Below, piece after piece: positions 1-64,000 of a DNA stretch of 64,000 bases; within the stretch, counting starts at the first letter, position 1; each line of letters starts with the position of its first letter. Location: assembly GCF_002995495.1 (NCBI RefSeq), contig NZ_PVZV01000007.1, positions 1 to 64,000 on the forward strand, given 5' to 3'. The position numbers were made by a program, and so were the translations under genes. The notes beneath the pieces are model-generated. The model worked only from the letters and a program-made list of their open reading frames with translations. It did not search any database and was not told the origin of the DNA. This DNA is from Actinocorallia populi. Its GTDB lineage: Bacteria > Actinomycetota > Actinomycetes > Streptosporangiales > Streptosporangiaceae.

Positions 1-119
1 CCGTTCGGACCCAGCAAGGCCAGCACCGTCCCCTGCGGAACGGAGAAGCTCAACCCGTCCAGGGCATTCCTCTCGCCGTATCTCTTGACCAGCCCTTCGG
101 CCGTGATCGCATCACTCAT
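1..119 (-). CDS. ABC transporter ATP-binding protein, N-terminal part (cut by window edge)
   Basis: Only the first 39-40 codons are inside the window. The protein starts MSDAITAEGLVKRYG and reaches LLGPNG, the beginning of a Walker A motif, so this is an ABC ATPase, probably of the DrrA-like drug-export type. The ATG is preceded by AAGGAG at good spacing. The PadR and DUF1048 genes upstream on the same strand (555-1260) are usual companions of such exporters in actinomycetes, so the three probably form one PadR-controlled export locus whose permease lies outside the window. The family is clear; the substrate is unknown. Confidence 0.85.
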   Translation of the reverse strand, partial: MSDAITAEGLVKRYGERNALDGLSFSVPQGTVLALLGPN

Positions 120-554
120 GAGGGGGCTCCTTACAGGAGTTGGGGGGTAGGAACGGTGAAGGGCGATGTCGCCATACTTGATATGCGTGTGCACCTCGAC
201 CTTCGGAGGAGGGCGTCGCACACGGGCTCTGCGTGTGGCAGGACGCCGGATCACTTCGCCGAGGCACACGCTCGGTCGAACGTCGAAACGGATGGAATGC
301 CCGGCCGTCGCGGTGTGACCGCAGACCGTGCCCGCGTCTGCGTCAGAGCGGGGCTCGCGGCCTGTCCGGTGAGGAACCGTCGTAGACGGTGATGCCGCTG
401 TTGCGGAGCCGGGGTCGGGCAGACCGCGTCCTCGAAGAGGCGGCGCACCTCCTGCAGGGGCCGGAACCCCCGCTGAGGAACCGGCTGAAGGAGAGATCGA
501 TCCCGGAGGGACGCTCGAGCAGGAGGCGCCGTGTGACTGTCAGAAGGTCTTGTC
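120..554. other. Gene-free spacer
   Basis: Between the ABC ATPase and the DUF1048 gene I find no credible coding region; the open frames here have shadow-like composition. A short dyad, CATA-N5-TATG at 173-185, lies about 55 bases upstream of the ATPase start and could belong to a promoter or operator, but it does not match the PadR sites at 1294-1337. The length suggests that the ATPase may have its own promoter. Confidence 0.4.
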
Positions 555-929
555 TTATTTTTCGGATTCTTCGCCGGCGGCGCGTGTGATGGCGTCGGCC
601 AGCCGCTTCTTCTCGCGGGCGGGGACGTAGCCGCCTTCGGTGTAGTTCTGGGCGAACGCGTCGGCGAACTCCACCGGGTTCTGCCCGACGATCTCGCGGA
701 TGGGTGTCCCGTCCGCCGCGGCCTGCTCGAACAGGTCGGCGAGGTCCTCGAACGTGGCGGCATTGCTGTCGGCGTCGGTCGGCACGAAGTGCATCAGGTA
801 CCGCTCGATCGCGTCGACCGCCGCGCGGTGGTTCTCAGGGAGCTGCTCCTTGCGCGCCTTGTAGGCCTTCCAGCGTTTCCTGGGGCCGATCACCTTGGCG
901 AGGAAGCCGCTCTTCTCAGCGTCGGACAT
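555..929 (-). CDS. DUF1048 family protein
   Basis: This 124-residue, charged, probably cytoplasmic helical protein has the DUF1048 pattern: a KRWKAYKARKEQLP segment near residues 18-31, AIERYLMHF in the middle, and IREIVGQNPVEFADAF towards the end. DUF1048 proteins are usually encoded between a PadR regulator and an ABC exporter, as here; their biochemical role is not established. I chose the ATG at 929 rather than an upstream in-frame start at 1010, because the former begins the conserved MSDAEKSGF sequence and gives a 14-base overlap with the PadR gene, which implies translational coupling. Confidence 0.85.
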   Translation of the reverse strand: MSDAEKSGFLAKVIGPRKRWKAYKARKEQLPENHRAAVDAIERYLMHFVPTDADSNAATFEDLADLFEQAAADGTPIREIVGQNPVEFADAFAQNYTEGGYVPAREKKRLADAITRAAGEESEK

Positions 930-1260
930 AATCTCTGCCTCCTTCGCGGAGCTGTTCGATCCGTTCTGACAGGAAGCTCCAGGTCTGCCAGAACTCTTCG
1001 AGGGATTCACGTCCCTGAGCGTTGAGGGAGTACACCTTGCGCGGTGGCCCCTTCTCGGACGGGACCTTCTCCACGTCGACGAGGCCGCGCTGCTCGACCC
1101 TGACCAGCAGCGCGTAGATGGTGCCCTCGGCGATGTCGGAGAAGCCCTGATCCCGCAGCCACGCCGTGATCTCGTAGCCGTAGGCGGGCCGTCCGGACAG
1201 GATCGCCAGGACGATGCCCTCCAGCGTCCCCTTGAGCATCTCGGTCACCTGCCTGCCCAT
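916..1260 (-). CDS. PadR family transcriptional regulator
   Basis: This 114-residue protein is a PadR-type winged-helix repressor. MLKGTLEGIVLAIL opens the fold, YGYEITAWLRDQGF is helix 2, GTIYALLVRVEQRGLV is the recognition helix and wing, and a short helical C-terminus follows (subfamily 1 length). The ATG at 1260 has a GGAGGGG ribosome site. It is the first gene of the PadR-DUF1048-ABC locus. Two tandem operator-like repeats at 1294-1337 lie just upstream, so autoregulation together with control of the exporter is likely. The ligand is probably the exported compound. Confidence 0.9.
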   Translation of the reverse strand: MGRQVTEMLKGTLEGIVLAILSGRPAYGYEITAWLRDQGFSDIAEGTIYALLVRVEQRGLVDVEKVPSEKGPPRKVYSLNAQGRESLEEFWQTWSFLSERIEQLREGGRDYVRR

Positions 1261-1275
1261 GGGGCACCCCTCCTT

Positions 1276-1350
1276 CCAGCTATTCAGTGGTGCTGACTAC
1301 CAGTACATAGTAACGCCGACTACCGGTACTTAGCAACACCGAATAGCTGG
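1276..1350. promoter_or_regulatory. PadR-type operator region: tandem sites inside a long inverted repeat
   Basis: Two direct copies of a 21-base element, tgactaccagtacatagtaac (1294-1314) and its variant at 1317-1337 (17 of 21 identical), are spaced 23 bases apart, about two helical turns. Each has an imperfect dyad, ACTA...TAGT. They lie within a larger inverted repeat whose outer arms are CCAGCTATTC (1276-1285) and GAATAGCTGG (1341-1350). The region is immediately upstream of the padR gene ending at 1260, so it is the likely binding site for that repressor. Binding is inferred from arrangement only. Confidence 0.6.
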
Positions 1351-1404
1351 CATGCGAGCCCGGCGGGCGGGGCCGGGGGCTCTCGGGCTTGCCGACGAAG
1401 GGGA

Positions 1405-1433
1405 TAACCGTTAGACATAGGGGCTAACGGTTA
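1405..1433. promoter_or_regulatory. Operator-like inverted repeat upstream of the second PadR gene
   Basis: TAACCGTTA (1405-1413) and its reverse complement TAACGGTTA (1425-1433) are spaced 20 bases centre to centre, placing them on the same face of the helix. The element lies 12 bases before the start of the PadR-like gene at 1446. It differs in sequence from the sites at 1294-1337, so the two PadR proteins probably recognise different operators and regulate their own divergent units. Confidence 0.6.
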
Positions 1434-1445
1434 GAGGGGGTCCTG

Positions 1446-1973
1446 ATGCGGCAGGAAGTAGTGCTGGCGATGCTGGCCAAGGAGCCCTCGCACGGCTATC
1501 GGTTGCGCGCGCGGCTACGCGAGGCGCTCGGCCCTCTCGGCGACGCGATGAACGCCGGGCAGGTCTACGTCACCCTGGCCCGGCTGGAGAAGGCCGGCCT
1601 GCTGGCGGTCGAGGGGTCCGCCGACGGCGCCGACCGGGCGGATCGCAAGGTGTACGCGCTCACGCCCGCCGGGCAGCAGCGGGTCGGCGAGTGGATCGCC
1701 GAGGTGGGTTGGCCGAAGCCCGACCTCGCGGAGTTCCACCTCAAGCTGATCGCGGCCGCGTCGGCCGGGCTGGCCGATCCCCTCGCCATCGTCGACACCC
1801 AGCGCCGCGAGCTGCTGCGCCGGGTGCGCGAGGCCCAGCTCGCCGCCATGGCCGAGCCGGACGGCTCAGCCGCGGCGCTGCTGCTGGAGGGCATCGTGCT
1901 CCGGCTTCAGGCGGACCTGCGCTGGCTCGAGGCATGCGAGAAGAACTGGAATCACCGAAGGAGTGGATCATGA
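1446..1973 (+). CDS. PadR family transcriptional regulator (long form)
   Basis: This 175-residue protein has a PadR winged helix in its first 80 residues (VVLAMLAKEPSHGYRLRARL, then GQVYVTLARLEKAGLL) followed by a longer alpha-helical C-terminal domain of the Vir_act_alpha_C type (subfamily 2). The stop overlaps the start of the ABC ATPase gene by ATGA, so regulator and exporter are translated from one message. The inverted repeat at 1405-1433 sits just before the start codon, which suggests autorepression relieved by an effector of the transporter. Confidence 0.88.
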   Translation: MRQEVVLAMLAKEPSHGYRLRARLREALGPLGDAMNAGQVYVTLARLEKAGLLAVEGSADGADRADRKVYALTPAGQQRVGEWIAEVGWPKPDLAEFHLKLIAAASAGLADPLAIVDTQRRELLRRVREAQLAAMAEPDGSAAALLLEGIVLRLQADLRWLEACEKNWNHRRSGS

Positions 1974-2716
1974 GCGAGGCCGTCGGCGCACCCGTCCTGA
2001 GCGCCCGCGGGGTGCGCAAGGAATACGGGGAGGGGGACGGCCTGGTACGCGCCGTCGACTCGGTCGATCTCCAGGTCGGCGCGGGCGAGACAGTGGCGAT
2101 CATGGGGCCCAGCGGCTGCGGCAAGTCCACGCTGCTGCACCTGCTCGGCGGGCTGGACCGGCCCTCGGGCGGCGAGGTGGTGCTGAACGGCCGGCGCATC
2201 GACGACATCAGCGAGAAGGCGCTGGCCCGCGTGCGGCGGACCGACGTCGGCCACGTGTTCCAGTCCTTTCATCTGATGGAGGAGCTCACGGCCGTCGAGA
2301 ACGTCGAGTTGTCGGCGCTGCTCGCGGGACGTGCGCCGCGGGCCGCCCGGCGCCGGGCAGAGGAGCTGCTGGAGCGGCTCGGGCTCGCCGGCCGGTCGGG
2401 CTTCCTGCCCTCCGCGCTCTCCGGCGGCCAGCGGCAGCGGGTCGCGGTGGCCAGGGCGCTGTGCAACGAGCCACTGGTCGTCCTCGCCGACGAGCCCACC
2501 GGAAACCTGGACAGCGCCGCCGCTCTCGACGTCCTGCGGCTCTTCAGGGACCTGCGCGAGTCCGGGCAGACGCTGGTCATCGTCACCCACGACGCGCGGA
2601 TCGCGGCCACCGCCGACCGGATGTTCTCGATGCGCGACGGCTCGCTCGTCGACGAGACCCGGCTGACCGGCGGAACCGCCGGCCGGCTCGGGGCGCTTGC
2701 CGGGCTGGAGGACTGA
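1970..2716 (+). CDS. MacB/LolD-type ABC transporter ATP-binding protein
   Basis: This 248-residue ABC ATPase has every key motif: Walker A GPSGCGKST at 46-54, Q-loop Gln98, signature LSGGQ at 150-154, Walker B VVLADE at 170-175 and switch His207. The DEPTGNLD sequence after Walker B is typical of the LolD/MacB/FtsE group that works with FtsX-like permeases. The ATG at 1970 overlaps the PadR stop (ATGA) and has GAAGGAG upstream. With the following permease it should form a mechanotransmission-type ABC complex; the substrate is unknown, though a drug or peptide response is plausible given the PadR gene. Confidence 0.93.
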   Translation: MSEAVGAPVLSARGVRKEYGEGDGLVRAVDSVDLQVGAGETVAIMGPSGCGKSTLLHLLGGLDRPSGGEVVLNGRRIDDISEKALARVRRTDVGHVFQSFHLMEELTAVENVELSALLAGRAPRAARRRAEELLERLGLAGRSGFLPSALSGGQRQRVAVARALCNEPLVVLADEPTGNLDSAAALDVLRLFRDLRESGQTLVIVTHDARIAATADRMFSMRDGSLVDETRLTGGTAGRLGALAGLED

Positions 2717-2721
2717 CCGCG

Positions 2722-4536
2722 ATGGGGAGAGTCCTCCTGGTGACCCGCCTGGCCGTGCGCGACCTCCGGCGGCGGCCCACCGAGGCGCTGCTGCTGCTGA
2801 TCGCCATCCTGGCGGCCACCACGACGCTGACGCTCGGACTCGTCCTGCGCGACGCGGCCGGCGATCCGTTCGAGAGCACCCGTGCGGCGACCCAGGGCCC
2901 CGACGTGGTCGCCAAGGCCGCCGGAGTGTCCGAACTCTCCCGCCTGGAGCGGCTGGCCACCGCTTCCGGTGTGACCGGGCACAGCGGACCGTTCCCCGTC
3001 ACCTCGGGGAAGATCCAGGCGTCCGGCAGGACGTCGGACGTGCAGGTCGTGGGGCGCGACACCGCCGACGCGGCGGTCGACCGGCCCAAGGTGACGAAGG
3101 GCGGCTGGGTCACCGCGGGCGGAGCGGTGCTCGAGGCTGCCTTCGCCCACGCGCTCGACGTGGGCGTCGGCGACTCGGTGACCATCGGCGGAAAGCCGTT
3201 CGAGGTCGTCGGCCTCGCGGTCACGGCCGCCTCGCCGCCCTACCCCGCGACCCTCTGCCTCGTCCCGGCCGGCTGCGTCCACGGCGCCGTCCCCGAGGAC
3301 CGGAACCTGCCTGCGGGACTGCTGCACAACCCCGGGCTGGCCTGGCTCACCCAGCCGGACGTGCAAAGCCTCGCCACCGGCCGGAACGCCCTGTCCCACG
3401 TGATGAATCTGAAGCTCTCCGACCCGGCCGACGCCCAGGCGTTCGTCGAGCGGAACGGCGGTGACGCCTTCCTGCAGAGCTGGCAGGGCATCCGCTCCGA
3501 CGCCACCGAACTGGCCAAGGACTCCCAGATCCTGCTGCTCATCGGCGCCTGGCTGCTGGGCCTGCTCGCCGTGGCCGGGCTCTCGGTGCTGGTCGGCGGC
3601 CGGATGGCCGACCAGACCCGGCGCGTCGGGCTGCTCAAGGCGGTCGGCGGCACCCCGGGCCTGGTGGCCGCGGTGCTGCTCGCGGAGTACCTTCTCGTGG
3701 CCGTCGTCGCAGCCACGGGCGGGCTGGCGATCGGCGCGCTGGCCGCCCCGCTGCTCACCGGGTCCAGCGCCGGCCTCGTCGGCGGTGTGGGGACGGCCTC
3801 GCCGACCTGGTCCACGGCCCTCGTGGTGACCGGGGTGGCACTCGGCGTCGCGGTGGCGGCGACCACGGTCCCGGCCGTGCGCGCGGCCCGTTCCAGCACG
3901 GTCAGCGCGCTGGCCGACGCGGCGCGCCCGCCCCGCCGCACCGGCTGGCTGATCTCCCTGTCCCGGCGGCTGCCCGTCCCGCTGATGCTCGCCCTGCGGG
4001 TCGCCGCCCGCCGTCCGCGTCGGGTGGTGCTGGGCGTGGTCGGCATCGCGGTCACGGTCAGCGGGATGTACATCCTGCTGGTGCTCGACACCTTCCTCGG
4101 ATCGCAGACGGGCACCGGCGTATACACCGCGGACCAGGTGGAGACGCTGCGGCACGTGCTCATGGTCTGGACGGTCGTCCTGCTGGCCCTGGCGGCGGTC
4201 AACACGATCGTCATCACCTGGGCGACGGTGCTCGACAACCGGCGGGCATCGGCCCTGGCACGTGCCCTGGGCGCGACCCCGCAGGAGGTGACCGTCGCCC
4301 TGGCGATCGCGCAGGTGCTGCCCGCCCTCGTCGGCGCGGTCCTGGGCGTCTTCCCGTGCGGCCGGCTGCTGTTCGCCGGTATCAACGCGATCACCGGCGC
4401 CGACGGCGGTGACGCCGTGCTTCCGGCGCCCTGGCAGCTGATCGGCCTGACGGCGGCGACCGTGGTGGCGGTGGCGCTGCTCACCGCCATCCCGGCACGG
4501 CTCGGCGGCCGCCGTCCCGTGACCGAGGTCCTCTGA
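2722..4536 (+). CDS. FtsX-like ABC transporter permease
   Basis: This 604-residue membrane protein has an N-terminal transmembrane helix (about residues 18-40), an extracytoplasmic domain, and then two FtsX/MacB-type membrane cores. The first core (about 265-400) contains RRVGLLKAVGGTPG; the second (about 420-590) contains ASALARALGATPQEV. Both are the hallmark coupling helices of this family. The ATG at 2722 lies five bases after the ATPase stop. The duplicated FtsX domain in one chain is the usual actinobacterial arrangement, so a homodimer or pseudo-monomer pairs with the ATPase. Confidence 0.9.
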   Translation: MGRVLLVTRLAVRDLRRRPTEALLLLIAILAATTTLTLGLVLRDAAGDPFESTRAATQGPDVVAKAAGVSELSRLERLATASGVTGHSGPFPVTSGKIQASGRTSDVQVVGRDTADAAVDRPKVTKGGWVTAGGAVLEAAFAHALDVGVGDSVTIGGKPFEVVGLAVTAASPPYPATLCLVPAGCVHGAVPEDRNLPAGLLHNPGLAWLTQPDVQSLATGRNALSHVMNLKLSDPADAQAFVERNGGDAFLQSWQGIRSDATELAKDSQILLLIGAWLLGLLAVAGLSVLVGGRMADQTRRVGLLKAVGGTPGLVAAVLLAEYLLVAVVAATGGLAIGALAAPLLTGSSAGLVGGVGTASPTWSTALVVTGVALGVAVAATTVPAVRAARSSTVSALADAARPPRRTGWLISLSRRLPVPLMLALRVAARRPRRVVLGVVGIAVTVSGMYILLVLDTFLGSQTGTGVYTADQVETLRHVLMVWTVVLLALAAVNTIVITWATVLDNRRASALARALGATPQEVTVALAIAQVLPALVGAVLGVFPCGRLLFAGINAITGADGGDAVLPAPWQLIGLTAATVVAVALLTAIPARLGGRRPVTEVL

Positions 4537-4564
4537 CCTCGACAACGGGTCGGCCGGCGAACGG

Positions 4565-4611
4565 GAAAAGGGGGCGGGGCCCGCCGATATCCGGGCCCCG
4601 CCCCCTTTTTT
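4565..4611. terminator. Strong intrinsic terminator, bidirectional
   Basis: A run of A, then a perfect GC-rich stem (GGGGGCGGGGCCCG pairing with CGGGCCCCGCCCCC) around a short loop, then six T residues. It lies between the permease stop at 4536 and the convergent gene ending at 4611, so it can stop transcription from both sides. It is the cleanest rho-independent terminator in the window. Confidence 0.9.
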
Positions 4612-4913
4612 CAGTCTTCGCCGTGCCAGGCGCGCAGCTCGAGGCGCGCCTGGCGGCGGCTGCGGCGGCGCTCTTCACGCCGCAGGAGGTACCACTCACG
4701 GCCCCCGCCGACGCCACCGAGGTCGAACAGGTAGTAGGCACTGGCGTGCCAGTGGCAGCCGCTCGTGCGGCGGTTCAGGGACGCGCCGACGGCGGTGATC
4801 TCGTCCGGCAGCGTGCACGGCCCGAAGCGATGGTCATGGACGGGCACGCAGGTCACCAGCGGCGCGTCGGCCATCCGCACCCACCAGGGCCGGGTCTTGT
4901 CGGTCTTGCTCAT
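4611..4913 (-). CDS. Small conserved actinobacterial protein of unknown function
   Basis: This 100-residue protein starts MSKTDKTRPWWVRMADAPL, has several His and Cys residues in the middle (CVPVHDHRFGPC and CHWHASAYY) and ends in a very Arg-rich stretch (RREERRRSRRQARLELR). The aromatic and His/Cys core followed by a basic tail suggests nucleic acid or metal binding, but no function is known to me. The start at 4913 was chosen because AAGGTG precedes it and the upstream extension looks non-coding. It shares the terminator at 4565-4611 with the convergent permease gene. Confidence 0.6.
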   Translation of the reverse strand: MSKTDKTRPWWVRMADAPLVTCVPVHDHRFGPCTLPDEITAVGASLNRRTSGCHWHASAYYLFDLGGVGGGREWYLLRREERRRSRRQARLELRAWHGED

Positions 4914-5183
4914 ACGGTCACCTTTCGGCTCCGTGACACCCCGGGCTGGGGCGGTCACAACACCGGATGCACCGTGATCACCTCCGACTTTCACGCACGA
5001 CATATCGACACCGAGAACAACGTTACAGCGATCCGCAGGAACGTGCGGATGACGAGTCCGCGGCCGGGCCGGCGCCCCCGACCGCTTATGGGATTTACAG
5101 TTGAACGTCTGGATCGGACAGCGACTCGCTTCCGGGCTTCCGGCGAACATGGCGCAGTACCTGCGGCTCGACGAGGCGGTCGA

Positions 5184-6098
5184 TCAACGGTGGGTCGCGA
5201 TGAGTCGCCGCAGTGCGGCGTGGGCGGGCGGGCCCCACGTGGGCTTGCCGCCGGGACGGCCGTGGACGCCGGCCTCCCCGATGAGGATGCCGCTGAGGGC
5301 GCGCCCGACCGCCCACCCCCGAGCCCTGCGCAGGGTCGCGGCGTCCGCGGTCGGCCGGTAGGCGGCGTGGAAGAGGTCGACGGTGTCGTCCGGCAGCAGG
5401 ATCCAGGCCGCGGCGAGGTCACAGGCCGGATCGCCCGCGCACAGGTCGCCGAAGTCGATCACGCCGCAGAGGGCGCCGTCCGCGGTGAGGACGTTGGCCG
5501 GATGAAGGTCGCCGTGGAGCCACAGCGCCGGACCCGCCCAACCGGGCGCGGCCGCGGCGTCGTCCCAGACCGCGCGGACGGCGTCCGGATCGGGGACGAG
5601 CCCCATCTCGGCGGCCGAGGCGAGCTGCCGGAGAAAACCCTCGGAGTGCTCGCCCAACGGCCCTCCGCGGTCTCGGCCGATGGGCGCCCCGTCAGGGGCG
5701 GGCCGGTGCAGAGCGGTCAGAAAGGCCGCCAATGCGTCGGCGGCCTCCGCGGCACGCGTGACAGGAGCACGGTCGGCAGGCTCGCCCGGCACCCAGGTGG
5801 TGACGATCCAAGGCCGCGGAAACAGAGCAGAGGGCTCACCGAAGCGCTGCGGAACGGGAACCGGCAACGGAAGACGCGGAGCCAGGCCAGGCAGCCAGTC
5901 GTACTCCTTGCGCAACAGCGCGTCCGCCGACTGCGTCGCCCAAGGCAACCGAACGGCGAGATCGTCACCCACCCGCCACAGCTGGTTGTCCCAACCACGC
6001 GCCCCGAGCCGCACGGGACGATCGGCCAGATCAGGATGCTGGTCACGCAGCAGATCCCGCACCAACTCCGCGGTGATCTCGATCTCGGTGTGCGTCAT
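5184..6098 (-). CDS. Aminoglycoside phosphotransferase (APH) family kinase
   Basis: This 304-residue protein has the APH/choline kinase fold: an N-terminal lobe with AVRLPW (about 48-53), the catalytic loop HGDLHPAN at 195-202 (catalytic Asp197) and the metal-binding IDFGD at 214-218. Such kinases phosphorylate aminoglycosides, macrolides or small metabolites; the substrate cannot be told from sequence. The start at 6098 (MTHTEIEI) fits the family better than an ATG 12 bases further out. It stands alone, with no obvious operon partner. Confidence 0.88.
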   Translation of the reverse strand: MTHTEIEITAELVRDLLRDQHPDLADRPVRLGARGWDNQLWRVGDDLAVRLPWATQSADALLRKEYDWLPGLAPRLPLPVPVPQRFGEPSALFPRPWIVTTWVPGEPADRAPVTRAAEAADALAAFLTALHRPAPDGAPIGRDRGGPLGEHSEGFLRQLASAAEMGLVPDPDAVRAVWDDAAAAPGWAGPALWLHGDLHPANVLTADGALCGVIDFGDLCAGDPACDLAAAWILLPDDTVDLFHAAYRPTADAATLRRARGWAVGRALSGILIGEAGVHGRPGGKPTWGPPAHAALRRLIATHR

Positions 6099-6526
6099 GC
6101 AGAACAACACTAGCCCGACGGCAACTGACCGGTTCCTTCCGCTGAAGGCCCCACAGCACGATCAAGACCCACTTCGGGGCCGGGACATCTCGAAAGCGCA
6201 GGGCCTACCGAGAGAACGACACCTGCGACTCTGTTCCGGATTCCTCGCGATGTGCGCCCTGCCCGGCAGAGTGGAGCCTGGACGTGGCCACCGGGAGGCG
6301 CGCCGCGATCCGATCCTGCTCGCGGAGTCTGCGGTCGATCAGCTGGACGAGGTCATCGCCTCGTTCTGTCGGCTTGGGAGTCCCACGCGAAGGCCAAGTC
6401 GGACGGGCCGCTGGCCGAGCGGGCCAAGAAGGGTGAGGCCCGCCGGCTGCTGATGGACGTGATCCTGCCGGTCCTGCTCAACCCCTGACCTACTGGAATG
6501 TCTGACAATCCCGCCAAGATGTCGGG
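6099..6526. other. Intergenic region with transposase debris
   Basis: About 430 bases without an intact gene. The right half holds a frameshifted coding remnant (described separately at 6312-6488). In the left part I see no convincing gene or repeat. Confidence 0.4.
6312..6488 (+). pseudogene. Probable Tn3-family transposase fragment (frameshifted)
   Basis: Two frames join to give one plausible protein segment: ESAVDQLDEVIASF in frame 1 continues as VLSAWESHAKAK, then GPLAERAKKGEARRLLMDV and ILPVLLNP, in frame 3. The composition is protein-like on both sides of the shift (near 6363), and the text resembles the N-terminal helical part of actinobacterial Tn3-family transposases. That match is from memory and is only moderate. 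There are no terminal repeats. A second Tn3-like remnant lies at about 57040-57270. Confidence 0.4.
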
Positions 6527-7282
6527 ATGAGCTTGATCGATGACTACGCCTGGTGGGCCTCGTTTCCCGTCGACTTCTACGGCCTGGCCCTGTTCCGGCT
6601 TCCTCCCGACGTGCTTCTGGAACGCCTGCACGCCGTTGACGAGGATGAAACGGACGGCTTCGGCGGCCTGGTCGGCCATTTCCACACCTACCTCGGCGCC
6701 ACCCCTGACCGGTATCTGAGCGACTTCATGCCGGCGGGTGTCGTCGAGGCCGCCGGCACGGACGGCTCGTGGACGCTCTTGTTCGAACTCGGCGGACTGA
6801 TGAGCGCCTCCGACTTCAGCATCGCCTCAGAGAGTTCCATGGCGGTTGCCCATTACCTGAACGGTGCGGGCGATCCTGGCTTCACCTGGTACCTGGACGG
6901 CAAGATCCGCACGGCGTTCCAGTCCTTCGGCGGGCCGAGATACGGAGCCGCACCCACCGGTCTGGACGAGCCGCTCGCCCGCCTCGGCCTGCTGGATCCC
7001 TCGAATTCATTCGACGTCCCCTGGGGTCCGGGTCAGCTTGCCCTCACCGAGGAGCTATCCGGCATTCGCATCACCGAGGAGTTGCTACGCGGCTCCCGCT
7101 ACCGAACAGCGCTGATCCCCATGGACGACGAGGCACGACGACGCGGGCCGTTCCGCAGGGTCGCCCCCGCGGAGTCCGAGATCCGCGACTGGGCTCGCGG
7201 CGTCGGCATCAAAATAAACGACCATGGTGCGATCCCCGCTTCGATTGTCGAGCAGTACGAAGCCGTTCACCAGCAGGTTTAA
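6527..7282 (+). CDS. DUF6461-like protein with C-terminal Lsr2-type DNA-binding domain
   Basis: This 251-residue protein begins DYAWWASFPVDFYGLALFR, like DUF6461 proteins, and its central part is rich in aromatic and acidic residues. The last 35 residues (SEIRDWARGVGIKINDHG, then AIPASIVEQYEAVH) match the C-terminal DNA-binding domain of Lsr2, whose consensus is xIRxWAxxxGxxVxxRGRIPxxVxxxYxxA. The usual RGR minor-groove hook is here DHGAIP, so AT-hook-like contacts may be weak. The combination suggests a targeted nucleoid-associated or regulatory protein. It is a single gene with no coupled neighbours. The start is the ATG at 6527 after gatgtcggg. Confidence 0.6.
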   Translation: MSLIDDYAWWASFPVDFYGLALFRLPPDVLLERLHAVDEDETDGFGGLVGHFHTYLGATPDRYLSDFMPAGVVEAAGTDGSWTLLFELGGLMSASDFSIASESSMAVAHYLNGAGDPGFTWYLDGKIRTAFQSFGGPRYGAAPTGLDEPLARLGLLDPSNSFDVPWGPGQLALTEELSGIRITEELLRGSRYRTALIPMDDEARRRGPFRRVAPAESEIRDWARGVGIKINDHGAIPASIVEQYEAVHQQV

Positions 7283-7617
7283 CGCGGGGGTCTGCGAAAG
7301 GGGCCGGAGATCGACGCCTGTGTGGGCTGGCAGACGGTGGTGCGGTTGTTCGGAGAGCTCGAGGCCGACCCGGTGTTCAGTTCGCCGGCCAGGATGTCGG
7401 CCTCAAGACCAGCTGGATCGACCGAGGGCTCCCTGTCGCAGGACTGATCACACCATTGGCCACATCACCGGGATGATGGATCTCCTGCCGGCGTAAAACG
7501 TGGGGCCGGGAAGCGTTCGGACCGACCGGTGAAGAGGACTATGGAACCGACAGCGGGTCTGTTCTTGGGTAATGGGCCAGGGTTCTTCGGGGTTCCGGGG
7601 ATACGGGGGATACGGGG
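7283..7617. other. Intergenic region, possible gene remnant
   Basis: No intact gene. One frame around 7305-7380 reads IDACVGWQTVVRLFGELEAD, which looks protein-like but is broken on both sides and is unrecognised. Before the NUDIX gene there is a short repeat-like stretch (ggggatacgggggatacgggg, 7597-7617), where GGGGATAC-type units sit at the position of the ribosome site. Confidence 0.3.
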
Positions 7618-8089
7618 ATGAGCTTTCGGCTGGCGGCGTATGCCGTGTGCATCCAGGACGGTCGCGTGCTGCTCGCCCGTCACCTACCGCCGAAAGGCGC
7701 GACCAACTGGACGTTTCCGGGCGGCAGGGTCGAGCACGCTGAGGACCCGTTCGACGCGGTGATCCGGGAGGTCGCCGAGGAGACCGGCTGCGACGCGGTG
7801 GTCGAACGCCTGCTGGGCGTGGACTCAAGAGTGATCCCCGCGGCCGAGCGCACCATTCCCGGTGGACCCGAGCACCACAATGTCGGCATCTTCTACCAGG
7901 TCCGCATCACCTGCGGCCGACTCCGGCCCGAGCCGAACGGCGAGACCACCGACCCGACCTGGACCCCGGTCCCCGACGTCGCCCGCCTGCGCCGGTCATC
8001 GCTGGTCGACATCGGCCTCGCCCTGGCGCAGGCCCCCGGCGACCGGCCATGCCACTCCCGTCCCGGTCGGCGGTCTGATCCAGCATTGA
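7618..8089 (+). pseudogene. NUDIX hydrolase with a probable 1-base frameshift near its end
   Basis: The protein starts MSFRLAAYAVCIQDGRVLLAR and has a perfect NUDIX box at residues 36-57 (G-x5-E-x7-REVAEETG), so it should be a divalent-metal nucleotide-sugar or (d)NTP pyrophosphohydrolase. After ALAQAP (about 8040) the frame runs without a stop to 8517, antisense to the WYL gene, giving an unnatural 150-residue tail. Removing one C from the CCCCC run at about 8034-8038 gives ATGHATPVPVGGLIQH and a stop at 8089, a natural NUDIX C-terminus. I therefore set the gene as 7618-8089 with a frameshift, real or from sequencing. Active-site residues precede the shift. Confidence 0.75.
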
Positions 8090-8198
8090 ACGACGATGGG
8101 CCACCACGTCGGCACTCTGGACGGGAGGCCGGTGAGGAACGTGTCACGGAGCCGGACGAGCGGAGCGAGTGTCTCGGTTGCTGTGATGAGGGGGCATC

Positions 8199-9155
8199 TC
8201 AGGCAGTGAGGTGGGTGGCGAGCCGTCTGACGGTGTCGGCGAGCTCGGCCGGTTCGATGACGGCCACCGGGGCGGTGAGCGCGATGCGGGCGACGGTCAG
8301 GGCGAGCCGGTCGAGATCATCGTCGCGGATCCGGACGAGACAGGAGTCCGCCTCCATTTCGATCGGTGTGTGGTCCACCCGGCGGAGCACGCCCTCGAGT
8401 TCGGCGAACGCGGCGTTGACGGCGAGCTTCGCTTCATGGTGGCGGGGTATCGAGCCGACCGAGCTTGCGATGAATCTCGCCGCATCGCCACCCGGGATCT
8501 GGCGGGGTGTGAAATGACTGCCCGTCGGCCGGGGCTCCCGGAGCCGATCCAGCCGAAACGTGCGCCAGTCGTGGCGACGTCGGTCCCATGCCACGAGGTA
8601 CCAGCGATGGCCGGCGGTGGCGAGTTGGTGCGGTTGGACGAGCCGTCGGCTGTTTTCGCCGTCACGTCGCCGGTAGTCGAAACGCACGTCCTCACGGTCT
8701 CGGCACGCCGCGGCGAGCACGCTGAGTGCTTCGGGGTCGACGACGTCGTCGGCTGCCCGCCGCAGCGAAGCGACGCTCGAATGCAGCGCCGACACCCATC
8801 GGCGTAGCCGGTGGGGCAGGAGCTGTTCGATTTTCGTCAGGGCGCGCAGCGACGTCTCCTCCATGCCGCCGATGGCGGCCTCCGCGGCGTAGCGCAGTCC
8901 GACGACCACCGCGACGGCCTCGTCATCGTCGAGGACCAGGGGCGGCATGTGCGCCCCCGCTGCAAGTCGGTAGCCCCCGTGTTTTCCCGCCGTGGCATCG
9001 ACCGGATAGCCGAGGTCGCGCAGCCGATCGACGTCACGGCGCACCGTCCGCTCCGTGACCTCGAGGCGTTCGGCGAGTTCGACGCCACGCCACCATCGAC
9101 GGGTCTGAAGGAGCGAGAGCAGCTGCAGCGCTCGACCGGTGGGATCTTTCCGCAT
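8199..9155 (-). CDS. WYL domain transcriptional regulator
   Basis: This 318-residue DeoR/YafY-like regulator has an N-terminal winged HTH (LAERLEVTERTVRRDVDRLR, about 26-45) and a WYL domain in the second half (HRWYLVAWDRRRHDWRTFRL, about 190-210), followed by a WCX-type C-terminal part. WYL proteins bind nucleotides or small ligands and are usually divergent from their target. Here the divergent neighbour is an alpha/beta hydrolase at 9241, and the 85-base intergenic region holds the inverted repeat at 9178-9194. Confidence 0.92.
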   Translation of the reverse strand: MRKDPTGRALQLLSLLQTRRWWRGVELAERLEVTERTVRRDVDRLRDLGYPVDATAGKHGGYRLAAGAHMPPLVLDDDEAVAVVVGLRYAAEAAIGGMEETSLRALTKIEQLLPHRLRRWVSALHSSVASLRRAADDVVDPEALSVLAAACRDREDVRFDYRRRDGENSRRLVQPHQLATAGHRWYLVAWDRRRHDWRTFRLDRLREPRPTGSHFTPRQIPGGDAARFIASSVGSIPRHHEAKLAVNAAFAELEGVLRRVDHTPIEMEADSCLVRIRDDDLDRLALTVARIALTAPVAVIEPAELADTVRRLATHLTA

Positions 9156-9177
9156 TTTCTTAGTTTTCCACCTACTA

Positions 9178-9194
9178 CGGACCGGTCCTGTCCG
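9178..9194. promoter_or_regulatory. Likely operator of the WYL regulator
   Basis: CGGAC-N7-GTCCG (9178-9194) overlaps a perfect 10-base palindrome, GGACCGGTCC (9179-9188), in the short divergent region between the WYL gene and the hydrolase gene. Position and symmetry fit a repressor or activator site acting on both promoters. No experimental consensus is invoked. Confidence 0.5.
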
Positions 9195-9240
9195 CAGTGC
9201 GTCCTACGGTGATGGCAACCGATCAGAAGGAGGAAATGCA

Positions 9241-10185
9241 ATGTTCAATCCAACCGATTTTCCCGGGCCCGCCCTTGTTCCGGTCAACGGTGTGGAGCTC
9301 GAAGTCTTCGAAGCGGGCCGAGAGAACGCGGGAAATCCCATCGTGCTCTGCCACGGCTGGCCGGAGCATGCCTTTTCTTGGCGCTATCAGATGCCCGCCC
9401 TCGTCGCAGCGGGCTACCATGTCATCGTTCCGAACCAGCGGGGTTACGGCAACTCGTCCCGCCCGACCGAAGTGACGGACTACGACATCGAGCACCTGTC
9501 GGGTGACCTCGTCGCTCTCCTCGACCACTACGGATACGAAGACGCCGTCTTCGTCGGCCATGACTGGGGCGCGTTCGTCGTCTGGGGACTGGCCCTGTTG
9601 CACCCCGGCCGTGTGAACAAGGTGATCAACCTGAGCCTGCCCTACCAGGAGCGCGGAGAAAAGCCCTGGATCGAGCTCATGGAGGACATGTTCGGCGGCG
9701 ACTTCTACTTCGTCCACTTCAATCGACGGCCGGGCGTCGCGGACGCCGTATTCGACGACAACACCTTCCGGTTCCTCCGCAACATGTACCGGAAGAACCA
9801 GCCCCCCGCGGAGCCTCGGCCGGGCATGGCGCTGATCGATCTCGCCAGAGCGGAAACACCGCTCGGTGAGCCCGTCATGAGCGACGGCGAACTGGCCGTC
9901 TTCGTCTCCGCCTTCACATCATCGGGATTCACGGGCACCGTCAACTGGTACAGGAACCTCGACCGCAACTGGCATCTGCTGGCGGACGTGAACCCGATCA
10001 TCCAACAGCCCACCCTCATGATCTACGGCGACCGGGACACGGTCTCGCGGCCGGAGAACCTGACAGATTTCGTGCCCAACGCGGAAGTGGTCAGCCTGGA
10101 CTGCGGTCATTGGATCCAGCAGGAAAGGCCGGAGGAAACAAACCAGGCGATTTTGAAATGGCTGGAACAGCAGGGCGCCATCTAG
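9241..10185 (+). CDS. Alpha/beta hydrolase, epoxide hydrolase-like
   Basis: This 314-residue protein is a soluble alpha/beta hydrolase with HGWPEH at 39-44 (oxyanion loop), GHDWG at 106-110 with Asp108 as nucleophile, YGDRD as the acid region, and CGHWIQQERPE carrying the catalytic His. An Asp nucleophile with HGWP points to epoxide hydrolases or haloalkane dehalogenases rather than Ser esterases. The ATG at 9241 follows a strong AAGGAGG; an in-frame start at 9139 would run through the promoter region. It is divergent from the WYL regulator, which probably controls it. Confidence 0.9.
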   Translation: MFNPTDFPGPALVPVNGVELEVFEAGRENAGNPIVLCHGWPEHAFSWRYQMPALVAAGYHVIVPNQRGYGNSSRPTEVTDYDIEHLSGDLVALLDHYGYEDAVFVGHDWGAFVVWGLALLHPGRVNKVINLSLPYQERGEKPWIELMEDMFGGDFYFVHFNRRPGVADAVFDDNTFRFLRNMYRKNQPPAEPRPGMALIDLARAETPLGEPVMSDGELAVFVSAFTSSGFTGTVNWYRNLDRNWHLLADVNPIIQQPTLMIYGDRDTVSRPENLTDFVPNAEVVSLDCGHWIQQERPEETNQAILKWLEQQGAI

Positions 10186-10342
10186 TTCCGAGAGCGTTTC
10201 AAAGTCAAGCATGCCCTCCGGCTCGAGCACCCCGGTAGGACCAGGCGAACAGGCCGGCGGCCAGTCGGAAATCAGGCATCAGGTGCCTCGGGCACGAGTG
10301 ACGTGAGAGACGTCATCGTGCTCGGGGTGCCGGGGCCGAAGG

Positions 10343-10873
10343 TCATGGACAGCGGATCTCCCCGCGGACGCGGACGGTCTCGTCCGGCCCGCCCTCCTCG
10401 GCACCCGGACGGCTCAGCTCGACGTCGAAGGACGTCACTCCGAGCCGTCTGTCGGTGTCCATCCCAGTCGAGGAAGAGCTCTCGTACGGGCGGTCGGCAC
10501 CGACCGGGTAGGGGAAGGCCAGCACCGGCTGAAGCCACGCCGAGCGTTCTCCGAACGCATTGAGGACCACCATCCGGTAGGCCCTCCGCTCGTCCGCCTC
10601 GAACTCGGCCGAGTAGAAGTCGAACCCTTCATACGGGCTCTGGCAGGACACCTTCCCCTTGTCGGGTACGAGTCGGACGGCGCCGGAGACCTCCAGGTCG
10701 AGCGGCGACGCCCTGCACTGCCACAGCCACGCCCCCGCCACGCTCGCGACGAGAAGCGCGGTCAGCACCAAGAGCACCACGCAGGCCCTTCGCAGAGAAA
10801 AGATCGCCGCACCGCGTCCGACTCCGTTCGTCCAGACGGGCCGTCGGCGCTCATCTCGGTCAGATCCCAGCAT
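10343..10873 (-). CDS. Hypothetical single-pass membrane protein
   Basis: This 176-residue protein has a basic N-terminus (SDRDERRRPVWTNG), one transmembrane helix at about 29-49 (ACVVLLVLTALLVASVAGAW) and an extracytoplasmic domain of about 125 residues with two Cys (CRAS near 53 and CQSP near 77) plus a C-terminal Cys. I do not recognise the family. It is convergent with the hydrolase gene. The start could also be a few codons later; the overall call rests on the membrane helix and codon-like composition. Confidence 0.5.
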   Translation of the reverse strand: MLGSDRDERRRPVWTNGVGRGAAIFSLRRACVVLLVLTALLVASVAGAWLWQCRASPLDLEVSGAVRLVPDKGKVSCQSPYEGFDFYSAEFEADERRAYRMVVLNAFGERSAWLQPVLAFPYPVGADRPYESSSSTGMDTDRRLGVTSFDVELSRPGAEEGGPDETVRVRGEIRCP

Positions 10874-11050
10874 TCCTTGTCACCGCCGATCCTCCTGTCG
10901 CCGCTCGGCTCCGGCCGGACGCTACAGGCGGGTCGCCCGACGGGACAGTGACTCAGATCCCCCTTGCCCCGGCCGTGACGACGTTCCTGATCCCGCTCCC
11001 CCATCGACACACAGAGGGCGCTCCGGTTTCGCCTCAGGAGGTGAGCGCCC

Positions 11051-11809
11051 CTACATCCAGGTCTGCGCGTAGGCGTGCAGCGCGTCGCGGACGAACCTCG
11101 CCCCCGCGGCGTCGTCGTACATGCCGGCGAACCGGGGATCGTCGACGTACATGTCCCCCAGGCCTTTCACCATCCCGATCGAACACTCCCGGTCGCCCTC
11201 GGCCGTGGGGGTGCCCGGGATCCGGCTCAGCCACCGGACGTGCCGGGCGGCCAGTGACCGAGCCTGTTCCGAGGTCGGGGAGATCCCGGACTTCGCTGCG
11301 GCGACCCATGCGGCGACGAGGTCCTCGGTGTCCTGTTTCCAGGCCTGCTGCTGGTCGAGGGTCTTGCCGTGCCACCAGTCGTTGCCCGCCTGGAACGCGC
11401 GCTCGCCCCAGCGTGAGATCACCTCGTCCTTGTAGTGGTCGTTGAACCCCGCCAGCATGACGTCCATGCGCGGTTCCGCCCCTGCCTGCAGGGCCTCGAG
11501 CGTGTGTCGCACGGAGCGGATCTGCCGTTCGAGGCGGTCGCGTTCCTCTTCCAGTTCGGCGATGTGGGCGCGGAGCCCGTCGCACGTGTCCACATCGTCG
11601 GCCAGGACCTCGGCGATGGCCGGCAGGCCCATGCCGAGCCGGCGCATGAGCAGGATCCGCTGCAGCCGGGCGACCGCGTCCGGACCGTAGTAGCGGTACC
11701 CGTTCGCGCCGACCCGGGACGGGGCCAGGAGCCCGACGCGGTCGTAGTGACGCAGAGTGCGGCTGGTGATGCCGGCCCGCGTCGCGAGCTCCTGGATCGT
11801 CCATTCCAT
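11051..11809 (-). CDS. TipA-like MerR family regulator with TipAS domain
   Basis: This 252-residue protein has a MerR winged HTH in the first 70 residues (IQELATRAGITSRTLRHYDRVGLL), a long dimerisation coiled coil (about 78-115, ELEEERDRLERQIRSVRHTLEAL) and a C-terminal TipAS-type drug-binding domain (FNDHYKDEVISRWGERAF; W-rich). TipAL proteins activate their own promoter on binding thiopeptides and similar compounds. The start is the ATG at 11809 (MEWTIQELA). It lies ten bases after the DUF2268 stop, so the two share an mRNA and probably the MerR-type promoter at 12712-12742. Confidence 0.9.
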   Translation of the reverse strand: MEWTIQELATRAGITSRTLRHYDRVGLLAPSRVGANGYRYYGPDAVARLQRILLMRRLGMGLPAIAEVLADDVDTCDGLRAHIAELEEERDRLERQIRSVRHTLEALQAGAEPRMDVMLAGFNDHYKDEVISRWGERAFQAGNDWWHGKTLDQQQAWKQDTEDLVAAWVAAAKSGISPTSEQARSLAARHVRWLSRIPGTPTAEGDRECSIGMVKGLGDMYVDDPRFAGMYDDAAGARFVRDALHAYAQTWM

Positions 11810-11819
11810 GGTTCCAGTG

Positions 11820-12704
11820 TCACCTGCGGCGGAGCGTGGCGGCGATGATCTCCGCACTGTCGGCGTGCAGGGCCTGCGCCGCCGTCTGCCCGGTCTCCGC
11901 CAGGTAGGTGTCGACCAGCCGGTTGCCCGCGGCGTAGCCGGCGCCCATCGGCAGCCCCACGGGGGTGAGGCCGAAGAGCTCGGCACTGGGATCGCCGTGC
12001 ACCCAGGCGGTGAAGTTCTGCATGCCCGTCACGTCGAGCCCGGTGAGCACCTTGTCGAAGACCTCGTCGTCGTGCAGGTGCGGCACGCCGATGCGGGCGT
12101 GGCCGAGCTCGTCGCCGTAGAGCTGGCGGGCGAAGGCGTCGGCGAGGCCCTCTCCGACGATGTGTTCGCCGACCGTGACGGTCATCGGGTCCCACACGAC
12201 TCCACCCGGGCTCCACCGCAGGTTGTGGTGCAGTTCGTGCACAGCGGTGGCCTCCAACCGCTCCACGTTCTCGGGGAAGGGCCAGAACGTGATGGAGATG
12301 TTACCCGAGATGCCGCCGAACCCGGTCAGTCCCTTGCAAGGGCCCATGAAGTGTTCGTCACCGGGATCTCCGAGAACGAACAGCACGGTGATGTCCGGGG
12401 CCTCCAGTCCCGGCGTCGCCTCCAGCAGTACGGCGAGAGCGTTGTCGAGCGCGCGTTGCATCCGCTCCCAGGCCCCGGCCGCCGCCAGGGTCTCGAGTGC
12501 GTCGAGGCAACGCTCCTCGTCGCGGTCGATGGGGAACCCGGATGTTTCGAGATGCACGGCGACCAGGTCGAGCTCGCCGGGGTGGTAGCGGTACATGCCC
12601 TTGTTGGCCTCCAGCATCGAACGCAGCAGGTCGACGCGGTCCGCGACCGGGGCCAGCAGGATTCGCCTCATGGCGGTGTAGGTGTCAAGAACAGTGATCG
12701 ACAT
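11820..12704 (-). CDS. DUF2268 family putative Zn-dependent protease
   Basis: This 294-residue protein carries the metalloprotease motif HELHH at 156-160, within TAVHELHHNLRW, and a downstream GEGLADAFA (about 184-192) whose Glu can be the third zinc ligand. This is the pattern of DUF2268 predicted Zn-dependent proteases. It has no signal peptide, so it should be cytoplasmic. The ATG at 12704 was chosen over an upstream start at 12812, because the MerR-type promoter at 12712-12742 predicts a transcript starting almost exactly at this ATG. It is followed by the TipA-like regulator. Confidence 0.85.
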   Translation of the reverse strand: MSITVLDTYTAMRRILLAPVADRVDLLRSMLEANKGMYRYHPGELDLVAVHLETSGFPIDRDEERCLDALETLAAAGAWERMQRALDNALAVLLEATPGLEAPDITVLFVLGDPGDEHFMGPCKGLTGFGGISGNISITFWPFPENVERLEATAVHELHHNLRWSPGGVVWDPMTVTVGEHIVGEGLADAFARQLYGDELGHARIGVPHLHDDEVFDKVLTGLDVTGMQNFTAWVHGDPSAELFGLTPVGLPMGAGYAAGNRLVDTYLAETGQTAAQALHADSAEIIAATLRRR

Positions 12705-12711
12705 GGCTCCG

Positions 12712-12742
12712 AGGCTAGAAGTTGACGCAGCGTCAAGGTCAA
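12712..12742 (-). promoter_or_regulatory. MerR-type promoter with 19-base spacer and central palindrome
   Basis: On the minus strand, -35 TTGACC (12737-12742) and -10 TAGCCT (12712-12717) are separated by 19 bases, the overlong spacer that MerR activators correct. The spacer contains TTGACGC-T-GCGTCAA (12722-12736), a palindrome exactly between the two boxes. The predicted transcription start (about 12705) is next to the ATG at 12704, so the DUF2268 mRNA is probably leaderless. The TipA-like protein encoded downstream is the obvious activator. Confidence 0.8.
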
Positions 12743-12819
12743 ACCAGCGACTCTCCTCGTCCGGTCCCGGCACTCCTCCGCGAAAGGAGGCGTGCCGGGC
12801 CGAACTCTCCACGACGCCG

Positions 12820-13233
12820 TTACAAGGTCACCAGTGCCTTGCTCGCGACGTGCGGATCACACAGCGGTCGCAGCGCCAGCCGGACCAGCGCCAGAGCGTT
12901 GTCGTCTCCGGCGATCCGGTTGGCGCTCAGCTCGCCGCAGGCCGCGCACTGGTGCACGATCATCCACTCGCCGTCCGGCCGCACCGACACGCTGAGCGCG
13001 TCCATGCGGCCGCGGCACGACGCGCCGCGGTCACCCGGGACCCGCCGGTCCACATGCAGGCTGACCAGGCAGGTCGGGCAGTGGTTGCGGTGAGCCGTGC
13101 CCGGCGCGATCGAGGGCACGTCGAGCCGGCAGCCGACACACCGGAAGTCCCGTGATCGGTGCTGGTCGTGCTCGTGCAGCACGCTCTTGCGCTTTTGCTC
13201 CCGCCCTGGACGTGGGGCCGTGTGCCGGGGCAT
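12820..13233 (-). CDS. RNHCP domain protein (second of pair)
   Basis: This 137-residue protein contains HRNHCPTCLVSLHVD, the signature of RNHCP proteins, plus CxxC pairs (FRCVGCRLDV and CAACGEL) that should bind zinc. The function of the family is unknown; it is a small cytoplasmic zinc-ribbon protein. The ATG at 13233 overlaps the stop of the upstream RNHCP gene (TGATG), so translation is coupled. An in-frame GTG one codon earlier is possible. The two proteins share order and motifs, so they are diverged tandem duplicates. Confidence 0.88.
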   Translation of the reverse strand: MPRHTAPRPGREQKRKSVLHEHDQHRSRDFRCVGCRLDVPSIAPGTAHRNHCPTCLVSLHVDRRVPGDRGASCRGRMDALSVSVRPDGEWMIVHQCAACGELSANRIAGDDNALALVRLALRPLCDPHVASKALVTL

Positions 13234-13589
13234 CACAGGTCCCCGAACGTCTCGAGCGGGAACGGGGGCTGGGCGAGCGGCCGCACGGCCATGCGCAGCA
13301 GGATGAGCTGGTTGTCATCCGGGCTGACCGGGTTGGAGGTCAGCTCGTCGCAGCGCACGCACCGGTGGATGATCCGCCAGTCACCGTTGCGGAGCACGGC
13401 GATGGAGACCGGCGACATCCGGGACCGGCACTCGCTGGATCCGCCGTCGAACTGGTCGATGACGTGCAGCGAGTGCAGGCAGGACGGGCAGTGGTTGCGG
13501 CGGCTGCCGTCGGCGGCGCGAACGGTCACGGTGAGACCGCACCGCGTGCAGCCGAAGGTATCGATTTTGGGGATGTTGTTGACAGGCAC
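13233..13589 (-). CDS. RNHCP domain protein (first of pair)
   Basis: This 118-residue protein has RRNHCPSCLHSLHV (about 40-53), an N-terminal CTRCG and a later CVRCDEL, so it has the same three-part Cys layout as its downstream neighbour. I start it at GTG 13589 (VPVNNIPKI) because AAGGAG lies 9 bases upstream; longer frames to 13664 lack a ribosome site. It is the promoter-proximal gene of a two-gene operon of RNHCP proteins. Confidence 0.87.
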   Translation of the reverse strand: MPVNNIPKIDTFGCTRCGLTVTVRAADGSRRNHCPSCLHSLHVIDQFDGGSSECRSRMSPVSIAVLRNGDWRIIHRCVRCDELTSNPVSPDDNQLILLRMAVRPLAQPPFPLETFGDL

Positions 13590-13811
13590 CCGAAGGGCTC
13601 CTTGCTGAGGAACGAACAAGACAGCAGGAGTGAGCCGAGCGGGCCTCGAGTGCCGACGGAGCACGCGAACGTGCTGTTACAACGGACACCGAGGAACGCT
13701 CGGCGTGGGCCGGGGCATACAACACCCTCTCTGAAATCCGGGATCGCGAGGACGGCAGGGAGCCGCCGTCGGCGAGGCTAGCGAAGCCGGTCGCGGGCGC
13801 GCCAACCATTT

Positions 13812-13854
13812 ACCGGCGCGGAGGGGCGGTGCGGGAGCGCCCCTCCGCGCCGGT
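13812..13854 (-). terminator. Hairpin terminator after the AhpD-like gene
   Basis: ACCGGCGCGGAGGGGCG pairs with CGCCCCTCCGCGCCGGT around a 9-base loop, a 17-base perfect stem lying six bases after the stop at 13860 on the minus strand. It lacks a U-run beyond a short AAATGG, so it may act as a hairpin-only terminator, as is common in high-GC actinomycetes. Confidence 0.65.
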
Positions 13855-13859
13855 GTGGA

Positions 13860-14333
13860 TCAGCCGAACTGGCCGGGCTGGTAGTCCCCGGCGGGCTGGC
13901 GGACGATGGTGTTCATCCGGTTGAACGCGTTGATGACGGCGATCAGGGAGACCAGGGCGGCGAGCTGGTCCTCGTCGTAGTGCTCGGCGGCGTTCGCCCA
14001 GGCCTCGTCGGTGACCCCGCCGGCCGCGTCGGCGATGCGGGTGCCCTGCTCCGCCAGCTCCAGCGCGGCGCGTTCGGCGTCCGTGAAGACGGTGGCCTCC
14101 CGCCACGCGGCGACCAGGTTGAGGCGCAGAGGCGTCTCACCGGCGGCGAGGGCGTCCTTGGTGTGCATGTCGGTGCAGAAACCGCAGCCGTTGATCTGGC
14201 TCGCGCGGATCTTGACCAGTTCCTGCGTCGCCGTCGGCAGCCCCGAGCCGGACACCGCCCGGTCCGCCGAGATGAGGGCCTTGAGGACCTTGCCGGAAAC
14301 GGCGTTGCCGAAAAGGTTCAGACGGGCGTCCAT
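13860..14333 (-). CDS. AhpD-like carboxymuconolactone decarboxylase family protein
   Basis: This 157-residue protein has the AhpD redox motif CGFCTDMH (Cys50, Cys53, His57) preceded by ELVKIRASQINGC, the carboxymuconolactone decarboxylase signature. Such proteins are alkylhydroperoxidase-type, all-helical oligomers with a thiol pair. The ATG at 14333 gives the usual family length. It is followed by the strong hairpin at 13812-13854. The DUF1349 gene lies upstream on the same strand with a 74-base gap, so linkage to it is uncertain. Confidence 0.9.
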   Translation of the reverse strand: MDARLNLFGNAVSGKVLKALISADRAVSGSGLPTATQELVKIRASQINGCGFCTDMHTKDALAAGETPLRLNLVAAWREATVFTDAERAALELAEQGTRIADAAGGVTDEAWANAAEHYDEDQLAALVSLIAVINAFNRMNTIVRQPAGDYQPGQFG

Positions 14334-14407
14334 GGTTCATTCCTCTGCTGTCGTCTTCGGGTTGTACACAGGAGACCGAACAGCCCCGCCGAATGTGACG
14401 GCCCGGA

Positions 14408-15004
14408 TCAGGGAATTTCGTGCAGGCCGGTGTCGGCGGGGCCGAGGGTGAAGCGGGTGAAGCGGACCTGGAGGCCCCCGCGCTGGGGCGAGCAGCAGAA
14501 CGGCCCCGCCTTCGCGGCCGCGTCCGGCGGAAGGTAGGCGAGGCGGACCATCCGCCAGGGGCCGTCGCCGCTGCGGGCGCGGACGGTCAGCGCGTCGCCG
14601 GACCGGCTGGCGCGCACGGTGACCGGCGTGCCGGCCCAGTCGGGGACGGGCGCCAGCGACCAGTCCGAGGTGCCGTGGGTGACGACGGCCCCCAGGTGCG
14701 GGGCGCCGTCCGTCGCTTCGACGCCGGCCTTCACCCAGGTCCGCTCGTCGACGCGGACCATCACCCCTGCCTGGTCGTACAGGGCGGTCAGGTCGGCTTC
14801 GAACGTCACCTCGACCGCGGTGCCGTCGGGGAGGTCGGCGAGCAGCGCGTGCCCGTCGTCGTGGACGAACCCGTAACTCGTGTGGCGCCAGAAGTCGCCG
14901 CCCTCGGCCGTGGTCACCACGAGGGCGTCGCCGTCCCGCTCCGCCCCGGGCGGCGGGTTGAGCCACCCGGCCTCTTCCCACGGCACGTCTCCCTCGAAGC
15001 CCAT
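14408..15004 (-). CDS. DUF1349 domain protein (concanavalin-like fold)
   Basis: This 198-residue protein is DUF1349-like: WLNPPPGAERDGDALVVTT at the start, ALYDQAGVMVRVDERTWVKAGVE in the middle and GPFCCSPQRGGLQVRFTRF at the end, a regulation-of-arabinose (YesU-like) jelly-roll. These are cytoplasmic lectin-like proteins of unclear role. The ATG at 15004 was preferred over the longer frame to 15079. It lies 84 bases after the FecCD permease on the same strand and might be part of the iron operon, but there is no functional link known to me. Confidence 0.8.
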   Translation of the reverse strand: MGFEGDVPWEEAGWLNPPPGAERDGDALVVTTAEGGDFWRHTSYGFVHDDGHALLADLPDGTAVEVTFEADLTALYDQAGVMVRVDERTWVKAGVEATDGAPHLGAVVTHGTSDWSLAPVPDWAGTPVTVRASRSGDALTVRARSGDGPWRMVRLAYLPPDAAAKAGPFCCSPQRGGLQVRFTRFTLGPADTGLHEIP

Positions 15005-15088
15005 GGCCGTCCCGCCTTCCGCTCGCGCACGCCGTCTCCGGTCCTGGAACGTCCTATGCCGAAGATCGACCGGTGTCAATCGGGGCGG

Positions 15089-16102
15089 TCAGACGCGGTG
15101 GGGGCCGGGCCTGACGAGGAGCCAGAGGAGGTAGGGGGCGCCGACGACACCGGTGACGACGCCGGCGGGCAGGAGGACGCCCGGAATGGTGAACTGGGCG
15201 ACGAGGTCGGAGGCGAGCAGGAGGGCGGCGCCGATGAGGGCGGAGGGCAGCAGCGCGAGGGAGCCCGTTCCGGTGACGCGGCGGGCGATCGGGGCGCTGA
15301 CCAGGGCCACGAACGGCAGGGGCCCGACGACGGCGACGGCGACCGCCGCCAGGGCCGCGGCGAGGCCGAGCAGGAGCGTGCGGGTGCGGTCGACCTTCAC
15401 GCCGAGGGCGGCCGCGGGATCGTCGCCGAGTTCGAGCACCGCCAGGCGGCTGCCGTGGCAGAGCGCGACGGGCAGCAGCACGGCGGCGCAGACCGCCAGG
15501 GTCAGCGAGGTGTCCCATCCGGCCCGGCCGAGGCTGCCGTTGATCCAGACCAGGGCGTCCTGGGCGTCGCGGATGTCGCTGCGGGTGAAGACGTAGGACA
15601 CCACGCAGGTGCACAGGGCGGAGATGCCGATCCCGACGATGACGAGCTGGTGGGCGGCGCGCCGCCAGGACAGCAGGTAGAGGGCGGCGGTCGCGGCGAG
15701 GGTCCCGCCGAGCACGGCGCCGGTGAGGGCGAAGCCGCTGAGCCCGAAGACGACGAGGCCGACGACGCCCGCCGCGCTCGCGCTGTTGGTGACGCCGATG
15801 ACGTCCGGGCTGGCCAGCGGGTTGCGCAGGACCGACTGGAGCAGCGCGCCCGACAGGCCGAGGCACGCCCCGGCGAGGAGCGCGGTGAGCATGCGCGGCA
15901 TGCGCAGTTCCATGATGACGAACCGGGTCATCGCGTCCGCGCGGCCGATCACCGCGGAGAAGACCTCCGGCGGGCTGACCGACGCCTTGCCGACCGCCAG
16001 GCCGAGGACCGCCAGGGCGGCGATCACCAGGGCGAGGACCGCGGTGACCCCCGCCTCGCGCAGCCGCGCCCGGCGGGCCGCCGGGGAGGAGAGTGCGGTC
16101 AT
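15089..16102 (-). CDS. FecCD family iron-siderophore ABC permease
   Basis: This 337-residue permease has about ten transmembrane helices and the FecCD landmarks RMPRMLTALLAGACLGLSGALLQ and NPLASPDVIGV near the N-terminal third, with GPLPFVALVSAPIARR near the C-terminus. It starts at ATG 16102, overlapping the upstream permease stop by ATGA. Together the two permeases form the membrane channel for an Fe3+-siderophore. No ATPase gene follows; the next gene is DUF1349. Confidence 0.92.
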   Translation of the reverse strand: MTALSSPAARRARLREAGVTAVLALVIAALAVLGLAVGKASVSPPEVFSAVIGRADAMTRFVIMELRMPRMLTALLAGACLGLSGALLQSVLRNPLASPDVIGVTNSASAAGVVGLVVFGLSGFALTGAVLGGTLAATAALYLLSWRRAAHQLVIVGIGISALCTCVVSYVFTRSDIRDAQDALVWINGSLGRAGWDTSLTLAVCAAVLLPVALCHGSRLAVLELGDDPAAALGVKVDRTRTLLLGLAAALAAVAVAVVGPLPFVALVSAPIARRVTGTGSLALLPSALIGAALLLASDLVAQFTIPGVLLPAGVVTGVVGAPYLLWLLVRPGPHRV

Positions 16103-17178
16103 CGGCGTCCTTTCCCGCGCATCCGGATCAACACCACGAGCAGGGGCGCGCCGACCGCGGCGACCACGACCCCGACCTGGAGCTCTCCCGGACGGACCAC
16201 GATCCGGCCGAGCACGTCGCAGCCGACGAGCAGCACCGGCCCGGCGAGGGCGGCGTACGGGATGCTCCAGCGGTGGTCGGGTCCGGCGATCCGGGCCGCG
16301 AGGTGCGCGACGATGAGTCCCGCGAACGAGATCGGCCCGGCCGCCGCGGTGGCCGAGCCGCACAGCAGCACCACCGACAGCGCGGCGAATCCCCGGACGA
16401 GTCCGACCTTCTGGCCGAGGCTGCGGGCCACCTCCTCCCCCATGGCGAGGCCGTTGAGCCCCCGGCTCGCCGCGAACGCGAGCACGAACCCGGCGGCGAT
16501 GCCGGGCAGCGTCTGCCAGAAGACCGTGAAGTCGCGGGCGGTGAGCGCGCCGACCTGCCAGAAGCGCATCTGGTCGAGGGCGGCCTGGTCGGTGAGGAGG
16601 ATCGCGGTGACCACCGAGGTGAGCGCCGCGGTGACCGCGGCACCCGCCAGCACCAGCGTGACCGGGGTGGCGCCGCCGCGCCCGGCGGCGCCCGCCACCC
16701 CGTACACGGCGACCGTCACCAGGGTCGTCCCGGCGAAGGCGAACCAGAGATAGGCGTTGCCCTGGACGCCGAAGACGCTCAGGGCGACCACGACGGCGAG
16801 GGACGCGCCCGCGTTCACCCCGAGGAGGCCCGGGTCGGCCAGCGGGTTGCGGGTCAGGCCCTGCATGACGACCCCTGCGACGGCGAGGCCGAGGCCCACC
16901 GTGATGCCGACGAGCGTGCGGGGCAGCCGCTTCTCGACGACGATCAGATGGTGGGGGTTCGCGGGGTCGTAGTGCGTGAGCGCCTGCCACACAGTGCCGA
17001 ACGGCAGCGCGTTCGCGCCGACGGCGAGGCTGAGCACGCACACCGCGACGAGCGCGGCGGCCAGCGCGAGCAGGCCGGCGGCCAGGGGGCCGATCCGGCG
17101 GCGCCGGGGCGCCGCGCCGGTCGGGGCGCCCGGGGCCGCCGGATCCGGCGTGCCCCGGGTGACGGGGAGGACGGGCAC
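16099..17178 (-). CDS. FecCD family iron-siderophore ABC permease
   Basis: This 359-residue permease has an alanine- and proline-rich cytoplasmic N-terminus of about 35 residues, then ten predicted helices with KRLPRTLVGITVGLGLAVAG and RNPLADPGLLGVNAGAS, the FecCD signature. I start it at GTG 17178 (VPVLPVTRG) because GGAAGAG precedes it; the longer frame to 17271 would overlap the binding-protein gene. It follows the lipoprotein gene by 32 bases and overlaps the second permease by four. Confidence 0.9.
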   Translation of the reverse strand: MPVLPVTRGTPDPAAPGAPTGAAPRRRRIGPLAAGLLALAAALVAVCVLSLAVGANALPFGTVWQALTHYDPANPHHLIVVEKRLPRTLVGITVGLGLAVAGVVMQGLTRNPLADPGLLGVNAGASLAVVVALSVFGVQGNAYLWFAFAGTTLVTVAVYGVAGAAGRGGATPVTLVLAGAAVTAALTSVVTAILLTDQAALDQMRFWQVGALTARDFTVFWQTLPGIAAGFVLAFAASRGLNGLAMGEEVARSLGQKVGLVRGFAALSVVLLCGSATAAAGPISFAGLIVAHLAARIAGPDHRWSIPYAALAGPVLLVGCDVLGRIVVRPGELQVGVVVAAVGAPLLVVLIRMRGKGRR

Positions 17179-17210
17179 GAAGAGCTCTTCCGGTGAACGC
17201 GGGCCGTCGA

Positions 17211-18254
17211 CTACTCGGCGGCCTTCTCGGCGGCCTCGGCGAGCTGCGGGACGTACTGGTCGAGCATCCACGGGATGGACAGCACGGTCGGCGCGCTGGT
17301 GGCCATGACGAAGGACTCGCCGACGATGGGCGCGAAACGCCCCTCCTTGATGGCGGGCATGGCCGCGATGACCGGGTCGGCGACGAACTTGTCGACGGCC
17401 TTCTGGTCGGCGAAGTACATCACCAGCACGTCGGCCTCGATCTTCTCGACGTTCTCGTAGCTCAGCTGGTAGAAGAAGTTGCCCTCCTCCGGTTTGGCGT
17501 CGAGCGCGGCGACGCTCGGGCTCAGGGTCATGCCGAGGTCGACGAGCATGCCCACCCGGGGGTCCTTGTCCCGGTAGACGTTGAGCAGATCGGCCTCGTT
17601 GGCCGCGGCGTAGAAGAAGTTCCTGCCCTTGACGACCGGGTGCTCATCGGCGAGCGCCTTCACCGAGGAGGTGGTCTTCTCCAGCAGTTCGGCTGCCTCG
17701 TCGCTCTTGCCGAGGGCCTTGCCGATGACCTCGATCTGGTCCTGCCAGGGCATCGCCCAGGGCTCGTCCGGGTAGGCGACGACCGGGGCGATCTTGCTGA
17801 GCTTGTCGAAGTCCTCCTGGACGATGCCCGAGTAGGGGGCCAGGATGACGTCGGGCTCGGCCTCGACGATCTCCTCGAACGGAACGTCGGTTCCCTCGGT
17901 CAGCAGGGCCGGGGTCGTCCCGCCCAGCTCCTTGATCTTGTCGGCGACCCAGGGGAGGACGCCGTCGGCGTTGCCGCCGTAGGTGTACCTGGGCATCGCG
18001 ACCGGCACCACGCCGAGGGCGAGGGCGGCGTCCTGGCTGGACCACCCCCAGGTGACGACCCGCTCGGGCGCCTCGCTGATGACGGCGTCGCCCAGCTTGC
18101 TCGCGATGGTGACGGGGAAGGCGTCGGCGGCGGCCGTGGCCGGGTTCGCCCCGGTCTCCTGCTCGGCCGAGGAACATCCGGTGAGCGCGAGGGCGGTCAC
18201 CGCGGCCAGGGCGGCCAGCGCGGCCCTGGGCCGCGACCGTGCGACGGCGAGCAT
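17211..18254 (-). CDS. Iron-siderophore ABC transporter substrate-binding lipoprotein
   Basis: This 347-residue protein has a lipoprotein signal (hydrophobic stretch, then LALTGC with Cys27 as the lipidation site) and a class III periplasmic-binding fold: PERVVTWGWSSQDAALALGV at the start, EIVEAEPDVILAPY in the middle. It captures an Fe3+-siderophore outside the membrane and delivers it to the two FecCD permeases. I chose ATG 18254, with GGAGAACC upstream, over 18272. The iron box at 18279-18297 lies 25 bases upstream, so the operon should be repressed by iron. Confidence 0.93.
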   Translation of the reverse strand: MLAVARSRPRAALAALAAVTALALTGCSSAEQETGANPATAAADAFPVTIASKLGDAVISEAPERVVTWGWSSQDAALALGVVPVAMPRYTYGGNADGVLPWVADKIKELGGTTPALLTEGTDVPFEEIVEAEPDVILAPYSGIVQEDFDKLSKIAPVVAYPDEPWAMPWQDQIEVIGKALGKSDEAAELLEKTTSSVKALADEHPVVKGRNFFYAAANEADLLNVYRDKDPRVGMLVDLGMTLSPSVAALDAKPEEGNFFYQLSYENVEKIEADVLVMYFADQKAVDKFVADPVIAAMPAIKEGRFAPIVGESFVMATSAPTVLSIPWMLDQYVPQLAEAAEKAAE

Positions 18255-18278
18255 GGTGGTTCTCCAAAACATCGGGGG

Positions 18279-18297
18279 TTAGGCGAGGCTAACCTTA
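18279..18297. promoter_or_regulatory. Iron box (DmdR/IdeR type operator)
   Basis: TTAGGCGAGGCTAACCTTA is a 19-base imperfect palindrome that matches the actinobacterial DmdR/IdeR consensus TTAGGTTAGGCTAACCTAA at 16 of 19 positions. It lies just upstream of the siderophore-binding lipoprotein gene, so Fe2+-loaded DmdR/IdeR should block transcription of 18254-15089 when iron is sufficient. Confidence 0.9.
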
Positions 18298-18387
18298 CAT
18301 TGATCTGATTTGTTCTGTCCCATCCGGCCCGTTCGTATCCGGCCATCCGAAACCGGCCTCCCCTGTCCGCCCGGTGACACCCCGCCA

Positions 18388-18422
18388 AACTCGTGACTGA
18401 GTTAGCATTCTGGTCACGAGTT
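18388..18422. promoter_or_regulatory. Operator-like inverted repeat upstream of the TetR gene
   Basis: AACTCGTGAC (18388-18397) and GTCACGAGTT (18413-18422) form a perfect 10-base inverted repeat separated by 15 bases, 21 bases before the tetR start. The spacing suits a TetR dimer or two dimers; autorepression of the tetR-VOC unit is the simple reading. Confidence 0.65.
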
Positions 18423-18443
18423 TTCCGACGGCTGGAGGCGACC

Positions 18444-19190
18444 ATGGCCAGAACGCAGCGAGCGGACCTGCGCCGGCGTGCCGACGCGCTCCTGGACGCC
18501 GCGGCGACGCTGCTGGTCGGCGCCGGCTTGCGCGAGCTCCGCATCGAGGACGTGGCCAGGCGCGCCGGCGTCGGCAAGGGCACGGTCTACCTGCACTGGA
18601 GCAGCCGCGAACACCTGCTGCTGGCGGTCGGCGCCCGTGAGGCGGCCGCGATCCTGGAGACGGTCGTCACCGCGATCCGCGCCGACCCGGCCGAGATCGC
18701 CCTGCACCGCTACCTCCGGCGGCACTTCCTGGAGGCCATGCGACGTCCCGTCCTGAAAGCCCTCTTCATCACGGACCATGCAGACTTCAATCCCTTCGCC
18801 CGGCAACCGGTCCAGGCCGGGTCCCCGAAGCCCAAGCTCATCGCGGCACACGACCATCTGGCCGCCCTGCACGACCATCGGCTTCTGCGGCCGGGCCAGG
18901 AACCGGCCGACATCGACTTCGCCGCGCAGGCGATCGCCTACGGCTTCTTCTCCGCGGCACCGCTCGTGGCCGACGACCCGCGCTTTTCCCTGGAACACCA
19001 GGCCGACCGGCTCGCCGAGGTCGTCCGCCGCTCCTTCGAACCGGCCAAGCCCCCCGCACCCGAGCGCTACGCGGCCGCCGCACCGCAGGTCATCGACGCC
19101 TTCGAGCGCCTCGGAGACGAATATCGCCGCATCGCCTACGGCACCGCCGACCGGCGTTCCGCAAGCCGATCAGAAAGGCCCGCCCCATGA
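18444..19190 (+). CDS. TetR family transcriptional regulator
   Basis: This 248-residue protein has a TetR HTH (LRIEDVARRAGVGKGTVYLHWSSRE, about 34-58) and a variable ligand-binding C-terminus. The ATG at 18444 has GGAGG at 6 bases and begins MARTQRADLRRR; the in-frame start at 18393 would lie inside the operator. The stop overlaps the VOC gene start (ATGA), so the regulator and the enzyme are coupled. The inverted repeat at 18388-18422 is its probable site. Confidence 0.92.
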   Translation: MARTQRADLRRRADALLDAAATLLVGAGLRELRIEDVARRAGVGKGTVYLHWSSREHLLLAVGAREAAAILETVVTAIRADPAEIALHRYLRRHFLEAMRRPVLKALFITDHADFNPFARQPVQAGSPKPKLIAAHDHLAALHDHRLLRPGQEPADIDFAAQAIAYGFFSAAPLVADDPRFSLEHQADRLAEVVRRSFEPAKPPAPERYAAAAPQVIDAFERLGDEYRRIAYGTADRRSASRSERPAP

Positions 19191-20179
19191 CCGCCAGTGA
19201 CATCACCGGCCTTCACCACGTCGGCCTCGTCGTCCACGACATGAGCGCCGCGATCGTGACCTTCCGCCGGTTGGGCTTCCACATCGGCCCCCCGGCCTAC
19301 CCCGCGCTGCCGCCGTCCCCCGGCACGGCACCGGAGCCGATCGGTGCGGGCAACACCCACGCGGACTTCCCTCTCGGCTTCATAGAGCTGCTCGCCTTCG
19401 CCCCGTCAAACCGCGAAGACCTTCCCGCCGAGGCCAAGCTCATCCCGTTGCACATTCCAGACGACCGGCTGGATGCGACGAGGCAGGCGATACGCGGTAC
19501 CGTCGCGGGTCTCGCCGACCGGCTCGACCGGTCGGAAGGAGCCCACATCCTCGTCTTCGCCACCGCCGACGCCGAGAAGACCGCCGCCCGGCTCGCCGCG
19601 GCCGGCATCGGCAGCAGCGGGGCTCTCGCCGCCCAACGGCCGATCACCACCGGCGAAGGCACCAGACTCGAAGCGATCAAATACCTCGAGATCAACGGCC
19701 ACCAGGAGACCGGGGGCGGCATGCCTCCCGAAGGCCGCGTCGGCGCCGCCGAAAACCCCCCGCCCGCGGTACTCGACGCCCAGATCGGCCTCGACCACCC
19801 CAACGGGGCGGTCGCCCTGGCCGAATGCCTTCTCTGCGTCGCCGACGGCGAACTCGACCGCACCGCCGAGCGCTACGAACGCCATCTCGGGGTCACCGCC
19901 CGGCGCGATGGCTCGTCCCGGCACTTCGACCTCGGTCCCGACCGGCTCACGATCACCACCCCGGCCGGGCTCTCCGCACGGCTGCCGGGCGAGCGAGCGC
20001 GCGACCTGCCCGCCTTGAGCGCCTACACCGTCGAAGTCGCCGACCTCACCGCCGCCGAACGGCTCTTGGAGAGCCAGGGCGCCCATCCCCGGTACACCGC
20101 CACCGGCGAGGTGTTCGTCCCGGCCGCCGAGGCGCACGGAGCAGCGATCATATTCCGGCAGGCCGCGACGATCGCGTGA
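19187..20179 (+). CDS. VOC family protein (two glyoxalase-like domains)
   Basis: This 330-residue protein has a first VOC half starting GLHHVGLVVHDMSAAIVTFRR and a second half (about 200-325), so it is a tandem glyoxalase/dioxygenase fold of the glyoxalase-like 3 type. His10 or His11 and Glu63 (FIELLAF) are likely metal ligands of the first half. The reaction is unknown; the family includes dioxygenases, lyases and drug-binding proteins. It is coupled to the TetR gene by an ATGA overlap, and may act on the TetR ligand. Confidence 0.85.
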   Translation: MTASDITGLHHVGLVVHDMSAAIVTFRRLGFHIGPPAYPALPPSPGTAPEPIGAGNTHADFPLGFIELLAFAPSNREDLPAEAKLIPLHIPDDRLDATRQAIRGTVAGLADRLDRSEGAHILVFATADAEKTAARLAAAGIGSSGALAAQRPITTGEGTRLEAIKYLEINGHQETGGGMPPEGRVGAAENPPPAVLDAQIGLDHPNGAVALAECLLCVADGELDRTAERYERHLGVTARRDGSSRHFDLGPDRLTITTPAGLSARLPGERARDLPALSAYTVEVADLTAAERLLESQGAHPRYTATGEVFVPAAEAHGAAIIFRQAATIA

Positions 20180-20271
20180 GTCGGCGCTCCGGGCACGGTT
20201 CGTCAAGGCCGGAACGCATGTGGCCCCTGACCGGCGACCCGCCGTAGCCTTCGGGCCTCGCTGAGGTCCGG

Positions 20272-21003
20272 TCAGGCGTTCGTGTGTGACAGGTGGTCGG
20301 GGAGGTCGGTGAGGCGTTCGATGCGGAGCACCGTCTCGTCCGCCGTCGGTGACGGCCCGCCGGTGACGAAGTCGATGCCGCGGTCCAGCCAGATGCCGGT
20401 GAGCCCGGCGAGGGCTGCGGCGTTCACGTCGCTTTCCAGCATGTCGCCCACGTTGACCGCCTGCGCGGGATCCGTCCGCATCCACCGGCAGGCGGCGGTG
20501 TAGGCGGCGGGTTTGGCCGTGCCGAGTTCGGTCGGGGTCAGGACGGCCTCGAAGTACTCCAGGAGGCCGAAGCGAGCGAGCTTGGCGCGCTGCTGCCCGG
20601 GATCCCCGTTGGTGAGAACGGCGAGACGCGGGGCATCGGGGAGCCGTTTCAGGTTCTCCAGGCAGGGCTGGACATCGGGGTAGCACTGCCAGGACTCCTG
20701 GAACGCGGCGAGGTAGCGTTCGGCGATCCAGGCGTCCAGAAGGTCAGGGCCGTCCGGTATCGGCTCGCCGAGCGCGGGCAGGAAGGAGCGGATCCTGCGT
20801 CGGTGGTGTTCGGCGAAGGAGCACTGACCGGCCAGGTACTCCCGCATGTGGCGGGCCTCCAGCGTCCACCACAACGCCGCCAGCTCCTCCGGTGGGGCCG
20901 TCGCGTTCGGCGCGGCCCGGACGATCTGCCCGATCGTCTCCCAGACCGCGCTTCGGTGATCGACCAGGGTGCCGTCCAGATCGAAGAAGACCACATCCGC
21001 CAT
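20272..21003 (-). CDS. HAD family hydrolase
   Basis: This 243-residue protein has HAD motif I FFDLDGTLVDH (Asp8 nucleophile, Asp10), motif II LAVLTNG (about 150-156), a Lys in GTAKPAAY (motif III) and motif IV NVGDMLESDVNAA. The C1 helical cap lies between I and II. It is a phosphatase of the YjjG/phosphoglycolate type; the substrate is unknown. The ATG at 21003 gives the expected start MADVVFFDLDGT. Confidence 0.92.
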   Translation of the reverse strand: MADVVFFDLDGTLVDHRSAVWETIGQIVRAAPNATAPPEELAALWWTLEARHMREYLAGQCSFAEHHRRRIRSFLPALGEPIPDGPDLLDAWIAERYLAAFQESWQCYPDVQPCLENLKRLPDAPRLAVLTNGDPGQQRAKLARFGLLEYFEAVLTPTELGTAKPAAYTAACRWMRTDPAQAVNVGDMLESDVNAAALAGLTGIWLDRGIDFVTGGPSPTADETVLRIERLTDLPDHLSHTNA

Positions 21004-21072
21004 AAGGTGATGATCTCTCGGCTTTCGTTCCCGATGCCAGCGAATATGGCACTTTGACGACCGGCGCGGCGT

Positions 21073-22101
21073 TCACCAGCTGATTCCGGCCGCCACCGGC
21101 AGGTGGTCGCTGCCGGTGGCGGGCAGCACCCGCGAGCTCTCCGGTTCCACGCCCCGGACCAGGATCTGGTCGATCCGCACCACCGGGAAGGACGCGGGCC
21201 AGGTGAAGCCGAAACCGTCACCGGCCGCGGTCTGGACCGAGCGCAACCGTGCGGTGAGACCGGCGAACGCGCGGTCGTCCGTGGTGCCGTTCAGGTCGCC
21301 GAGCAGCACCAGCCGCTCGTTGCGGTCGGCGGCGACGGCCTTGCCGAGCGCCTGCGCGCCCCTGTCCCGCGAAGCCGTCCAGAAGCCGGCTCTGAGATTC
21401 ACCCGGGCGGATCCCAGGTGGGCCACGTAGACCGCCAGCGGGCCCCGGTCCGTGGCCACCGTGGCACGCAGCGCCCGGTTGTAGGTCATCTTGACCTCGA
21501 CCGGCTTGGCGTCACCCAGCGGCCCGTAGTCCATCTCGGTGTCGACCGGCCGGATGTCCGACAGCGGCAGCCTGCTCCACAACCCGACCGTGCCCTGCAC
21601 CGTGTGGTGCGGATACGCCTTCGCCAGCTCCTTCTCGTACGTGCCCCGGGCCTGCTCGGTCACCTCCTGCAGGGCCAGCACGTCCGCGCCGGAGGCGGCC
21701 AGCACGCGGGCGGTGCCGGCAGGGTCGGGGTTGCCGGCGCCGACGTTGTGGCCTGCCACCGTGAGGTCGCCGCCCGGGTGGGACCTGTCGCCGAGCTGCG
21801 CGCCGAAGAGGTTCAGCCACACCATGACCGGCAGCAGCAGCGCGACCACCGCGGAGGCGGAGCGGCGCCACAACGCTCCGGCCAGCAGCACCGGGATGAA
21901 CAGGCCGAACCACGGCAGGAAGGTCTCCACCAGGCTGCCGAGGTTACCGATCCGGTTCGGGATCTTCGCGTGCAGCAGCATGAACAGGCCCAGCAGCAGC
22001 GCCAGCGCGGCTAGCACCGGGCCGCGCTTCCAGGGGCCCGGCCGGGAGACGACGCGGATCACCCGGCGGATGCCTTCTCGGCCGGTCTCCCCCTGCGCCA
22101 T
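21073..22101 (-). CDS. Membrane-anchored endonuclease/exonuclease/phosphatase family protein
   Basis: This 342-residue protein has three N-terminal transmembrane helices (about 30-47, 60-80 and 85-105) and an extracytoplasmic EEP domain: ADVLALQEVTE (catalytic Glu), VYVAHLGS, LLGDLNGT and SDHLPVAAGI, with the conserved catalytic His. EEP proteins cleave phosphodiesters of nucleic acids or phospholipids. The start MAQGETGR was preferred; the longer frame upstream runs into the response-regulator region on the other strand. It is divergent from the two-component genes. Confidence 0.9.
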   Translation of the reverse strand: MAQGETGREGIRRVIRVVSRPGPWKRGPVLAALALLLGLFMLLHAKIPNRIGNLGSLVETFLPWFGLFIPVLLAGALWRRSASAVVALLLPVMVWLNLFGAQLGDRSHPGGDLTVAGHNVGAGNPDPAGTARVLAASGADVLALQEVTEQARGTYEKELAKAYPHHTVQGTVGLWSRLPLSDIRPVDTEMDYGPLGDAKPVEVKMTYNRALRATVATDRGPLAVYVAHLGSARVNLRAGFWTASRDRGAQALGKAVAADRNERLVLLGDLNGTTDDRAFAGLTARLRSVQTAAGDGFGFTWPASFPVVRIDQILVRGVEPESSRVLPATGSDHLPVAAGISW

Positions 22102-22320
22102 GGGCCGTCCTCGTTCGCTGTCGGTCTCGCTCGTAGGAAAAGTACCGGTCACCGCCGCATCCCCGGGCCCTGGGCGGGGTACCGGTGATTCCCGCGAGTC
22201 GCTATTTGTGCCAATAGGGGGATTCGAGGTCATACCGTCAGTCAAGGCGGCCCGGTGTTGCCGGCGCGTATACGGTTTTCGATACGCCGGCGATATACAC
22301 CGGCTCGTAGCATCGAGAAC

Positions 22321-23016
22321 ATGCGCGTGTTGATCGTCGAGGACGAGCTCTATCTGGCGGAGGCCATCCGCGACGGTCTGCGCCTGGAAGCGATCGCCGC
22401 CGACATCGCCGGTGACGGCGACACCGCCCTGGAGCTCCTGGGCGTCAACACCTACGACATCGCCGTCCTCGACCGCGACGTCCCCGGGCCGTCCGGTGAC
22501 GAGATCGCCGAGCACATCGTCGCCTCCGGCAGCGGCATGCCGATCCTCATGCTCACCGCCGCCGACCGGCTCGACGACAAGGCCACCGGGTTCGAACTCG
22601 GCGCCGACGACTACCTCACCAAACCCTTCGAGCTGCGAGAGCTCGCCATGCGGCTCAGGGCGCTCGACCGGCGGCGCGCGCACAGCAGGCCGCCCGTGCG
22701 GGAGATCGCAGGCCTGCGGCTGGATCCGTTCCGCCGCGAGGTCTACCGCGACGGCCGCTACGTCGCGCTCACCCGGAAGCAGTTCGCCGTGCTCGAAGTC
22801 CTCGTCGCCGCCGAAGGCGGTGTCGTCAGCGCCGAAGAACTGCTGGAACGGGCGTGGGATGAGAACGCCGACCCGTTCACCAACGCCGTGCGCATCACCG
22901 TCTCGGCACTGCGCAAACGGCTCGGCGAACCCTGGATCATCGCCACCGTCCCCGGCGTCGGCTACCGCATCGACACCCGGACGAAGACCGGACGCGAGGG
23001 AGCCGAGCGTGAATAG
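22321..23016 (+). CDS. OmpR family two-component response regulator
   Basis: This 231-residue protein has a receiver domain (Asp8 acidic pocket, phosphoacceptor Asp51 in AVLDRD, Lys101) and an OmpR-type winged helix at about 125-222 ending VPGVGYRIDTR. It is followed by the kinase gene with an 8-base overlap. It probably binds the repeats at 24145-24162 in front of the serine hydrolase gene. There is no clear ribosome site before the ATG, so the message may be leaderless or weakly translated. Confidence 0.93.
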   Translation: MRVLIVEDELYLAEAIRDGLRLEAIAADIAGDGDTALELLGVNTYDIAVLDRDVPGPSGDEIAEHIVASGSGMPILMLTAADRLDDKATGFELGADDYLTKPFELRELAMRLRALDRRRAHSRPPVREIAGLRLDPFRREVYRDGRYVALTRKQFAVLEVLVAAEGGVVSAEELLERAWDENADPFTNAVRITVSALRKRLGEPWIIATVPGVGYRIDTRTKTGREGAERE

Positions 23017-24100
23017 GGCGCCCGGGTTGAGCGTCCGCCTCAGACTCACCCTCAGCTATGCCGGATTCCTCATGGTCGCAGGCGCCTTGCTGCTCGCCAC
23101 CGTGTGGGTCTTCCTCCTGCGCGACTTCAGCGTCGTTTCGAGCCGCCCCGGCGAATTCGTGCCTCTTCGCTCCGTCATTCTGCGCGCCTACGCCCCGGCG
23201 ACGGCCGCGGTACTGGCATTCCTGCTGGTGTTCGGTCTCCTGGGAGGATGGATTCTCGCCGGTCACATGCTCGACCCGCTGACCCGGATCACCTACGCCA
23301 CCCGCATGGCCGCGAACGGATCGCTCTCCCACCGCATCCGGCTGCCGGGCCGCGAAGACGAGTTCCGCGAACTCGCCGACGCCTTCGACACGATGCTCGC
23401 GCGGCTCGAGGCACACGTCGCCGAACAGCGGAGATTCGCGGCCAATGCCTCTCACGAACTGCGCACCCCGCTGGCGATCTCCAAGGCGCTTCTCGACGTG
23501 GCCCGCACCGACCCCGACCAGGACGTCGGCGAGGTCATCGACCGCCTCCACGTCGTCAACGCCCGAGCGATCGGCCTCACCGAGGCGCTGCTCCTGCTCA
23601 GCCGCGCGGACCAGCGGTCCTTCACCCGGGAACCCGTCGACCTGTCCCTCCTGGCGGAAGAAGCCACCGAAACGCTCCTCCCCCTCGCGGAAAAGCACGG
23701 CGTCACCATCGAGACCTGCGGTGACATCACCCCCACGGCCGGATCGCAAGCACTCCTGCTGCAGTTGACCATGAACCTCGTGCACAACGCGATCATCCAT
23801 AACCTGCCCGAACAGGGCACCGTGCGGGTGAGCACCGGCGTCCGCCCCGAGACGGTGGTGCTCACCGTCGAGAACACCGGCGAGAGGATCTCCCCGCAAC
23901 TGGCCTCGACGCTCACCGAGCCGTTCCAGCGCGGCACCGAGCGCGTGCACACCGACCATGCAGGCGTCGGCCTCGGCCTGGCCATCGTCAGAACCATCAC
24001 GCGCGCACACGACGGAACGCTCACCCTCACCCCGCGCTCCGACGGAGGGCTCCGCGTCACCGTGGAACTACCCGCAATGGCCCCGCACACCGACAGATGA
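23009..24100 (+). CDS. Two-component sensor histidine kinase
   Basis: This 363-residue kinase has two transmembrane helices (about 17-37 and 64-86) with a short external loop of about 25 residues, a HAMP domain (about 87-139), the H-box ANASHELRTP with His149, an N-box (LTMNLVHNAIIHN) and G-boxes (ENTGERISP; HAGVGLGLAIVR). I start it at GTG 23009, which overlaps the response-regulator stop and has GAGGGAG upstream. The tiny sensor loop suggests that it senses a membrane or envelope signal directly. Confidence 0.93.
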   Translation: MNRAPGLSVRLRLTLSYAGFLMVAGALLLATVWVFLLRDFSVVSSRPGEFVPLRSVILRAYAPATAAVLAFLLVFGLLGGWILAGHMLDPLTRITYATRMAANGSLSHRIRLPGREDEFRELADAFDTMLARLEAHVAEQRRFAANASHELRTPLAISKALLDVARTDPDQDVGEVIDRLHVVNARAIGLTEALLLLSRADQRSFTREPVDLSLLAEEATETLLPLAEKHGVTIETCGDITPTAGSQALLLQLTMNLVHNAIIHNLPEQGTVRVSTGVRPETVVLTVENTGERISPQLASTLTEPFQRGTERVHTDHAGVGLGLAIVRTITRAHDGTLTLTPRSDGGLRVTVELPAMAPHTDR

Positions 24101-24144
24101 AGTCGATGAGCGGCCATCTCGGATGCCTGTGAGCCAGAACACAC

Positions 24145-24162
24145 TTGAGGTTGACCTGAGGT
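24145..24162 (+). promoter_or_regulatory. Direct-repeat operator for the response regulator (candidate)
   Basis: TGAGGT occurs at 24146-24151 and 24157-24162 with an 11-base period, the spacing of OmpR-family direct repeats. The same stretch also contains TGACC-N3-GGTCA (24152-24164), which is dyad symmetric. It lies about 70 bases before the serine hydrolase start and just after the kinase gene, so it may bind the response regulator encoded at 22321 and control the hydrolase. Confidence 0.5.
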
Positions 24163-24230
24163 CAGGGTGAAAGCTCGGCGCAACGGCACAACGCCGACCG
24201 GGCACAACAAACCTAAAGGGGCAAACCTCA

Positions 24231-25457
24231 ATGTCCACCACCTTTTCCACTCAGGCCGACTCAGACAATTCCGGCGCCATCACGGCCGAGACGGCCTGCG
24301 AGATCCCCACCGCGAACAGCGGGGCTGCACCGTCGGCTACCGTCGGACAGACGCGCCCGGAGCTGCAGAAAGCGCTTGAGGAGATCGTCGATTCGGGTTT
24401 CGTCGGGGTGTCTCTGCGCGTGCACGACGAGCACGGCGAGTGGGCCGGCAGTGCCGGGGCGGCCGAGCTGGGCGGGGGTGCGAAGCCGCCGGTCGACGGG
24501 CACATCCGGATCGGCAGCAACACCAAGACCTTCACCGCGACCCTGGTGCTGCAACTGGTGGCCGAGGGCAGGATCGAACTGGACACTCCGGCGGCGGACC
24601 ACCTGCCGGAGTTCGGGCTGGACCGGCGGATCACGGTGCGGATGCTGCTGCAGCACACCAGCGGGCTGTTCAACTTCAGCGGCGAGGTCTACGACGACGG
24701 GACGGTCGCGCTGGGGATCCCCATCCCCTACAGCACCACGGGCAGAGAGTGGTTGGACGGCCGGTTCAGGACCTACCGGCCGCAGGAGCTGGTGGAGCTG
24801 GCGTTGTCGCGGCCGGCGCGGTTCGAGCCGGGAACGGGCTGGAGCTACTCCAACACCAACTACGTACTGGCCAGGCTGCTGATCGAGAAGGTCACCGGCC
24901 GCACGGTCGCCCAGGAGATGCAGCGGCTGATCCTGGGACCGCTGGGCCTGACCGGCACCGTGGTGCCCGACGGTCCCGAGATCCCCGAGCCGCACGCCCA
25001 CGCCTACTACCGGTACGAGGAGGACGGCGAGCAGAAGACCGTGGACGTCACCCGCCAGAACCCCTCCTGGATCTCCAGCGGCGGCGACATGATCTCCACC
25101 ACCCGTGACCTCCACACGTTCGTCTCCGCGCTGCTGGGCGGCAGGCTCCTGCCGGCCCCGCTGCTCGCCGAGATGTGCGCCCCGCACCCGACGGGCATCC
25201 CGAACATGGACTACGGCCTGGGAGTGTTCGTGGTGAGCACGGACGGCGGCACCCTCATCTCCCACAACGGCGCCTCCGTGGGCCACGCGGCTCTGATGTA
25301 CGGCACACCCGACGGCGGCAGGACCCTGATCGCCGCGCTGAACTGCGTGGACGACGCGGACCTCTCCGTCGGCGCGGCGTTCCAGAACGCCCAGCAAAGG
25401 CTCGTCAACGAGGTGTTCCGCGGTGGACAGGCCGATCCGGACCGGCAGGCGGGCTGA
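24231..25457 (+). CDS. Beta-lactamase/D-Ala-D-Ala carboxypeptidase-like serine hydrolase
   Basis: This 408-residue class C/PBP-like serine hydrolase has the SxxK motif SNTK at 96-99 (nucleophile Ser96), YSN at 206-208 and HNG in LISHNGASVGH, replacing the KTG box. A 45-residue Ser/Thr/Ala-rich N-terminus has no recognisable Sec or Tat signal, which is odd for a protein expected to act on peptidoglycan; it could be a cytosolic esterase. It follows the two-component genes and the direct repeats at 24145-24162, so it is a likely target of that system. Confidence 0.88.
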   Translation: MSTTFSTQADSDNSGAITAETACEIPTANSGAAPSATVGQTRPELQKALEEIVDSGFVGVSLRVHDEHGEWAGSAGAAELGGGAKPPVDGHIRIGSNTKTFTATLVLQLVAEGRIELDTPAADHLPEFGLDRRITVRMLLQHTSGLFNFSGEVYDDGTVALGIPIPYSTTGREWLDGRFRTYRPQELVELALSRPARFEPGTGWSYSNTNYVLARLLIEKVTGRTVAQEMQRLILGPLGLTGTVVPDGPEIPEPHAHAYYRYEEDGEQKTVDVTRQNPSWISSGGDMISTTRDLHTFVSALLGGRLLPAPLLAEMCAPHPTGIPNMDYGLGVFVVSTDGGTLISHNGASVGHAALMYGTPDGGRTLIAALNCVDDADLSVGAAFQNAQQRLVNEVFRGGQADPDRQAG

Positions 25458-25506
25458 GCACACCCGTATGCCTCTTCCGGTGGCGTATCAGGAAGAATGC
25501 GCCCGT

Positions 25507-25539
25507 GGTCACGCCGAGCCCGCCGGGCCCGGCGTGACC
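25507..25539 (+). terminator. Hairpin after the serine hydrolase gene
   Basis: GGTCACGCCG (25507-25516) pairs with CGGCGTGACC (25530-25539) around a 13-base GC-rich loop, 50 bases after the hydrolase stop. There is no U-run. It probably ends the hydrolase transcript before the MerR gene. Confidence 0.55.
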
Positions 25540-25600
25540 CGTCCATACGCTCGGTCGTGGTGTGAGGCCGCCGGGCTCGAGCACAAGGCAGGCTGAGCGG

Positions 25601-26386
25601 ATGAGGACCGGAGTCACGATCGGGCAGGCGGCGGCGTTCGTCGGCGTCACGGTGAAGACGGTGCGGCACTACCACAAGCTCGGCCTGGTCCAGGAGCCGG
25701 AACGCGACGGCTCCGGCTACCGGCGGTACGGGTCGGCCGAACTGCTGCGGCTGGTGCAGGTCCGGACGCTGGCCGCCGCCGGAGTGCCGCTGGCCGGGAT
25801 CGGGCCGCTGCTCGACGCCGATGCCGCGCTGTTCGCCGCCGCGCTCGCCGACGTCGAGCGGCAGCTCACCGAACGGATCGAGGAGCTGACCGCGCGGCGC
25901 GACACGCTGCACCGGCTCGCCGACGGCGACCGGGCCCTGCTGCCCGACCGCGCGGTGGCGCTGCTGGAGCGGATGCCCGGCCTCGGATTCCCCGCGGAGG
26001 AGGTGGCGGCCACCAGGGAAAGCTGGGTGCTGGCCAAGGCCCTGGTACCCGAAGGCTTCGACGACTACCTCACCCGGTTCGAGCACGCCATCGAGGACCC
26101 CCGGCTCGTCGCCTTGACCAAGCGCGTGGCCGAGGCCGCGTCCTGGGAACCGGACGACCCCCGCATCGCCGAGCTCGCCACCGCCGTGGCCGACCACTAC
26201 CTCGCCGACCCCGCCCTGCTGAAGACCGTGACCGGCCTGCAGGCCCGCACCGAGGCCGCGACCCGGTACACGCTGGTCGCCCACCACGGTGAGGACGAGA
26301 AGCCGGCCGCGGTACGGCTGGCCGCGCTTTTCGAGGCCAGGCTCCGTGCCGCCGGTGTCCGTATCCCGAGACCGGCCTCCCGCTGA
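25601..26386 (+). CDS. MerR family transcriptional regulator
   Basis: This 261-residue protein has a MerR HTH in residues 1-75 (TIGQAAAFVGVTVKTVRHYHKLGLV and SGYRRYGSAELLRLVQV), a dimerisation coiled coil (about 88-115) and an all-helical C-terminal domain of about 140 residues without Cys, so it senses an organic ligand rather than a metal. The ATG at 25601 begins MRTGVTIGQAA. It has no coupled neighbour; its targets are not visible in the window. Confidence 0.9.
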   Translation: MRTGVTIGQAAAFVGVTVKTVRHYHKLGLVQEPERDGSGYRRYGSAELLRLVQVRTLAAAGVPLAGIGPLLDADAALFAAALADVERQLTERIEELTARRDTLHRLADGDRALLPDRAVALLERMPGLGFPAEEVAATRESWVLAKALVPEGFDDYLTRFEHAIEDPRLVALTKRVAEAASWEPDDPRIAELATAVADHYLADPALLKTVTGLQARTEAATRYTLVAHHGEDEKPAAVRLAALFEARLRAAGVRIPRPASR

Positions 26387-26450
26387 CGCGCCGCACCTCG
26401 TCCTCGCGGGTCATGCGGAACGCCCCGAACACCATGCAGGAGACGGGCGG

Positions 26451-27482
26451 TCAGGTGAGACAGGTGGCGAGCAGCCGGTGGAGGTTGCCGCCGAGGATCT
26501 TGCGGATGTCGGGTTCGGGCAGACCGCGGGCGAGGAGCTCGCCGGTGAGCAGGGGCAGGCCCGAGGGACCGGCCAGGCCGGGGAGGGCGGCCATGACGTC
26601 GAAGCCGACGTCCCCGGCCGGGTCCTCGCAGCAGGGCGGGGTGAGGTCGGTGAAGACCTCGTGGACGAAGTCCGGGCCGAGGCCGACGTGGTCGACGCCC
26701 GCGACGGACACGACGTGCTCGATGTGCTCGGCCAGCCGGGCGAGGGTGTAGCCGGACGGGTCGTCGGCCAGGAAGCCGGGCAGGAAGTTCACGCAGACCA
26801 TGCCGCCGGTCGCCGCGACGCCCCGGATCTGGTCGTCGGTCAGGTTGCGGTGGTGGTCGCGCAGGGCGCGGGCGCTGGAATGGGTGGCGATCACCGGCCG
26901 GGACGCGAGCTCGAGCGCGTGCTCCACCCCGCTCGCACCCAGATGCGAGATGTCCAGCAGGATGCCGAGCCGCTCCATCTCGGCCACGGCCTCGACGCCC
27001 GCGGCGGTCAGGCGGCTGCCGGCGGCGTCCTCGCCGCTGCCGTCGGCGAGCGGGGTGCGTCCCCAGTGCGCCATCGAGGCGACCCGGACGCCGAGCCGGT
27101 GCACGGTCGCCAGGAGCTCGATGTTCGCGTCCAGTCCGGGCATGCTCTCCAACGCCAGGACCAGCGCTGTCCTCCCCTCGGCCAGCGCCGCGTCGATCTG
27201 CGGCCCGTCGAGGCAGAGCCGGACGTCCTCGGCGTTCCCCTCGGCGATCACATGCGCGCACTCGATCATCCGGAGCGTCTCGCGCAGCGCCCCCTCGGGC
27301 CTGAACCGGTCGTCGATGAACACCGGGAGCACCTGGAGATCGACCCCGCCCTCGCGGAGCTGCGGCAGCCACCGCTCCCCGAAGAAGGACGCCCACCGCG
27401 CGGGCGGGCGGGCCACCACCGCCATCAACAGGTCGTTGTGCGCGTCGGCCACCACGGCACTCTCATGCAAATCAGCAGACAT
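26451..27482 (-). CDS. Membrane dipeptidase family (peptidase M19) amidohydrolase
   Basis: This 343-residue protein has the M19 zinc ligands in VADAHNDLL (His15, Asp17), the bridging Glu in LALESMPGL, ISHLG and THSSARALRDHHRNLTDDQI, all typical of renal dipeptidase-like enzymes, which hydrolyse dipeptides including D-amino acid ones. There is no signal peptide, so it is cytoplasmic. It starts 24 bases after the glycerate kinase stop and may be the last gene of the LacI-controlled operon. Confidence 0.9.
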   Translation of the reverse strand: MSADLHESAVVADAHNDLLMAVVARPPARWASFFGERWLPQLREGGVDLQVLPVFIDDRFRPEGALRETLRMIECAHVIAEGNAEDVRLCLDGPQIDAALAEGRTALVLALESMPGLDANIELLATVHRLGVRVASMAHWGRTPLADGSGEDAAGSRLTAAGVEAVAEMERLGILLDISHLGASGVEHALELASRPVIATHSSARALRDHHRNLTDDQIRGVAATGGMVCVNFLPGFLADDPSGYTLARLAEHIEHVVSVAGVDHVGLGPDFVHEVFTDLTPPCCEDPAGDVGFDVMAALPGLAGPSGLPLLTGELLARGLPEPDIRKILGGNLHRLLATCLT

Positions 27483-27506
27483 GACCCCATTGTCACCATC
27501 GACCGA

Positions 27507-28652
27507 TCATGGGTTCTCGGTCTTCCAGGTGGTTCCGATGCGTTCTCCGAGGGCGGTCAGGAGGGCTTCGGTCCGGGTGAAGGAGTCTTCCGGGGTTTCG
27601 GCCGTCTCGAGCAGGGAGTAGGAGTGGAGCAGGTCGAGGGAGGTCAGGTCGGGGTCTTCCAGGGCGATGTCCCCGGCGACGAGGACGACGGGGACTTCTG
27701 CCTTGCGGGCCAGGGCCATGGCGCTGTACGGGGCCTTGCCGCGCAGGGACTGGGCGTCGAACCGGCCTTCGCCCACCACGCACAGAGAAGCGGCCCGCAG
27801 GAGGCGGGGGACGTCCAGTTCGGTCAGCATGAAGGTGGAGCCCGCCTCCCATCGGGCTTCCAGGGCTGTCAGGGCGGCGAAGCCCGTGCCGCCGGCGGCG
27901 CCTGCCCCGGGGCTGGAGGTGTGGTCCCGGCCGATGCGGAGGGTCATCAGGCGGGAGAAGTGCTCGAGACCGTCTTCCAGTTGTTCGACCTGGGTGGGGT
28001 CGGCTCCTTTCTGGGGGGCGAAGACCTGGGCGGCGCCGTTCCTGCCCAGCAGAGGGTTGTCGACGTCGCTGGCCAGGACGAACTCGGTGGGGGCCAGACG
28101 TCGGTCGAGGCCGGACAGGTCCAGGGTGACGGCGTCGCGCAGGTGGCCGCCGCCGAGGGGGATCTGCGTGCCGGAGGCGTCGTGGAGTCGCGCGCCCAGG
28201 GCCGTGAGCATTCCCGCGCCGCCGTCGGTGGTGGCGCTGCCGCCGACGGCCAGGATGATCTGGGTGCAGCCGAGGTCCAGGGCCGTGCGGATGAGCTGGC
28301 CCGTGCCATAGGTGGTGGCGGTCAGGGGGGATCTTATGCGGAGCAGGTCGAGGCCTGAGGCCTGGGCGAGTTCGACGACGGCCCTGGTGCCGCGGACGGC
28401 CAGCGCCGCGGAGACCTCCATGCCTTCGACGGGGCCCATCACGGTGGTCCGTACGAGGGAGTAGCCGGCGGCGGCCAGCGCTTCGACGGTCCCCTCGCCT
28501 CCGTCTGCCAGGGGGCGTTCGATGACCGGGATGCCGGGCACGGCGGCGCGGATTCCCGCGGCGAGCCATGAGCAGGCCTGGGCGGCCGTCGCCGAGCCGC
28601 GGAACTTGTCGAGGCAGACCACGACGGGCAGAGGGGAAGCGGCGTTGGACAT
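27507..28652 (-). CDS. Glycerate kinase (GlxK/GarK type)
   Basis: This 381-residue protein matches the glycerate kinase type 1 family: VVVCLDKFRGSATAAQA at the N-terminus, RPLADGGEGTVEAL, VGGSATTDGGAGML and VVGEGRFDAQSLRGKAP. It phosphorylates D-glycerate with ATP to 2- or 3-phosphoglycerate. Its start codon overlaps the stop of the sugar isomerase (TGATG). In this operon it would feed a C3 product of sugar cleavage into glycolysis. Confidence 0.93.
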   Translation of the reverse strand: MSNAASPLPVVVCLDKFRGSATAAQACSWLAAGIRAAVPGIPVIERPLADGGEGTVEALAAAGYSLVRTTVMGPVEGMEVSAALAVRGTRAVVELAQASGLDLLRIRSPLTATTYGTGQLIRTALDLGCTQIILAVGGSATTDGGAGMLTALGARLHDASGTQIPLGGGHLRDAVTLDLSGLDRRLAPTEFVLASDVDNPLLGRNGAAQVFAPQKGADPTQVEQLEDGLEHFSRLMTLRIGRDHTSSPGAGAAGGTGFAALTALEARWEAGSTFMLTELDVPRLLRAASLCVVGEGRFDAQSLRGKAPYSAMALARKAEVPVVLVAGDIALEDPDLTSLDLLHSYSLLETAETPEDSFTRTEALLTALGERIGTTWKTENP

Positions 28653-29560
28653 CAGATCACGTGCTCGATCCAGCGGCGGCGCAGCGTGTCCAGGGTCCGG
28701 GTGCCGTCGGCGGCCCAGACGTCGGCGTTGAAGATCTCGATCTCGATGTCGCCGGTGTGACCGGCGGCGTCGGTGAGGGCGACGAAGCCCCGCAGGTCGA
28801 TGTGGCCGTCGCCGAGCATGCCGCGCGACAGCAGCGCGTCGGGCGGCAGGGGGGTGATCCAGTCGGCGAGCTGGACGCTCGCGATCCGCTCGCCCGCGCG
28901 GGCGATCTGCACGGCCAGCTGGGGGTCCCACCAGGTGTGGAAGGAGTCGGCGACCACGCCGACCGCCTCGACGGGAAACCGCTCGGCCAGGTCGAGTGCC
29001 TCGCCGAGCGTGGACAGCACGCCCCGGTCGGCGGTGTAGATCGGGTGCATCGGCTCCAGCGCCAGGCGCACGTTCCGTTCGAGTGCGTACGGGACGAGCA
29101 CACCGATGGCCTCGGCCACGCGCGCGCGGGCCGCGGGCAGGTCGCGGGAGCCGGGCGGGAGGCCGCCGACGACCAGGACCAGGCAGTCGGTGCCGAGCTC
29201 GGCGGCCTCGTCGATCGCGCGTCGGTTGTCGTCCAGGGCATGCTGCCAGGCGCCGGGGTCGGGTGAGGTGAGAAAGCCGCCGCGGCACAACGAGGAGACA
29301 CGCAGCCCGGCGTCGGCGACTAGCTCGGCGCTGGCCTTCACCCCGTATTCCTGGACGGGTTCGCGCCACAGGCCTATCGCCTGCACGCCCGCGGCCACGC
29401 ATCCGGCGACCGCGTCTCTGACACTCCACCGGTCGATCGTCTTCTGGTTCAGCGAGAACCGGCGCAGCCGCGCGTCGCCCGGCTCCGGCGTGGGAACGGT
29501 CGCCGGACGGCCGGACGGGACGTCGAGTTCGGGCGGGGCGGGGTTCACGGTGGCGGTCAT
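28652..29560 (-). CDS. Sugar phosphate isomerase/epimerase (xylose isomerase-like TIM barrel)
   Basis: This 302-residue AP endonuclease-2/IolE-like TIM barrel protein has metal-ligand type motifs ALEPMHP (Glu), ADSFHTWWDP (Asp, His), DGHIDLRG (Asp, His) and IEIEIFN (Glu). It probably isomerises or epimerises a keto-sugar. The ATG at 29560 overlaps the stop of the DUF993 gene (ATGA), and its stop overlaps the glycerate kinase start, so the whole operon is translationally coupled. Confidence 0.88.
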   Translation of the reverse strand: MTATVNPAPPELDVPSGRPATVPTPEPGDARLRRFSLNQKTIDRWSVRDAVAGCVAAGVQAIGLWREPVQEYGVKASAELVADAGLRVSSLCRGGFLTSPDPGAWQHALDDNRRAIDEAAELGTDCLVLVVGGLPPGSRDLPAARARVAEAIGVLVPYALERNVRLALEPMHPIYTADRGVLSTLGEALDLAERFPVEAVGVVADSFHTWWDPQLAVQIARAGERIASVQLADWITPLPPDALLSRGMLGDGHIDLRGFVALTDAAGHTGDIEIEIFNADVWAADGTRTLDTLRRRWIEHVI

Positions 29561-30714
29561 CGGGCCAGTCCTGCGGTCTCGAGCAGCGAACGCATGCGGG
29601 TCGCGGCGAGGTCGGGGTCGGGCAGCAGGCCCGCGGAGTCGGCGAGCCTGAACGTTCGGGCCAGGTGCAGGATGCTGCGGCCCGACTGCAGGCCGCCGAC
29701 CATGACGAAGGCGGGCTGCAGGCCGGCGATCCACGCCAGGAACGCGATGCCGGTCTTGTAGTAGGGGGTGGGGGCGGCGAAGACGTGCCGGGACAGCGGC
29801 ACGGTCGGGGCGAGCAGGGCGTCGTAGCGGGAAAGGTCGCCCTGGTCGAGTGCCTGCAGGGCGCGGGCCGCGACGGGGGCGATGCCCGCGAAGATTCCCA
29901 GCAGGGCATCGGAGTGGCCGAGTTCGTCGCCTCGGATCAGCTCGGGGTAGTTGAAGTCGTCACCGGTGTACAGGCGGACGCCTTCGGGCAGGGAGCGCCG
30001 CAGCGCGATCTCGTGCCCGGCGTCCAGCAGGGACACCTTGACGCCGTCGACCCTGCCGGAGTTCTCCTTGATCAGGTCCAGGAACGTCGCGGTCGCGGCG
30101 CCGATGTCGGTGGAGCCCCAGTAGCCGCGCAGAGCCGGGTCGAACGCCTCCCCGAGCCAGTGCAGGATCACCTTGCCGCCGCACTGGCCGATCACCCGCC
30201 GGTAGACGTCGAGGTAGTCGTCGGCTCCCTGGGCGGTGGCGGCCAGCGCGCGGCTGGCCATGAGGATCACACCGGCTCCGGCGTCCTCGGCGACGGCGAG
30301 CTGCTCCAGGTAGGCCTCGGCGATCCGGTCGAGGCTCTGCGGGCCGGACGGCAGGTGGTCGGTGCCGACGCCGACCGCGACCGTGCCGCCGCAGGCGCGG
30401 GCCTCGGCGGCGCTGCGGCGGATCAGTTCGGCGGTCGCCGCCCAGTCCAGGCCCATGCCGCGCTGGGCGGTGTCCATCGCGTCGGCGACGCCGAGACCCT
30501 GCCGCCACAGGTGGCGGCGGAAGTCCAGGGTGGTGTCCCAGTCGACCACGGCCGGAGCGCCGGGCGTGTTGTCACCGAGCGGGTCGGCCACGACGTGCGC
30601 GGCGGCGTACACGACGCGGGACTTCGGCGGGGACGGCGGAGGCGTCCAGTCGGCGGGGGCGCCGAGGGTGTGGACCGAGCCGCCGTTCTCGTCGGGCAGC
30701 CAGAGCGCCGTCAC
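29557..30714 (-). CDS. DUF993 family protein (dihydrodipicolinate synthase-like)
   Basis: This 385-residue protein is a DUF993 member: VTALWLPDENG, RVVYAAAHVVADPLGDN, WRQGLGVADAMDTAQRGMGLDW and VKVSLLDAGHE, a TIM barrel of the dihydrodipicolinate synthase group; the Lys in VKVSLLD may be the Schiff-base Lys. A retro-aldol or dehydratase reaction on a keto-sugar is likely. It starts at GTG 30714, overlapping the oxidoreductase stop by GTGA. Confidence 0.88.
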   Translation of the reverse strand: MTALWLPDENGGSVHTLGAPADWTPPPSPPKSRVVYAAAHVVADPLGDNTPGAPAVVDWDTTLDFRRHLWRQGLGVADAMDTAQRGMGLDWAATAELIRRSAAEARACGGTVAVGVGTDHLPSGPQSLDRIAEAYLEQLAVAEDAGAGVILMASRALAATAQGADDYLDVYRRVIGQCGGKVILHWLGEAFDPALRGYWGSTDIGAATATFLDLIKENSGRVDGVKVSLLDAGHEIALRRSLPEGVRLYTGDDFNYPELIRGDELGHSDALLGIFAGIAPVAARALQALDQGDLSRYDALLAPTVPLSRHVFAAPTPYYKTGIAFLAWIAGLQPAFVMVGGLQSGRSILHLARTFRLADSAGLLPDPDLAATRMRSLLETAGLAR

Positions 30715-31853
30715 AGCGCCACCTCCGGGATCTGCACGCGGCGGCCCTCTTCGGACGACAGCAGGCCGAGTTCGGCGAGCCGGATGCCGCGGACCCCGGA
30801 CATGAAGTCGTACGGGTGCGGGGCGCCGTCGGTGACGTGCCGGACGAACTGCTCCCACTGCGTCTTGAAGCCGTTGTCGAGGTCGGCGTTGTCGGGCACC
30901 TCGAGCCACTGGTCGCGGAACGGCTCGGTGACCGGCAGGTCGGGGTTCCACACCGGCATGGGGGTGTTCGCCCGGTGCTGGACCTTGCAGTTGCGCAGGC
31001 CCGCGACCGCGCTGCCCTCGGTGCCGTCGACCTGGAACTCCACCAGCTCGTCCCGGTTGACGCGCACCGCCCAGGAGGAGTTGATCTGGGCGATGATGCC
31101 GCCTTCCAGCTCGAAGATGCCGTAGGCGGCGTCGTCGGCGGTCGCGGCGTAGGCGTCGCCCCGCTCGTCGACGCGGGTGGGGATGTGCGTGACGACCTTG
31201 GCCGTCACCGCCTGGACGTTGCCGAAGAGGTTCTCCAGCACGTAGTTCCAGTGGCAGAACATGTCGACGGTGATGCCGCCGCCGTCTTCCTTGCGGTAGT
31301 TCCAGCTGGGGCGCTGCGCTTTCTGCCAGTCGCCTTCGAAGACCCAGTAGCCGAACTCGCCGCGCACCGACAGGACACGTCCGAAGAAACCGGAGTCCAG
31401 CAGCCGCTTCAGCTTCACCAGGCCCGGCAGGTAGAGCTTGTCGTGCACCACTCCGTTGCGGACGCCGGCCTGCGCGGCGGCCCGCGCCAGCCGCAGCGCG
31501 CCCTCCACCGACTCGGCGGTCGGCTTCTCGGTGTAGACGTCCCAGCCCGCGGCGATCGCGGCGAGGATCGCCTTCTCGCGGGTCTGGGTGATCTGGGCGT
31601 CGAAGTAGATGCCGGTGCCGTCCGCCAGGGCGGAGTCCAGGTCGGTGGTGTAGCGGGTGAGACCGTGGCGGTCGGCGATCTCCTTCAGCTTCGCCTCGTT
31701 GCGCCCGACCAGGATCGGCTCCGGCATCACGCGGGATCCGTCGGACAGCAGCACACCGCCCTGCTCGCGGATAGCCAGCACCGACCGCACCAGGTGCTGG
31801 CGGTAGCCCATCCGGCCCGTCACACCGTTCATGATCACATTGATCGTCCGCAT
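30711..31853 (-). CDS. Gfo/Idh/MocA family oxidoreductase
   Basis: This 380-residue NAD(P)-dependent sugar dehydrogenase has a Rossmann start (INVIMNGVTGRMGYRQ), the family's EKPTAES motif (about 105-111) and a C-terminal Gfo/Idh fold (WNYRKEDGGGITVDMFCHW, carrying the catalytic His). It is the first gene of the operon; ATG 31853 has AAGGAGAG upstream and the perfect LacI operator at 31862-31883. It probably oxidises the incoming sugar before isomerisation and cleavage. Confidence 0.9.
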   Translation of the reverse strand: MRTINVIMNGVTGRMGYRQHLVRSVLAIREQGGVLLSDGSRVMPEPILVGRNEAKLKEIADRHGLTRYTTDLDSALADGTGIYFDAQITQTREKAILAAIAAGWDVYTEKPTAESVEGALRLARAAAQAGVRNGVVHDKLYLPGLVKLKRLLDSGFFGRVLSVRGEFGYWVFEGDWQKAQRPSWNYRKEDGGGITVDMFCHWNYVLENLFGNVQAVTAKVVTHIPTRVDERGDAYAATADDAAYGIFELEGGIIAQINSSWAVRVNRDELVEFQVDGTEGSAVAGLRNCKVQHRANTPMPVWNPDLPVTEPFRDQWLEVPDNADLDNGFKTQWEQFVRHVTDGAPHPYDFMSGVRGIRLAELGLLSSEEGRRVQIPEVAL

Positions 31854-31861
31854 GGACTCTC

Positions 31862-31883
31862 CTTTGGAAATCGATTTCCAAAG
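31862..31883. promoter_or_regulatory. LacI-family operator (perfect 22-base palindrome)
   Basis: A perfect palindrome with core TGGAAATCGATTTCCA lies 9 bases upstream of the oxidoreductase start, overlapping its ribosome site region. Almost the same sequence (GGAAATCGATTTCC) occurs at 33056-33069 upstream of the lacI-type gene. The central CG and symmetry are typical of LacI/GalR regulators. The regulator encoded at 31948-32976 is the obvious binder. Confidence 0.88.
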
Positions 31884-31947
31884 AGGCTAGAGACGGACCG
31901 GCGGCCGCGTCAAGACGTCCGACCGCCGCGAAACGCGGAGAGGGCCC

Positions 31948-32976
31948 TCAGGAAGCGGGCGGAGCGGTGCTCTCGCGCAGCACGACCTCGCCGGGCACGG
32001 TGAGCAGCGTCGGCGGCCGGTCCGCCTGGTTGGCCAGCGCGAGCTCCAGGACCCGCTCGCCCATGTACTCCAGCGGCAGCCGCACCGTGGTCAGCGAGGG
32101 CACCTGGTCGCGGACGGCCGGGATGTCGTCGAACCCGGCGACCGACACCCGTTCCGGCACCGGTATGCCGCGCTCGCGCAGCGCCGTCAGCGCCCCGATC
32201 GCCATCACGTCGTTGACCGCGAAGACGCAGGTGGGGAGCCTGCCCTCCGCCACCAGGCGCGAGGCCGCGGCGTGGCCGCCGTCCCGGGTGAAGTCGGAGT
32301 GCACGACGTCGGCGGTCAGGCCCGCCGCCTTCAGCGGTTCGAGGAATCCCGCCACGCGCTCGTTCGCGGTGACGAGCGCGCGCTGCCCGCCCAGCACGGC
32401 GAAGCTCCGGTGGCCGAGCCGCACCATCTCCTCGGCCAGGAGCCTCGCCCCGCCCCGGTTGTCGGGAAGCACCGCGTCCGTGCCCAGGCTGTCCTGCCCG
32501 ATGACCGCGATCCGCCCGCCGGCCGCGTGCACCCGCCCGACCTCCGCGGCCAGGCTCTCGTTGAGCTTCTTCGAGGCCACCCGGCTCCCGGCCAGCACGA
32601 TCGCCCGCACCCGCTGCCCGCGCAGCGCGCCGACGAACTCGATCTCCCGCTCCGGATCCCGGAACGTGCTGCCCAGGAACACCAGCAGCCCGCGCTCCCC
32701 CGCCAACCGCATCACGCCCGAGGCGATCGCGGCGAAGTAAGGGTCGGCGACGTCGTGCACGACCAGCCCCACCAGGTCCGAAGCCGACCGCGACAACGCA
32801 CGGGCGTGCGGGTTGGGCGCGTACCCCAGCTCCTTGGCGGCCGCCTCGACCCGCAGCCGCAGCTCCTCCCGGACCCGCCGCCCGCTCTCGTCGTTCAGCA
32901 CCCGCGACGCCGTCGCCGCCGACACCCCCGCCAGCGCCGCCACGTCCTGCAACCGCACGACCCGCTCCTCGGCCAC
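31948..32976 (-). CDS. LacI family transcriptional regulator
   Basis: This 342-residue LacI/GalR protein has an HTH (VRLQDVAALAGVSAATASRVLND) with hinge helix (NPHARALSRSASDLVG) and a periplasmic-binding-like effector domain (VVHDVADPYFAAIASGV; CVFAVNDVMAIGAL; VAGFDDIPAV). It starts at GTG 32976 (VAEERVVRLQDV), with GGGAGAGG upstream; longer frames run to 34788 but cross other genes. Operators at 33056-33069 and 31862-31883 imply autoregulation and control of the sugar operon downstream. Confidence 0.93.
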   Translation of the reverse strand: MAEERVVRLQDVAALAGVSAATASRVLNDESGRRVREELRLRVEAAAKELGYAPNPHARALSRSASDLVGLVVHDVADPYFAAIASGVMRLAGERGLLVFLGSTFRDPEREIEFVGALRGQRVRAIVLAGSRVASKKLNESLAAEVGRVHAAGGRIAVIGQDSLGTDAVLPDNRGGARLLAEEMVRLGHRSFAVLGGQRALVTANERVAGFLEPLKAAGLTADVVHSDFTRDGGHAAASRLVAEGRLPTCVFAVNDVMAIGALTALRERGIPVPERVSVAGFDDIPAVRDQVPSLTTVRLPLEYMGERVLELALANQADRPPTLLTVPGEVVLRESTAPPAS

Positions 32977-33055
32977 GGCCCCGCCTCTCCCGTCCCGCCG
33001 CCAGGCTCCCCGCGAGGCGCCCGTTGACGGACGCCGGGCCTGCATCCTATGCTGC

Positions 33056-33069
33056 GGAAATCGATTTCC
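33056..33069. promoter_or_regulatory. LacI-family operator upstream of the regulator gene
   Basis: GGAAATCGATTTCC is a 14-base perfect palindrome about 80 bases before the lacI-type start at 32976. It shares its entire core with the operator at 31862-31883. It suggests negative autoregulation by the same repressor. Confidence 0.82.
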
Positions 33070-33161
33070 AAAATGCTCGGAAAACCCGCACGAAGCACCC
33101 CGTCGGCGGGGCTGCCCGCAGGGGTGTGGACTGGGCCAGCCCCGCTCGCGTTGGTCGTCGC

Positions 33162-33545
33162 CTACTGTGACCGAGGGGCTGTGGCGGTCGAGCCCCACTC
33201 CCACAGCGCCTGCAGGACCGGTGCGAGGGCACTGCCGCGTTCGGTGAGGGCGTAGCGCACTCTTGGTGGCCAGCCCGGCTTGCGGTGCCGGTCGAGGGCG
33301 CCGGCCTCGACCAGTTGGGTCAGCCGGTCGGTGAGGACCTTGTCCGAGAGTGCGGGTAGGGCCTGTGCGAGCTGGCTGAAGCTGCGCGGGCCATGCAGCA
33401 GTTCGAGGATGACCAGGGCGGTCCACCGTCCGCGTATCGCGGCGAGGGTGATCTCTACTGGGCACGACGGGGAGGGCTCGACCACCGGGCCCGGGCAGCT
33501 GTGCAGGAACTCGGTCGCTGTGTAGCTGACCGTTTGGTGAGCCAC
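33162..33545 (-). CDS. HxlR family transcriptional regulator
   Basis: This 127-residue HxlR winged-helix protein has CPVEITLAAIRGRWTALVILELLHGPRSFSQL with the conserved Cys, followed by LSDKVLTDRLTQLVEAGALDR. HxlR regulators often sense redox or reactive aldehydes. I start it at GTG 33545, with AAGGAGG at 6 bases. It is divergent from a SnoaL-like gene, and the 118-base region between them has an inverted repeat at 33603-33625. Confidence 0.9.
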   Translation of the reverse strand: MAHQTVSYTATEFLHSCPGPVVEPSPSCPVEITLAAIRGRWTALVILELLHGPRSFSQLAQALPALSDKVLTDRLTQLVEAGALDRHRKPGWPPRVRYALTERGSALAPVLQALWEWGSTATAPRSQ

Positions 33546-33602
33546 GGAGGGCCTCCTTAGGGTTGTCGGCACATCCCAGCGTGCCAGGGCCGGGAGCCGG
33601 CC

Positions 33603-33625
33603 CGGACATCGGTTCGGCATGTCCG
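33603..33625. promoter_or_regulatory. Inverted repeat, possible HxlR operator
   Basis: CGGACAT (33603-33609) and ATGTCCG (33619-33625) form a 7-base inverted repeat with a 9-base spacer in the divergent region between the HxlR and SnoaL-like genes. The position fits a shared operator. Confidence 0.5.
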
Positions 33626-33663
33626 TACCACCGGCCAGGCGACCATCCGAGCGGAGGAGCGAC

Positions 33664-34134
33664 GTGGTGCAACCCATGGAGAAGATAGCGATCGCGGAAG
33701 TGGTGACTCGGCTCTTTCATGCGCTGGACGCGCATGATTGGGAAACGATCGGCGCACTGGCGACGGATTCCGTTGATCTTGATTACCCGTCGAAACAGGG
33801 TGGTCCGGAACTGGTGTCTGCAGACGATTTCGTGTCGGGCCTGCAGAGTTTCCTTCCTGGTTTCGATGCCACGCAGCACCTGCTGGGTCCGGTCGTCGTC
33901 GAACCGGGCCAGGAACCCGAGGCGACGGCGCGGTTCGACGCCCGTGTCACGCACCTGATCACCGAAGCCGCCGATGCCCCTATCTGGGTGATCGGCTGCC
34001 ACTACACCCTCGGCCTCGCACGGCGAGACGGCGGGTGGAAACTGTGTTCCTCCCGTGTCCGGGTGCTGTACGAGGAGGGCAACCGCGACCTGGAAGCCGC
34101 AGCGCGTCAACGGGCGCAGCCATCGTCGCTCTGA
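33664..34134 (+). CDS. SnoaL/NTF2-like polyketide cyclase-fold protein
   Basis: This protein of about 156 residues has the SnoaL/NTF2 cone fold pattern: VVTRLFHALDAHDWETIGALATDSVDLDYPSKQGG, then VSADDFVSGLQSFLPGFDATQHLLG and WVIGCHYTLGLARRDGGWKLCSS. The function is unknown; such proteins act as cyclases, isomerases or dehydratases. GTG 33664 with GGAGGAG upstream is the best start, though ATG 33676 is possible. It is divergent from the HxlR regulator, which may control it. Confidence 0.82.
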   Translation: MVQPMEKIAIAEVVTRLFHALDAHDWETIGALATDSVDLDYPSKQGGPELVSADDFVSGLQSFLPGFDATQHLLGPVVVEPGQEPEATARFDARVTHLITEAADAPIWVIGCHYTLGLARRDGGWKLCSSRVRVLYEEGNRDLEAAARQRAQPSSL

Positions 34135-34183
34135 TGTTGCGGGGCGGGAGGTTGATGCCATTGCCCCGCCCGAGAGATGGATA

Positions 34184-34198
34184 TATGCGAATCGCATA
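34184..34198. promoter_or_regulatory. Palindrome upstream of the NTF2-MarR pair
   Basis: TATGCGA-A-TCGCATA is a 15-base palindrome whose end is 12 bases before the NTF2-like start at 34210. MarR dimers bind short palindromes of this size over promoters. The MarR gene is the second gene of this unit, so autoregulation is likely. Confidence 0.62.
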
Positions 34199-34209
34199 CA
34201 CTTCCAGGC

Positions 34210-34590
34210 ATGGAATCCAACCTTGAAGAAGCGATCAACGAGTGGCACGCGAGCGTCAATACCGGCGACCTGCAGCGATCTGCACAGGCGGTCGGTGATC
34301 CGGTCGTCGTACTCGGCCCGAAGGGGGCGGGTCCGATCACACCTGCGCAGTTCGCGGAGTGGGTGCAGCGCTCGAGGATCAAGCTGATCCCTCGTTCCTG
34401 GCACCCGGTCAGCGAGCGACTGATGGTGGTCGAGCAGGACGCCACCTGGCCCGAGAGCACGGAGGCCGCGCGGGTGGCGACGGTCTTCCGTGCTTCCGCC
34501 GGGAAGATCACGGCTGCGCTGAGGCTGCCGGACCTCAAGGCCGCTCTCGAGCTGGCCTACATCTGCCGTGAGATGGCGGCAACCGAATGA
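34210..34590 (+). CDS. NTF2-like/SnoaL family protein
   Basis: This 126-residue protein has the NTF2-like opening LEEAINEWHASVNTGDLQRSAQAVGDPVVVLGPKG, then ITPAQFAEWVQRSRIKLIPRSWHPVSERLMVVEQDA and a short C-terminal helix. The function is unknown. Its stop overlaps the MarR start (ATGA), and the palindrome at 34184-34198 is just upstream, so expression is probably tied to the MarR ligand. Confidence 0.8.
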   Translation: MESNLEEAINEWHASVNTGDLQRSAQAVGDPVVVLGPKGAGPITPAQFAEWVQRSRIKLIPRSWHPVSERLMVVEQDATWPESTEAARVATVFRASAGKITAALRLPDLKAALELAYICREMAATE

Positions 34591-35045
34591 CGGATCGGGG
34601 CCCGGGACAGGTCCTGTTCCACTTCGTGCGGCACTGGTCACGCCGACCTGCCGCAGCAGACACGGGAGGTGAGCAGGGGCGACTCGTGCTGGTCTGCGAG
34701 GCGGTCCATGCGCTCGACCTGCGCGCGACCCCTGCAACGGTGAACTCGATCGCGCACGAGATCGGGATCGACCAGAGCGGTGCTTCACGACTGATCAAGA
34801 GCGCCGCAGCAGCCGGCTACCTGGTCATGGCGGCGTCCCCGGCCGATGGTCGACGACGTGAAGCATCACTCACCCCGGCGGGCCGGTCGATGCTGGACCA
34901 GGCGCATCACTGGCAGGAGGACATCTTCGCTGAGCTGACCACAGGCTGGAGCGACAAGAAGCGCCGCGACTTCCAGCAGGCGATGACCGACCTGATGGAG
35001 CGCTCCTATGCGATGGACGCATGTGCCACGCCAACGCCCCGCTGA
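34587..35045 (+). CDS. MarR family transcriptional regulator
   Basis: This 152-residue protein has a MarR winged helix: ATVNSIAHEIGIDQSGASRLIKSAAAAGYL (recognition helix about 60-75) followed by the wing SPADGRRREASLTPAGRSML. The N-terminal FHFVRHWSRR and C-terminal helices form the dimer interface. It is coupled to the NTF2-like gene and is the likely binder of the palindrome at 34184-34198. Confidence 0.9.
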   Translation: MTDRGPGQVLFHFVRHWSRRPAAADTGGEQGRLVLVCEAVHALDLRATPATVNSIAHEIGIDQSGASRLIKSAAAAGYLVMAASPADGRRREASLTPAGRSMLDQAHHWQEDIFAELTTGWSDKKRRDFQQAMTDLMERSYAMDACATPTPR

Positions 35046-35051
35046 GCATCG

Positions 35052-35215
35052 CGTCGGCTCGTCGAGCGCTGCAAGACGCGCCCCATCGCGCACGTGGCCG
35101 CAGAGATGGGCATCTCCCGGCTCTTCTACACCGAGCCCCTGGCCGACGAGAAGGGAGCCACCGCCGCGGTGTTCCTGGCCCGAGCCAAGGTCTGGATGGT
35201 CCGCCACTTGGTGCT
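35052..35215 (+). pseudogene. IS481-family transposase remnant with internal deletion
   Basis: One frame reads RRLVERCKTRPIAHVAAEMG-ISR, the N-terminal HTH of IS481-type transposases, and runs directly into LFYTEPLADEKGATAAVFLA-RAKVW, a segment from the integrase-core (DDE) region of the same family. Roughly the 130 residues between the two are missing and the frame is preserved. No terminal inverted repeats are left. The family assignment is from motif memory. Confidence 0.6.
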
Positions 35216-35287
35216 CCGGGCATATCTGCACCCGGCGGCGCCCGCACCTCTTGCAGGGGCGTGTCACGAAAGCGAAGGAACTCCTTC

Positions 35288-35746
35288 ATGCGCGGAGCAA
35301 CGATCCACGCCCCCGGCGATATCCGGTTGGAGACGCTGGACGACCCGAAGATCCTTCACCCCACCGACGCGGTCATCCGCACCGCGGTGGCCAGGCCGAC
35401 CGTCCAACGCCCAGGGCACGCTCGTGGCCACCGATGGCGTGTCTGGGGAGGAGCTCTGGCCGAGGCTGCCGGCACCGCCCAGGCCATGCAGCAGGCTCTG
35501 CACTCGGTGCGGCCGAGCGGCAACGTCGGCTTCATCGGTGTCCCCCACGACGCGGCGGTCGGCGGGCAGGAGCTGTTCTTCTCCCGCGTCGGCCTGCGCG
35601 GCGGTCCCGTACCCGTACGCCGATATCTGCCCGGCCGGATCGACCCGGGCAAGGTCTTCGACCTCACTCTTCCCCTGGAGCCGGTCGCCGAGGGCTACCG
35701 GGCGATGGACGAGCGTCGCGCCACCAAGACCTTCTCGAAGCCTTGA
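35288..35746 (+). pseudogene. Zinc-type alcohol dehydrogenase with in-frame internal deletions
   Basis: The ORF starts as a Zn-dependent medium-chain dehydrogenase (MRGATIHAPGDIRLETLDD, then ILHPTDAVIRT) and ends as one (VRPSGNVGFIGVPHD, GQELFFSRVGLRGGPVPVRR, IDPGKVFDLTLPLEPVAEGY, RAMDERRATKT). The usual length is about 345 residues; here only 152 remain. The missing centre includes the catalytic-zinc ligands and the NAD-binding GxGxxG, and a second gap of about ten residues lies before IDPGKVF. It cannot be active, although the frame is open. Confidence 0.8.
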
Positions 35747-35798
35747 TCCGGGTGCCTGACCGGCCCGCGCCCGGGCCCCACCGGCTCACCTTGCGCCG

Positions 35799-35841
35799 CT
35801 CACCGACCACTCACCGACCACTCACCGACCACTCACCGACA
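35799..35841. repeat. Four tandem copies of an 11-base repeat
   Basis: ctcaccgacca occurs at 35799, 35810 and 35821 and, with its last base changed, at 35832. The period equals one helical turn, and the array ends three bases before the GGGAG ribosome site of the cupin gene at 35854. It may be a slippage product or a set of phased protein sites. Confidence 0.85.
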
Positions 35842-35853
35842 GGGAGAACGACC

Positions 35854-36264
35854 ATGCAGATCACGCGCAGCTCGATCGACACCGCCAAAGGCCCCGCGGA
35901 TTGGTTCACCGGGGACGTCTACATCGATGCCGTCGCCGCGGCGCCCGCCCCGTCCCGGGTCACCGCCGGCCTGGTGCACTTCATGCCCGGGGCGCGCACC
36001 CACTGGCACCGCCACCCGCTGGGCCAGACCGTCTTCGTCACCGAAGGGATCGGCCTGTGCCAGCGCCGGAGCGGGCCGGTCGAGGTCATCCGGCCCGGCG
36101 ACCGCGTGCTGTTCGAGCCCGACGAGGAGCACTGGCACGGCGCCGCTCCGAACCGGCTGATGGTCCACCTGGCCATCAACGAGAGCGACGCCGACCATGA
36201 CGTCGTGCACTGGCTGGCCCCCGTCACCGACGCCGAGTACGCCGCCGCCCCGGCCACCGGATGA
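35854..36264 (+). CDS. Cupin domain protein
   Basis: This 136-residue single cupin has motif 1 HWHRHPLGQTVFVTEG (two His, Glu) and motif 2 PGDRVLFEPDEEHWHGA, so it should bind a metal in a beta-barrel. The sequence resembles the cupins encoded beside carboxymuconolactone decarboxylases and dehydrogenases. The ATG at 35854 has AGGGAG upstream. It is followed by an SDR gene in the same direction at 156 bases. Confidence 0.9.
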   Translation: MQITRSSIDTAKGPADWFTGDVYIDAVAAAPAPSRVTAGLVHFMPGARTHWHRHPLGQTVFVTEGIGLCQRRSGPVEVIRPGDRVLFEPDEEHWHGAAPNRLMVHLAINESDADHDVVHWLAPVTDAEYAAAPATG

Positions 36265-36420
36265 CCCGCTCTGCGGGCACGGCGCCGAGCCGCCGACACG
36301 ATGGAGGGAACGCCCGTCGGTCTCCGCCGACCTGCTGATCCTCGGCCACATCGACGCTGAGCGCGTCACTTTTCAGACCGCCCCCTGACACCGGGCACAC
36401 CAGACGGGAGAAGAACCGGC

Positions 36421-37188
36421 ATGAGTGTGACCTACGATTTCCGCGGCAAGACCGCGTTCGTCACCGGCGCCTCCTCCGGCATGGGCCTTGCCACCGCCCG
36501 CGCCTTCGCCGCCTCCGGCGCCGCCGTCGGCCTCGCCGACATCGACGCAGGCGCCGTCGAAGCCGCCGCACAGGAACTCACCGACGCCGGGCATCAGGCC
36601 CTCGCCCTGGTCTGCGACGTCACCGACGAGGACCAGGTCGCCGCCGCCGTCGACCGCACCGTGCAAGCCTTCGGACGACTCGATGCGGCCTTCAACAACG
36701 CCGGCATCATGCCCCCGCCCACCGACGCCGCCGACGAGAACGCCGACCAGTTCGACCGCGTCCAGGCCGTCAACCTGCGCGGCATCTGGGCGAGCATGAA
36801 ACACCAGCTGCGCCACATGCGCGCCCAGGGCAGCGGAGCCATCGTCAACTGCTCCTCCCTCGGCGGACTGGTCGGCAACCCCGGCCGCGCCGCCTACCAC
36901 GCCTCCAAACACGGCGTCATCGGCCTGACCAAGAGCGCCGCCCTCGAATACGGCCCGCGCGGCATCCGCATCAACGCCATCTGCCCCGGCACCATCCACA
37001 CCCCCATGGTCGACACCATGATCGCAGCCGGAGAACTCGACCGCGGCCAGGCCGAGAAAGGCCAGGCCATCGACCGGCTCGGTACACCCGAGGAGATCGC
37101 CCAAGCCGTGCTGTGGCTGTGCAGCCCCGGCGCCGGCTACGTCACCGGCATCGCCCTGCCCGTCGACGGCGGCTACACCGCCCAATGA
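36421..37188 (+). CDS. Short-chain dehydrogenase/reductase (SDR)
   Basis: This 255-residue classical SDR has the coenzyme motif TGASSGMG (15-22), Asp63 in CDVTD, NNAG (about 91-94), catalytic Ser-Tyr-Lys in NCSSLGG...YHASKHG, and PG motif ICPGTIHTPMVD. The Asp after beta-2 (LADIDAG) predicts NAD(H). The substrate is unknown. It is the likely partner of the cupin in a small catabolic unit. Confidence 0.93.
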   Translation: MSVTYDFRGKTAFVTGASSGMGLATARAFAASGAAVGLADIDAGAVEAAAQELTDAGHQALALVCDVTDEDQVAAAVDRTVQAFGRLDAAFNNAGIMPPPTDAADENADQFDRVQAVNLRGIWASMKHQLRHMRAQGSGAIVNCSSLGGLVGNPGRAAYHASKHGVIGLTKSAALEYGPRGIRINAICPGTIHTPMVDTMIAAGELDRGQAEKGQAIDRLGTPEEIAQAVLWLCSPGAGYVTGIALPVDGGYTAQ

Positions 37189-37350
37189 CCTGGCCTGGCG
37201 AGTTGGGTGCGTCGAAGACCTCCAGCAGCATCCCGGAGATGAGGTCGCGAAACCCGCCCGTGGGGGGCGGCTCGACCCCGGCGACGAACACGTCTCCGCC
37301 TGAGGCTGACTTGGCCAGGTTGTAGATGATCGCGGCCAGAGTGGTGTCGT

Positions 37351-37372
37351 CCGGAAATCAGCAGGTTTCCGG
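37351..37372. repeat. Short inverted repeat between SDR and VOC genes
   Basis: CCGGAAA (37351-37357) and TTTCCGG (37366-37372) with an 8-base loop. It may be a weak terminator of the SDR transcript or an operator before the VOC gene. The rest of 37189-37456 holds a minus-strand frame reading DDTTLAAIIYNLAKSASGGD that looks coding but has no start or recognisable family. Confidence 0.4.
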
Positions 37373-37456
37373 GTGTCGAGAATGCGGCACCGGCTCCGTC
37401 CCAGGTACACCAGTGGCCACGAAGGGCCGCGCGACAAAGAACGAAGGAGAACCACC

Positions 37457-37897
37457 ATGGCGATTCAGCGGATGGACAACGTCGGCATCGTCGTCGACGA
37501 CATGGAGGCCGCCATCGCCTTCTTCACCGAACTCGGCATGGAGCTGGAGGGTGAAGCGCAGGTCGAGGGCCCCTGGGCGGACCGCACCGTCGGACTCGAC
37601 GGCGTCCGCTGCGACATCGCGATGCTGCGGACGCCGGACGGCCACAGCCGACTGGAGCTGGCGAAGTACCGGGCCCCCGCGGCGATCGACGCCGGGCAGC
37701 AAGACCGGTCGCACAACACGCTGGGCATGCATCGCGTCATGTTCGCCGTCGACGACATCGAGGACACCGTCGCCCGCCTCCGCTCTCACGGCGCCGAACT
37801 CGTCGGCGGCGTGGCCCGGTACGAGGACAGCTACCTGCTCTGCTACGTCCGCGGCCCCGAGGGCATCTTCGTCGGTCTGGCCCAGCAGCTCGGCTGA
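37457..37897 (+). CDS. VOC family protein (glyoxalase/bleomycin resistance-like)
   Basis: This 146-residue protein has a single VOC module pair: RMDNVGIVVDDMEAAIAFFTELGMELEGE at the start, HRVMFAVDDIEDTVARLRSHGAELVGG in the middle and YVRGPEGIFVGLAQQLG at the end, where the last Glu is a common metal ligand. It probably is a lyase, dioxygenase or drug-binding protein. The ATG at 37457 follows GAAGGAGAACC. Confidence 0.9.
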   Translation: MAIQRMDNVGIVVDDMEAAIAFFTELGMELEGEAQVEGPWADRTVGLDGVRCDIAMLRTPDGHSRLELAKYRAPAAIDAGQQDRSHNTLGMHRVMFAVDDIEDTVARLRSHGAELVGGVARYEDSYLLCYVRGPEGIFVGLAQQLG

Positions 37898-37970
37898 CGC
37901 GACATTCCAGAGCCGGGTAGCCGCTCGCTTCGCGGGCTCTGGTGGTCGTACCGGGCAGGGAGCGCCGCCC

Positions 37971-38711
37971 TCAGCCCGAGGGAGACGTGGTCTCGGGGAG
38001 GAAGCCGCGGGCGCGGAGGAAGGCGGTGCAGGCGGTGGTCCACTCCCCCGCCGGGTGGTCTTCGGCCAGTCCCAGGCCGTGCCGGCCGGTTTCGTAGATG
38101 TGGAGGGTGAAGGGGATCCGGTGGCGGGCGAGGGCTTGGGCGACGAGGGTCGAGTGGATGGGGCTGACGGAGGTGTCTTCGGCGGTGTGCCACAGGAAGG
38201 TGGGCGGGGTGGCGGCGGTGACGCGGTTCTCGAGGGAGAGGTCGCGCAGGGCGGCGGGGTCGGGGTCGGGGCCGAGCAGGTTGGTGACGGAGCCCTGGTG
38301 CGGGAGCTCCAGCAGGCTCGCCACGGGGTAGCACAGGACGGCCGTGTCGGGGCGGTCGTCCCGGTCGGTGGCGAGCAGGCCTGCGAGGTGGCCTCCGGCG
38401 GAGAAGCCGAGCACCCCGATCCGGCCGGGGTCGATGCCCAGGGGGCCGGCGTTCTCGCGCAGGTGGCGCAGGGCGTTGCGGGCGTCCTGGAGGGGGGCCG
38501 GGTGGCGGTGGGGCGCGACCCGGTAGCGCAGGACGAAGGCCGAGACGCCCAGCCGGTTCAGCCACTGCGCGACGGGAGCGCCTTCGTGTTCGGCGAGGTG
38601 GGCGTAGCCGCCTCCGGGCAGGACGAGCATCGCCGCGGTCCGGCCCGCCCGGTTGGAGGCGGGGAAGGGGTGCAGGACCGCTCCGTCGCCGAGCTGGACG
38701 GCGTGGTTCAT
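37971..38711 (-). CDS. Alpha/beta hydrolase, acetyl-esterase type
   Basis: This 246-residue hydrolase has VLPGGGYAHLAEHEG (oxyanion loop), GFSAGGHLAG (nucleophile Ser), AEDTSVSP (acid) and TGRHGLGLAEDHP (catalytic His). This is the BD-FAE/acetyl-xylan-esterase-like layout that removes acyl groups from sugars. It starts at ATG 38711 and is the last gene of the minus-strand uronate unit (44-68 bases after the dehydrogenase gene), so de-esterification of the uronate-containing substrate is a sensible role. Confidence 0.88.
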   Translation of the reverse strand: MNHAVQLGDGAVLHPFPASNRAGRTAAMLVLPGGGYAHLAEHEGAPVAQWLNRLGVSAFVLRYRVAPHRHPAPLQDARNALRHLRENAGPLGIDPGRIGVLGFSAGGHLAGLLATDRDDRPDTAVLCYPVASLLELPHQGSVTNLLGPDPDPAALRDLSLENRVTAATPPTFLWHTAEDTSVSPIHSTLVAQALARHRIPFTLHIYETGRHGLGLAEDHPAGEWTTACTAFLRARGFLPETTSPSG

Positions 38712-38779
38712 GGATCGCCTTTCGGTTCGGGGGCCGGTGGTGCCGCCGGGCCCGTGACCGTGGTCCGGCGGCACCGTGC

Positions 38780-40291
38780 TCAGCCCTGGGAGGGCTGCTC
38801 CAGGATGCCGTTGCGGCGGCGGGGCAGCTTCCACGGGTTGCCGTCGCGCAGGGCGGGTGGCAGGAGGGCGGGCGGGCAGTTCTGGTAGGTGACGGGCCGC
38901 AGGAACCGGAAGATGGCGGCGGCGCCGACCGAGGTGGTGGTGGGGGCGGTGGTGGCCGGGTAGGGGCCGCCGTGCTGCTGGGCCCAGCCGACGGTGACGC
39001 CGGTGGGGTAGGCGTCGAAGACGAGGCGGCCGGCGCGGTCGCGGGCCAGGGCGACCAGGCGGTTGGCGAGTTCCTCCTCCTCCGGGGCGCTGTGCAGGGT
39101 CATCGTCAGGGAGCCGGAGGCGGCGGACAGCGCCGCGGCGAGGTCGTCCTCGCCGGAGTACTCCAGGATCACGGTCAGGGGCCCGAAGCACTCCTCCAGC
39201 AGGAGCGCGGAGGAGCCCAGGAGCGAGACGGGTCCGGCGAGCAGGCGGGCGGTGACCTGGCGGCCCTCTCCCGCCAGGCCGGTCGCGACGGTGCGCAGGC
39301 CGGGGACGGCCTCGCGTTCGGCGGCGCCCGCGGTGAACCCCTCGCGGATGGAGTCGCCGAGCAGCGTCTGGGGGCCGAGGGCGGTGAAGTGCCCGGCCAT
39401 CGCCTCGGCCAGACCGGACCCCTCGGGCGCCAGCACGAGGCCGGGCTTGACGCAGAACTGGCCCGCGCCGAGCGTCGCGGACGCCGACAGGCCCGCCGCG
39501 ATCTCCTCCAGCCGTGCCTTCGCCGCGCCGGGGGTGATCACGAGGGGGTTGAGGCTGCCGAGCTCGCCGTAGAAGGGGATCGGCTCCGGCCGCGCCATGG
39601 CGAGGTCGTGCAGGTAGCGGCCTCCGGAGACCGAGCCGGTGAACCCGATGGCCTTCACCCGCGGGTCCTGCACCAGGACGGTGCCCGCCTCGCGTCCGTG
39701 CACGAGCTGGACGACGTCCTCGGGGAATCCGGCGGCGACGGCGCCCGCCCGCAGGGCCTGGAGCGTCAGGACCGAGGTGTCGGGATGGAGGGAGTGCGCT
39801 TTGACGACGACCGGACAGCCCGCGGCCAGCGCGCTGGCGGTGTCGCCGCCGCCGACGCTGAAGGCGAACGGGAAGTTGCTGGCGGAGAAGACCCCCACGA
39901 CGCCGAGCGGGATGTTCATCCGGCGCAGGTCGGGCTTGGGCGGCGCGGAGGCGGGGTCCGCGGAGTCGAGGCGGACGTCCAGGAAGGACCCTTCGCGCAG
40001 CACCTCGGCGAACAGGCGGAGCTGGCCGCTGGTGCGTGCGACCTCGCCGGTCAGCCTCGCTTCGCCGAGGGCGGTCTCGGCGTCGGAGACGGCGACCAGT
40101 TCGCCGGTCCGGGCGTCGAGCGCGTCGGCCATGGCCTCCAGCAGAGAGGCGCGGCCCTGCGGTCCGGCCTCGTCGAGGACGGGCAGCAGGGCGTGGGCGC
40201 GGCGGCAGGCCGCGCCGACCTCTTCGGGCGTCGTGCTCGCGTACTCGGCGCGGCGCTCGCCGGAGCGGGCGTCGATGCTCCAGACGGTCAC
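38780..40291 (-). CDS. Alpha-ketoglutarate semialdehyde dehydrogenase (aldehyde dehydrogenase family)
   Basis: This 503-residue aldehyde dehydrogenase has catalytic Cys280 in GAGQFC, Glu243 in YGELGS, Asn139 in SASNFPF and Lys164 in VVVKAH. The GQFCVKPG and NPLVITPGA context marks the 2,5-dioxovalerate (alpha-ketoglutarate semialdehyde) dehydrogenase group, which oxidises the semialdehyde to 2-oxoglutarate. It starts at GTG 40291 with GGAGG upstream. With the KDG dehydratase (43252) it completes the oxidative uronate pathway. Confidence 0.9.
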   Translation of the reverse strand: MTVWSIDARSGERRAEYASTTPEEVGAACRRAHALLPVLDEAGPQGRASLLEAMADALDARTGELVAVSDAETALGEARLTGEVARTSGQLRLFAEVLREGSFLDVRLDSADPASAPPKPDLRRMNIPLGVVGVFSASNFPFAFSVGGGDTASALAAGCPVVVKAHSLHPDTSVLTLQALRAGAVAAGFPEDVVQLVHGREAGTVLVQDPRVKAIGFTGSVSGGRYLHDLAMARPEPIPFYGELGSLNPLVITPGAAKARLEEIAAGLSASATLGAGQFCVKPGLVLAPEGSGLAEAMAGHFTALGPQTLLGDSIREGFTAGAAEREAVPGLRTVATGLAGEGRQVTARLLAGPVSLLGSSALLLEECFGPLTVILEYSGEDDLAAALSAASGSLTMTLHSAPEEEELANRLVALARDRAGRLVFDAYPTGVTVGWAQQHGGPYPATTAPTTTSVGAAAIFRFLRPVTYQNCPPALLPPALRDGNPWKLPRRRNGILEQPSQG

Positions 40292-40322
40292 GTGTTTCCT
40301 CCAGGTCGGTGGGCGGTGAGGG

Positions 40323-42215
40323 TCATGAGGTCGTGAGCTCCGTGATGAGGGCGAAGGCCCGTCCGGTGGTGAGCCGGCCGTCGGCGACCACCACGGTGAC
40401 CGCGCGTTCCAGCCGGTCGGGGACGATCAGCGGTTCCGCCCAGGCCAGGGCCGGTCCGACGCCCGGGTATTCGGCGACGCGCACGAACCACGGGTCGAGC
40501 CCGAGGGTCTGCGCGAACAGCAGGCTCCAGTCGTCGGAGACCAGCGCCAGCCACGACGTGGAGCTGCCGTGCACGGCCTGCTCGCCGGAGGCCTCGGCGG
40601 TGAAGACGTCCAGCCCGGCGGAGTCCTTGGGCGCCCGCCAGAAGAACCCGCCGTAACCCGCGCCGGCACGGCCTTTGCACGCCGAGCTCTGGATCGACAG
40701 CGGTTCGCCGGTGCGGTTGTGCAGGGTGAAGGCGAAGTCCAGCGCCCACGCGCCGGTCAGGGAGCGGGCCGTGAGGGTGCGTTCTTCGGCGGCCAGGACG
40801 GTGCCGTCCGGGCCGGTCCACTCCAGGCGCTCGGTGTGGCCGCCGTCCACGGGGCGCAGCGACCGGCGCCGCTGCCGTCCGTGGTTGGGCAGGATCCTCG
40901 GCCCGACGCCGGACACGTAGGTGGAGCCGCCCCAGAAGTTGACGCTGTTGACGTCGGCGATCGCCACGCCTGCCCCGAAGTGGTGCACGTGGTCGTCCGG
41001 TTGGCATTCGGTGACGACGGTCCCGCCGAGCGTCCGGACCGGGTGCAGATGGGGCCGGGGGGCGTCCGTCGCCTGGAGGTCGCCCCGCTGGACGTAGGTG
41101 GCGACCTCCTGGGAGCCGGCGTGCAGGTGGGTCTCCGGCCAGGCGTCCGGCTGCGGCCCGAGGCTGCCGGGGAAGCCGAGTTCCGAGAGCGTCTTCAGCT
41201 CGGCTGCGGCCCGCACGGCCAGGCCGTCGATGCCGGGCAGCACCAGCCGGGACGGCTCGGTGCGCGCCCCCTCGACGGGCAGCGGATCGGGGGCGCGCCG
41301 GATCTCGTCGAGCAGCCGGGTGAAACCGCCGGTCCGCGCCAGCGGCACCAGCAGCTCCTCCCCCTCCCGGATGTGCGCCAGGAGGTTGCCGAGCAGGTCC
41401 GTCCGGTCGAAGCCGGTGCGGACGCCGTCCACCTCGATCTCGTCGAGGGTGTAGAACAGCCGGGCCGAACGCGTCTCGCCGTGCAGGTGCAGGTAGGGCT
41501 CGGTGCGGCGATCGGAGCACAGGCTCACGGTGATCGCGATGACGGTCCCGTCGGCGAGCCGGATCCGGGCGCTGGAGGTGTCGTCGGACTCGATGCCGTT
41601 GGCCCGGTACAACTCCAGCTCGATCCCCTCGATCGAGGAGACCTCGTCGGCTCCGGCGACCGCCAGCGCGGTGGCGGTCGCGTGCGCGAACGGGTTGGTC
41701 AGCGCGCCGTCCATGACGTCCACGCCGTCCAGCCGCCGGCGGCCCGCCCAGGGCGCGCGGGAGTAGTAGGCGAACGGGCGCGTCCAGGCTCCGGCGACGC
41801 CGATGCCGCGGATCGGTTCGCCCAGCAGTTCCGCGGCTGCGGGGATGGCGGCCGAGCCGAGCGACTGGAAGCCGACCTGACAGGCCAGTCCGGTCTCGGC
41901 GACCGCGGCGGAGATCCGCTCGAACTCCTCGACCGACGGTGCGGGCGGCTTCTCCAGCAGCACGTGCGCCCCGGCGTGCAGGGCCGCGACGGCCAGCGGC
42001 GCGTGCGTGTGGATCGGCGTCGCGATCACCGCGACCTCCGCGCCGGTTTCGGCGATCAGTGCCGGCAGGTCCGCCGACGACGGCACGTCCAGGCCGGGTG
42101 ACGGCCGGGTGTCGCAGACGCCGACGAGTTCGGCCGCGGCGAGCCGCCGGATGTTCTCCAGGTGGTGGCGTCCGTACCCGTGGATCCCGGCGACCACCAC
42201 GCGCACGGGTTTCAT
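40323..42215 (-). CDS. Gfo/Idh/MocA oxidoreductase fused to a PmoA-like (DUF6807) domain
   Basis: This 630-residue fusion has an N-terminal Gfo/Idh domain (VVVAGIHGYGRHHLENI; LLEKPPAPSVEEF) to about residue 350 and a C-terminal PmoA/DUF6807-type domain (LHPVRTLGGTVVTECQPDDHVHHFG; VNFWGGSTYV; WRAPKDSAGLDVFT). The PmoA-like part is a beta-sandwich otherwise encoded separately near oxidoreductases; its role is unknown, and the name does not imply methane oxidation. The overlap with the enolase-family gene is ATGA. A role in processing a modified uronate or glycoside is inferred from the operon. Confidence 0.85.
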   Translation of the reverse strand: MKPVRVVVAGIHGYGRHHLENIRRLAAAELVGVCDTRPSPGLDVPSSADLPALIAETGAEVAVIATPIHTHAPLAVAALHAGAHVLLEKPPAPSVEEFERISAAVAETGLACQVGFQSLGSAAIPAAAELLGEPIRGIGVAGAWTRPFAYYSRAPWAGRRRLDGVDVMDGALTNPFAHATATALAVAGADEVSSIEGIELELYRANGIESDDTSSARIRLADGTVIAITVSLCSDRRTEPYLHLHGETRSARLFYTLDEIEVDGVRTGFDRTDLLGNLLAHIREGEELLVPLARTGGFTRLLDEIRRAPDPLPVEGARTEPSRLVLPGIDGLAVRAAAELKTLSELGFPGSLGPQPDAWPETHLHAGSQEVATYVQRGDLQATDAPRPHLHPVRTLGGTVVTECQPDDHVHHFGAGVAIADVNSVNFWGGSTYVSGVGPRILPNHGRQRRRSLRPVDGGHTERLEWTGPDGTVLAAEERTLTARSLTGAWALDFAFTLHNRTGEPLSIQSSACKGRAGAGYGGFFWRAPKDSAGLDVFTAEASGEQAVHGSSTSWLALVSDDWSLLFAQTLGLDPWFVRVAEYPGVGPALAWAEPLIVPDRLERAVTVVVADGRLTTGRAFALITELTTS

Positions 42216-43255
42216 GCCGTCCACCTCGTCGGCGCCCCGGTGGCGCGCAGCTCCGCCCCGGTGATCTCCACCGGGGACGGTGCGGCGAGCAGTCCCAGCT
42301 CGGTCAACGTGGCGTCCTCCACTCTTTCCACCATCGCGGGATGGTGCAGCGCCAGGGCGAGCTGGCCCGACAGCTCGGTGAGCAGGTGCGGGTAGACGGG
42401 GACGTCGAACACGCGGGCCAGTTCGGCGATCCGCAGGAACGGCGTGATCCCGCCGACGCGCACGAGGTTCGGCTGGACGACGTCGCAGGCCCCGGCGGCG
42501 AGCAGGTCGCGGAAGCCGTGCGCGGTGGCGACGTTCTCGCCGACCGCGATCGGGACGCCGGTGCCGCGCCGCAGCTCCACGTGGGCGGCGAGGTCGTCGG
42601 CGGGCAGCGGCTCCTCGATCCAGAACAGGTCGTAGCCTTCCAGGGCCCGCAGCGCGGTGCGGGCGCGGTGCAGGTCCCACCGCTGGTTGGCGTCGGCCAT
42701 CAGCAGCCGGTCGGGGCCGATCACCTCGCGGACCGCCGCGACCCGTGCGACGTCCTCGGCGAGGGAGGGCCGCCCGACCTTGATCTTGACGGCGGTGTGC
42801 CCGGCGGCCACCCACCGCTCGGCCTGCGCGCGCAGCTCCTCGAGCGGGTAGTGGAGATTGACGCCGCTGCCGTAGACGGGGACGCTCGCGCGCCGCGCGC
42901 CGAGGACGTCCGCCAGGGGGCGCTCGCCGCAGCGCAGGTCCCACAGCGCGAGGTCGACCCCGGCCATGGCGATCGGCACGATCCCGGCACGCCCGGCCTC
43001 GCCGAGGTGCGCCGACAGCCGGTCCCAGACGAGTTCGGGGTGCGGGGGCAGGCCGGTCACCGCGTCGCGGATGTCGTGTTCGAGCAGGGCTTTGACCGCC
43101 TGGGCGCCGATCTGCGGCGTCCAGGCCAGGCCGGTGCCGCGCCGCCCGTCCTCCAGGGTGAGCGTGACGAGCAGCGCGTGGTTGCAGGGCACGTCCGCGC
43201 CCCACGGCCGGGCCAGGGGCACCGACCGCAGGACGACGGCAAGATCCTTGATCAC
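42212..43255 (-). CDS. Mandelate racemase/muconate lactonising enzyme family protein (enolase superfamily)
   Basis: This 347-residue enolase-superfamily enzyme has KIKVG (Lys157, Lys159), metal ligands DAN (Asp188), EEP (Glu214) and GEN (Glu240), and a C-terminal barrel. In the oxidative uronate pathway this position is filled by a galactarolactone cycloisomerase or galactarate/glucarate dehydratase; which one cannot be told from sequence. Its start overlaps the stop of the KDG dehydratase gene, and its stop overlaps the fused oxidoreductase start. Confidence 0.9.
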   Translation of the reverse strand: MIKDLAVVLRSVPLARPWGADVPCNHALLVTLTLEDGRRGTGLAWTPQIGAQAVKALLEHDIRDAVTGLPPHPELVWDRLSAHLGEAGRAGIVPIAMAGVDLALWDLRCGERPLADVLGARRASVPVYGSGVNLHYPLEELRAQAERWVAAGHTAVKIKVGRPSLAEDVARVAAVREVIGPDRLLMADANQRWDLHRARTALRALEGYDLFWIEEPLPADDLAAHVELRRGTGVPIAVGENVATAHGFRDLLAAGACDVVQPNLVRVGGITPFLRIAELARVFDVPVYPHLLTELSGQLALALHHPAMVERVEDATLTELGLLAAPSPVEITGAELRATGAPTRWTA

Positions 43256-44118
43256 GGGGCCACCAGGGCGAGTCCCGACTTGATGAGCGCCTCGAGTTCG
43301 GCCTCGTGCTCGGGTGAGACGGGCACCAGCGGCGGCCGGGGCCCGCCGGCGTCCAGGCCGCGCAGCCGCACCCCGGCCTTGACCAGCGACACCGCGTAGC
43401 CGGGGACCTTGGAGCGCAGTTCCACCAGCGGCGCGTAGAACTCGGGGATCAATCGCTCGTCGCCGTTCAGGTAGGCCTTGGCGATCTCGGGCGCGAAGCA
43501 GAACACGGCGCTGGAGTACAGGTCGACGCCGATCGCCCGGTAGGCGGGCTGGGTCAGCTCGGCGTTCGGCAGCCCGTTGAAGAACAGGAAGTCCTCGCGG
43601 ACCTTGCGGACGGCCAGCACGATGCGCTGCATGCGGTCGATGTCGCCGAGGCCGTCCTTCAGCCCGATGACGCCGGGGATCGCGGCCAGCTCGACCGCCG
43701 TCGCGGGGTCGAGGGCGATCGGACCGCGCTGGTAGATGATGACGGGCAGCTCGGCGGCGATGGCCCGCACGTAGTCGGCGAATCCGGGCCCTTGGACGAG
43801 GTAGGGCGGCATGAGCAGCAGTCCGTCGGCGCCTGCCTCGCGGGCGGCGCGCGCCTGGGCGAGCGCGGCTCCGAACGGCCCGCCCGCTCCGGCGAACACC
43901 GGGACGGCGCCGTTCGCCGTCTCGACCGCGATCCGGACGGCCTGGGCGTGCTCGGCCTCCGACAGGGCGGTGAACTCACCGGTCCCGCAGGCGACGAACA
44001 CGCCGCCGGGCCCGTGTTCGAGGCCTCGGCGGATGTGTTCGGCCAGCAGGTCCGGCACGAGTTCCCCGTCGCGGCCGAAGGGGGTGACGGGGAAGAAGAG
44101 AACGCCTTCGAGGTTCAT
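43252..44118 (-). CDS. kdgD: 5-dehydro-4-deoxyglucarate dehydratase (KdgD-like)
   Basis: This 288-residue DHDPS-family protein has FVACGTGEFTALSEAEH, VIIYQRGP (Tyr129) and the Schiff-base Lys154 in GLKDGLGD. GTGEFTALS and the NGLPNAELT segment fit 5-keto-4-deoxy-glucarate dehydratase/decarboxylase, which gives alpha-ketoglutarate semialdehyde, CO2 and water. The ATG at 44118 is at a 32-base gap from the dehydrogenase gene upstream. The adjacent aldehyde dehydrogenase uses its product. Confidence 0.9.
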   Translation of the reverse strand: MNLEGVLFFPVTPFGRDGELVPDLLAEHIRRGLEHGPGGVFVACGTGEFTALSEAEHAQAVRIAVETANGAVPVFAGAGGPFGAALAQARAAREAGADGLLLMPPYLVQGPGFADYVRAIAAELPVIIYQRGPIALDPATAVELAAIPGVIGLKDGLGDIDRMQRIVLAVRKVREDFLFFNGLPNAELTQPAYRAIGVDLYSSAVFCFAPEIAKAYLNGDERLIPEFYAPLVELRSKVPGYAVSLVKAGVRLRGLDAGGPRPPLVPVSPEHEAELEALIKSGLALVAP

Positions 44119-44150
44119 GTTCGGTGCTTCCTTCGAAGAGGGGGCGGCGG

Positions 44151-45038
44151 TCAGGAGAGTTCGGTGCGCCAGCTGCGCTTGGCGGTCCAGCCGAGCAGCC
44201 GTTCGGCCTTGGCGCTGGAGAACGCGGGGGCGGTGCCGGTCAGGCGGTCGGCGAAGCCCTCGGTCCCGGGCATCGCGGCGGGCAGCAGCTCGGCGAGCGG
44301 TTCGCGCGCCAGGGCGTCGGCGGCCCCGGCGAAGAAGACCTCGCCGTTGGTCTCCAGCAGCGGGAGCCTGGCCAGCAGCGTGTCGACGAAGTCGCCGGCG
44401 TCGCGGGCGTCGAGGTAGTTGAACAGGGAGACGCCGCCGATCTCGGGACGGTCGAGCCGCTCGGCGATGGTGTGCCCGGACTGGGTGGGCGCGCCCTCCC
44501 ACTCTTCGGGCGCGACGACGAAGCAGGGCCGGAACGCGGCCATCCGGGTGGTCGGGCAGGCCCTGGCGAAGGAGCGCATGGTCTGCTCGGCCACGAGCTT
44601 GGACAGGTTGTAGGCGTTCCAGGGTTCGGCCGGGTGGTCCTCGTCGAGCGGCAGGTAGGCGGGCGTCCAGCCGCCGGGGGCGCCGTACCCGATCACCGTG
44701 GGGCTGCTGGCGATGATGAGCTTTCCCACGCCCAGGGCGGTGGAGGCGGCGCAGACGTTGAAGGCGAGCTGGGTGTTGACGCGGAAGGTGGTGGCCTCGG
44801 AGCGGCTGAACGGCACCGCGATGGCGGCGAGGTGCACCACCGCGTCGGGCCGGAACCGAGCGATCACCGAGTGCGCCTCGCCGAGGTCGGTGAGGTCGGC
44901 GGGCAGGACCGCGGCCGCCTCGCGCGGGCTGCCCGGCGCGGTGTCCACGCCGATCACCTCGTGGCCGGCCTGCGCGAGCGAGACGACCACGCTGCGGCCG
45001 AGGCGGCCCGCGCTTCCGGTGACGAGCACTCTGCTCAC
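44151..45038 (-). CDS. NAD-dependent uronate dehydrogenase-like epimerase/dehydratase family protein
   Basis: This 295-residue extended SDR has GSAGRLG at 8-14, Asp32 (NAD-specific), Ser111-Ser112, and Tyr143-x3-Lys147 in YNLSK. Length and position, next to an enolase-family enzyme and KDG dehydratase, fit uronate dehydrogenase, which oxidises galacturonate or glucuronate to the aldaric lactone. Other NAD-dependent epimerases are possible. It starts at GTG 45038 with AAGGAG upstream and is the first gene of the minus-strand unit, divergent from the LacI gene. Confidence 0.82.
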   Translation of the reverse strand: MSRVLVTGSAGRLGRSVVVSLAQAGHEVIGVDTAPGSPREAAAVLPADLTDLGEAHSVIARFRPDAVVHLAAIAVPFSRSEATTFRVNTQLAFNVCAASTALGVGKLIIASSPTVIGYGAPGGWTPAYLPLDEDHPAEPWNAYNLSKLVAEQTMRSFARACPTTRMAAFRPCFVVAPEEWEGAPTQSGHTIAERLDRPEIGGVSLFNYLDARDAGDFVDTLLARLPLLETNGEVFFAGAADALAREPLAELLPAAMPGTEGFADRLTGTAPAFSSAKAERLLGWTAKRSWRTELS

Positions 45039-45060
45039 CGTGTGGGCTCCTTCCGAAGAT

Positions 45061-45074
45061 TGCAATCAGTTGCA
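45061..45074. promoter_or_regulatory. LacI-family operator 1 of the uronate regulon
   Basis: TGCAATCAGTTGCA, with TGCAA/TTGCA arms, lies 23 bases upstream of the uronate-dehydrogenase-like start on the minus strand. It is one of four related sites (also 45158-45171, 47303-47316 and 47425-47438) near the LacI gene at 45186. Confidence 0.7.
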
Positions 45075-45157
45075 GTAAACCATTGCGCCAAAAGAGGGGA
45101 GGCGTCAAGTGACCGTGGTCAATCACCAGCAACCGATCTCAAAACGCTTGATGGGCC

Positions 45158-45171
45158 TGCAAACGGTTGCG
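45158..45171. promoter_or_regulatory. LacI-family operator 2, before the regulator gene
   Basis: TGCAAACGGTTGCG lies 15 bases before the lacI start at 45186. A possible promoter, TTGATG (45148-45153) and TAGGGT (45173-45178) with a 19-base spacer, encloses the site, and the predicted start would make a nearly leaderless mRNA. Autorepression by the LacI product is likely. Confidence 0.65.
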
Positions 45172-45185
45172 TTAGGGTGTGCGGC

Positions 45186-46148
45186 ATGTCAGTCACCATT
45201 CGGGACGTCGCCCAGGCCTCAGGCGTCCACGTGTCGACGGTCTCCCGCACCTTCTCGGCACCCCATCTGGTCAACGCCGAGACACGGACCCGGGTGCTGG
45301 CGACGGCCGACGAGCTCGGCTACCGGCCCAACAGGGCGGCCCGCTCGCTCACCACGGGCCGCACCGGCAACATCGGGCTGATCGTGGCGGACCTGGCCAA
45401 CCCGTTCTTCCCGCCGCTGATCAAGGCGGCGCAGGCCGCGGCGCGCCGCCAGGACTACCACCTGTTCGTGGCCGACACCGACGAGGACCCCACCGAGGAG
45501 GAGGACCTCGTGCTGGCCTTCTCCAAACAGGTGGACGGCATCGTGCTGTGCAGCCCCCGGCTGTCGAACAAGGCGCTGGAGAAGCTCGCCAAGAACGTCC
45601 CGTTCGTCCTGGTCAACCGGCGGATCCGCGGGCTGGCCACGGTCGTGATGGACGTGGCCCAGGGCGCCCGCGCCGCCATGGAGCACCTCAAGGAGCTCGG
45701 CCACCGGCGCGTCGCCCTGGTGACGGGCCCGGCAGGCTCGTGGACCAGCGGCGAGATCCGCAGGGCCGTCTCGGAGGTCCCCGGCATGGAGACCGTCGTC
45801 ATCGGCCCCAACTCCCCCACCGCCAAAGGCGGCATCGCCGCGGCCGGCCAGGTCGTCGAGGCGGAGGTGACCGGCGTGCTCGCCTACAACGACCTCCTCG
45901 CCATCGGCCTCATCGAAGGGCTGGGCGAACTCGGCGTCGGCGTCCCGCAGGACGTCAGCGTGATCGGCTTCGACGACAGCATCACCGGCCGCCTGCACCG
46001 GCCCAAACTCACCACGGTCGCGATGCCCACGGGCGACGCCGGCCGGATGGCGGTCGACCTGCTCATCCAGTCGATGAGCGCGGCGACCGTTCTGGAGACC
46101 CACCTGGTGGTCCGCGAGTCCACCGCACCCCCGAAAGGAGTCTCATGA
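45186..46148 (+). CDS. LacI family transcriptional regulator
   Basis: This 320-residue LacI/GalR protein has an HTH at 3-25 (VTIRDVAQASGVHVSTVSR), hinge (RPNRAARSLTTGRTGNIG) and a sugar-binding effector domain (LIVADLANPFFPPLIKAA; VLAYNDLLAIGLIEGL; VIGFDDSITGRL). It lies between the uronate catabolic genes and the importer genes and is divergent from the former. It is coupled by ATGA to the aldose epimerase gene. Four 14-base sites of related sequence around it make it the likely regulator of both units. Confidence 0.93.
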   Translation: MSVTIRDVAQASGVHVSTVSRTFSAPHLVNAETRTRVLATADELGYRPNRAARSLTTGRTGNIGLIVADLANPFFPPLIKAAQAAARRQDYHLFVADTDEDPTEEEDLVLAFSKQVDGIVLCSPRLSNKALEKLAKNVPFVLVNRRIRGLATVVMDVAQGARAAMEHLKELGHRRVALVTGPAGSWTSGEIRRAVSEVPGMETVVIGPNSPTAKGGIAAAGQVVEAEVTGVLAYNDLLAIGLIEGLGELGVGVPQDVSVIGFDDSITGRLHRPKLTTVAMPTGDAGRMAVDLLIQSMSAATVLETHLVVRESTAPPKGVS

Positions 46149-47128
46149 GCGTCGATCCCGCCCAGCGCGAGGACGTTCTCTTCGGTGTCGCCCCCGGCGG
46201 CGAGCCGGTCGAACGGCACGTGCTCGACAACGGGCGGCTGCGCGTCGCCGTCCTCAGCTACGGAGCGACCATCCAGCGGCTGGAGGTCGCCGACGGCACC
46301 GACGTGGTGCTCGGCCTCGACACCCTGGACGACTACCTGCACCGCAGCCGCTACTTCGGAGCGGTCGTCGGCCGCTACGGCAACCGCATAGCCCGCGGCA
46401 GGTTCACCCTCGACGGGAGGGAGCACCGGCTGGCGGTCAACAACGGGGAGCACAGCCTGCACGGCGGAGTCCGCGGCTTCGACAAACGGGTGTGGCGGGT
46501 GGAGGAGGCGGGACCGCAGGAGATCACGCTGAGCCTGCTCAGCCCGGACGGCGAGGAGGGCTACCCCGGCACCCTGCGGGCCGCCGTCCGCTACGTCCTG
46601 GACGGGGACGCGCTGCGGCTGGAGTACCGGGCGGCCACCGACGCGCCCACCGTCGTCAACCTGACCAACCACTCCTACTTCAACCTCGCCGGCTCGGGCG
46701 ACGTGCGCGGGCACGTCGTGACGATCGAAGCCGACCGCTACCTGCCCGTCGACGAGGGCAAGATCCCCACCGGGGAACTGGCGCCCGTGGCGGGCACCCC
46801 GTTCGACTTCACCCGCCCCGCCCGGGTCGACGCGCGTCTCGGCGGCCGCTACGACCACTGCTTCGTGCTGCGGGGCGGGATGACGGTGAGCGATCCCGGC
46901 AGCGGCCGGACGATGACCGTCACCACCACCGAACCGGGCGTGCAGTTCTACACCGGGCACATGCTCGACGGCGCCGCCACGCCCTACGGACCGTTCGCGG
47001 GACTGTGCCTGGAGACCCAGCGCTTCCCCGACTCCCCCAACCGGCCCGGATTCCCTTCGACGGTGCTGCGCCCCGGCGAGGAGTACACCTCGACCACGAC
47101 CTACCTGTTCTCGACGGGATCCGCCTGA
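46145..47128 (+). CDS. galM: Aldose 1-epimerase
   Basis: This 327-residue GalM-type mutarotase has YGNRIARGRFTLDG, NGEHSLHGGVRGFD (with the conserved catalytic His), VNLTNHSYFNLAGSG (second His) and a Glu near GLCLETQRFPDSPN as the base. It interconverts the anomers of an imported aldose or uronate. Its start overlaps the LacI stop. The transporter promoter begins after it at about 47434. Confidence 0.93.
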   Translation: MSVDPAQREDVLFGVAPGGEPVERHVLDNGRLRVAVLSYGATIQRLEVADGTDVVLGLDTLDDYLHRSRYFGAVVGRYGNRIARGRFTLDGREHRLAVNNGEHSLHGGVRGFDKRVWRVEEAGPQEITLSLLSPDGEEGYPGTLRAAVRYVLDGDALRLEYRAATDAPTVVNLTNHSYFNLAGSGDVRGHVVTIEADRYLPVDEGKIPTGELAPVAGTPFDFTRPARVDARLGGRYDHCFVLRGGMTVSDPGSGRTMTVTTTEPGVQFYTGHMLDGAATPYGPFAGLCLETQRFPDSPNRPGFPSTVLRPGEEYTSTTTYLFSTGSA

Positions 47129-47302
47129 CGGAGCCCTGAACAGCGGGAACGCGACCGCAACCCGTCGCAGTCCACCGCCGACCGGCAGGAGCCGGCCGGC
47201 GGTCCGGCATTGCCGCGCTCCGGGGGGTGAAACAGCCCCGCCACCTGCTGTTCTTCGCCTGGAACCCGCCTCGGCGGAACCGAGCACAGGCCGCGACTTC
47301 AC

Positions 47303-47316
47303 TGCAATCGGTTGTA
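47303..47316. promoter_or_regulatory. LacI-family operator 3
   Basis: TGCAATCGGTTGTA shares its first nine positions except one with operator 1 and lies 200 bases before the importer genes. It is the distal partner of the site at 47425-47438; two sites about 120 bases apart could allow looping. Confidence 0.55.
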
Positions 47317-47424
47317 CTAACGCGTGATGCGGAGAGTTTTTTCTGCTGCGTCCGCAACCGGGCTCATGCCGCTTGACCTGGCTGTTCACCAAGCGGTAGG
47401 TCGGGAGCCCGTGAGCCAGCTCAC

Positions 47425-47461
47425 TGCAAAGGGTTGACGTCATCTTCGGCGAAGCTATAGG
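47425..47461 (+). promoter_or_regulatory. Promoter and LacI-family operator 4 of the sugar importer
   Basis: TTGACG (47434-47439) and TATAGG (47456-47461) with a 16-base spacer look like a vegetative promoter. The site TGCAAAGGGTTGAC (47425-47438) overlaps the -35 box. The site resembles operators 1 to 3. Binding of the LacI protein would block transcription of the ABC importer genes. Confidence 0.7.
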
Positions 47462-47502
47462 AAGAGCGCTATCCCATCCACCGACTCCCCGAAGGGCCAG
47501 TG

Positions 47503-48486
47503 ATGACGCTGAGTCCCCTCACGGCGAGGAAGGCCGAAGCACCGGTCACGCTCCCCGAAAAGGCGGGCGCCTCCCGCCCCGGACGCCGCAGGAGCTCACA
47601 CAGCCGATCGCAGGCGCGCGCGGCCTACCTGTTCCTGGCCCCCTGGTTCATCGGCCTGCTCGCCATCACCCTCGGGCCGATGATCGCCTCGCTCTACCTG
47701 TCGTTCACCGACTACAGCATGCTGAGCGAGGCGCACTGGGTCGGCCTCGACAACTACGAGAAGATGTTCACCGAGGACGACCGGTTCCTCACCTCGCTGA
47801 AGGTGACGACCGTCTACGTCGTGGTGTCCGTGCCGCTGCAGCTGGCCTTCGCGCTGGCGCTGGCGCTCGTGCTCGACAGGGGCCTGCGCGGCCTGCCGTT
47901 CTACCGCTCGGTCTTCTACCTGCCGTCGCTGCTCGGCGGCAGCGTGGCGATCTCGATCCTGTGGCGGAAGATCTTCGGCACGGACGGCATCGTCAACTCG
48001 GTCCTCGGCCTGTTCGGCTACGAGGGCCAGGGCTGGGTGACCAGCCCCGACACCGCGCTGTGGACGCTGATCATCCTGCACGTCTGGACGTTCGGCGCCC
48101 CGATGGTCATCTTCCTCGCCGGCCTGCGGCAGATCCCGCAGAGCCTCTACGAGGCGGCCTCGGTCGACGGCGCGGGACCGCTGCGCAAGTTCCGCTCGAT
48201 CACCCTGCCGCTGCTCACCCCGATCATCTTCTTCAACCTGGTGCTGGAGGTGATCAAGTCGTTCCAGTCCTTCACCCAGTCGTTCATCGTCAGCGGCGGC
48301 AACGGCGGACCGGTCGACTCGACCCTCTTCTACACGCTCTACCTCTACATCAAGGGCTTCAAGAACTACGAGATGGGCTACGCGGCCGGCATGGCCTGGG
48401 TGCTGCTGCTCATCATCGGAGCCCTGACCGCCGTCAACTTCCTCATGTCTCGATTCTGGGTCTTCTATGGCGACGACGACAAGTAA
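47503..48486 (+). CDS. Sugar ABC transporter permease (MalF/UgpA-like)
   Basis: This 327-residue permease has six helices and a cytoplasmic N-terminus of about 40 residues. The EAA loop EAASVDGAGPLRKFRSITLPLL marks the carbohydrate-uptake CUT1 type. I start it at ATG 47503; a GTG at 47500 is possible. It is the first gene of the importer operon, overlaps the second permease by 20 bases, and probably brings in the uronate or its oligomer. Confidence 0.93.
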   Translation: MTLSPLTARKAEAPVTLPEKAGASRPGRRRSSHSRSQARAAYLFLAPWFIGLLAITLGPMIASLYLSFTDYSMLSEAHWVGLDNYEKMFTEDDRFLTSLKVTTVYVVVSVPLQLAFALALALVLDRGLRGLPFYRSVFYLPSLLGGSVAISILWRKIFGTDGIVNSVLGLFGYEGQGWVTSPDTALWTLIILHVWTFGAPMVIFLAGLRQIPQSLYEAASVDGAGPLRKFRSITLPLLTPIIFFNLVLEVIKSFQSFTQSFIVSGGNGGPVDSTLFYTLYLYIKGFKNYEMGYAAGMAWVLLLIIGALTAVNFLMSRFWVFYGDDDK

Positions 48487-49330
48487 GCGGGTGCCGGTCC
48501 TCTTCCGGCCCGCTCCGCGCCTGTTCAGGCATCTGCTGCTCATCGCCTTCGGGCTCTTCATGCTCTACCCGCTGCTGTGGATGGTCTCCAGCTCCATCAA
48601 GCCCGAAGAGCTGATCTTCCGGGAGCCGGGGCTGGTGCCGACGGAGGTGACGACCGAGAACTACAGCCAGGGCTGGGACGCGCTCAAGCACTCCTTCGGC
48701 TACTACCTGTGGAACTCCGCCGTCATCACCGGCCTGGCCGTGGTCGGCAACCTGCTGGCCTGCTCGCTGGCGGCCTACGCCTTCGCGCGGCTGGAGTTCC
48801 CGCTGAAGAAGGTGTGGTTCGCGGTCATGCTCGGCTCGATCATGCTGCCGCACCACGTCACGGTCGTGCCGCAGTACATCATGTTCGCCAAGTTCGACTG
48901 GATCAACACGATCTGGCCGATCGTCGCGCCGAAGTTCCTCGCCACCGACGCGTTCTTCATCTTCCTGATGGTGCAGTTCATCCGCACCCTCCCCCGGGAA
49001 CTCGACGAGGCCGCGGCGATCGACGGCGCCGGCCACTGGCGCACGTTCTCCCGGGTGATCATGCCGCTGTGCGTCCCGGCGCTGGCGACCACCGCGATCT
49101 TCACGTTCATCTGGACGTGGAACGACTTCTTCACCCAGAACCTCTACCTGACCGACTCCGACAACCTCACCGTCCCCGTCGCGCTCAGGCAGTTCATGGA
49201 CTCCAGCGGCGAATCCTCCTGGGGTCCGCTGTTCGCGATGTCGCTCATCTCGCTCGGCCCGATCTTCGGATTCTTCCTCGCGGGCCAGAAGTACCTCGTC
49301 CAGGGCATGGCGACCACCGGCCTGAAGTAG
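48467..49330 (+). CDS. Sugar ABC transporter permease (MalG/UgpE-like)
   Basis: This 287-residue CUT1 permease has six predicted helices and an EAA loop, DEAAAIDGAGHWRTFSRVIMPL. It pairs with the upstream MalF-like protein to form the channel. No ATPase gene lies in the cluster, so a shared MsiK-type ATPase elsewhere in the genome is likely, as in other actinomycete sugar importers. Confidence 0.93.
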   Translation: MATTTSKRVPVLFRPAPRLFRHLLLIAFGLFMLYPLLWMVSSSIKPEELIFREPGLVPTEVTTENYSQGWDALKHSFGYYLWNSAVITGLAVVGNLLACSLAAYAFARLEFPLKKVWFAVMLGSIMLPHHVTVVPQYIMFAKFDWINTIWPIVAPKFLATDAFFIFLMVQFIRTLPRELDEAAAIDGAGHWRTFSRVIMPLCVPALATTAIFTFIWTWNDFFTQNLYLTDSDNLTVPVALRQFMDSSGESSWGPLFAMSLISLGPIFGFFLAGQKYLVQGMATTGLK

Positions 49331-49377
49331 CACCCTCCGCTTTCCCCCACCCCCCCACCCCCCCAGGAGGTATCCCT

Positions 49378-50640
49378 GTGAAGCGCATTCTGGCGGCCAC
49401 CGCCGCCACCCTGATGGCGGCCTCGCTCACCGCGTGCGGCGGCGACGACGGCGGCGGCTCCGACGGCAGGACCACGGTCGTGTTCTCCTACTGGGGCAGC
49501 GACGCGCGGCAGCAGCTGACCGAGACGGCCATCTCCAAGTTCGAGGAGAAGAACCCGACGATCGACGTCGAGGGCGACTTCTCCGACTGGGACAGCTACT
49601 ACGAGAAGCTCGCCACCAAGACCGCGGCCGGCGACGCCCCGGACGTGATGTCCATCGAGATCCGCGGCCTGGCCGAGTACTCCGGCCGCGGCATCCTCGC
49701 CGACCTCGCGGGCAAGGTCGACACCGCGAAGCTCGACCAGGACGTGCTCAAGGCGGGCCAGGTCGACGGCAGGCAGTTCGCCATCCCCACCGGCGTCAAC
49801 GCCTTCCCGATGATCGTCAACAAGGCCACGGTGGAGAAGGCCGGGAAGAAGGTCCCGGACGACAAGGCCTGGACCTGGGACGACTACATCGCGCTCGCCC
49901 AGAGCATCACCACCGAGACCGACGGCGAGGTCTGGGGCACCGAGTGGAACCGCAACCCCGCCTTCCTGGAGATCTTCGCCCGCCAGCGCGGCGAGGAGTT
50001 CTACAAGGACGGCAAGATCGGGCTCTCGGAGCAGACCATCAAGGACTGGTGGGCCCTCCTGCAGAAGATCTCCGCCACCAAGGCCGGCCCTGACGCCGCC
50101 CAGATGAACGAGACCGGCACCAAGGTCGACCAGGCCCTGCTCGCCACCAACAAGAGCGCGTTCGGCAGCTGGTGGAGCAACCAGCTCACCGCGCTGAGCA
50201 AGGGCTCCGGCCAGGAACTCGACCTGCTGCGCATGCCCAAGGCCCCTGGCGCGGCCACCGGCGGCATGTTCCTCCAGCCCGCCATGTACTACACGCTCTC
50301 GGCCAAGTCCGAGAACGCCGAGGCCGCCCAGAAGTTCGTCGACTTCCTGGTCAACGACCCCGACGCCGCCGCGATCCTGCTCAGCGACCGGGGCCTGCCG
50401 ACCAACAGCGAGGTCGTCGCCGCGGTCAAGGACAAGCTGTCCCCGGCCGACCAGAAGGTGCTGGCCTTCATCGAGTCCGTCAGGAGCGAGCTGAGCACCG
50501 CAGCGGTCCCGCCGAAGGGCGCCATGGAGATGGAGGACGTCCTCATCCGCGCCACCGACTCGGTCCTGTTCGACAAGGCCTCCCCCGACGACGCCGCCAA
50601 GACCTTCATCAGCGAGGCCAACTCCGCCCTCTCCCAGTAA
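49378..50640 (+). CDS. Sugar ABC transporter substrate-binding lipoprotein
   Basis: This 420-residue lipoprotein has a short signal (MKRILAATAATLMAAS, lipobox LTAC with Cys20) followed by an extracellular-solute-binding family 1 fold (TTVVFSYWGSDARQQLTETAISKFEEK; DAPDVMSIEIRG; WTWDDYIALAQSI). It starts at GTG 49378 with an AGGAGG ribosome site. The binding site cannot be read from sequence, but the cluster suggests a uronic acid or pectin/glycan oligomer. Confidence 0.93.
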   Translation: MKRILAATAATLMAASLTACGGDDGGGSDGRTTVVFSYWGSDARQQLTETAISKFEEKNPTIDVEGDFSDWDSYYEKLATKTAAGDAPDVMSIEIRGLAEYSGRGILADLAGKVDTAKLDQDVLKAGQVDGRQFAIPTGVNAFPMIVNKATVEKAGKKVPDDKAWTWDDYIALAQSITTETDGEVWGTEWNRNPAFLEIFARQRGEEFYKDGKIGLSEQTIKDWWALLQKISATKAGPDAAQMNETGTKVDQALLATNKSAFGSWWSNQLTALSKGSGQELDLLRMPKAPGAATGGMFLQPAMYYTLSAKSENAEAAQKFVDFLVNDPDAAAILLSDRGLPTNSEVVAAVKDKLSPADQKVLAFIESVRSELSTAAVPPKGAMEMEDVLIRATDSVLFDKASPDDAAKTFISEANSALSQ

Positions 50641-50653
50641 GCCGCATCCGCTG

Positions 50654-50690
50654 ACGTGCCGTACGGCCCGCCACGGGCCGTACGGCACGT
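50654..50690 (+). terminator. Perfect 17-base hairpin after the substrate-binding protein gene
   Basis: ACGTGCCGTACGGCCCG (50654-50670) pairs perfectly with CGGGCCGTACGGCACGT (50674-50690) around a three-base loop (cca). There is no U-run. It may be an attenuator that keeps the binding protein mRNA more abundant than the following Gfo/Idh and hydrolase genes, or an mRNA-stability hairpin. Confidence 0.65.
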
Positions 50691-50721
50691 CTCTTCCGCA
50701 TCCTTCTTGAAGGGGTTCCCG

Positions 50722-52002
50722 ATGCGATACGCCTTCGTCGGCCTCGGCCACCGGGCGCAGATGTACATCGACGCACTGCTCGGGCAGTGGAGCGACACCG
50801 GCGAGATCGTCGCCCTCTGCGACGCCAACCGGACCCGGCTCGACTACTACCTCGACCTGATCGGACGAGACGTCCCCTGCTTCGCGCCGGAGAAGTTCGA
50901 CGAGATGCTCGAGCTCGCGGACGCCATCGTGGTCGCCACCGTCGACGCCGCCCACGCCCGCTACGTCATCGCCGCGCTGGACGCGGGCAAGGACGTCATC
51001 TGCGAGAAGCCGCTGTGCACCACCGCCGAGGACTGCGCGGCCATCGTCGAGGCCGCCGAGCGCAGCACGGGCCGGCTCGTCGTCACCTTCAACTACCGCT
51101 ACTCCCCGCGCAACAGCACGGTCCGGCGGCTGATCGCCGAGGGCGCGATCGGCGACGTCACGTCCGTGCACTTCGAGTGGGTGCTCGACACCATCCACGG
51201 CGCCGACTACTTCCGGCGCTGGCACCGCGACAAGGCCAGCTCCGGCGGCCTGCTGGTGCACAAGTCCACGCACCACTTCGACCTGGCCAACTGGTGGCTG
51301 GACGACACCGCCCGCTCCGTCTACGCCCAGGCGGCGCTGCGCTTCTACGGGGCCGACAACGCCCGCGCCCGCGGCCTGGACGAACGCCCGGAGCGCGCCC
51401 AGGGCGCGCCGGGACTCGGCACCGACCCGTACCTGCTCGACCTGTCGGCCGACCCGAGGCTCAAGCGCCTGTACCTGGACGCCGAGCACGAGGACGGCTA
51501 CATCCGCGACCAGGACGTGTTCGGCGAGGGCGTGACGATCGACGACAACATGGCCGTCCTCGTCCGCTACGCGCGAGGAGCGCTGCTGACCTACTCCCTC
51601 AACGCCCACGGCCCGTTCGAGGGCTACCGGGTGGCGTTCAACGGCACCGGCGGACGGCTGGAACTCGAGGTCGTCGAACGCGCCTGGACACCGCCGCACG
51701 CCGCGATCGACCCGACCGCGGCGAGCAAGGAGCACGCCGTCGGCGCCTCCGAGCGGCTCGTGCTGCACCGGCACTGGAGCGAACCGGAGGAGATCGCCAT
51801 CGACGCGGGCGCGGGCGCGCACGGCGGCGGCGACGCGCTCCTGCTGGACGATGTGTTCCGCGGCGCGGGCGACGACCCGCTGGCCCGGCAGGCGGGGCAT
51901 CTTGCGGGTGTGGCCAGCGTGATGATCGGCGTCGCGGCCGGTCTGTCGGCCACGAGCGGCGAGCCGGTGCTGCTGGACGACGGCATCCGGCCGGCGGGCT
52001 GA
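50722..52002 (+). CDS. Gfo/Idh/MocA family oxidoreductase
   Basis: This 426-residue sugar oxidoreductase has a Rossmann start (YAFVGLGHRAQMYID), EKPLCTTAEDC (conserved EKP) and a long C-terminal substrate domain with HKSTHHFDLANWW, where His residues are catalytic. A long insertion (about 215-250) is typical of the larger sub-family. It follows the sugar importer and is joined to the hydrolase gene by a 1-base overlap (TGATG). Confidence 0.9.
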   Translation: MRYAFVGLGHRAQMYIDALLGQWSDTGEIVALCDANRTRLDYYLDLIGRDVPCFAPEKFDEMLELADAIVVATVDAAHARYVIAALDAGKDVICEKPLCTTAEDCAAIVEAAERSTGRLVVTFNYRYSPRNSTVRRLIAEGAIGDVTSVHFEWVLDTIHGADYFRRWHRDKASSGGLLVHKSTHHFDLANWWLDDTARSVYAQAALRFYGADNARARGLDERPERAQGAPGLGTDPYLLDLSADPRLKRLYLDAEHEDGYIRDQDVFGEGVTIDDNMAVLVRYARGALLTYSLNAHGPFEGYRVAFNGTGGRLELEVVERAWTPPHAAIDPTAASKEHAVGASERLVLHRHWSEPEEIAIDAGAGAHGGGDALLLDDVFRGAGDDPLARQAGHLAGVASVMIGVAAGLSATSGEPVLLDDGIRPAG

Positions 52003-53054
52003 TGCTGGAGGGCTTCCAGGGCCTGGCGGAGATCGCGGCACGCGGGCGCGTCCTGTTCCCTGCGCCGGGCCCCGGCCTGCGTGCCGCGCTCCGCGACGCC
52101 CTCGGCGTCCTCGACCTGTCCGCGGACGGCGTGCGGGTAGAGCGCCGCTGGGTTTCCGCGGACGGGGAGCTCGAGGGCGAGGAGCTTTCGTGGACGGTCG
52201 GGTTCGGGCCGCGCACCCGCGCTTACCTGCTGCGGCCCCGCGGCGCCGGGCCGCTCCCCGGAATCGTGGCGATGCACTGCCACGCGGGCATGAAGTGGGC
52301 GGGCAAGGAGAAGATCGCCGACGGTCCCGAGGGCCCGTCCACCGAGGTCGTCCGGCTGCGCGGCCAACTGTACGGCGGCCGCGCCTACGCCTGCGACCTG
52401 GCCCGGCGCGGCTTCGCCGTCCTGGTCCACGACGTGTTCGCCTGGGGCAGCCGCCGCCTTCCCCTGGCCGCGAACACGCCCGACGACTACGACCGGGCCG
52501 CCCGAGAACACGAACACGTCGTGGCGAAGGCATGCACAGTACTCGGGACGTCCTTCGCGGGCGTCCTGGCCTCGGAAGACCTGGCGGCGGCCGCCTACCT
52601 GCGCTCGCGTCCCGACGTCACCTCGGTCTCGGCGATCGGCCTGTCGGGCGGCGGAGCGCGGGCCGCGCTGCTGGGAGCCCTCGATCCCGACGTCGCCTCG
52701 GTCGTCGTGGCCGCGATGGTCTCCTCGTTCCGCGACCTGCGCGAGGAACACGTGGCCTCCCACTCGTGGATGTTGTTCCCGCCGGGCTTGACCGGCCTCG
52801 CCGACTGGCCGCACGTGATCTCCAGCCGCGCTCCCGCACCGCTGCTGGTGCTCTACGCCACGGCCGACCCGCTCTTCCCCATCCAGGGAATGCACCGGGC
52901 CCACGAGCAGATCACCGAGACCTACCGAAATGCTCCCCAGGGGTACACCGGCCTGTTCTTCGACGCACCGCACTGCTTCAACGCCCCCATGCAGGAAGCG
53001 GCCTTCACCTGGCTCACCGAGAACCAAACACCAGCACACAAGTCTTCCGCGTGA
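52002..53054 (+). CDS. Acetyl xylan esterase-like alpha/beta hydrolase
   Basis: This 350-residue protein has GIVAMHCHAGMKWAGKEK, GGRAYACDLARRGFAVLVHDVFAWGSRR, nucleophile Ser in IGLSGGGARAAL, acid in YATADPLFPIQG and His in DAPHCFN. The shape is of dienelactone/acetyl-xylan-esterase hydrolases. Its start overlaps the oxidoreductase stop by one base. It probably removes an ester group from the imported sugar. Confidence 0.85.
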   Translation: MLEGFQGLAEIAARGRVLFPAPGPGLRAALRDALGVLDLSADGVRVERRWVSADGELEGEELSWTVGFGPRTRAYLLRPRGAGPLPGIVAMHCHAGMKWAGKEKIADGPEGPSTEVVRLRGQLYGGRAYACDLARRGFAVLVHDVFAWGSRRLPLAANTPDDYDRAAREHEHVVAKACTVLGTSFAGVLASEDLAAAAYLRSRPDVTSVSAIGLSGGGARAALLGALDPDVASVVVAAMVSSFRDLREEHVASHSWMLFPPGLTGLADWPHVISSRAPAPLLVLYATADPLFPIQGMHRAHEQITETYRNAPQGYTGLFFDAPHCFNAPMQEAAFTWLTENQTPAHKSSA

Positions 53055-53067
53055 ACATGTTGGTACC

Positions 53068-53194
53068 GTGATCGCCCCGGTGGTCGCGCCGCCGCCGGGG
53101 ACATCAGCATCAGCACCACCGCGATGATCGAGATCGGGCTGAGCGCCGCGCCGATCACCTCCCCGAGTGCCTGCCGGATCTCCATCTCCGGCAT
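53068..53194 (-). pseudogene. N-terminal fragment of a GAP family membrane protein gene
   Basis: A minus-strand frame starting at 53194 (or 53185) reads MEIRQALGEVIGAALSPISI and then IAVVLMLMSPAAA, the N-terminal helix of GAP-family (Sap, sulfolipid-1-addressing protein-like) membrane proteins, which normally have about 220 residues. It breaks off at about 53070 into the end of the hydrolase gene. The rest is missing. Confidence 0.55.
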
Positions 53195-53199
53195 CTACG

Positions 53200-53410
53200 A
53201 CGGGTGATAAAATCATTGCAGCAGCGACAATCTGGTCGTTTACGGAGACGAGAGAGGTGAGTTGATGACTGTCGTGGAGACCACCGCCGTGCGCGGTGCC
53301 CGGACCATCCTCACTTCCCGGGCCTCGGCCTGACCCTCGCCTGCCCTCCTCCCCATCGGGAGGAGTCCCGGCACGCCTACCGTCCGGCGGGGCCCCTTTC
53401 AAGGGTCTCC
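53200..53410 (+). promoter_or_regulatory. Leader region with 22-codon uORF and hairpins (candidate attenuator)
   Basis: A promoter-like gATAAAATCA stretch with TTGCAG and a following TTTACG (17-base spacer) leads to a short ORF at 53264-53332: ATG, then 21 codons (starting MTVVETTAVRGAR), with GAGAGAGG upstream. After its stop comes the hairpin CTCCTCCC-CATC-GGGAGGAG (about 53345-53365), then GGGGCCCC-containing stems, and a TTG start at 53414. An AT-rich sequence next to the -35 box and a uORF with hairpins resemble ribosome-mediated attenuators of antibiotic-response genes. Confidence 0.5.
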
Positions 53411-53413
53411 ACG

Positions 53414-53752
53414 TTGTCTCACCAACACACTTCACGCCATCCTTCTTTTTCTCCTCCTTCGCGCGTCCTGACGCTGGCCGACTACGGCTGGGGCACCGAA
53501 CGTGAACGTTCCTTCACCCCGTCGCGGGCCGCCGGACGGATTCCGGGCCGCGTGGTGGGAACTGCTGCCGCTCCCCACGGCAGGGTCCTTCTCACCTGGC
53601 GGCGGCTCGACAGCTACCACCGGCTCCAGCGCGAGAACGCCCATGCCGCCTCCCGCACCGACGCGCGGCTGCGCGCGGAGCTGGAGCGGCCGAAGAAGCA
53701 GGGCGCGCGCCTGCGCCGCGCCATCAAGCGATCCCCGGACTTCAAGGCATGA
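53414..53752 (+). pseudogene. RsgA-like ribosome GTPase with the GTPase domain deleted in frame
   Basis: The 112-residue ORF starts as the RsgA N-terminus (LTLADYGWGTERERSFTPSR, then AAGRIPGRVVGTAA, the OB-fold part) and then jumps to the RsgA C-terminal zinc-region tail (WRRLDSYHRLQRENAHAASR, then TDARLRAELERPKKQG, RRAIKRSPDFKA). The whole circularly permuted GTPase domain of about 200 residues is gone, yet the frame stays open and runs into the methyltransferase start by ATGA. It cannot hydrolyse GTP. Start at TTG 53414 is uncertain. Confidence 0.7.
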
Positions 53753-53769
53753 CGGAAAGGAATCTGGTC

Positions 53770-54516
53770 ATGGACCTTCCCCGCATCTTCACCATCCGCG
53801 AGAGCGGCCACCGCATCCACAACCCGCTGACCCCGGCCAAGTTCGCGACCCTGGGCGAATCGCTCCGCCTCGCCCCCGGGACGCGGGTGCTCGACCTGGC
53901 CAGCGGCTCAGGCGAGATGTTGTGCACCTGGGCGCGCGACCTGGGCTTCACGGGCACGGGCGTGGACATCAGCACGCTCTTCACCGAGCAGGCCCAGACC
54001 CGCGCCGTCGAGCTCGGCGTCACCGACCGGGTCGGGTTCGTCCACGGCGACGCCGCCGGCCACGTCGCGGACGAGCCGGTCGACCTGGCCTGCTGCGTCG
54101 GCGCCACGTGGATCGGGAACGGCGTCGCCGGAACGGTCGAACTGCTCGACCGCAGCCTCCGCCCCGGCGGCATGATGCTGATCGGCGAGCCCTACTGGCG
54201 GCGGACCCCTCCGGACGAGGAGACCGCCAAGGCCTGCCACGCCACCGGCCTGGCCGACTTCCTGCCCCTGCACGGCCTGATCGAGCAGTTCGGCGACCTC
54301 GGGTACGACGTCGTGGAGATGATGCTGGCCGACCAGGACAGCTGGGACCGCTACGCCGCGGCCCAGTGGCTCAGCATGCGCCGCTGGCTCGACCAGAACC
54401 CCGACGACGAAATGGCCCCCGAGGTGCGGGAGGAACTCGCCGACGAGCCCGCCCGCTACACGCGCTACACGCGTGAGTACCTCGGCTGGGGAGTCTTCGC
54501 CCTCATGAAGCGCTGA
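53770..54516 (+). CDS. SAM-dependent class I methyltransferase
   Basis: This 248-residue Rossmann methyltransferase starts MDLPRIFTIRESGHRIHNPL and has motif I VLDLASGSGEML (40-51), the GxD ligand in GTGVDIS, motif post-II GDAAGHV, and a C-terminal substrate part with many acidic residues. The start at 53770 has AAAGGA upstream; ATG 53749 overlaps the RsgA-remnant stop and is the alternative. The substrate is unknown; small-molecule or antibiotic-related methylation is possible. Confidence 0.88.
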   Translation: MDLPRIFTIRESGHRIHNPLTPAKFATLGESLRLAPGTRVLDLASGSGEMLCTWARDLGFTGTGVDISTLFTEQAQTRAVELGVTDRVGFVHGDAAGHVADEPVDLACCVGATWIGNGVAGTVELLDRSLRPGGMMLIGEPYWRRTPPDEETAKACHATGLADFLPLHGLIEQFGDLGYDVVEMMLADQDSWDRYAAAQWLSMRRWLDQNPDDEMAPEVREELADEPARYTRYTREYLGWGVFALMKR

Positions 54517-54575
54517 CGCTCCCACCCCGTGCGGACCCGGGCACCACACCGTCCGGGCCCGCACGGGACACGTCG

Positions 54576-55310
54576 TCAACGGCTGAGGAGATAGCGCCGG
54601 GGTGTGGTGCCGACCGTGCGGCGGAAGGCCGCCAGGAACGCGCTCGCCGTGGCGTATCCCACGCTGTGCGCCACCCGTGATACCGGCTGCCCCTCGGCCA
54701 GCAGCGGCAGGGCGGCGCGCAGCCGTACCTGCGTGCGCCATTGGTCGAAGCTCATGCCGGTGTCGCGGACGAACAGCCGTGTCATCGTTCGTCTGCTCAC
54801 GCCCGCCGCGCGGGCGTGTTCCTCCAGGCCGCGCGGGTCGGCTGGATCTGCCAGCAGGGCGGCCGCCACTACCCGGACCCGCTCGTCGGTGGGCTGCGGG
54901 ACATCGATCGGCCGGGTGGGCAGCGGGCGCAGCAGGTCGGGCACCACCGCCTCGGCGCGCAATCGCGCGCCGTCGGTGAGGTCGGTGCGGGCCAGGTACC
55001 CGATCAACTCGGCCAGCAGGCCGTCGACGCCGACCGCCGTGGGCTCGGACCAGTCCACCGGGCAGCGCTCCGGCGCCAGGTACAGGCTGCACAGCACCGC
55101 TTCGCGGGTCGCGCCCGTCGCGTGGACGACACCCGCGGGCAGCCACAGCGCCCTGGTGGGCGGCAGGACCCAGTACACCTCGTCCACGCCGACGCTCAGG
55201 ACGCCTCGCCGGGTCCAGGCGATCTGATGGTGGGTGTGGCTGTGCGGGGCGATCCATTCTCCCGAGGCCAGCGGGAAGCGGCCGACGGTGATCGCGCCTA
55301 CGTCCTCCAT
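54576..55310 (-). CDS. AraC family transcriptional regulator with cupin sensor
   Basis: This 244-residue protein has an N-terminal cupin (HSHTHHQIAWTRRGVLSVGVDE) and a C-terminal double HTH (AARAAGVSRRTMTRLFVRDTGMSFDQWRTQVRL; VSRVAHSVGYATASAFLAAFRRTVGTTPRRY). I start it at ATG 55310 with AAGGA at 8 bases; ATG 55325 is possible. It is divergent from the MFS exporter at 55387, with only 76 bases between the genes, so it probably controls the exporter. Confidence 0.9.
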   Translation of the reverse strand: MEDVGAITVGRFPLASGEWIAPHSHTHHQIAWTRRGVLSVGVDEVYWVLPPTRALWLPAGVVHATGATREAVLCSLYLAPERCPVDWSEPTAVGVDGLLAELIGYLARTDLTDGARLRAEAVVPDLLRPLPTRPIDVPQPTDERVRVVAAALLADPADPRGLEEHARAAGVSRRTMTRLFVRDTGMSFDQWRTQVRLRAALPLLAEGQPVSRVAHSVGYATASAFLAAFRRTVGTTPRRYLLSR

Positions 55311-55386
55311 GCGCCTGTCCTTCATGCGACATAGTCTGGCCTCATCGCGGATTGTGGCCAAATGCGACGGATCGTAGCCTCGTCAG

Positions 55387-56757
55387 ATGCCGATGATCGT
55401 GTTGTGCCTGGTCCAGTTCATGCTCGTGCTCGACGACACCGTCGTGAACGTCGCGCTGCCCAGCATCCGCGACGACCTGGGGTTCGGCGCCTCCGGGTTG
55501 CCCTGGGTCGTCAACGCCTACTTCCTGGCCTTCGGCGGGTTGCTGCTGCTGTGCGGCCGGATGGCGGACCTGCTGGGCCGCCGCCGCGTGTTCCTCATCG
55601 GCGTGGCGCTGTTCGGGGTGGCCAGCCTGGTGTGCGGGCTCGCGCAGCAGCCCTGGCAGCTTGTGACCGGACGGTTCGTGCAGGGCGCGGGTTCGGCGAT
55701 GGCCGGCCCGGCGGCGATGTCGATGATCACGTTGCTGTATCCGGGGCGGGAGGAGCGGACCAGGGCACTGGGCATCTGGGGCGGCATCGCGGCGCTGGGC
55801 GCGACCTCGGGCCTGGTGATCTCCGGAGCACTGACCGACCTGGTGTCCTGGCGCGGGATCTTCCTGATCAACCTGCCCGCCGTCGTCGTCGCCCTGGTGC
55901 TGCTCCCCCGCCTGGTCCCCGAGTCCCGCGCCCCCGGCCGGCACCGCCTCGACGTTCCCGGCGCGGTCCTGGTCACCGGTGCCGCGGTGTCGCTGGTGTA
56001 CGGGCTGCTGCACTCCGGCGAGACCGGCTGGAGCGATCCCATCGCCATCGGCGCCCTTGCGCTGTCGGCTGCCTTGGCGGCGGTCTTCTTGAGGGTCGAG
56101 TCGCGGGCGGTGGCACCACTGGTGCCCGGATCGTTCCTGGCCTCGCGGACGCGGGCGGCCGCCAACGGCGCGACCCTGCTGTTCTCGATGGCGATGTACG
56201 CGATGTCGTTCCTGTTGATGATCCAGGTACAGACCGCCCTGGGATACAGCCCGCTCCTGGCCGGCCTCGCCTATCTGCCCTATGGCGGCGGCATCCTGGC
56301 GGGCATGTGGTCGTCCTCCCGCATCTCGTCCAGAGTCGGGACGCGGTGGGCGCTTCTCCTGGCGTTCGCGGTCAACATCGCCGGTCTGCTGCTGCTGTCC
56401 GGCGTGGCGGCGGGCGACTCCTACGCCGCCCACGTCCTGCCGGGAATGCTCCTACTGAGCGTGGGCAATGGGTTGTGCCTGCCCGTCATGGCCGCCGCTG
56501 CGGTCGAGGGAACCACCGAGGAGGACGCGGGTCTCGGCTCGGCCCTTTTCACCTGCGTCCAGCAGATCGGCGGCGCCATCGGGGTGGCCGCATTGGCCAC
56601 CATGAGTTACGCGGGCGGGATCACGGCGGGCGCTGTCTGCATGGCACTCGCTGCTGTGCTCATCGCCGTGCTGCTGCCGTCACGCGCCGCCGGCCCACGA
56701 CGTCCTGGCGAGCACCAGGCCGACGCCCCGAACATGCCGGCAGCAGCTCCGCAGTAA
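55387..56757 (+). CDS. MFS transporter, DHA2 family drug exporter
   Basis: This 456-residue membrane protein has at least 12-14 predicted helices. LVLDDTVVNVALPSIRDDLG is the DHA2 motif of helix 1 (motif D1) and GRMADLLGRRRVFLIG is motif A. It is an H+-driven drug or metabolite exporter. It is divergent from the AraC regulator. Near-copies of atgcgac at 55324 and 55362 in the short intergenic region are candidate regulator sites. Confidence 0.92.
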   Translation: MPMIVLCLVQFMLVLDDTVVNVALPSIRDDLGFGASGLPWVVNAYFLAFGGLLLLCGRMADLLGRRRVFLIGVALFGVASLVCGLAQQPWQLVTGRFVQGAGSAMAGPAAMSMITLLYPGREERTRALGIWGGIAALGATSGLVISGALTDLVSWRGIFLINLPAVVVALVLLPRLVPESRAPGRHRLDVPGAVLVTGAAVSLVYGLLHSGETGWSDPIAIGALALSAALAAVFLRVESRAVAPLVPGSFLASRTRAAANGATLLFSMAMYAMSFLLMIQVQTALGYSPLLAGLAYLPYGGGILAGMWSSSRISSRVGTRWALLLAFAVNIAGLLLLSGVAAGDSYAAHVLPGMLLLSVGNGLCLPVMAAAAVEGTTEEDAGLGSALFTCVQQIGGAIGVAALATMSYAGGITAGAVCMALAAVLIAVLLPSRAAGPRRPGEHQADAPNMPAAAPQ

Positions 56758-56796
56758 GGCAAGCCACGGCCGGGCATCGGGGCCAGACGCCGAGCC

Positions 56797-56866
56797 GCAG
56801 ATCAGGCATCCGGTCCATGGATGATGCGGTGGATGGTGGAGCGCCCGACGGGCGTTCCCTTTGACC
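56797..56866 (-). pseudogene. Possible recombinase C-terminal HTH fragment
   Basis: One minus-strand frame reads SKGTPVGRSTIHRIIHGPDA followed by a stop, like the C-terminal HTH of a serine resolvase or integrase. Upstream the frame is broken by a stop. It lies near the Tn3 transposase fragment and could be the resolvase of the same element. The match is short and weak. Confidence 0.35.
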
Positions 56867-57036
56867 GACGACATCCACCGCGCCTCGGCGTTCGTCATCC
56901 CCGCCATCGAAGGGCGCACCGACCGCGACTCGGCGGCCGTCCGATCCGGCACATGGGGCTCGATCCTGCCCGCGCCCGCGGCCTCGGCACCACGTGGTCC
57001 ACCGCCCAAGGCCCCCGGGTGATCCCTTTCCGGCGT

Positions 57037-57270
57037 CTTCCGGCCGCGAGGTGCCACGTCTACTCGACACGTCTCCACCTCCGGCAGCATCGCGTTCACG
57101 GCCGTCCGCAGGTCCAGCACGGAGGCCGGTTCGGGCTCCGGCTCCAGGGCGGTGAAGTGCAACCGCCCGTCGTCGTCGAAGTCCCGCCGGTCCCCGGCCT
57201 CCTGGATCTCCCCGGCGTGCGACGGGCCGTACCGGGCCGCCTGCTCATCCGTCAGGAACTCGACCGCCAC
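57037..57270 (-). pseudogene. Tn3-family transposase fragment with internal deletion
   Basis: It starts like Tn3-family transposases (MAVEFLTDEQAARYGPSHAG) and, after about 20 residues, continues with a segment from the middle of the same protein (LHFTALEPEPEPASVLDLRT, then AVNAMLPEVE). The several-hundred-residue centre is missing. The frame downstream decays. No 38-base terminal repeats are seen. A separate Tn3-like fragment is at 6312-6488. Confidence 0.6.
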
Positions 57271-57521
57271 AACAGTTCTCCGGAGATCGACGACAACGAC
57301 CCTCGAAGGCCCCGACGCTCGATCACCCCAGGACGACCAGCCCGGCGAACGCTTAGCGCACGATCTGACATGGATGTTCCTCGGACTCCGGTACGGGGCT
57401 GAGCAGCAATCGAACGGCCGGTGGCGTTAGCGAGTCTTCGGGCTCGGGGTTATCGCCGTCGGCCGTTCTGATGCGGCGCTGAGCCCGGCACTGAGCATGG
57501 CGGACGGATGCAGGTTGCTGT

Positions 57522-58109
57522 TCATCGGGTGTCTGCGGTGCTGGCGCCTCGGCAGGTGGGACAGGGGCAGCGCATCAGGAAGGTCCCGCCGGTGCGCTGG
57601 TCGGCGGGCCAGCGTGTGTCGATCTCGGCGGCCGCGCTCTGGCATCGCGTGCAGACGTCGGGGTGGTCGGGCCGCCACTGGGGTCCGAGTTCGGCGAGGT
57701 CGGCGGCCGTCAGCCCGCACAGGGTCAGTCCCCAGTGTCCTGAGGCATGGTAACGGCGGGGTTCGCCGTTGCGGGCCAGGTCCCTGCACATGTCCCAGCG
57801 CATGTCCGGCGGGGCGTAGTACGGCCGGGTCGGGACGGGGGCGTGGCCGACCGGGCCGGTGTGGAAGACCACCAGATCGGCCCGGCACCACACACACGCG
57901 TAGTCGGTCGCGGTCTCCTCGTGCATCTGCCAGGTGCTGCACCGTTTCGTCGCCTGACCACAGACCGGACACGGGCCCAGATCAACAGGAGGATGCGGAG
58001 GCTGCAGCCAGTCCGGCCAGCCACCGGTCTCCGCCAGCCGGTCGTTGTGGAGATAGGTATGACTGCGCCAATCGCCGTTGCCGTCGGCCACCCGATCAGC
58101 CTTTGCCAT
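57522..58109 (-). CDS. Cysteine-rich zinc-ribbon-like hypothetical protein
   Basis: This 195-residue protein has four Cys pairs: CPVCGQ (about 47-51), CVWC (about 72-75), CTRC (about 153-156) and CPCPTC (about 180-185), as expected for two zinc ribbons, with several His and Trp residues between. I do not recognise the family. The ATG at 58109 lacks a clear ribosome site. No operon partner is seen. Confidence 0.6.
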   Translation of the reverse strand: MAKADRVADGNGDWRSHTYLHNDRLAETGGWPDWLQPPHPPVDLGPCPVCGQATKRCSTWQMHEETATDYACVWCRADLVVFHTGPVGHAPVPTRPYYAPPDMRWDMCRDLARNGEPRRYHASGHWGLTLCGLTAADLAELGPQWRPDHPDVCTRCQSAAAEIDTRWPADQRTGGTFLMRCPCPTCRGASTADTR

Positions 58110-58547
58110 CCGCCGAGTTTCCGCCGGGTTCCGACCCCGCCTCGGCGGCCTGTCCCACTGAGCACTCGAGGGTGGAGCCTACCGCTCGTTGCTGGAGTCG
58201 GCGTCGAGAGCGTCGGTGCTCATCCGTTGCGTACGGCTCGGGCAAAGTTGGCGAGGGCGGTGCAGAAGACGACAATGGCCGTGACGGCCCTCCGCTCCCG
58301 AACGTGTCCCAGCCGCTATCTGGGCCGGTAGCACGACAGAACGTTGATTCTGTCCGGATGCCTGAGCTGCTCCACCGCAGTTCAGCGCGTCGCGGCGATC
58401 AGGAGGTCGTTGCGGTCCCCGGCCGGCGCACACCGGCCACTGCCGAAACCCGGTCAGACCGAGGGCGACTCCGTCGCCTCGCTACAGTGCCTTAACCTGC
58501 GGATTCATCGCTACTTTGCGGCTCGCCGTAGCTTCGAGCCCGGGCTC
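58110..58547. other. Intergenic region
   Basis: No convincing gene. A short minus-strand hydrophobic frame (VTAIVVFCTALANFARAV, about 58205-58290) ends in a stop but has no identifiable start or family. Nothing else is seen. Confidence 0.4.
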
Positions 58548-59789
58548 TTACTCCGCAGGTCCGAATCGAGCGCCGCCCCAATAGTCGGTTATCGCGCGGA
58601 CATCCTGCTCGGACAGGCCGGTTCCCCGCAGGTCCGCGTCCTGCAGATCCGCGCCGCTCAAATCCGCGTGGCTCAGATCCGCGCCGCTCAGGTTCGCGCC
58701 ACTCAAGTCCGCGCCGTTCAGGTTCGCGCTTTGCAGATCCGCTCCACTCAGGTCTGTGCCACTCAAGTCCGTGCTTTTCAGATTCGCGCTGAACAGGACG
58801 GTGCTGTGCAGGTTCGCGGTGCGCAGGGACGCGAAGCTCAGGTTCGCGCCACTCAGATACGCGCTTTGCAGGTCCGCGCCACCCAGGTCCGCGCGGCTCA
58901 GATCCACGTTGCTCAGATCCGCGCGGCTCAGATCCGCGCGGATCAGGTTCGTGAATCTTAGGTTCGCACCGCTCAGGGTCGCGCGGCTCAGGGTTGCATT
59001 TTCCAGGTACGCGCTTTGCAGGTCCGCGTGGCTCAGGTACGCGCCGTTCAGGGTCGCGCCGCCCAAATTCACGCGGCTCAGGTTCGCGCCACCCAGGTCC
59101 GCGCCGCTCAGATCCGCGCCGTTCAGGTAAGCGTGGCTCAGGTCCGCGGAGGAAAGCGCGGAGCGGGGAATGCGGGTGGAGTGCAGGTCCAGTCTGGGGG
59201 CTGTGTCGGGGTCGGGTGGGCGGCGGCCCAGCACGGTCAGGGCGGCGGCGATGTCGGTGGCGGGTTCGATGGGCAGGTCGTCGGTCTTGACGGTGGAGGC
59301 GGGGTCGCGTTCGCGGATGAAGGCGGCCATGAGGTCGCGGATGGCCTGGCGGTCGGGTTCGGAGTCCTTGGCGATGCGCTCCAGGGCGTAGACCGCGGCG
59401 GTGCGCACTTCGCGCTTGTCGGAGCCGAGCTGCTCGACGGCCTTGGTGTAGCGATCGGTGACCTGGCCTTCTCGGGCGAGGTTGAGCTGTTCTTGGCCGC
59501 TGCGCAGCGTCAGTGCGGTCACCAGCAGCGTCCCCACGGTGGCCAGCACACCGATGCCCAGGATCCAGGTGTTGAACCAACGGTGGCGGCGCTGGTCCTT
59601 GCGGTCGGCCTCTTGGTGGTCCAGATCCATCAGCTCCAGCCGCCGATCGGCCGGGAGCGCGTCCAGCTCCGCCTGGGTCGGCGGAGTGACTCGCGGCGCT
59701 GGGGCGGTGGAGGGAGCGGCGGACTCGGGTTCCGGCGTTTCGACGGCTGGATCGTCAGCAGGGGTGGGAGAGCCGGGGGGATCGCTCAT
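58548..59789 (-). CDS. Membrane-anchored pentapeptide-repeat protein
   Basis: This 413-residue protein has a Pro/Ala/Glu-rich N-terminus (about 1-45), one transmembrane helix at about 75-97 (WILGIGVLATVGTLLVTALTL), a helical stretch with AVEQLGSDKREVRTAAVYALERIA (HEAT-like), and about 190 residues of pentapeptide repeats (A[D/N]LS[G/R/H]) at about 208-396, forming a right-handed quadrilateral beta-helix. The N-terminus is probably cytoplasmic; orientation is not clear. DNA-mimic roles (MfpA/Qnr) are known for soluble members, but this one is membrane-linked. The DNA of the repeat is periodic at 15 bases. Confidence 0.85.
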   Translation of the reverse strand: MSDPPGSPTPADDPAVETPEPESAAPSTAPAPRVTPPTQAELDALPADRRLELMDLDHQEADRKDQRRHRWFNTWILGIGVLATVGTLLVTALTLRSGQEQLNLAREGQVTDRYTKAVEQLGSDKREVRTAAVYALERIAKDSEPDRQAIRDLMAAFIRERDPASTVKTDDLPIEPATDIAAALTVLGRRPPDPDTAPRLDLHSTRIPRSALSSADLSHAYLNGADLSGADLGGANLSRVNLGGATLNGAYLSHADLQSAYLENATLSRATLSGANLRFTNLIRADLSRADLSNVDLSRADLGGADLQSAYLSGANLSFASLRTANLHSTVLFSANLKSTDLSGTDLSGADLQSANLNGADLSGANLSGADLSHADLSGADLQDADLRGTGLSEQDVRAITDYWGGARFGPAE

Positions 59790-59997
59790 AACCACTCAGA
59801 CGCCGGCTCGTGCCGCAAAGATCCTGCTTCCGATGATCTGGACCGCCCGGCAAACCGACCGGCCCCCACCTGCAATTGAACGACCCGTGACGATAAGACA
59901 GGCTCCTCCTGGTTCCCAATGTCACTGGCCGTTCCGTTGCTGCTCAAGCCCCCTCATCTGCTCGGCCAACGCCATCGAATACGGGGCTGGCCTGTGA

Positions 59998-60918
59998 TTA
60001 TTGGAGTTCGGCCCGGAGGGTGTCGTAGGTGGGAGCGAGTGCGCGCAGGACGTCGGCTGCGGTGGGGCCGTCGCCGGCGACCAGCGGCTGCTGGAGCGAG
60101 CCGATCAGCCGGGCCTGCCGAGACATGATCGCGGCCGCTTCGACCCGGCCGGCTCCACGCAAGCAGGTGGCCGCGTCGGTCGCACGCCGCGCGCCGACGC
60201 GGATCGCGAAGTGGACGAGGTGGTCGTACAGCTCCTCGTCGCGGTCGGTCTCCAGCGACGCTGCCAGAGCCAGGGCGGCGTCGCCGTTGCCGGAGCTTCC
60301 CGGCGGCATGGTGTGGTCGGGGTCGGCGCGCAGCCAGTCGACCGCGCGGGGAATGAACGCGGTGATGGCCTCTTTAATGTCAACACGTCTCATTCGTCTG
60401 AAATTCGTACGCATCGTGTACGGCTCGCCGTAGTCGATGGTGTCGGCCTGCCATGCCTTGACGAAGTCCGCCAGCGGAAGGGACGTGTAGGGATATCCCT
60501 GAGGGTCGTGCAGAATCACCTGCTCGTCGCCGACTTCGAGGACGATGACGTAGTGGTCCGCGCCCATCGGGCCGGTCTTGCCCGGCTGGTAGCACAGATG
60601 TCCCATTTCGATGGGTCCGACCATGACGGGGCCGTGGGCCAAGTGGGAAGTGAGACGCTCGAGTGCTGCGTCGACCTGGCTCTCGCTGCTGGTCTGCGCG
60701 GTCCAGCCGAGGGCGGCCAGCGCATCCTCGATGCCGATCTCGGGGTTCCAGCCATAGGGGTCGAAGAACGGCATTGTGCCACCGACGAATTGCATGCCGA
60801 ATGGGCTGCCGGTCACCGTCTCGATGACCGCGACCGGTGGCGCGTCGGCGCCCAGCATCATCGCCAGGCAATTCGAGTAGCAATAAGGGCCTGAGCCGAT
60901 GTAGGGAAAATCGATCAC
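59998..60918 (-). CDS. BtrH/C39-like papain-fold cysteine peptidase family protein
   Basis: This 306-residue protein starts at GTG 60918 and has GPYCYSNCLAMMLG (Cys17 probable nucleophile), ADHYVIVLEV (His122) and ILHDPQGYP (Asp138), the Cys-His-Asp order of C39/BtrH-N-type papain-like folds. The C-terminal 130 residues are helical (RVDIKEAITAFIPRAVDWL; AALALAASLETDRDEELY). It may cleave or transfer acyl-peptide groups. There are no lantibiotic or butirosin genes near it. Confidence 0.75.
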   Translation of the reverse strand: MIDFPYIGSGPYCYSNCLAMMLGADAPPVAVIETVTGSPFGMQFVGGTMPFFDPYGWNPEIGIEDALAALGWTAQTSSESQVDAALERLTSHLAHGPVMVGPIEMGHLCYQPGKTGPMGADHYVIVLEVGDEQVILHDPQGYPYTSLPLADFVKAWQADTIDYGEPYTMRTNFRRMRRVDIKEAITAFIPRAVDWLRADPDHTMPPGSSGNGDAALALAASLETDRDEELYDHLVHFAIRVGARRATDAATCLRGAGRVEAAAIMSRQARLIGSLQQPLVAGDGPTAADVLRALAPTYDTLRAELQ

Positions 60919-61257
60919 AATATAAGCTTCTCAATTTTTCGCCGAAAACACCAGCGGCTGCTTGTGTCGCGGCTCGGGTCGAGGCCAGTGCTCCGGACCG
61001 GTGAGAGCGAGGACGGCCTGTCGCTTGGGATCGGACAGGATGTCGATGTGGGCCGGCCATCGATGGCGTTGACGTAGCGAACAGCGAAAATCCACCGGAT
61101 AAGGGTCTGGCCTGCGGCCCTCGAAGGGCATCGACCGAAACACCTCGTAGCCGCTCTCCCTGGCTGTAGTACAGCGTCGGTCCGAGTTCTCGGTATCCGT
61201 TCTCCACGATGCTGTGACGGTTCATCGCTCACGAAAGGGTCTAGTGGCTTGACGCCC
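60919..61257. other. Intergenic region with broken coding-like frames
   Basis: No intact gene. Minus-strand frames such as MNRHSIVENGYRELGPTLYY (from about 61225) and VFRSMPFEGRRPDPYPVDFR ending in FSAKN-stop (about 61145-60931) look like two parts of one frameshifted gene upstream of the peptidase. I do not recognise the family. Confidence 0.35.
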
Positions 61258-61618
61258 GGCCCGCACCCTCAAAGCCGGCGGGGCCTCCTGGCAGACCACG
61301 ACAACGTGGAAGAGCAGCAACGATCCGGACTTCATCGCCAAGATGCATGCCGTCCTGACCCTCTACGACACCCCGCCGAAGGACGGTCGGGGGGTCTGCG
61401 TGGACGAATCCGCCCCCTTGAACCTGCAGCCCCGCAAGGGCAAGACCTGGCGGGGCTGCAGGGACATCCGGCCCGGCTGCGCACCACGTTCAACCGCAAC
61501 GACGGGGTGCCGTCTGCCCGGAGCACTCGATCTGGCCACCGGCCGTCTCTACTACCGCATCCGCGGCCGCAAGCGGTGGCGCGAGTTCTTGTGCTTCAGC
61601 TGGGGCCGGGTCAGCTGA
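61258..61618 (+). pseudogene. IS630-family transposase remnant (frameshifted)
   Basis: Frames read AGGASWQTTTTWKSSNDPDF and IAKMHAVLTLYDTPPKDGRG, then VCVDESAPLNLQPRKGKTWR (with the IS630 DE-type VDE and LQPRxGxxWR motifs), and after a frameshift GALDLATGRLYYRIRGRKRW-REFL. It is the central catalytic region; both ends are missing. No terminal inverted repeats are found. Confidence 0.7.
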
Positions 61619-61674
61619 TGAGGTTCGAATGGCGCCGGACGACCCGGTCGCCTCCCCACAGGTCGGTGTGCTGT

Positions 61675-62604
61675 TCAGGGCCGGTGCAGGTCTTGGGCGA
61701 GGTGGGTCCCGGTGAGGTCCTGGGCGAGGGTCCAGAGCCGGGCGGCGGCGTCGGCGTCCTGGGCGCGGCGGGGCAGCCGGGCGGGGCCGGTGGGCCCGAC
61801 CAGGTTGAACCGGCCGCTGGGCCCGTAGTAGCCGCCGTTGGCGGCGCCGTGGTCGGTGGCGGCGTACAGGAGGGGTTCGGCGCCGGTGTCGGGGCTTTGG
61901 CTGGGCAGGAAGGTCAGGCTGTTGAGGAGCGAGCGCTTGGGCCGGTCGCGGCCGAGGCTCGGTCCGGCGCTCTGCAGGTTGGTGCGGGTGTAGCCGGGGT
62001 GGGCGGCGGTGCTGCGCAGGTTCCAGCGGTACTGGTGGGCGAGGGCGGCGAGTCGGCGGGTCATCATGAGGTCGGCGAGTTTGGACTGGGCATAGGCGCG
62101 GTGGGCCGAGTACCGGCGTTCGAACTGCAGGTCGTCCCAGTGGATCCGGCCGTAGCTCGCGGTTCCGCTGGTCATGGTCGCCACCCGGGGCGCCTGCGCG
62201 GCGAGCAGTAGCGGGAGCAGCCGGACGGTCAGCGCGAACGGGCCGAGGAAGTTGCTGCCGAACTGGAGCTCGAAGCCGTCGGCGGTCGTCATCCGGGTCG
62301 GCGGGGCCATCACTCCGGCGTTGTTGGCCAGGACGTCGACCGGGGTGCCGTCGGCGAGGAGGCTGTCGGTGAACGTCCGCACCGAGGCGAGGTCGGCGAG
62401 GTCGACGCGGCGGACCTCCAGTCGTGCTTCGGGGTTCTGGGCGAGAATGTCGGCGCGGGCCTGCTCGCCCTTGGCGGGCGTCCGCACCGCCATGACGACG
62501 TGGGCGCCGGCCGCGGCGAGGCGTGCGGCCGCTTCTTTGCCGGTGCCGCTGTTGGCGCCGGTGACGATGGCGAGGCGACCGGTCTGGTCGGGGACCTGGT
62601 ACAT
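61675..62604 (-). CDS. Short-chain dehydrogenase/reductase (retinol dehydrogenase-like)
   Basis: This 309-residue SDR has [12 protein letters not shown] (cofactor motif; the residue at the usual I/L position is Thr), Arg-containing [10 protein letters not shown] (NADPH preference), NNAGV, SGTASYG and YAQSKLADL (catalytic Tyr, Lys). The long C-terminus resembles retinol dehydrogenase 13-like proteins, which reduce lipophilic aldehydes or ketones. The ATG at 62604 has GAAGGAAC. The divergent TetR gene and three operators upstream suggest repression. Confidence 0.9.
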
Positions 62605-62726
62605 GTTCGCTGTTCCTTCGGAGGTCGGGGTTCGGTCGGACGCCGCGGGAGCGCGGCGGTGGGTTTCAACGTCTCGTGGACCGTCGCGCCGGGTGGGGCG
62701 GCCGCGGTAGCGCACTTCACATCATT

Positions 62727-62797
62727 AGAGACCGACGGTCTCTTGTGTGCCCCCCAAGTTAGGCGACCACCGGTCTCCTGTCAAAGGACCGGCGGTC
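62727..62797. promoter_or_regulatory. Three copies of a GACCG-N-CGGTC operator
   Basis: AGAGACCG-A-CGGTCTCT (62727-62743, a 17-base palindrome), GACCACCGGTC (62765-62775) and GACCGGCGGTC (62787-62797) lie in the divergent region between the SDR gene (starting 62604 on minus) and the tetR gene (62812). Copies differ by a base or two. They are probably bound by the TetR protein and affect both promoters. Confidence 0.72.
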
Positions 62798-62811
62798 ACT
62801 AAACTGGGGAG

Positions 62812-63513
62812 ATGACAGGTTTCCAGCGGGCCCGCAGCCACGAGCAGCAGGAGGAACGGCGAAGAACGATCCTGGACACCACCGCCGGGATGCTCGCCCG
62901 GATGCCGGCCGCCAAGGTCGGCTTGAACGAGCTCAGCCGGCAGGCGGGCATGGCCAAGTCCAACGTCCTGCGCTACTTCGAATCCCGCGAGGCCATCCTG
63001 TTGGAACTGCTGGACCGGGCCTGGAGCGAGTGGAACTCCGCCCTGCCCGCCCTCCTGGACGCCGCCATCGACCCCGCCGACCCCGTCGCGCGGCGCGCAG
63101 AGGTGTACGCGCAGGTGTACGCGGCCTCCCTGGCCGACCGGAAAGTCCTGTGCGACCTGTTCAGTGCCCAAGCCGGCGTCCTGGAACACAACGTCTCACC
63201 CGACGTCGCCGCCCGCTACAAGAGGGCCGCCGCCGTCAACCTCACCGCGCTGACCGCCCTCACCCGCCACCACCTGCCCGAACTCGGCGACACCGCACAG
63301 CAGGCGTGCGCCCAGATCCTCATGGCCACCGGCGCCATCTGGACCCACTCGCGCCCCTCGCCCGCCATGCTCGAGGCCTACGCGAAAGACCCCGCCCTCG
63401 CCGCCCTCAGCATGGACTTCGCCTCCGCCCTCCAGGAGACCGTCGCCACCCTCATCGCCGGCACGCTCAGCCGTGCCGAGCCCCGCGATCAACCGATCGG
63501 TCCTGAGCGTTAA
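62812..63513 (+). CDS. TetR family transcriptional regulator
   Basis: This 233-residue protein has a TetR HTH (VGLNELSRQAGMAKSNVLRYFESREAIL, about 36-63) and a TetR_C-like ligand domain. It is divergent from an SDR gene with three near-identical operators between, which is the usual layout of a repressor and its target. The ATG at 62812 follows CTGGGGAG. Confidence 0.92.
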   Translation: MTGFQRARSHEQQEERRRTILDTTAGMLARMPAAKVGLNELSRQAGMAKSNVLRYFESREAILLELLDRAWSEWNSALPALLDAAIDPADPVARRAEVYAQVYAASLADRKVLCDLFSAQAGVLEHNVSPDVAARYKRAAAVNLTALTALTRHHLPELGDTAQQACAQILMATGAIWTHSRPSPAMLEAYAKDPALAALSMDFASALQETVATLIAGTLSRAEPRDQPIGPER

Positions 63514-63743
63514 CACCGGCCCCGACCCCGGTCCAGGGCGTCTTCGGTCTGGTGGTAGACCGTGACGGGCCGCAGTTCGCCCTTAACGGAGAAGCGGTCG
63601 TCGGGGATGCCTTCGACGAGGAACACCGTCTGGAGTTCCAGGCCGGGCACGAACCCCTCCCATCCCTCGGGGCAGGCGGGATCTGCGGGTGCGACATCAT
63701 CGACTGCGGCGTTTGCGCGGTGAGGTTCGCTGCTGGCGCGCAT
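63510..63743 (-). CDS. Small hypothetical protein
   Basis: This 77-residue protein starts MRASSEPHRANAAVDDVAPA and has a patterned C-terminal half, GFVPGLELQTVFLVEGIPDD, then RFSVKGELRPVTVYHQTED, which looks folded. The family is not recognised. It converges on the tetR gene with a 4-base overlap and lies 19 bases downstream of the cupin regulator stop, so it may be co-transcribed with it. Confidence 0.45.
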   Translation of the reverse strand: MRASSEPHRANAAVDDVAPADPACPEGWEGFVPGLELQTVFLVEGIPDDRFSVKGELRPVTVYHQTEDALDRGRGRC

Positions 63744-63762
63744 ACGAAATCTCTCGCTGAGT

Positions 63763-64000
63763 TCACCGCCGGCTCCCGGCCTGAGACGACCGATGAGGGT
63801 CGGTGCGTACGTGCGCACGCACCCCTTGCAGGCCGAACAGGATGAGAAGCTCGACCACGCCGCCGTCGGCGCTGCCCAGCCAGTGGGGCAAGGACGTGTC
63901 GAACTCGGCTGCCTCACCGGGCGGCAACATCAGGTCGCGCTCACCGATCACGAGCCGCAGGCGTCCGTTGAGCACGTAGAGCCATTCGAAGCCTTCGTGG
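63763..64000 (-). CDS. Cupin-domain protein, C-terminal part (probable XRE-cupin regulator; cut by window edge)
   Basis: Only the last 79 codons are in the window: HEGFEWLYVLNGRLRLVIGE, then LPPGEAAEFDTSLPHWLG and VVELLILFGLQGVRAHVRTD. This is the cupin effector domain commonly fused to an N-terminal XRE HTH in actinomycetes. The DNA-binding part would lie beyond the right edge. The small protein gene at 63510 follows. Confidence 0.75.
   Translation of the reverse strand, partial: HEGFEWLYVLNGRLRLVIGERDLMLPPGEAAEFDTSLPHWLGSADGGVVELLILFGLQGVRAHVRTDPHRSSQAGSRR

Follow-up and report, generated by a model that had tools for sequence, protein, structure and literature searches.

The stretch of Actinocorallia populi DNA analysed here (GCF_002995495.1, contig NZ_PVZV01000007.1, positions 1 to 64,000; the 64,000 nucleotides as a whole are called the window) carries between positions 37971 and 53054 a gene cluster that is a variant of a known pathway with the DUF6807 family at its centre, and that probably serves as a single co-regulated set for the oxidation of sugar acids derived from pectin. 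Our preferred reading, which we hold tentatively, is that the cluster forms a single LacI-controlled regulon in which a Gfo–DUF6807 fusion would perform C1 oxidation and lactone opening, sending pectin-derived galacto-configured sugar acids to 2-oxoglutarate. Both cluster ends coincide with the two outermost stop codons, and the features are as follows.

37971..38711, minus strand: BD-FAE / alpha/beta hydrolase (Pfam BD-FAE, 7.3e-19)
38780..40291, minus strand: aldehyde dehydrogenase, probable 2-oxoglutarate semialdehyde dehydrogenase (Pfam Aldedh)
40323..41159, minus strand: DUF6807 half of the fusion (PF14100, 1.8e-61)
41160..42215, minus strand: Gfo/Idh/MocA half of the 630-aa fusion (GFO_IDH_MocA, 5.6e-18), in one ORF with DUF6807
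42212..43255, minus strand: enolase-superfamily (MR/MLE) sugar-acid dehydratase or cycloisomerase (MR_MLE_C, 6.4e-62)
43252..44118, minus strand: KdgD-type 5-dehydro-4-deoxyglucarate dehydratase (NF002958, 356.8 bits)
44151..45038, minus strand: extended SDR, outside the Udh clade (domain search and tree)
45061..45074, no strand: LacI-type operator, exact TGCAANCNGTTGCA (motif search)
45158..45171, no strand: LacI-type operator, one mismatch (motif search)
45186..46148, plus strand: LacI-family regulator (LacI and Peripla_BP_3 domains)
46145..47128, plus strand: aldose 1-epimerase, GalM (Aldose_epim, 1.3e-92; 288.3 bits, above the NF008277 cut-off of 240)
47303..47316, no strand: LacI-type operator upstream of the importer genes, one mismatch (motif search)
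47500..48486, plus strand: CUT1-type permease (BPD_transp_1)
48467..49330, plus strand: CUT1-type permease (BPD_transp_1)
49378..50640, plus strand: solute-binding protein of the importer (SBP_bac_8 and SBP_bac_1)
50722..52002, plus strand: second Gfo/Idh/MocA oxidoreductase, Gfo2 (Pfam Gfo/Idh)
52002..53054, plus strand: alpha/beta hydrolase, Hyd2 (weak DLH match, PF01738, 3.1e-6)

Pfam and NCBIfam domain searches recovered the genes where a preliminary description of this DNA had placed them: the MR/MLE enolase, the KdgD-type protein of the DHDPS family, the aldehyde dehydrogenase, the SDR and GalM, two Gfo/Idh domains, two alpha/beta hydrolases, and the two permeases and binding protein (47500-50640) that give the cluster its own importer. 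The LacI regulator and the DUF6807 half of the first Gfo/Idh ORF had been missed.

A shared LacI-type operator, TGCAANCNGTTGCA, makes the two halves of the cluster one putative regulon. Three sites with at most one mismatch to this motif occur in the window, all within two promoter regions (the divergent SDR/LacI region and that of the importer), and the 8.25-Mb genome holds two exact matches of TGCAANCNGTTGNA, both in this cluster; the genome-wide count of 2, against 4 for a reversed control pattern, is no excess, and only the positions are telling. The gene order is conserved, the SDR and enolase accompanying 44 of 66 loci found through the DUF6807 half; in these core loci the operator lies upstream of the SDR (43/44) and of the permease (32/37), and 98 of the 114 sites fall within 27.4 of 783 kb, while 10 distinct scrambled palindromes matched at most one locus. 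Since the motif was derived from sequence upstream of the SDR, independent evidence comes from the permease and pectinase sites alone. In relatives a pectin methylesterase–pectate lyase gene has the operator in front of it in 9 of 10 loci (8/9 plus L049), which points to pectin as the source. The same putative operator marks catabolic, importer and pectinase promoters, the last in relatives only.

A pectic, ester-bearing source, in line with the esterified substrate first proposed, has contextual support from this operator-linked gene and from GDSL-esterase domains, which in 13 loci of relatives form one protein with the aldehyde dehydrogenase (Pfam was run on one). The hydrolase at 37971..38711, best matched in NCBIfam by PaeX pectin acetylesterase (144.5 bits, below the cut-off of 550), is likely a cytoplasmic esterase, its location having been judged by eye; it is found in 0 of the 44 core loci, with an ortholog labelled at L174. 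Hyd2 had no NCBIfam match, and relatives of it occur in 10 of the 44.

The core loci were chosen on DUF6807, SDR and enolase, with matches below identity thresholds left out, and Gfo was no selection criterion. The first Gfo/Idh was present in all 44, fused to DUF6807 in 37, so that "extra", as both Gfo/Idh enzymes had been called, understates the first. In the window this enzyme (from 42215) runs in one ORF into DUF6807 (to 40323), whose PF14100 score of 208.6 bits is far above the Pfam gathering cut-off of 27. That the fusion is an artefact was ruled out, because 44 of 67 DUF6807 ORFs, the window's among them, carry it (matches below 40% of query length were left out of this list). We consider it most likely that the fusion carries out early chemical steps of the pathway.

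Our literature search on DUF6807/PF14100 found no study assigning a function to the family, and a PDB sequence search returned no relatives of this half. Its AlphaFold2 model (pLDDT 94.2) predicts a galactose-mutarotase-like beta fold, and its conserved residues include Asp56, His57, His60, Glu125, Arg127 and Arg164 (numbered within the domain), candidates for an active site. Foldseek matches were weak, the best having an E of 3.8e-4 and TMq not exceeding 0.46 among the 50 matches listed; most were domains of glycosidases or phosphorylases, and they included 4rnl, annotated as a mutarotase, and 1jov, which we take to be one. These two and the predicted fold would suit a mutarotase or epimerase that hands the Gfo half its sugar in the correct anomeric or epimeric form and breaks no bond; we regard this as unlikely, given that the cluster already has GalM and that the matches are weak and mostly of other kinds.

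Relatives speak for C1 oxidation by the Gfo half. Streptomyces-type loci that encode an L-arabinonate dehydratase hold close relatives of the Gfo–DUF6807 pair, which appear there to occupy the places of a sugar 1-dehydrogenase and a lactonase. The window-type DUF6807 shares a clade (support 0.936, 24 tips) with genes of five loci with an IlvD enzyme, one of which (L158) scores 912.6 bits, above the L-arabinonate dehydratase cut-off of 882, the other four being 80-92% identical to it. A closer placement of the arabinose type as sister group of the window type was dropped at support 0.284, which leaves the wider clade. The five loci showed no further recognisable dehydrogenase and no recognisable lactonase; the neighbour census listed 25 of 121 families, for 120 of 167 proteins, and may have missed lactonases. 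A GH43-like gene, with 63-67% identity to the GH43 of L094, is also present in these loci and together with the arabinonate dehydratase calls for C1 oxidation. D-Galacturonate, L-arabinose and D-galactose have the same C2-C4 configuration. A more distant DUF6807 gene (L166) is accompanied by a KDG/KDGal-type kinase and a KDPG-type aldolase, both below curated cut-offs.

The non-phosphorylative L-arabinose pathway is described as dehydrogenase, lactonase, L-arabonate dehydratase, KDA dehydratase and KGSADH (PMC5703739). The cluster resembles it in its DHDPS-family dehydratase and aldehyde dehydrogenase and through the related Gfo–DUF6807 genes beside L-arabinonate dehydratase, but differs in having an enolase-superfamily enzyme rather than IlvD/Edd, a KdgD of hexarate type and no recognised lactonase.

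Several observations count against our preferred reading. None of the lactonases known to us has a mutarotase-like fold, spontaneous opening of aldonolactones is possible, and the sister grouping lacks support. The best PDB sequence matches of the Gfo half, 3q2k and 3q2i, are presumably C3-dehydrogenases. Furthermore, many other DUF6807 loci lack a recognised dehydratase and have a cupin, GH30 or a peptide importer nearby, in a hand-picked, non-random survey of 40 loci, four of which (L155, L171, L174 and L175) are window-type clusters themselves; its Gfo label came from models of window-type genes and may miss divergent ones.

A C3 activity would be the starting point of a redox cleavage: an imported oligouronide would be oxidised at C3 by the Gfo half, elimination and/or hydration at the glycosidic bond would fall to DUF6807, and Gfo2 would turn 3-keto-galacturonate back into galacturonate, a route that would replace GH28, GH88/105 and PL22. 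The precedent is the levoglucosan route LgdA-LgdB1-LgdB2-LgdC (PMC7676230), with which the cluster shares two Gfo/Idh enzymes and a sugar ABC importer; levoglucosan dehydrogenase is also the second NCBIfam model for Gfo2, after inositol 2-dehydrogenase, both below cut-off. Recurrent Gfo–DUF6807 fusion would fit as well. Searches of the window genome found no GH28, GH88/105, PL1, PL22 or GH4 match, and among 19 cluster-bearing genomes GH28 was found in two, GH88/105 in one and PL22 in none, though PL1 was found in 12. On the other side, GH4 in 18 of the 19 (the window's being the exception) weakens the argument that no glycosidase is available, and the search covered the families named. Unlike the levoglucosan route, the cluster has DUF6807 in place of an LgdB-like protein (at 1e-5, Pfam matched none of the cluster's proteins to an LgdB-like or sugar-isomerase-type family) and a downstream oxidative sugar-acid route. 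The arabinose-type loci call for C1 chemistry, and the predicted fold is unlike the TIM-barrel eliminase of PMC10628242. We judge redox cleavage rather improbable overall, though it ranks first among the alternatives, and slightly less probable still its bolder form, in which the fusion is a bifunctional enzyme that breaks oligogalacturonide bonds, so that these actinomycetes could live on imported pectin fragments without GH28, GH88/105 or PL22, and DUF6807 founds a new glycoside-cleaving class on a mutarotase-like fold.

The lower part of the cluster follows the oxidative hexuronate pathway of Agrobacterium and Pseudomonas, made up of Udh, Gci or GarD, KdgD and KGSADH (PMC6353982). The lower-route enzymes named in the preliminary description are present (enolase, KdgD type, semialdehyde-type dehydrogenase), and the importer is a further likeness. 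"Complete" holds for the window, which has both KdgD and the aldehyde dehydrogenase, but not for the core loci, where KdgD is present in 29 of 44 and missing in 15, and the aldehyde dehydrogenase present in 15 and missing in 29, gaps that also count against the C1 reading; a KdgD-type paralog (41-45% identical) lies elsewhere in 14 of 15 Actinomadura genomes, with none in the remaining one. The window KdgD exceeds the curated subfamily cut-off (356.8 bits; 278 for NF002958) and falls below the equivalog cut-off (263.7 bits; 373.95 for TIGR03249), as does the KdgD2 of L187 (280.9). It aligns with 4ur7, its best PDB match, in the Tyr and Lys motifs, the Lys presumably forming the Schiff base, and is 59-65% identical to the KdgD2 of the Udh-type set and 31-34% to the arabinose-locus type, which we counted for a hexarate route.

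The enolase is best matched in NCBIfam by L-talarate/galactarate dehydratase (NF047820), at 213.7 bits below the cut-off of 500, on which an Actinomadura paralog (L176) reaches 657.7 bits. Aligned with L176 and L180, it keeps the MR-type residues KxK, Asp, Glu, Glu, His and Glu, whose catalytic roles we assume. In the PDB, 4ggb (5.4e-33), which we take to be Gci, ranks behind 22 other entries headed by 5xd7 (1.2e-55). The aldehyde dehydrogenase is a probable 2-oxoglutarate semialdehyde dehydrogenase, judging by its sequence: its best PDB match is 1eyy (380.5 bits), with which the catalytic Cys and Glu motifs align, then 3v4c, named Aldehyde dehydrogenase (NADP+). No NCBIfam cut-off was reached among the 25 of 37 matches listed, and it lies below those for KGSADH (NF042993, 70.6 of 770 bits; NF052305, 74.1 of 750). 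Glucuronate was considered as the substrate; the neighbouring Udh-type set has a glucarate-dehydratase-like enolase (254 of 828.7 bits), so we infer that the galacto series is likelier here.

The upper part departs from that pathway in its non-Udh SDR, the fusion, Gfo2, the two hydrolases and the LacI operator, and in that several relatives carry a separate Udh-type set. The SDR had been described as uronate dehydrogenase-like, and membership of the Udh family did not hold. It is 27% identical over the Rossmann half to a solved Udh, and in a tree built from the Rossmann halves of 26 sequences (158 columns) the solved Udh 6mfh and 11 relatives form a clade (support 0.987) that excludes all 11 cluster-type SDRs. 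Moreover, 12 of the 19 cluster-bearing genomes (a hand-picked, non-random set of the window's genome and 18 from among the 44 core loci) have a Udh-clade gene elsewhere, seen adjoining the cluster in four. The SDR lying outside the Udh clade and the Udh-clade gene coexisting with it, the cluster would therefore be a second, parallel route. Seven of the 11 Udh-clade genes examined sit among uronate or pectin genes; the other four (L194-L197) lack such neighbours.

Tyr140 and Lys144 of the Tyr-x-x-x-Lys motif are invariant in the cluster-type SDR alignment. Udh binds its substrate with a Ser-Asn-His motif in beta-5 (PMC4476818); all 11 cluster-type SDRs have Ser-Pro-Thr, and the Udh clade itself varies, with Ser-Asn-His in 6mfh and L190, Ser-His-His in six and Ser-Asn-Arg in four, so that the motif is likewise absent from 10 of the 11 relatives in the Udh clade. 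No Udh appeared among the 50 entries listed in the fold ranking of the SDR, which is weak support since its model reached a pLDDT of only 74.

An ordinary Udh–Gci–KdgD–KGSADH pathway with additional enzymes for modified substrates, as originally suggested, is the least probable of the readings. The lower-pathway enzymes fit it, and a non-Udh SDR could still have converged on uronate oxidation; Udh-clade genes are absent from the window's genome, where the best other match reaches 35% over 145 residues, so the SDR may be the only uronate dehydrogenase there. Its position outside the clade and the coexisting Udh-clade genes argue the other way.

Under the preferred C1 reading, the main substrates would be galacturonate and small, possibly esterified galacturonides. 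The importer would take up the sugar, the two hydrolases would strip esters, the Gfo half would oxidise the galacto-configured ring at C1 and DUF6807 would open the lactone; the enolase-superfamily enzyme would then dehydrate the aldarate, the KdgD-type enzyme would yield 2-oxoglutarate semialdehyde and the aldehyde dehydrogenase 2-oxoglutarate. The SDR and Gfo2, which have no firm step and so weigh against this reading, may act on an accompanying form (the other anomer, an epimer or a modified uronate), and the whole would run parallel to a Udh-type set, which in several relatives adjoins the cluster.

That a non-Udh route can accompany a Udh-type set is a warning against calling SDRs in clusters of this kind Udh on the strength of context. 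For DUF6807, its fusion to Gfo, the pectin regulon outlined by the operator and its relatives of arabinose type narrow the candidate substrates to galacturonate, galactose, L-arabinose and their lactones. "PmoA" is an old name, and a misnomer, for this family. A lactose-positive clone (PMC5342196) has a PF14100 gene with an enolase-superfamily gene as its neighbour, which we counted for the C1 reading. DUF6807 is common in the bacterial family studied here, where 79 of 150 genomes carry it; across the phylum the figure is 13 of 246. Under the name PmoA, at least one study (PMC10291797) lists it together with PmoB and PmoC as a methane gene.

Translation and Pfam scans placed all the gene classes named in the preliminary description of an oxidative hexuronate pathway within 37971-53054, but a LacI regulator gene had been overlooked. 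The minus strand encodes, with overlaps or short gaps, an SDR, a KdgD-type dehydratase, an enolase-superfamily enzyme, a Gfo/Idh–DUF6807 fusion, an aldehyde dehydrogenase, and a BD-FAE esterase, while the plus strand carries overlapping LacI regulator and GalM genes, two CUT1-type permeases, a solute-binding protein, a second Gfo/Idh (Gfo2), and a second hydrolase (Hyd2). No importer ATPase gene was seen in this set; actinomycetes of this kind often carry it at another place. The most interesting element is the fusion, also overlooked: the first Gfo/Idh had been taken alone, and its frame runs on into PF14100/DUF6807.

A literature search with most subscription journals outside its reach found no study of DUF6807 function. 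An excerpt of a metatranscriptome study groups PF14100, under its old name PmoA, with PmoB and PmoC among the methane genes (PMC10291797); by context, PF14100 is here a sugar-catabolism gene. The AlphaFold2 model was confident (pLDDT 94.2, pTM 0.92), and Foldseek gave weak matches (best E value 3.8e-4; TMq ≤0.46 among the 50 matches listed), mostly glycosidases, phosphorylases, OpgD, YidC, and two mutarotase-like entries, from which the domain may be read as a galactose-mutarotase-like supersandwich. In ≥95% of 57 members, 16 polar or aromatic residues were retained, including Asp56, His57, His60, Glu125, Arg127, and Arg164, a pattern that would be expected of an active site. A Gfo/Idh gene lay ≤2 ORFs from DUF6807 in 31 of 40 picked loci. 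In the DUF6807 tree, one clade (support 0.936, 24 of 57 tips) brought together the window and arabinose types, an SDR/Gfo2 type, and the LacI fusions, with unsupported internal branching (window plus arabinose type, 0.284).

Among 67 DUF6807 ORFs surveyed, 44 (the window's included) were fused to Gfo/Idh, 16 stood alone, and seven were fused to a LacI-family regulator. The LacI fusions, found in Cellulomonas, Microbacterium, and Actinophytocola and each followed by a Gfo/Idh gene, are perhaps regulators with a sugar-processing or sensing domain:
L077:7837-9819, DUF6807–LacI fusion
L080:4613-6580, DUF6807–LacI fusion
L082:7993-9816, DUF6807–LacI fusion
L092:7864-9846, DUF6807–LacI fusion
L167, DUF6807–LacI fusion from another locus set

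A second large DUF6807 clade (L136-L148, e.g., L137:7025-7777) pairs with a Cupin_2 protein of ca. 240 aa (15 of 120 neighbors scanned). Its other partners are GH30 or a peptide-type importer, and in some of these loci no Gfo/Idh was recognized.

Scanning relatives with the DUF6807 half gave 66 loci, the domain reaching 76 to 82% identity to the window's in Actinomadura and one Thermoactinospora. In 44 of these loci (core loci) it was accompanied by the SDR and the enolase; there, as lower bounds set by flanks of ≤9 kb, we counted the Gfo half in 44, KdgD in 29, Gfo2 in 31, aldehyde dehydrogenase in 15, Hyd2 in 10, and the permeases in 37 and 38. Of 15 Actinomadura genomes without KdgD in the cluster (14 core loci and L043), 14 had a KdgD-type gene elsewhere (41 to 45% identical) and one had none anywhere; this gene adjoined an enolase gene in all five cases inspected, and the one such enolase scored was above the galactarate dehydratase cutoff. 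The cluster looks accessory in the window's genus, since neither of the two other genomes of that genus in the family sample (G016 and G075) has DUF6807.

The palindrome TGCAANCNGTTGCA, discovered upstream of SDR genes, recurred with ≤1 mismatch before the SDR gene in 43 of 44 core loci and, independently, before a permease gene in 32 of 37. Altogether, 98 of 114 sites fell within these upstream regions (27.4 of 783 kb), of which 10 distinct scrambled palindromes matched ≤1. The window has three sites at ≤1 mismatch, all in the SDR and permease promoter regions, and eight matches at two mismatches versus 2.3 expected. The pattern TGCAANCNGTTGNA, relaxed at one position to suit both window promoters, matched only twice in the whole 8.25-Mb genome, both times at the cluster; because its reversed control matched four times, the count is not raised, and only the locations are telling.

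The SDR had been labeled Udh-like (uronate dehydrogenase), which proved wrong by family. In single-sequence searches 4id9 (an uncharacterized SDR) and GalE-like enzymes ranked first, with Udh entries at ca. 1e-8; in a profile search a Udh rose to fourth place, still below 4id9. In a Rossmann-half tree, the solved Udh 6mfh and its relatives formed a clade (support 0.987) that did not include the 11 cluster-type SDRs. Where Udh has the Ser-Asn-His described as substrate binding (PMC4476818, in excerpt), the cluster SDRs read Ser-Pro-Thr; most Udh-clade relatives deviate from it too, making the motif nondiscriminating. Udh-clade genes (43 to 48% identical to the 6mfh piece, E <1e-29) occur elsewhere in 12 of 19 hand-picked cluster-bearing genomes, and none in the window's genome. 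In four Nonomuraea genomes (L187, L191, L192, and L193) such a gene adjoins the cluster, accompanied by KdgD2 and a second importer; in the three with a longer stretch, the set also includes a glucarate-dehydratase-like enolase (below the curated cutoff in L187, the only set scored) and an aldehyde dehydrogenase. The cluster is thus a parallel route there. Convergence could still have given its SDR the ability to oxidize uronates, most of all in the window's genome.

In the lower pathway, every function named past family level is an inference. The window KdgD is of the hexarate kind, being 59 to 65% identical to KdgD2 and 31 to 34% to the arabinose-locus type. The enolase keeps catalytic-type residues and is 37 to 38% identical to talarate/galactarate-dehydratase-type Actinomadura paralogs and 23 to 24% to the glucarate-dehydratase-like one; 1eyy and 3v4c are nearest to the aldehyde dehydrogenase. 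At the edge of KdgD-containing uronate/arabinose loci lies a protein family of ca. 424 aa (length in L094, whose member had no Pfam match), with N-terminal likeness judged by eye:
L094:961-2235, ca. 424-aa family
L187:1-804, ca. 424-aa family
L192:3-935, ca. 424-aa family
L198:3-638, ca. 424-aa family

Arabinose-type loci bear on the role of the fusion. L158, where pectinase and GDSL genes were also scored, pairs DUF6807 with an IlvD enzyme that exceeds the L-arabinonate dehydratase cutoff (copies in L094, L161, L163, and L165 are 80 to 92% identical), and these loci also hold GH43-like genes. In the nonphosphorylative arabinose route, as excerpted, a sugar 1-dehydrogenase and a lactonase precede this dehydratase (PMC5703739); Gfo and DUF6807 were the only candidates recognized within 13 kb. 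In L166, the neighbors of a DUF6807 from farther off in the family are a KDG/KDGal-type kinase and a KDPG-type aldolase, neither of which reaches its curated cutoff, and a lactose-positive soil clone is reported to have a PF14100 gene adjoining an enolase-superfamily gene (PMC5342196). The best explanation from context is that the Gfo half would be the sugar 1-dehydrogenase and the DUF6807 half the lactonase. Since D-galacturonate, L-arabinose, and D-galactose share the C2-C4 ring configuration, one such pair could act on all three. The main rival, by analogy with levoglucosan catabolism (PMC7676230, in excerpt), is 3-keto redox cleavage, which would account for two Gfo enzymes in the cluster and for the scarcity of GH28, GH88/105, and PL22, although GH4 occurs widely among relatives (in 18 of the 19 cluster-bearing genomes).

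Of the 10 loci carrying a pectin methylesterase–pectate lyase gene (domains assigned from L054), nine have the operator in front of it, L049 among the nine and L075 the exception. In 13 loci (Pfam run on one) the aldehyde dehydrogenase bears an N-terminal GDSL-type domain, which we take to resemble rhamnogalacturonan acetylesterases:
L032:9801-11867, GDSL–aldehyde dehydrogenase fusion
L054:9936-12101, GDSL–aldehyde dehydrogenase fusion
11 other loci, GDSL–aldehyde dehydrogenase fusion

It is an odd pairing, a deacetylase-like domain joined to the last pathway enzyme; the window's enzyme lacks it. Both features point to a LacI-operator regulon that serves pectin, and this context in relatives favors the esterified source suggested earlier; the cluster itself was a real observation, and the pathway idea was partly right. 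One UxaC-family gene lies outside the cluster on the same contig of the window's genome (G000:C7:184646-185962), and none was found in the other 18 cluster-bearing genomes searched. Searches of the window's genome gave no match to PL1, GH28, GH88/105, PL22, or GH4, which suggests that the strain may live on pectin fragments freed by other organisms.
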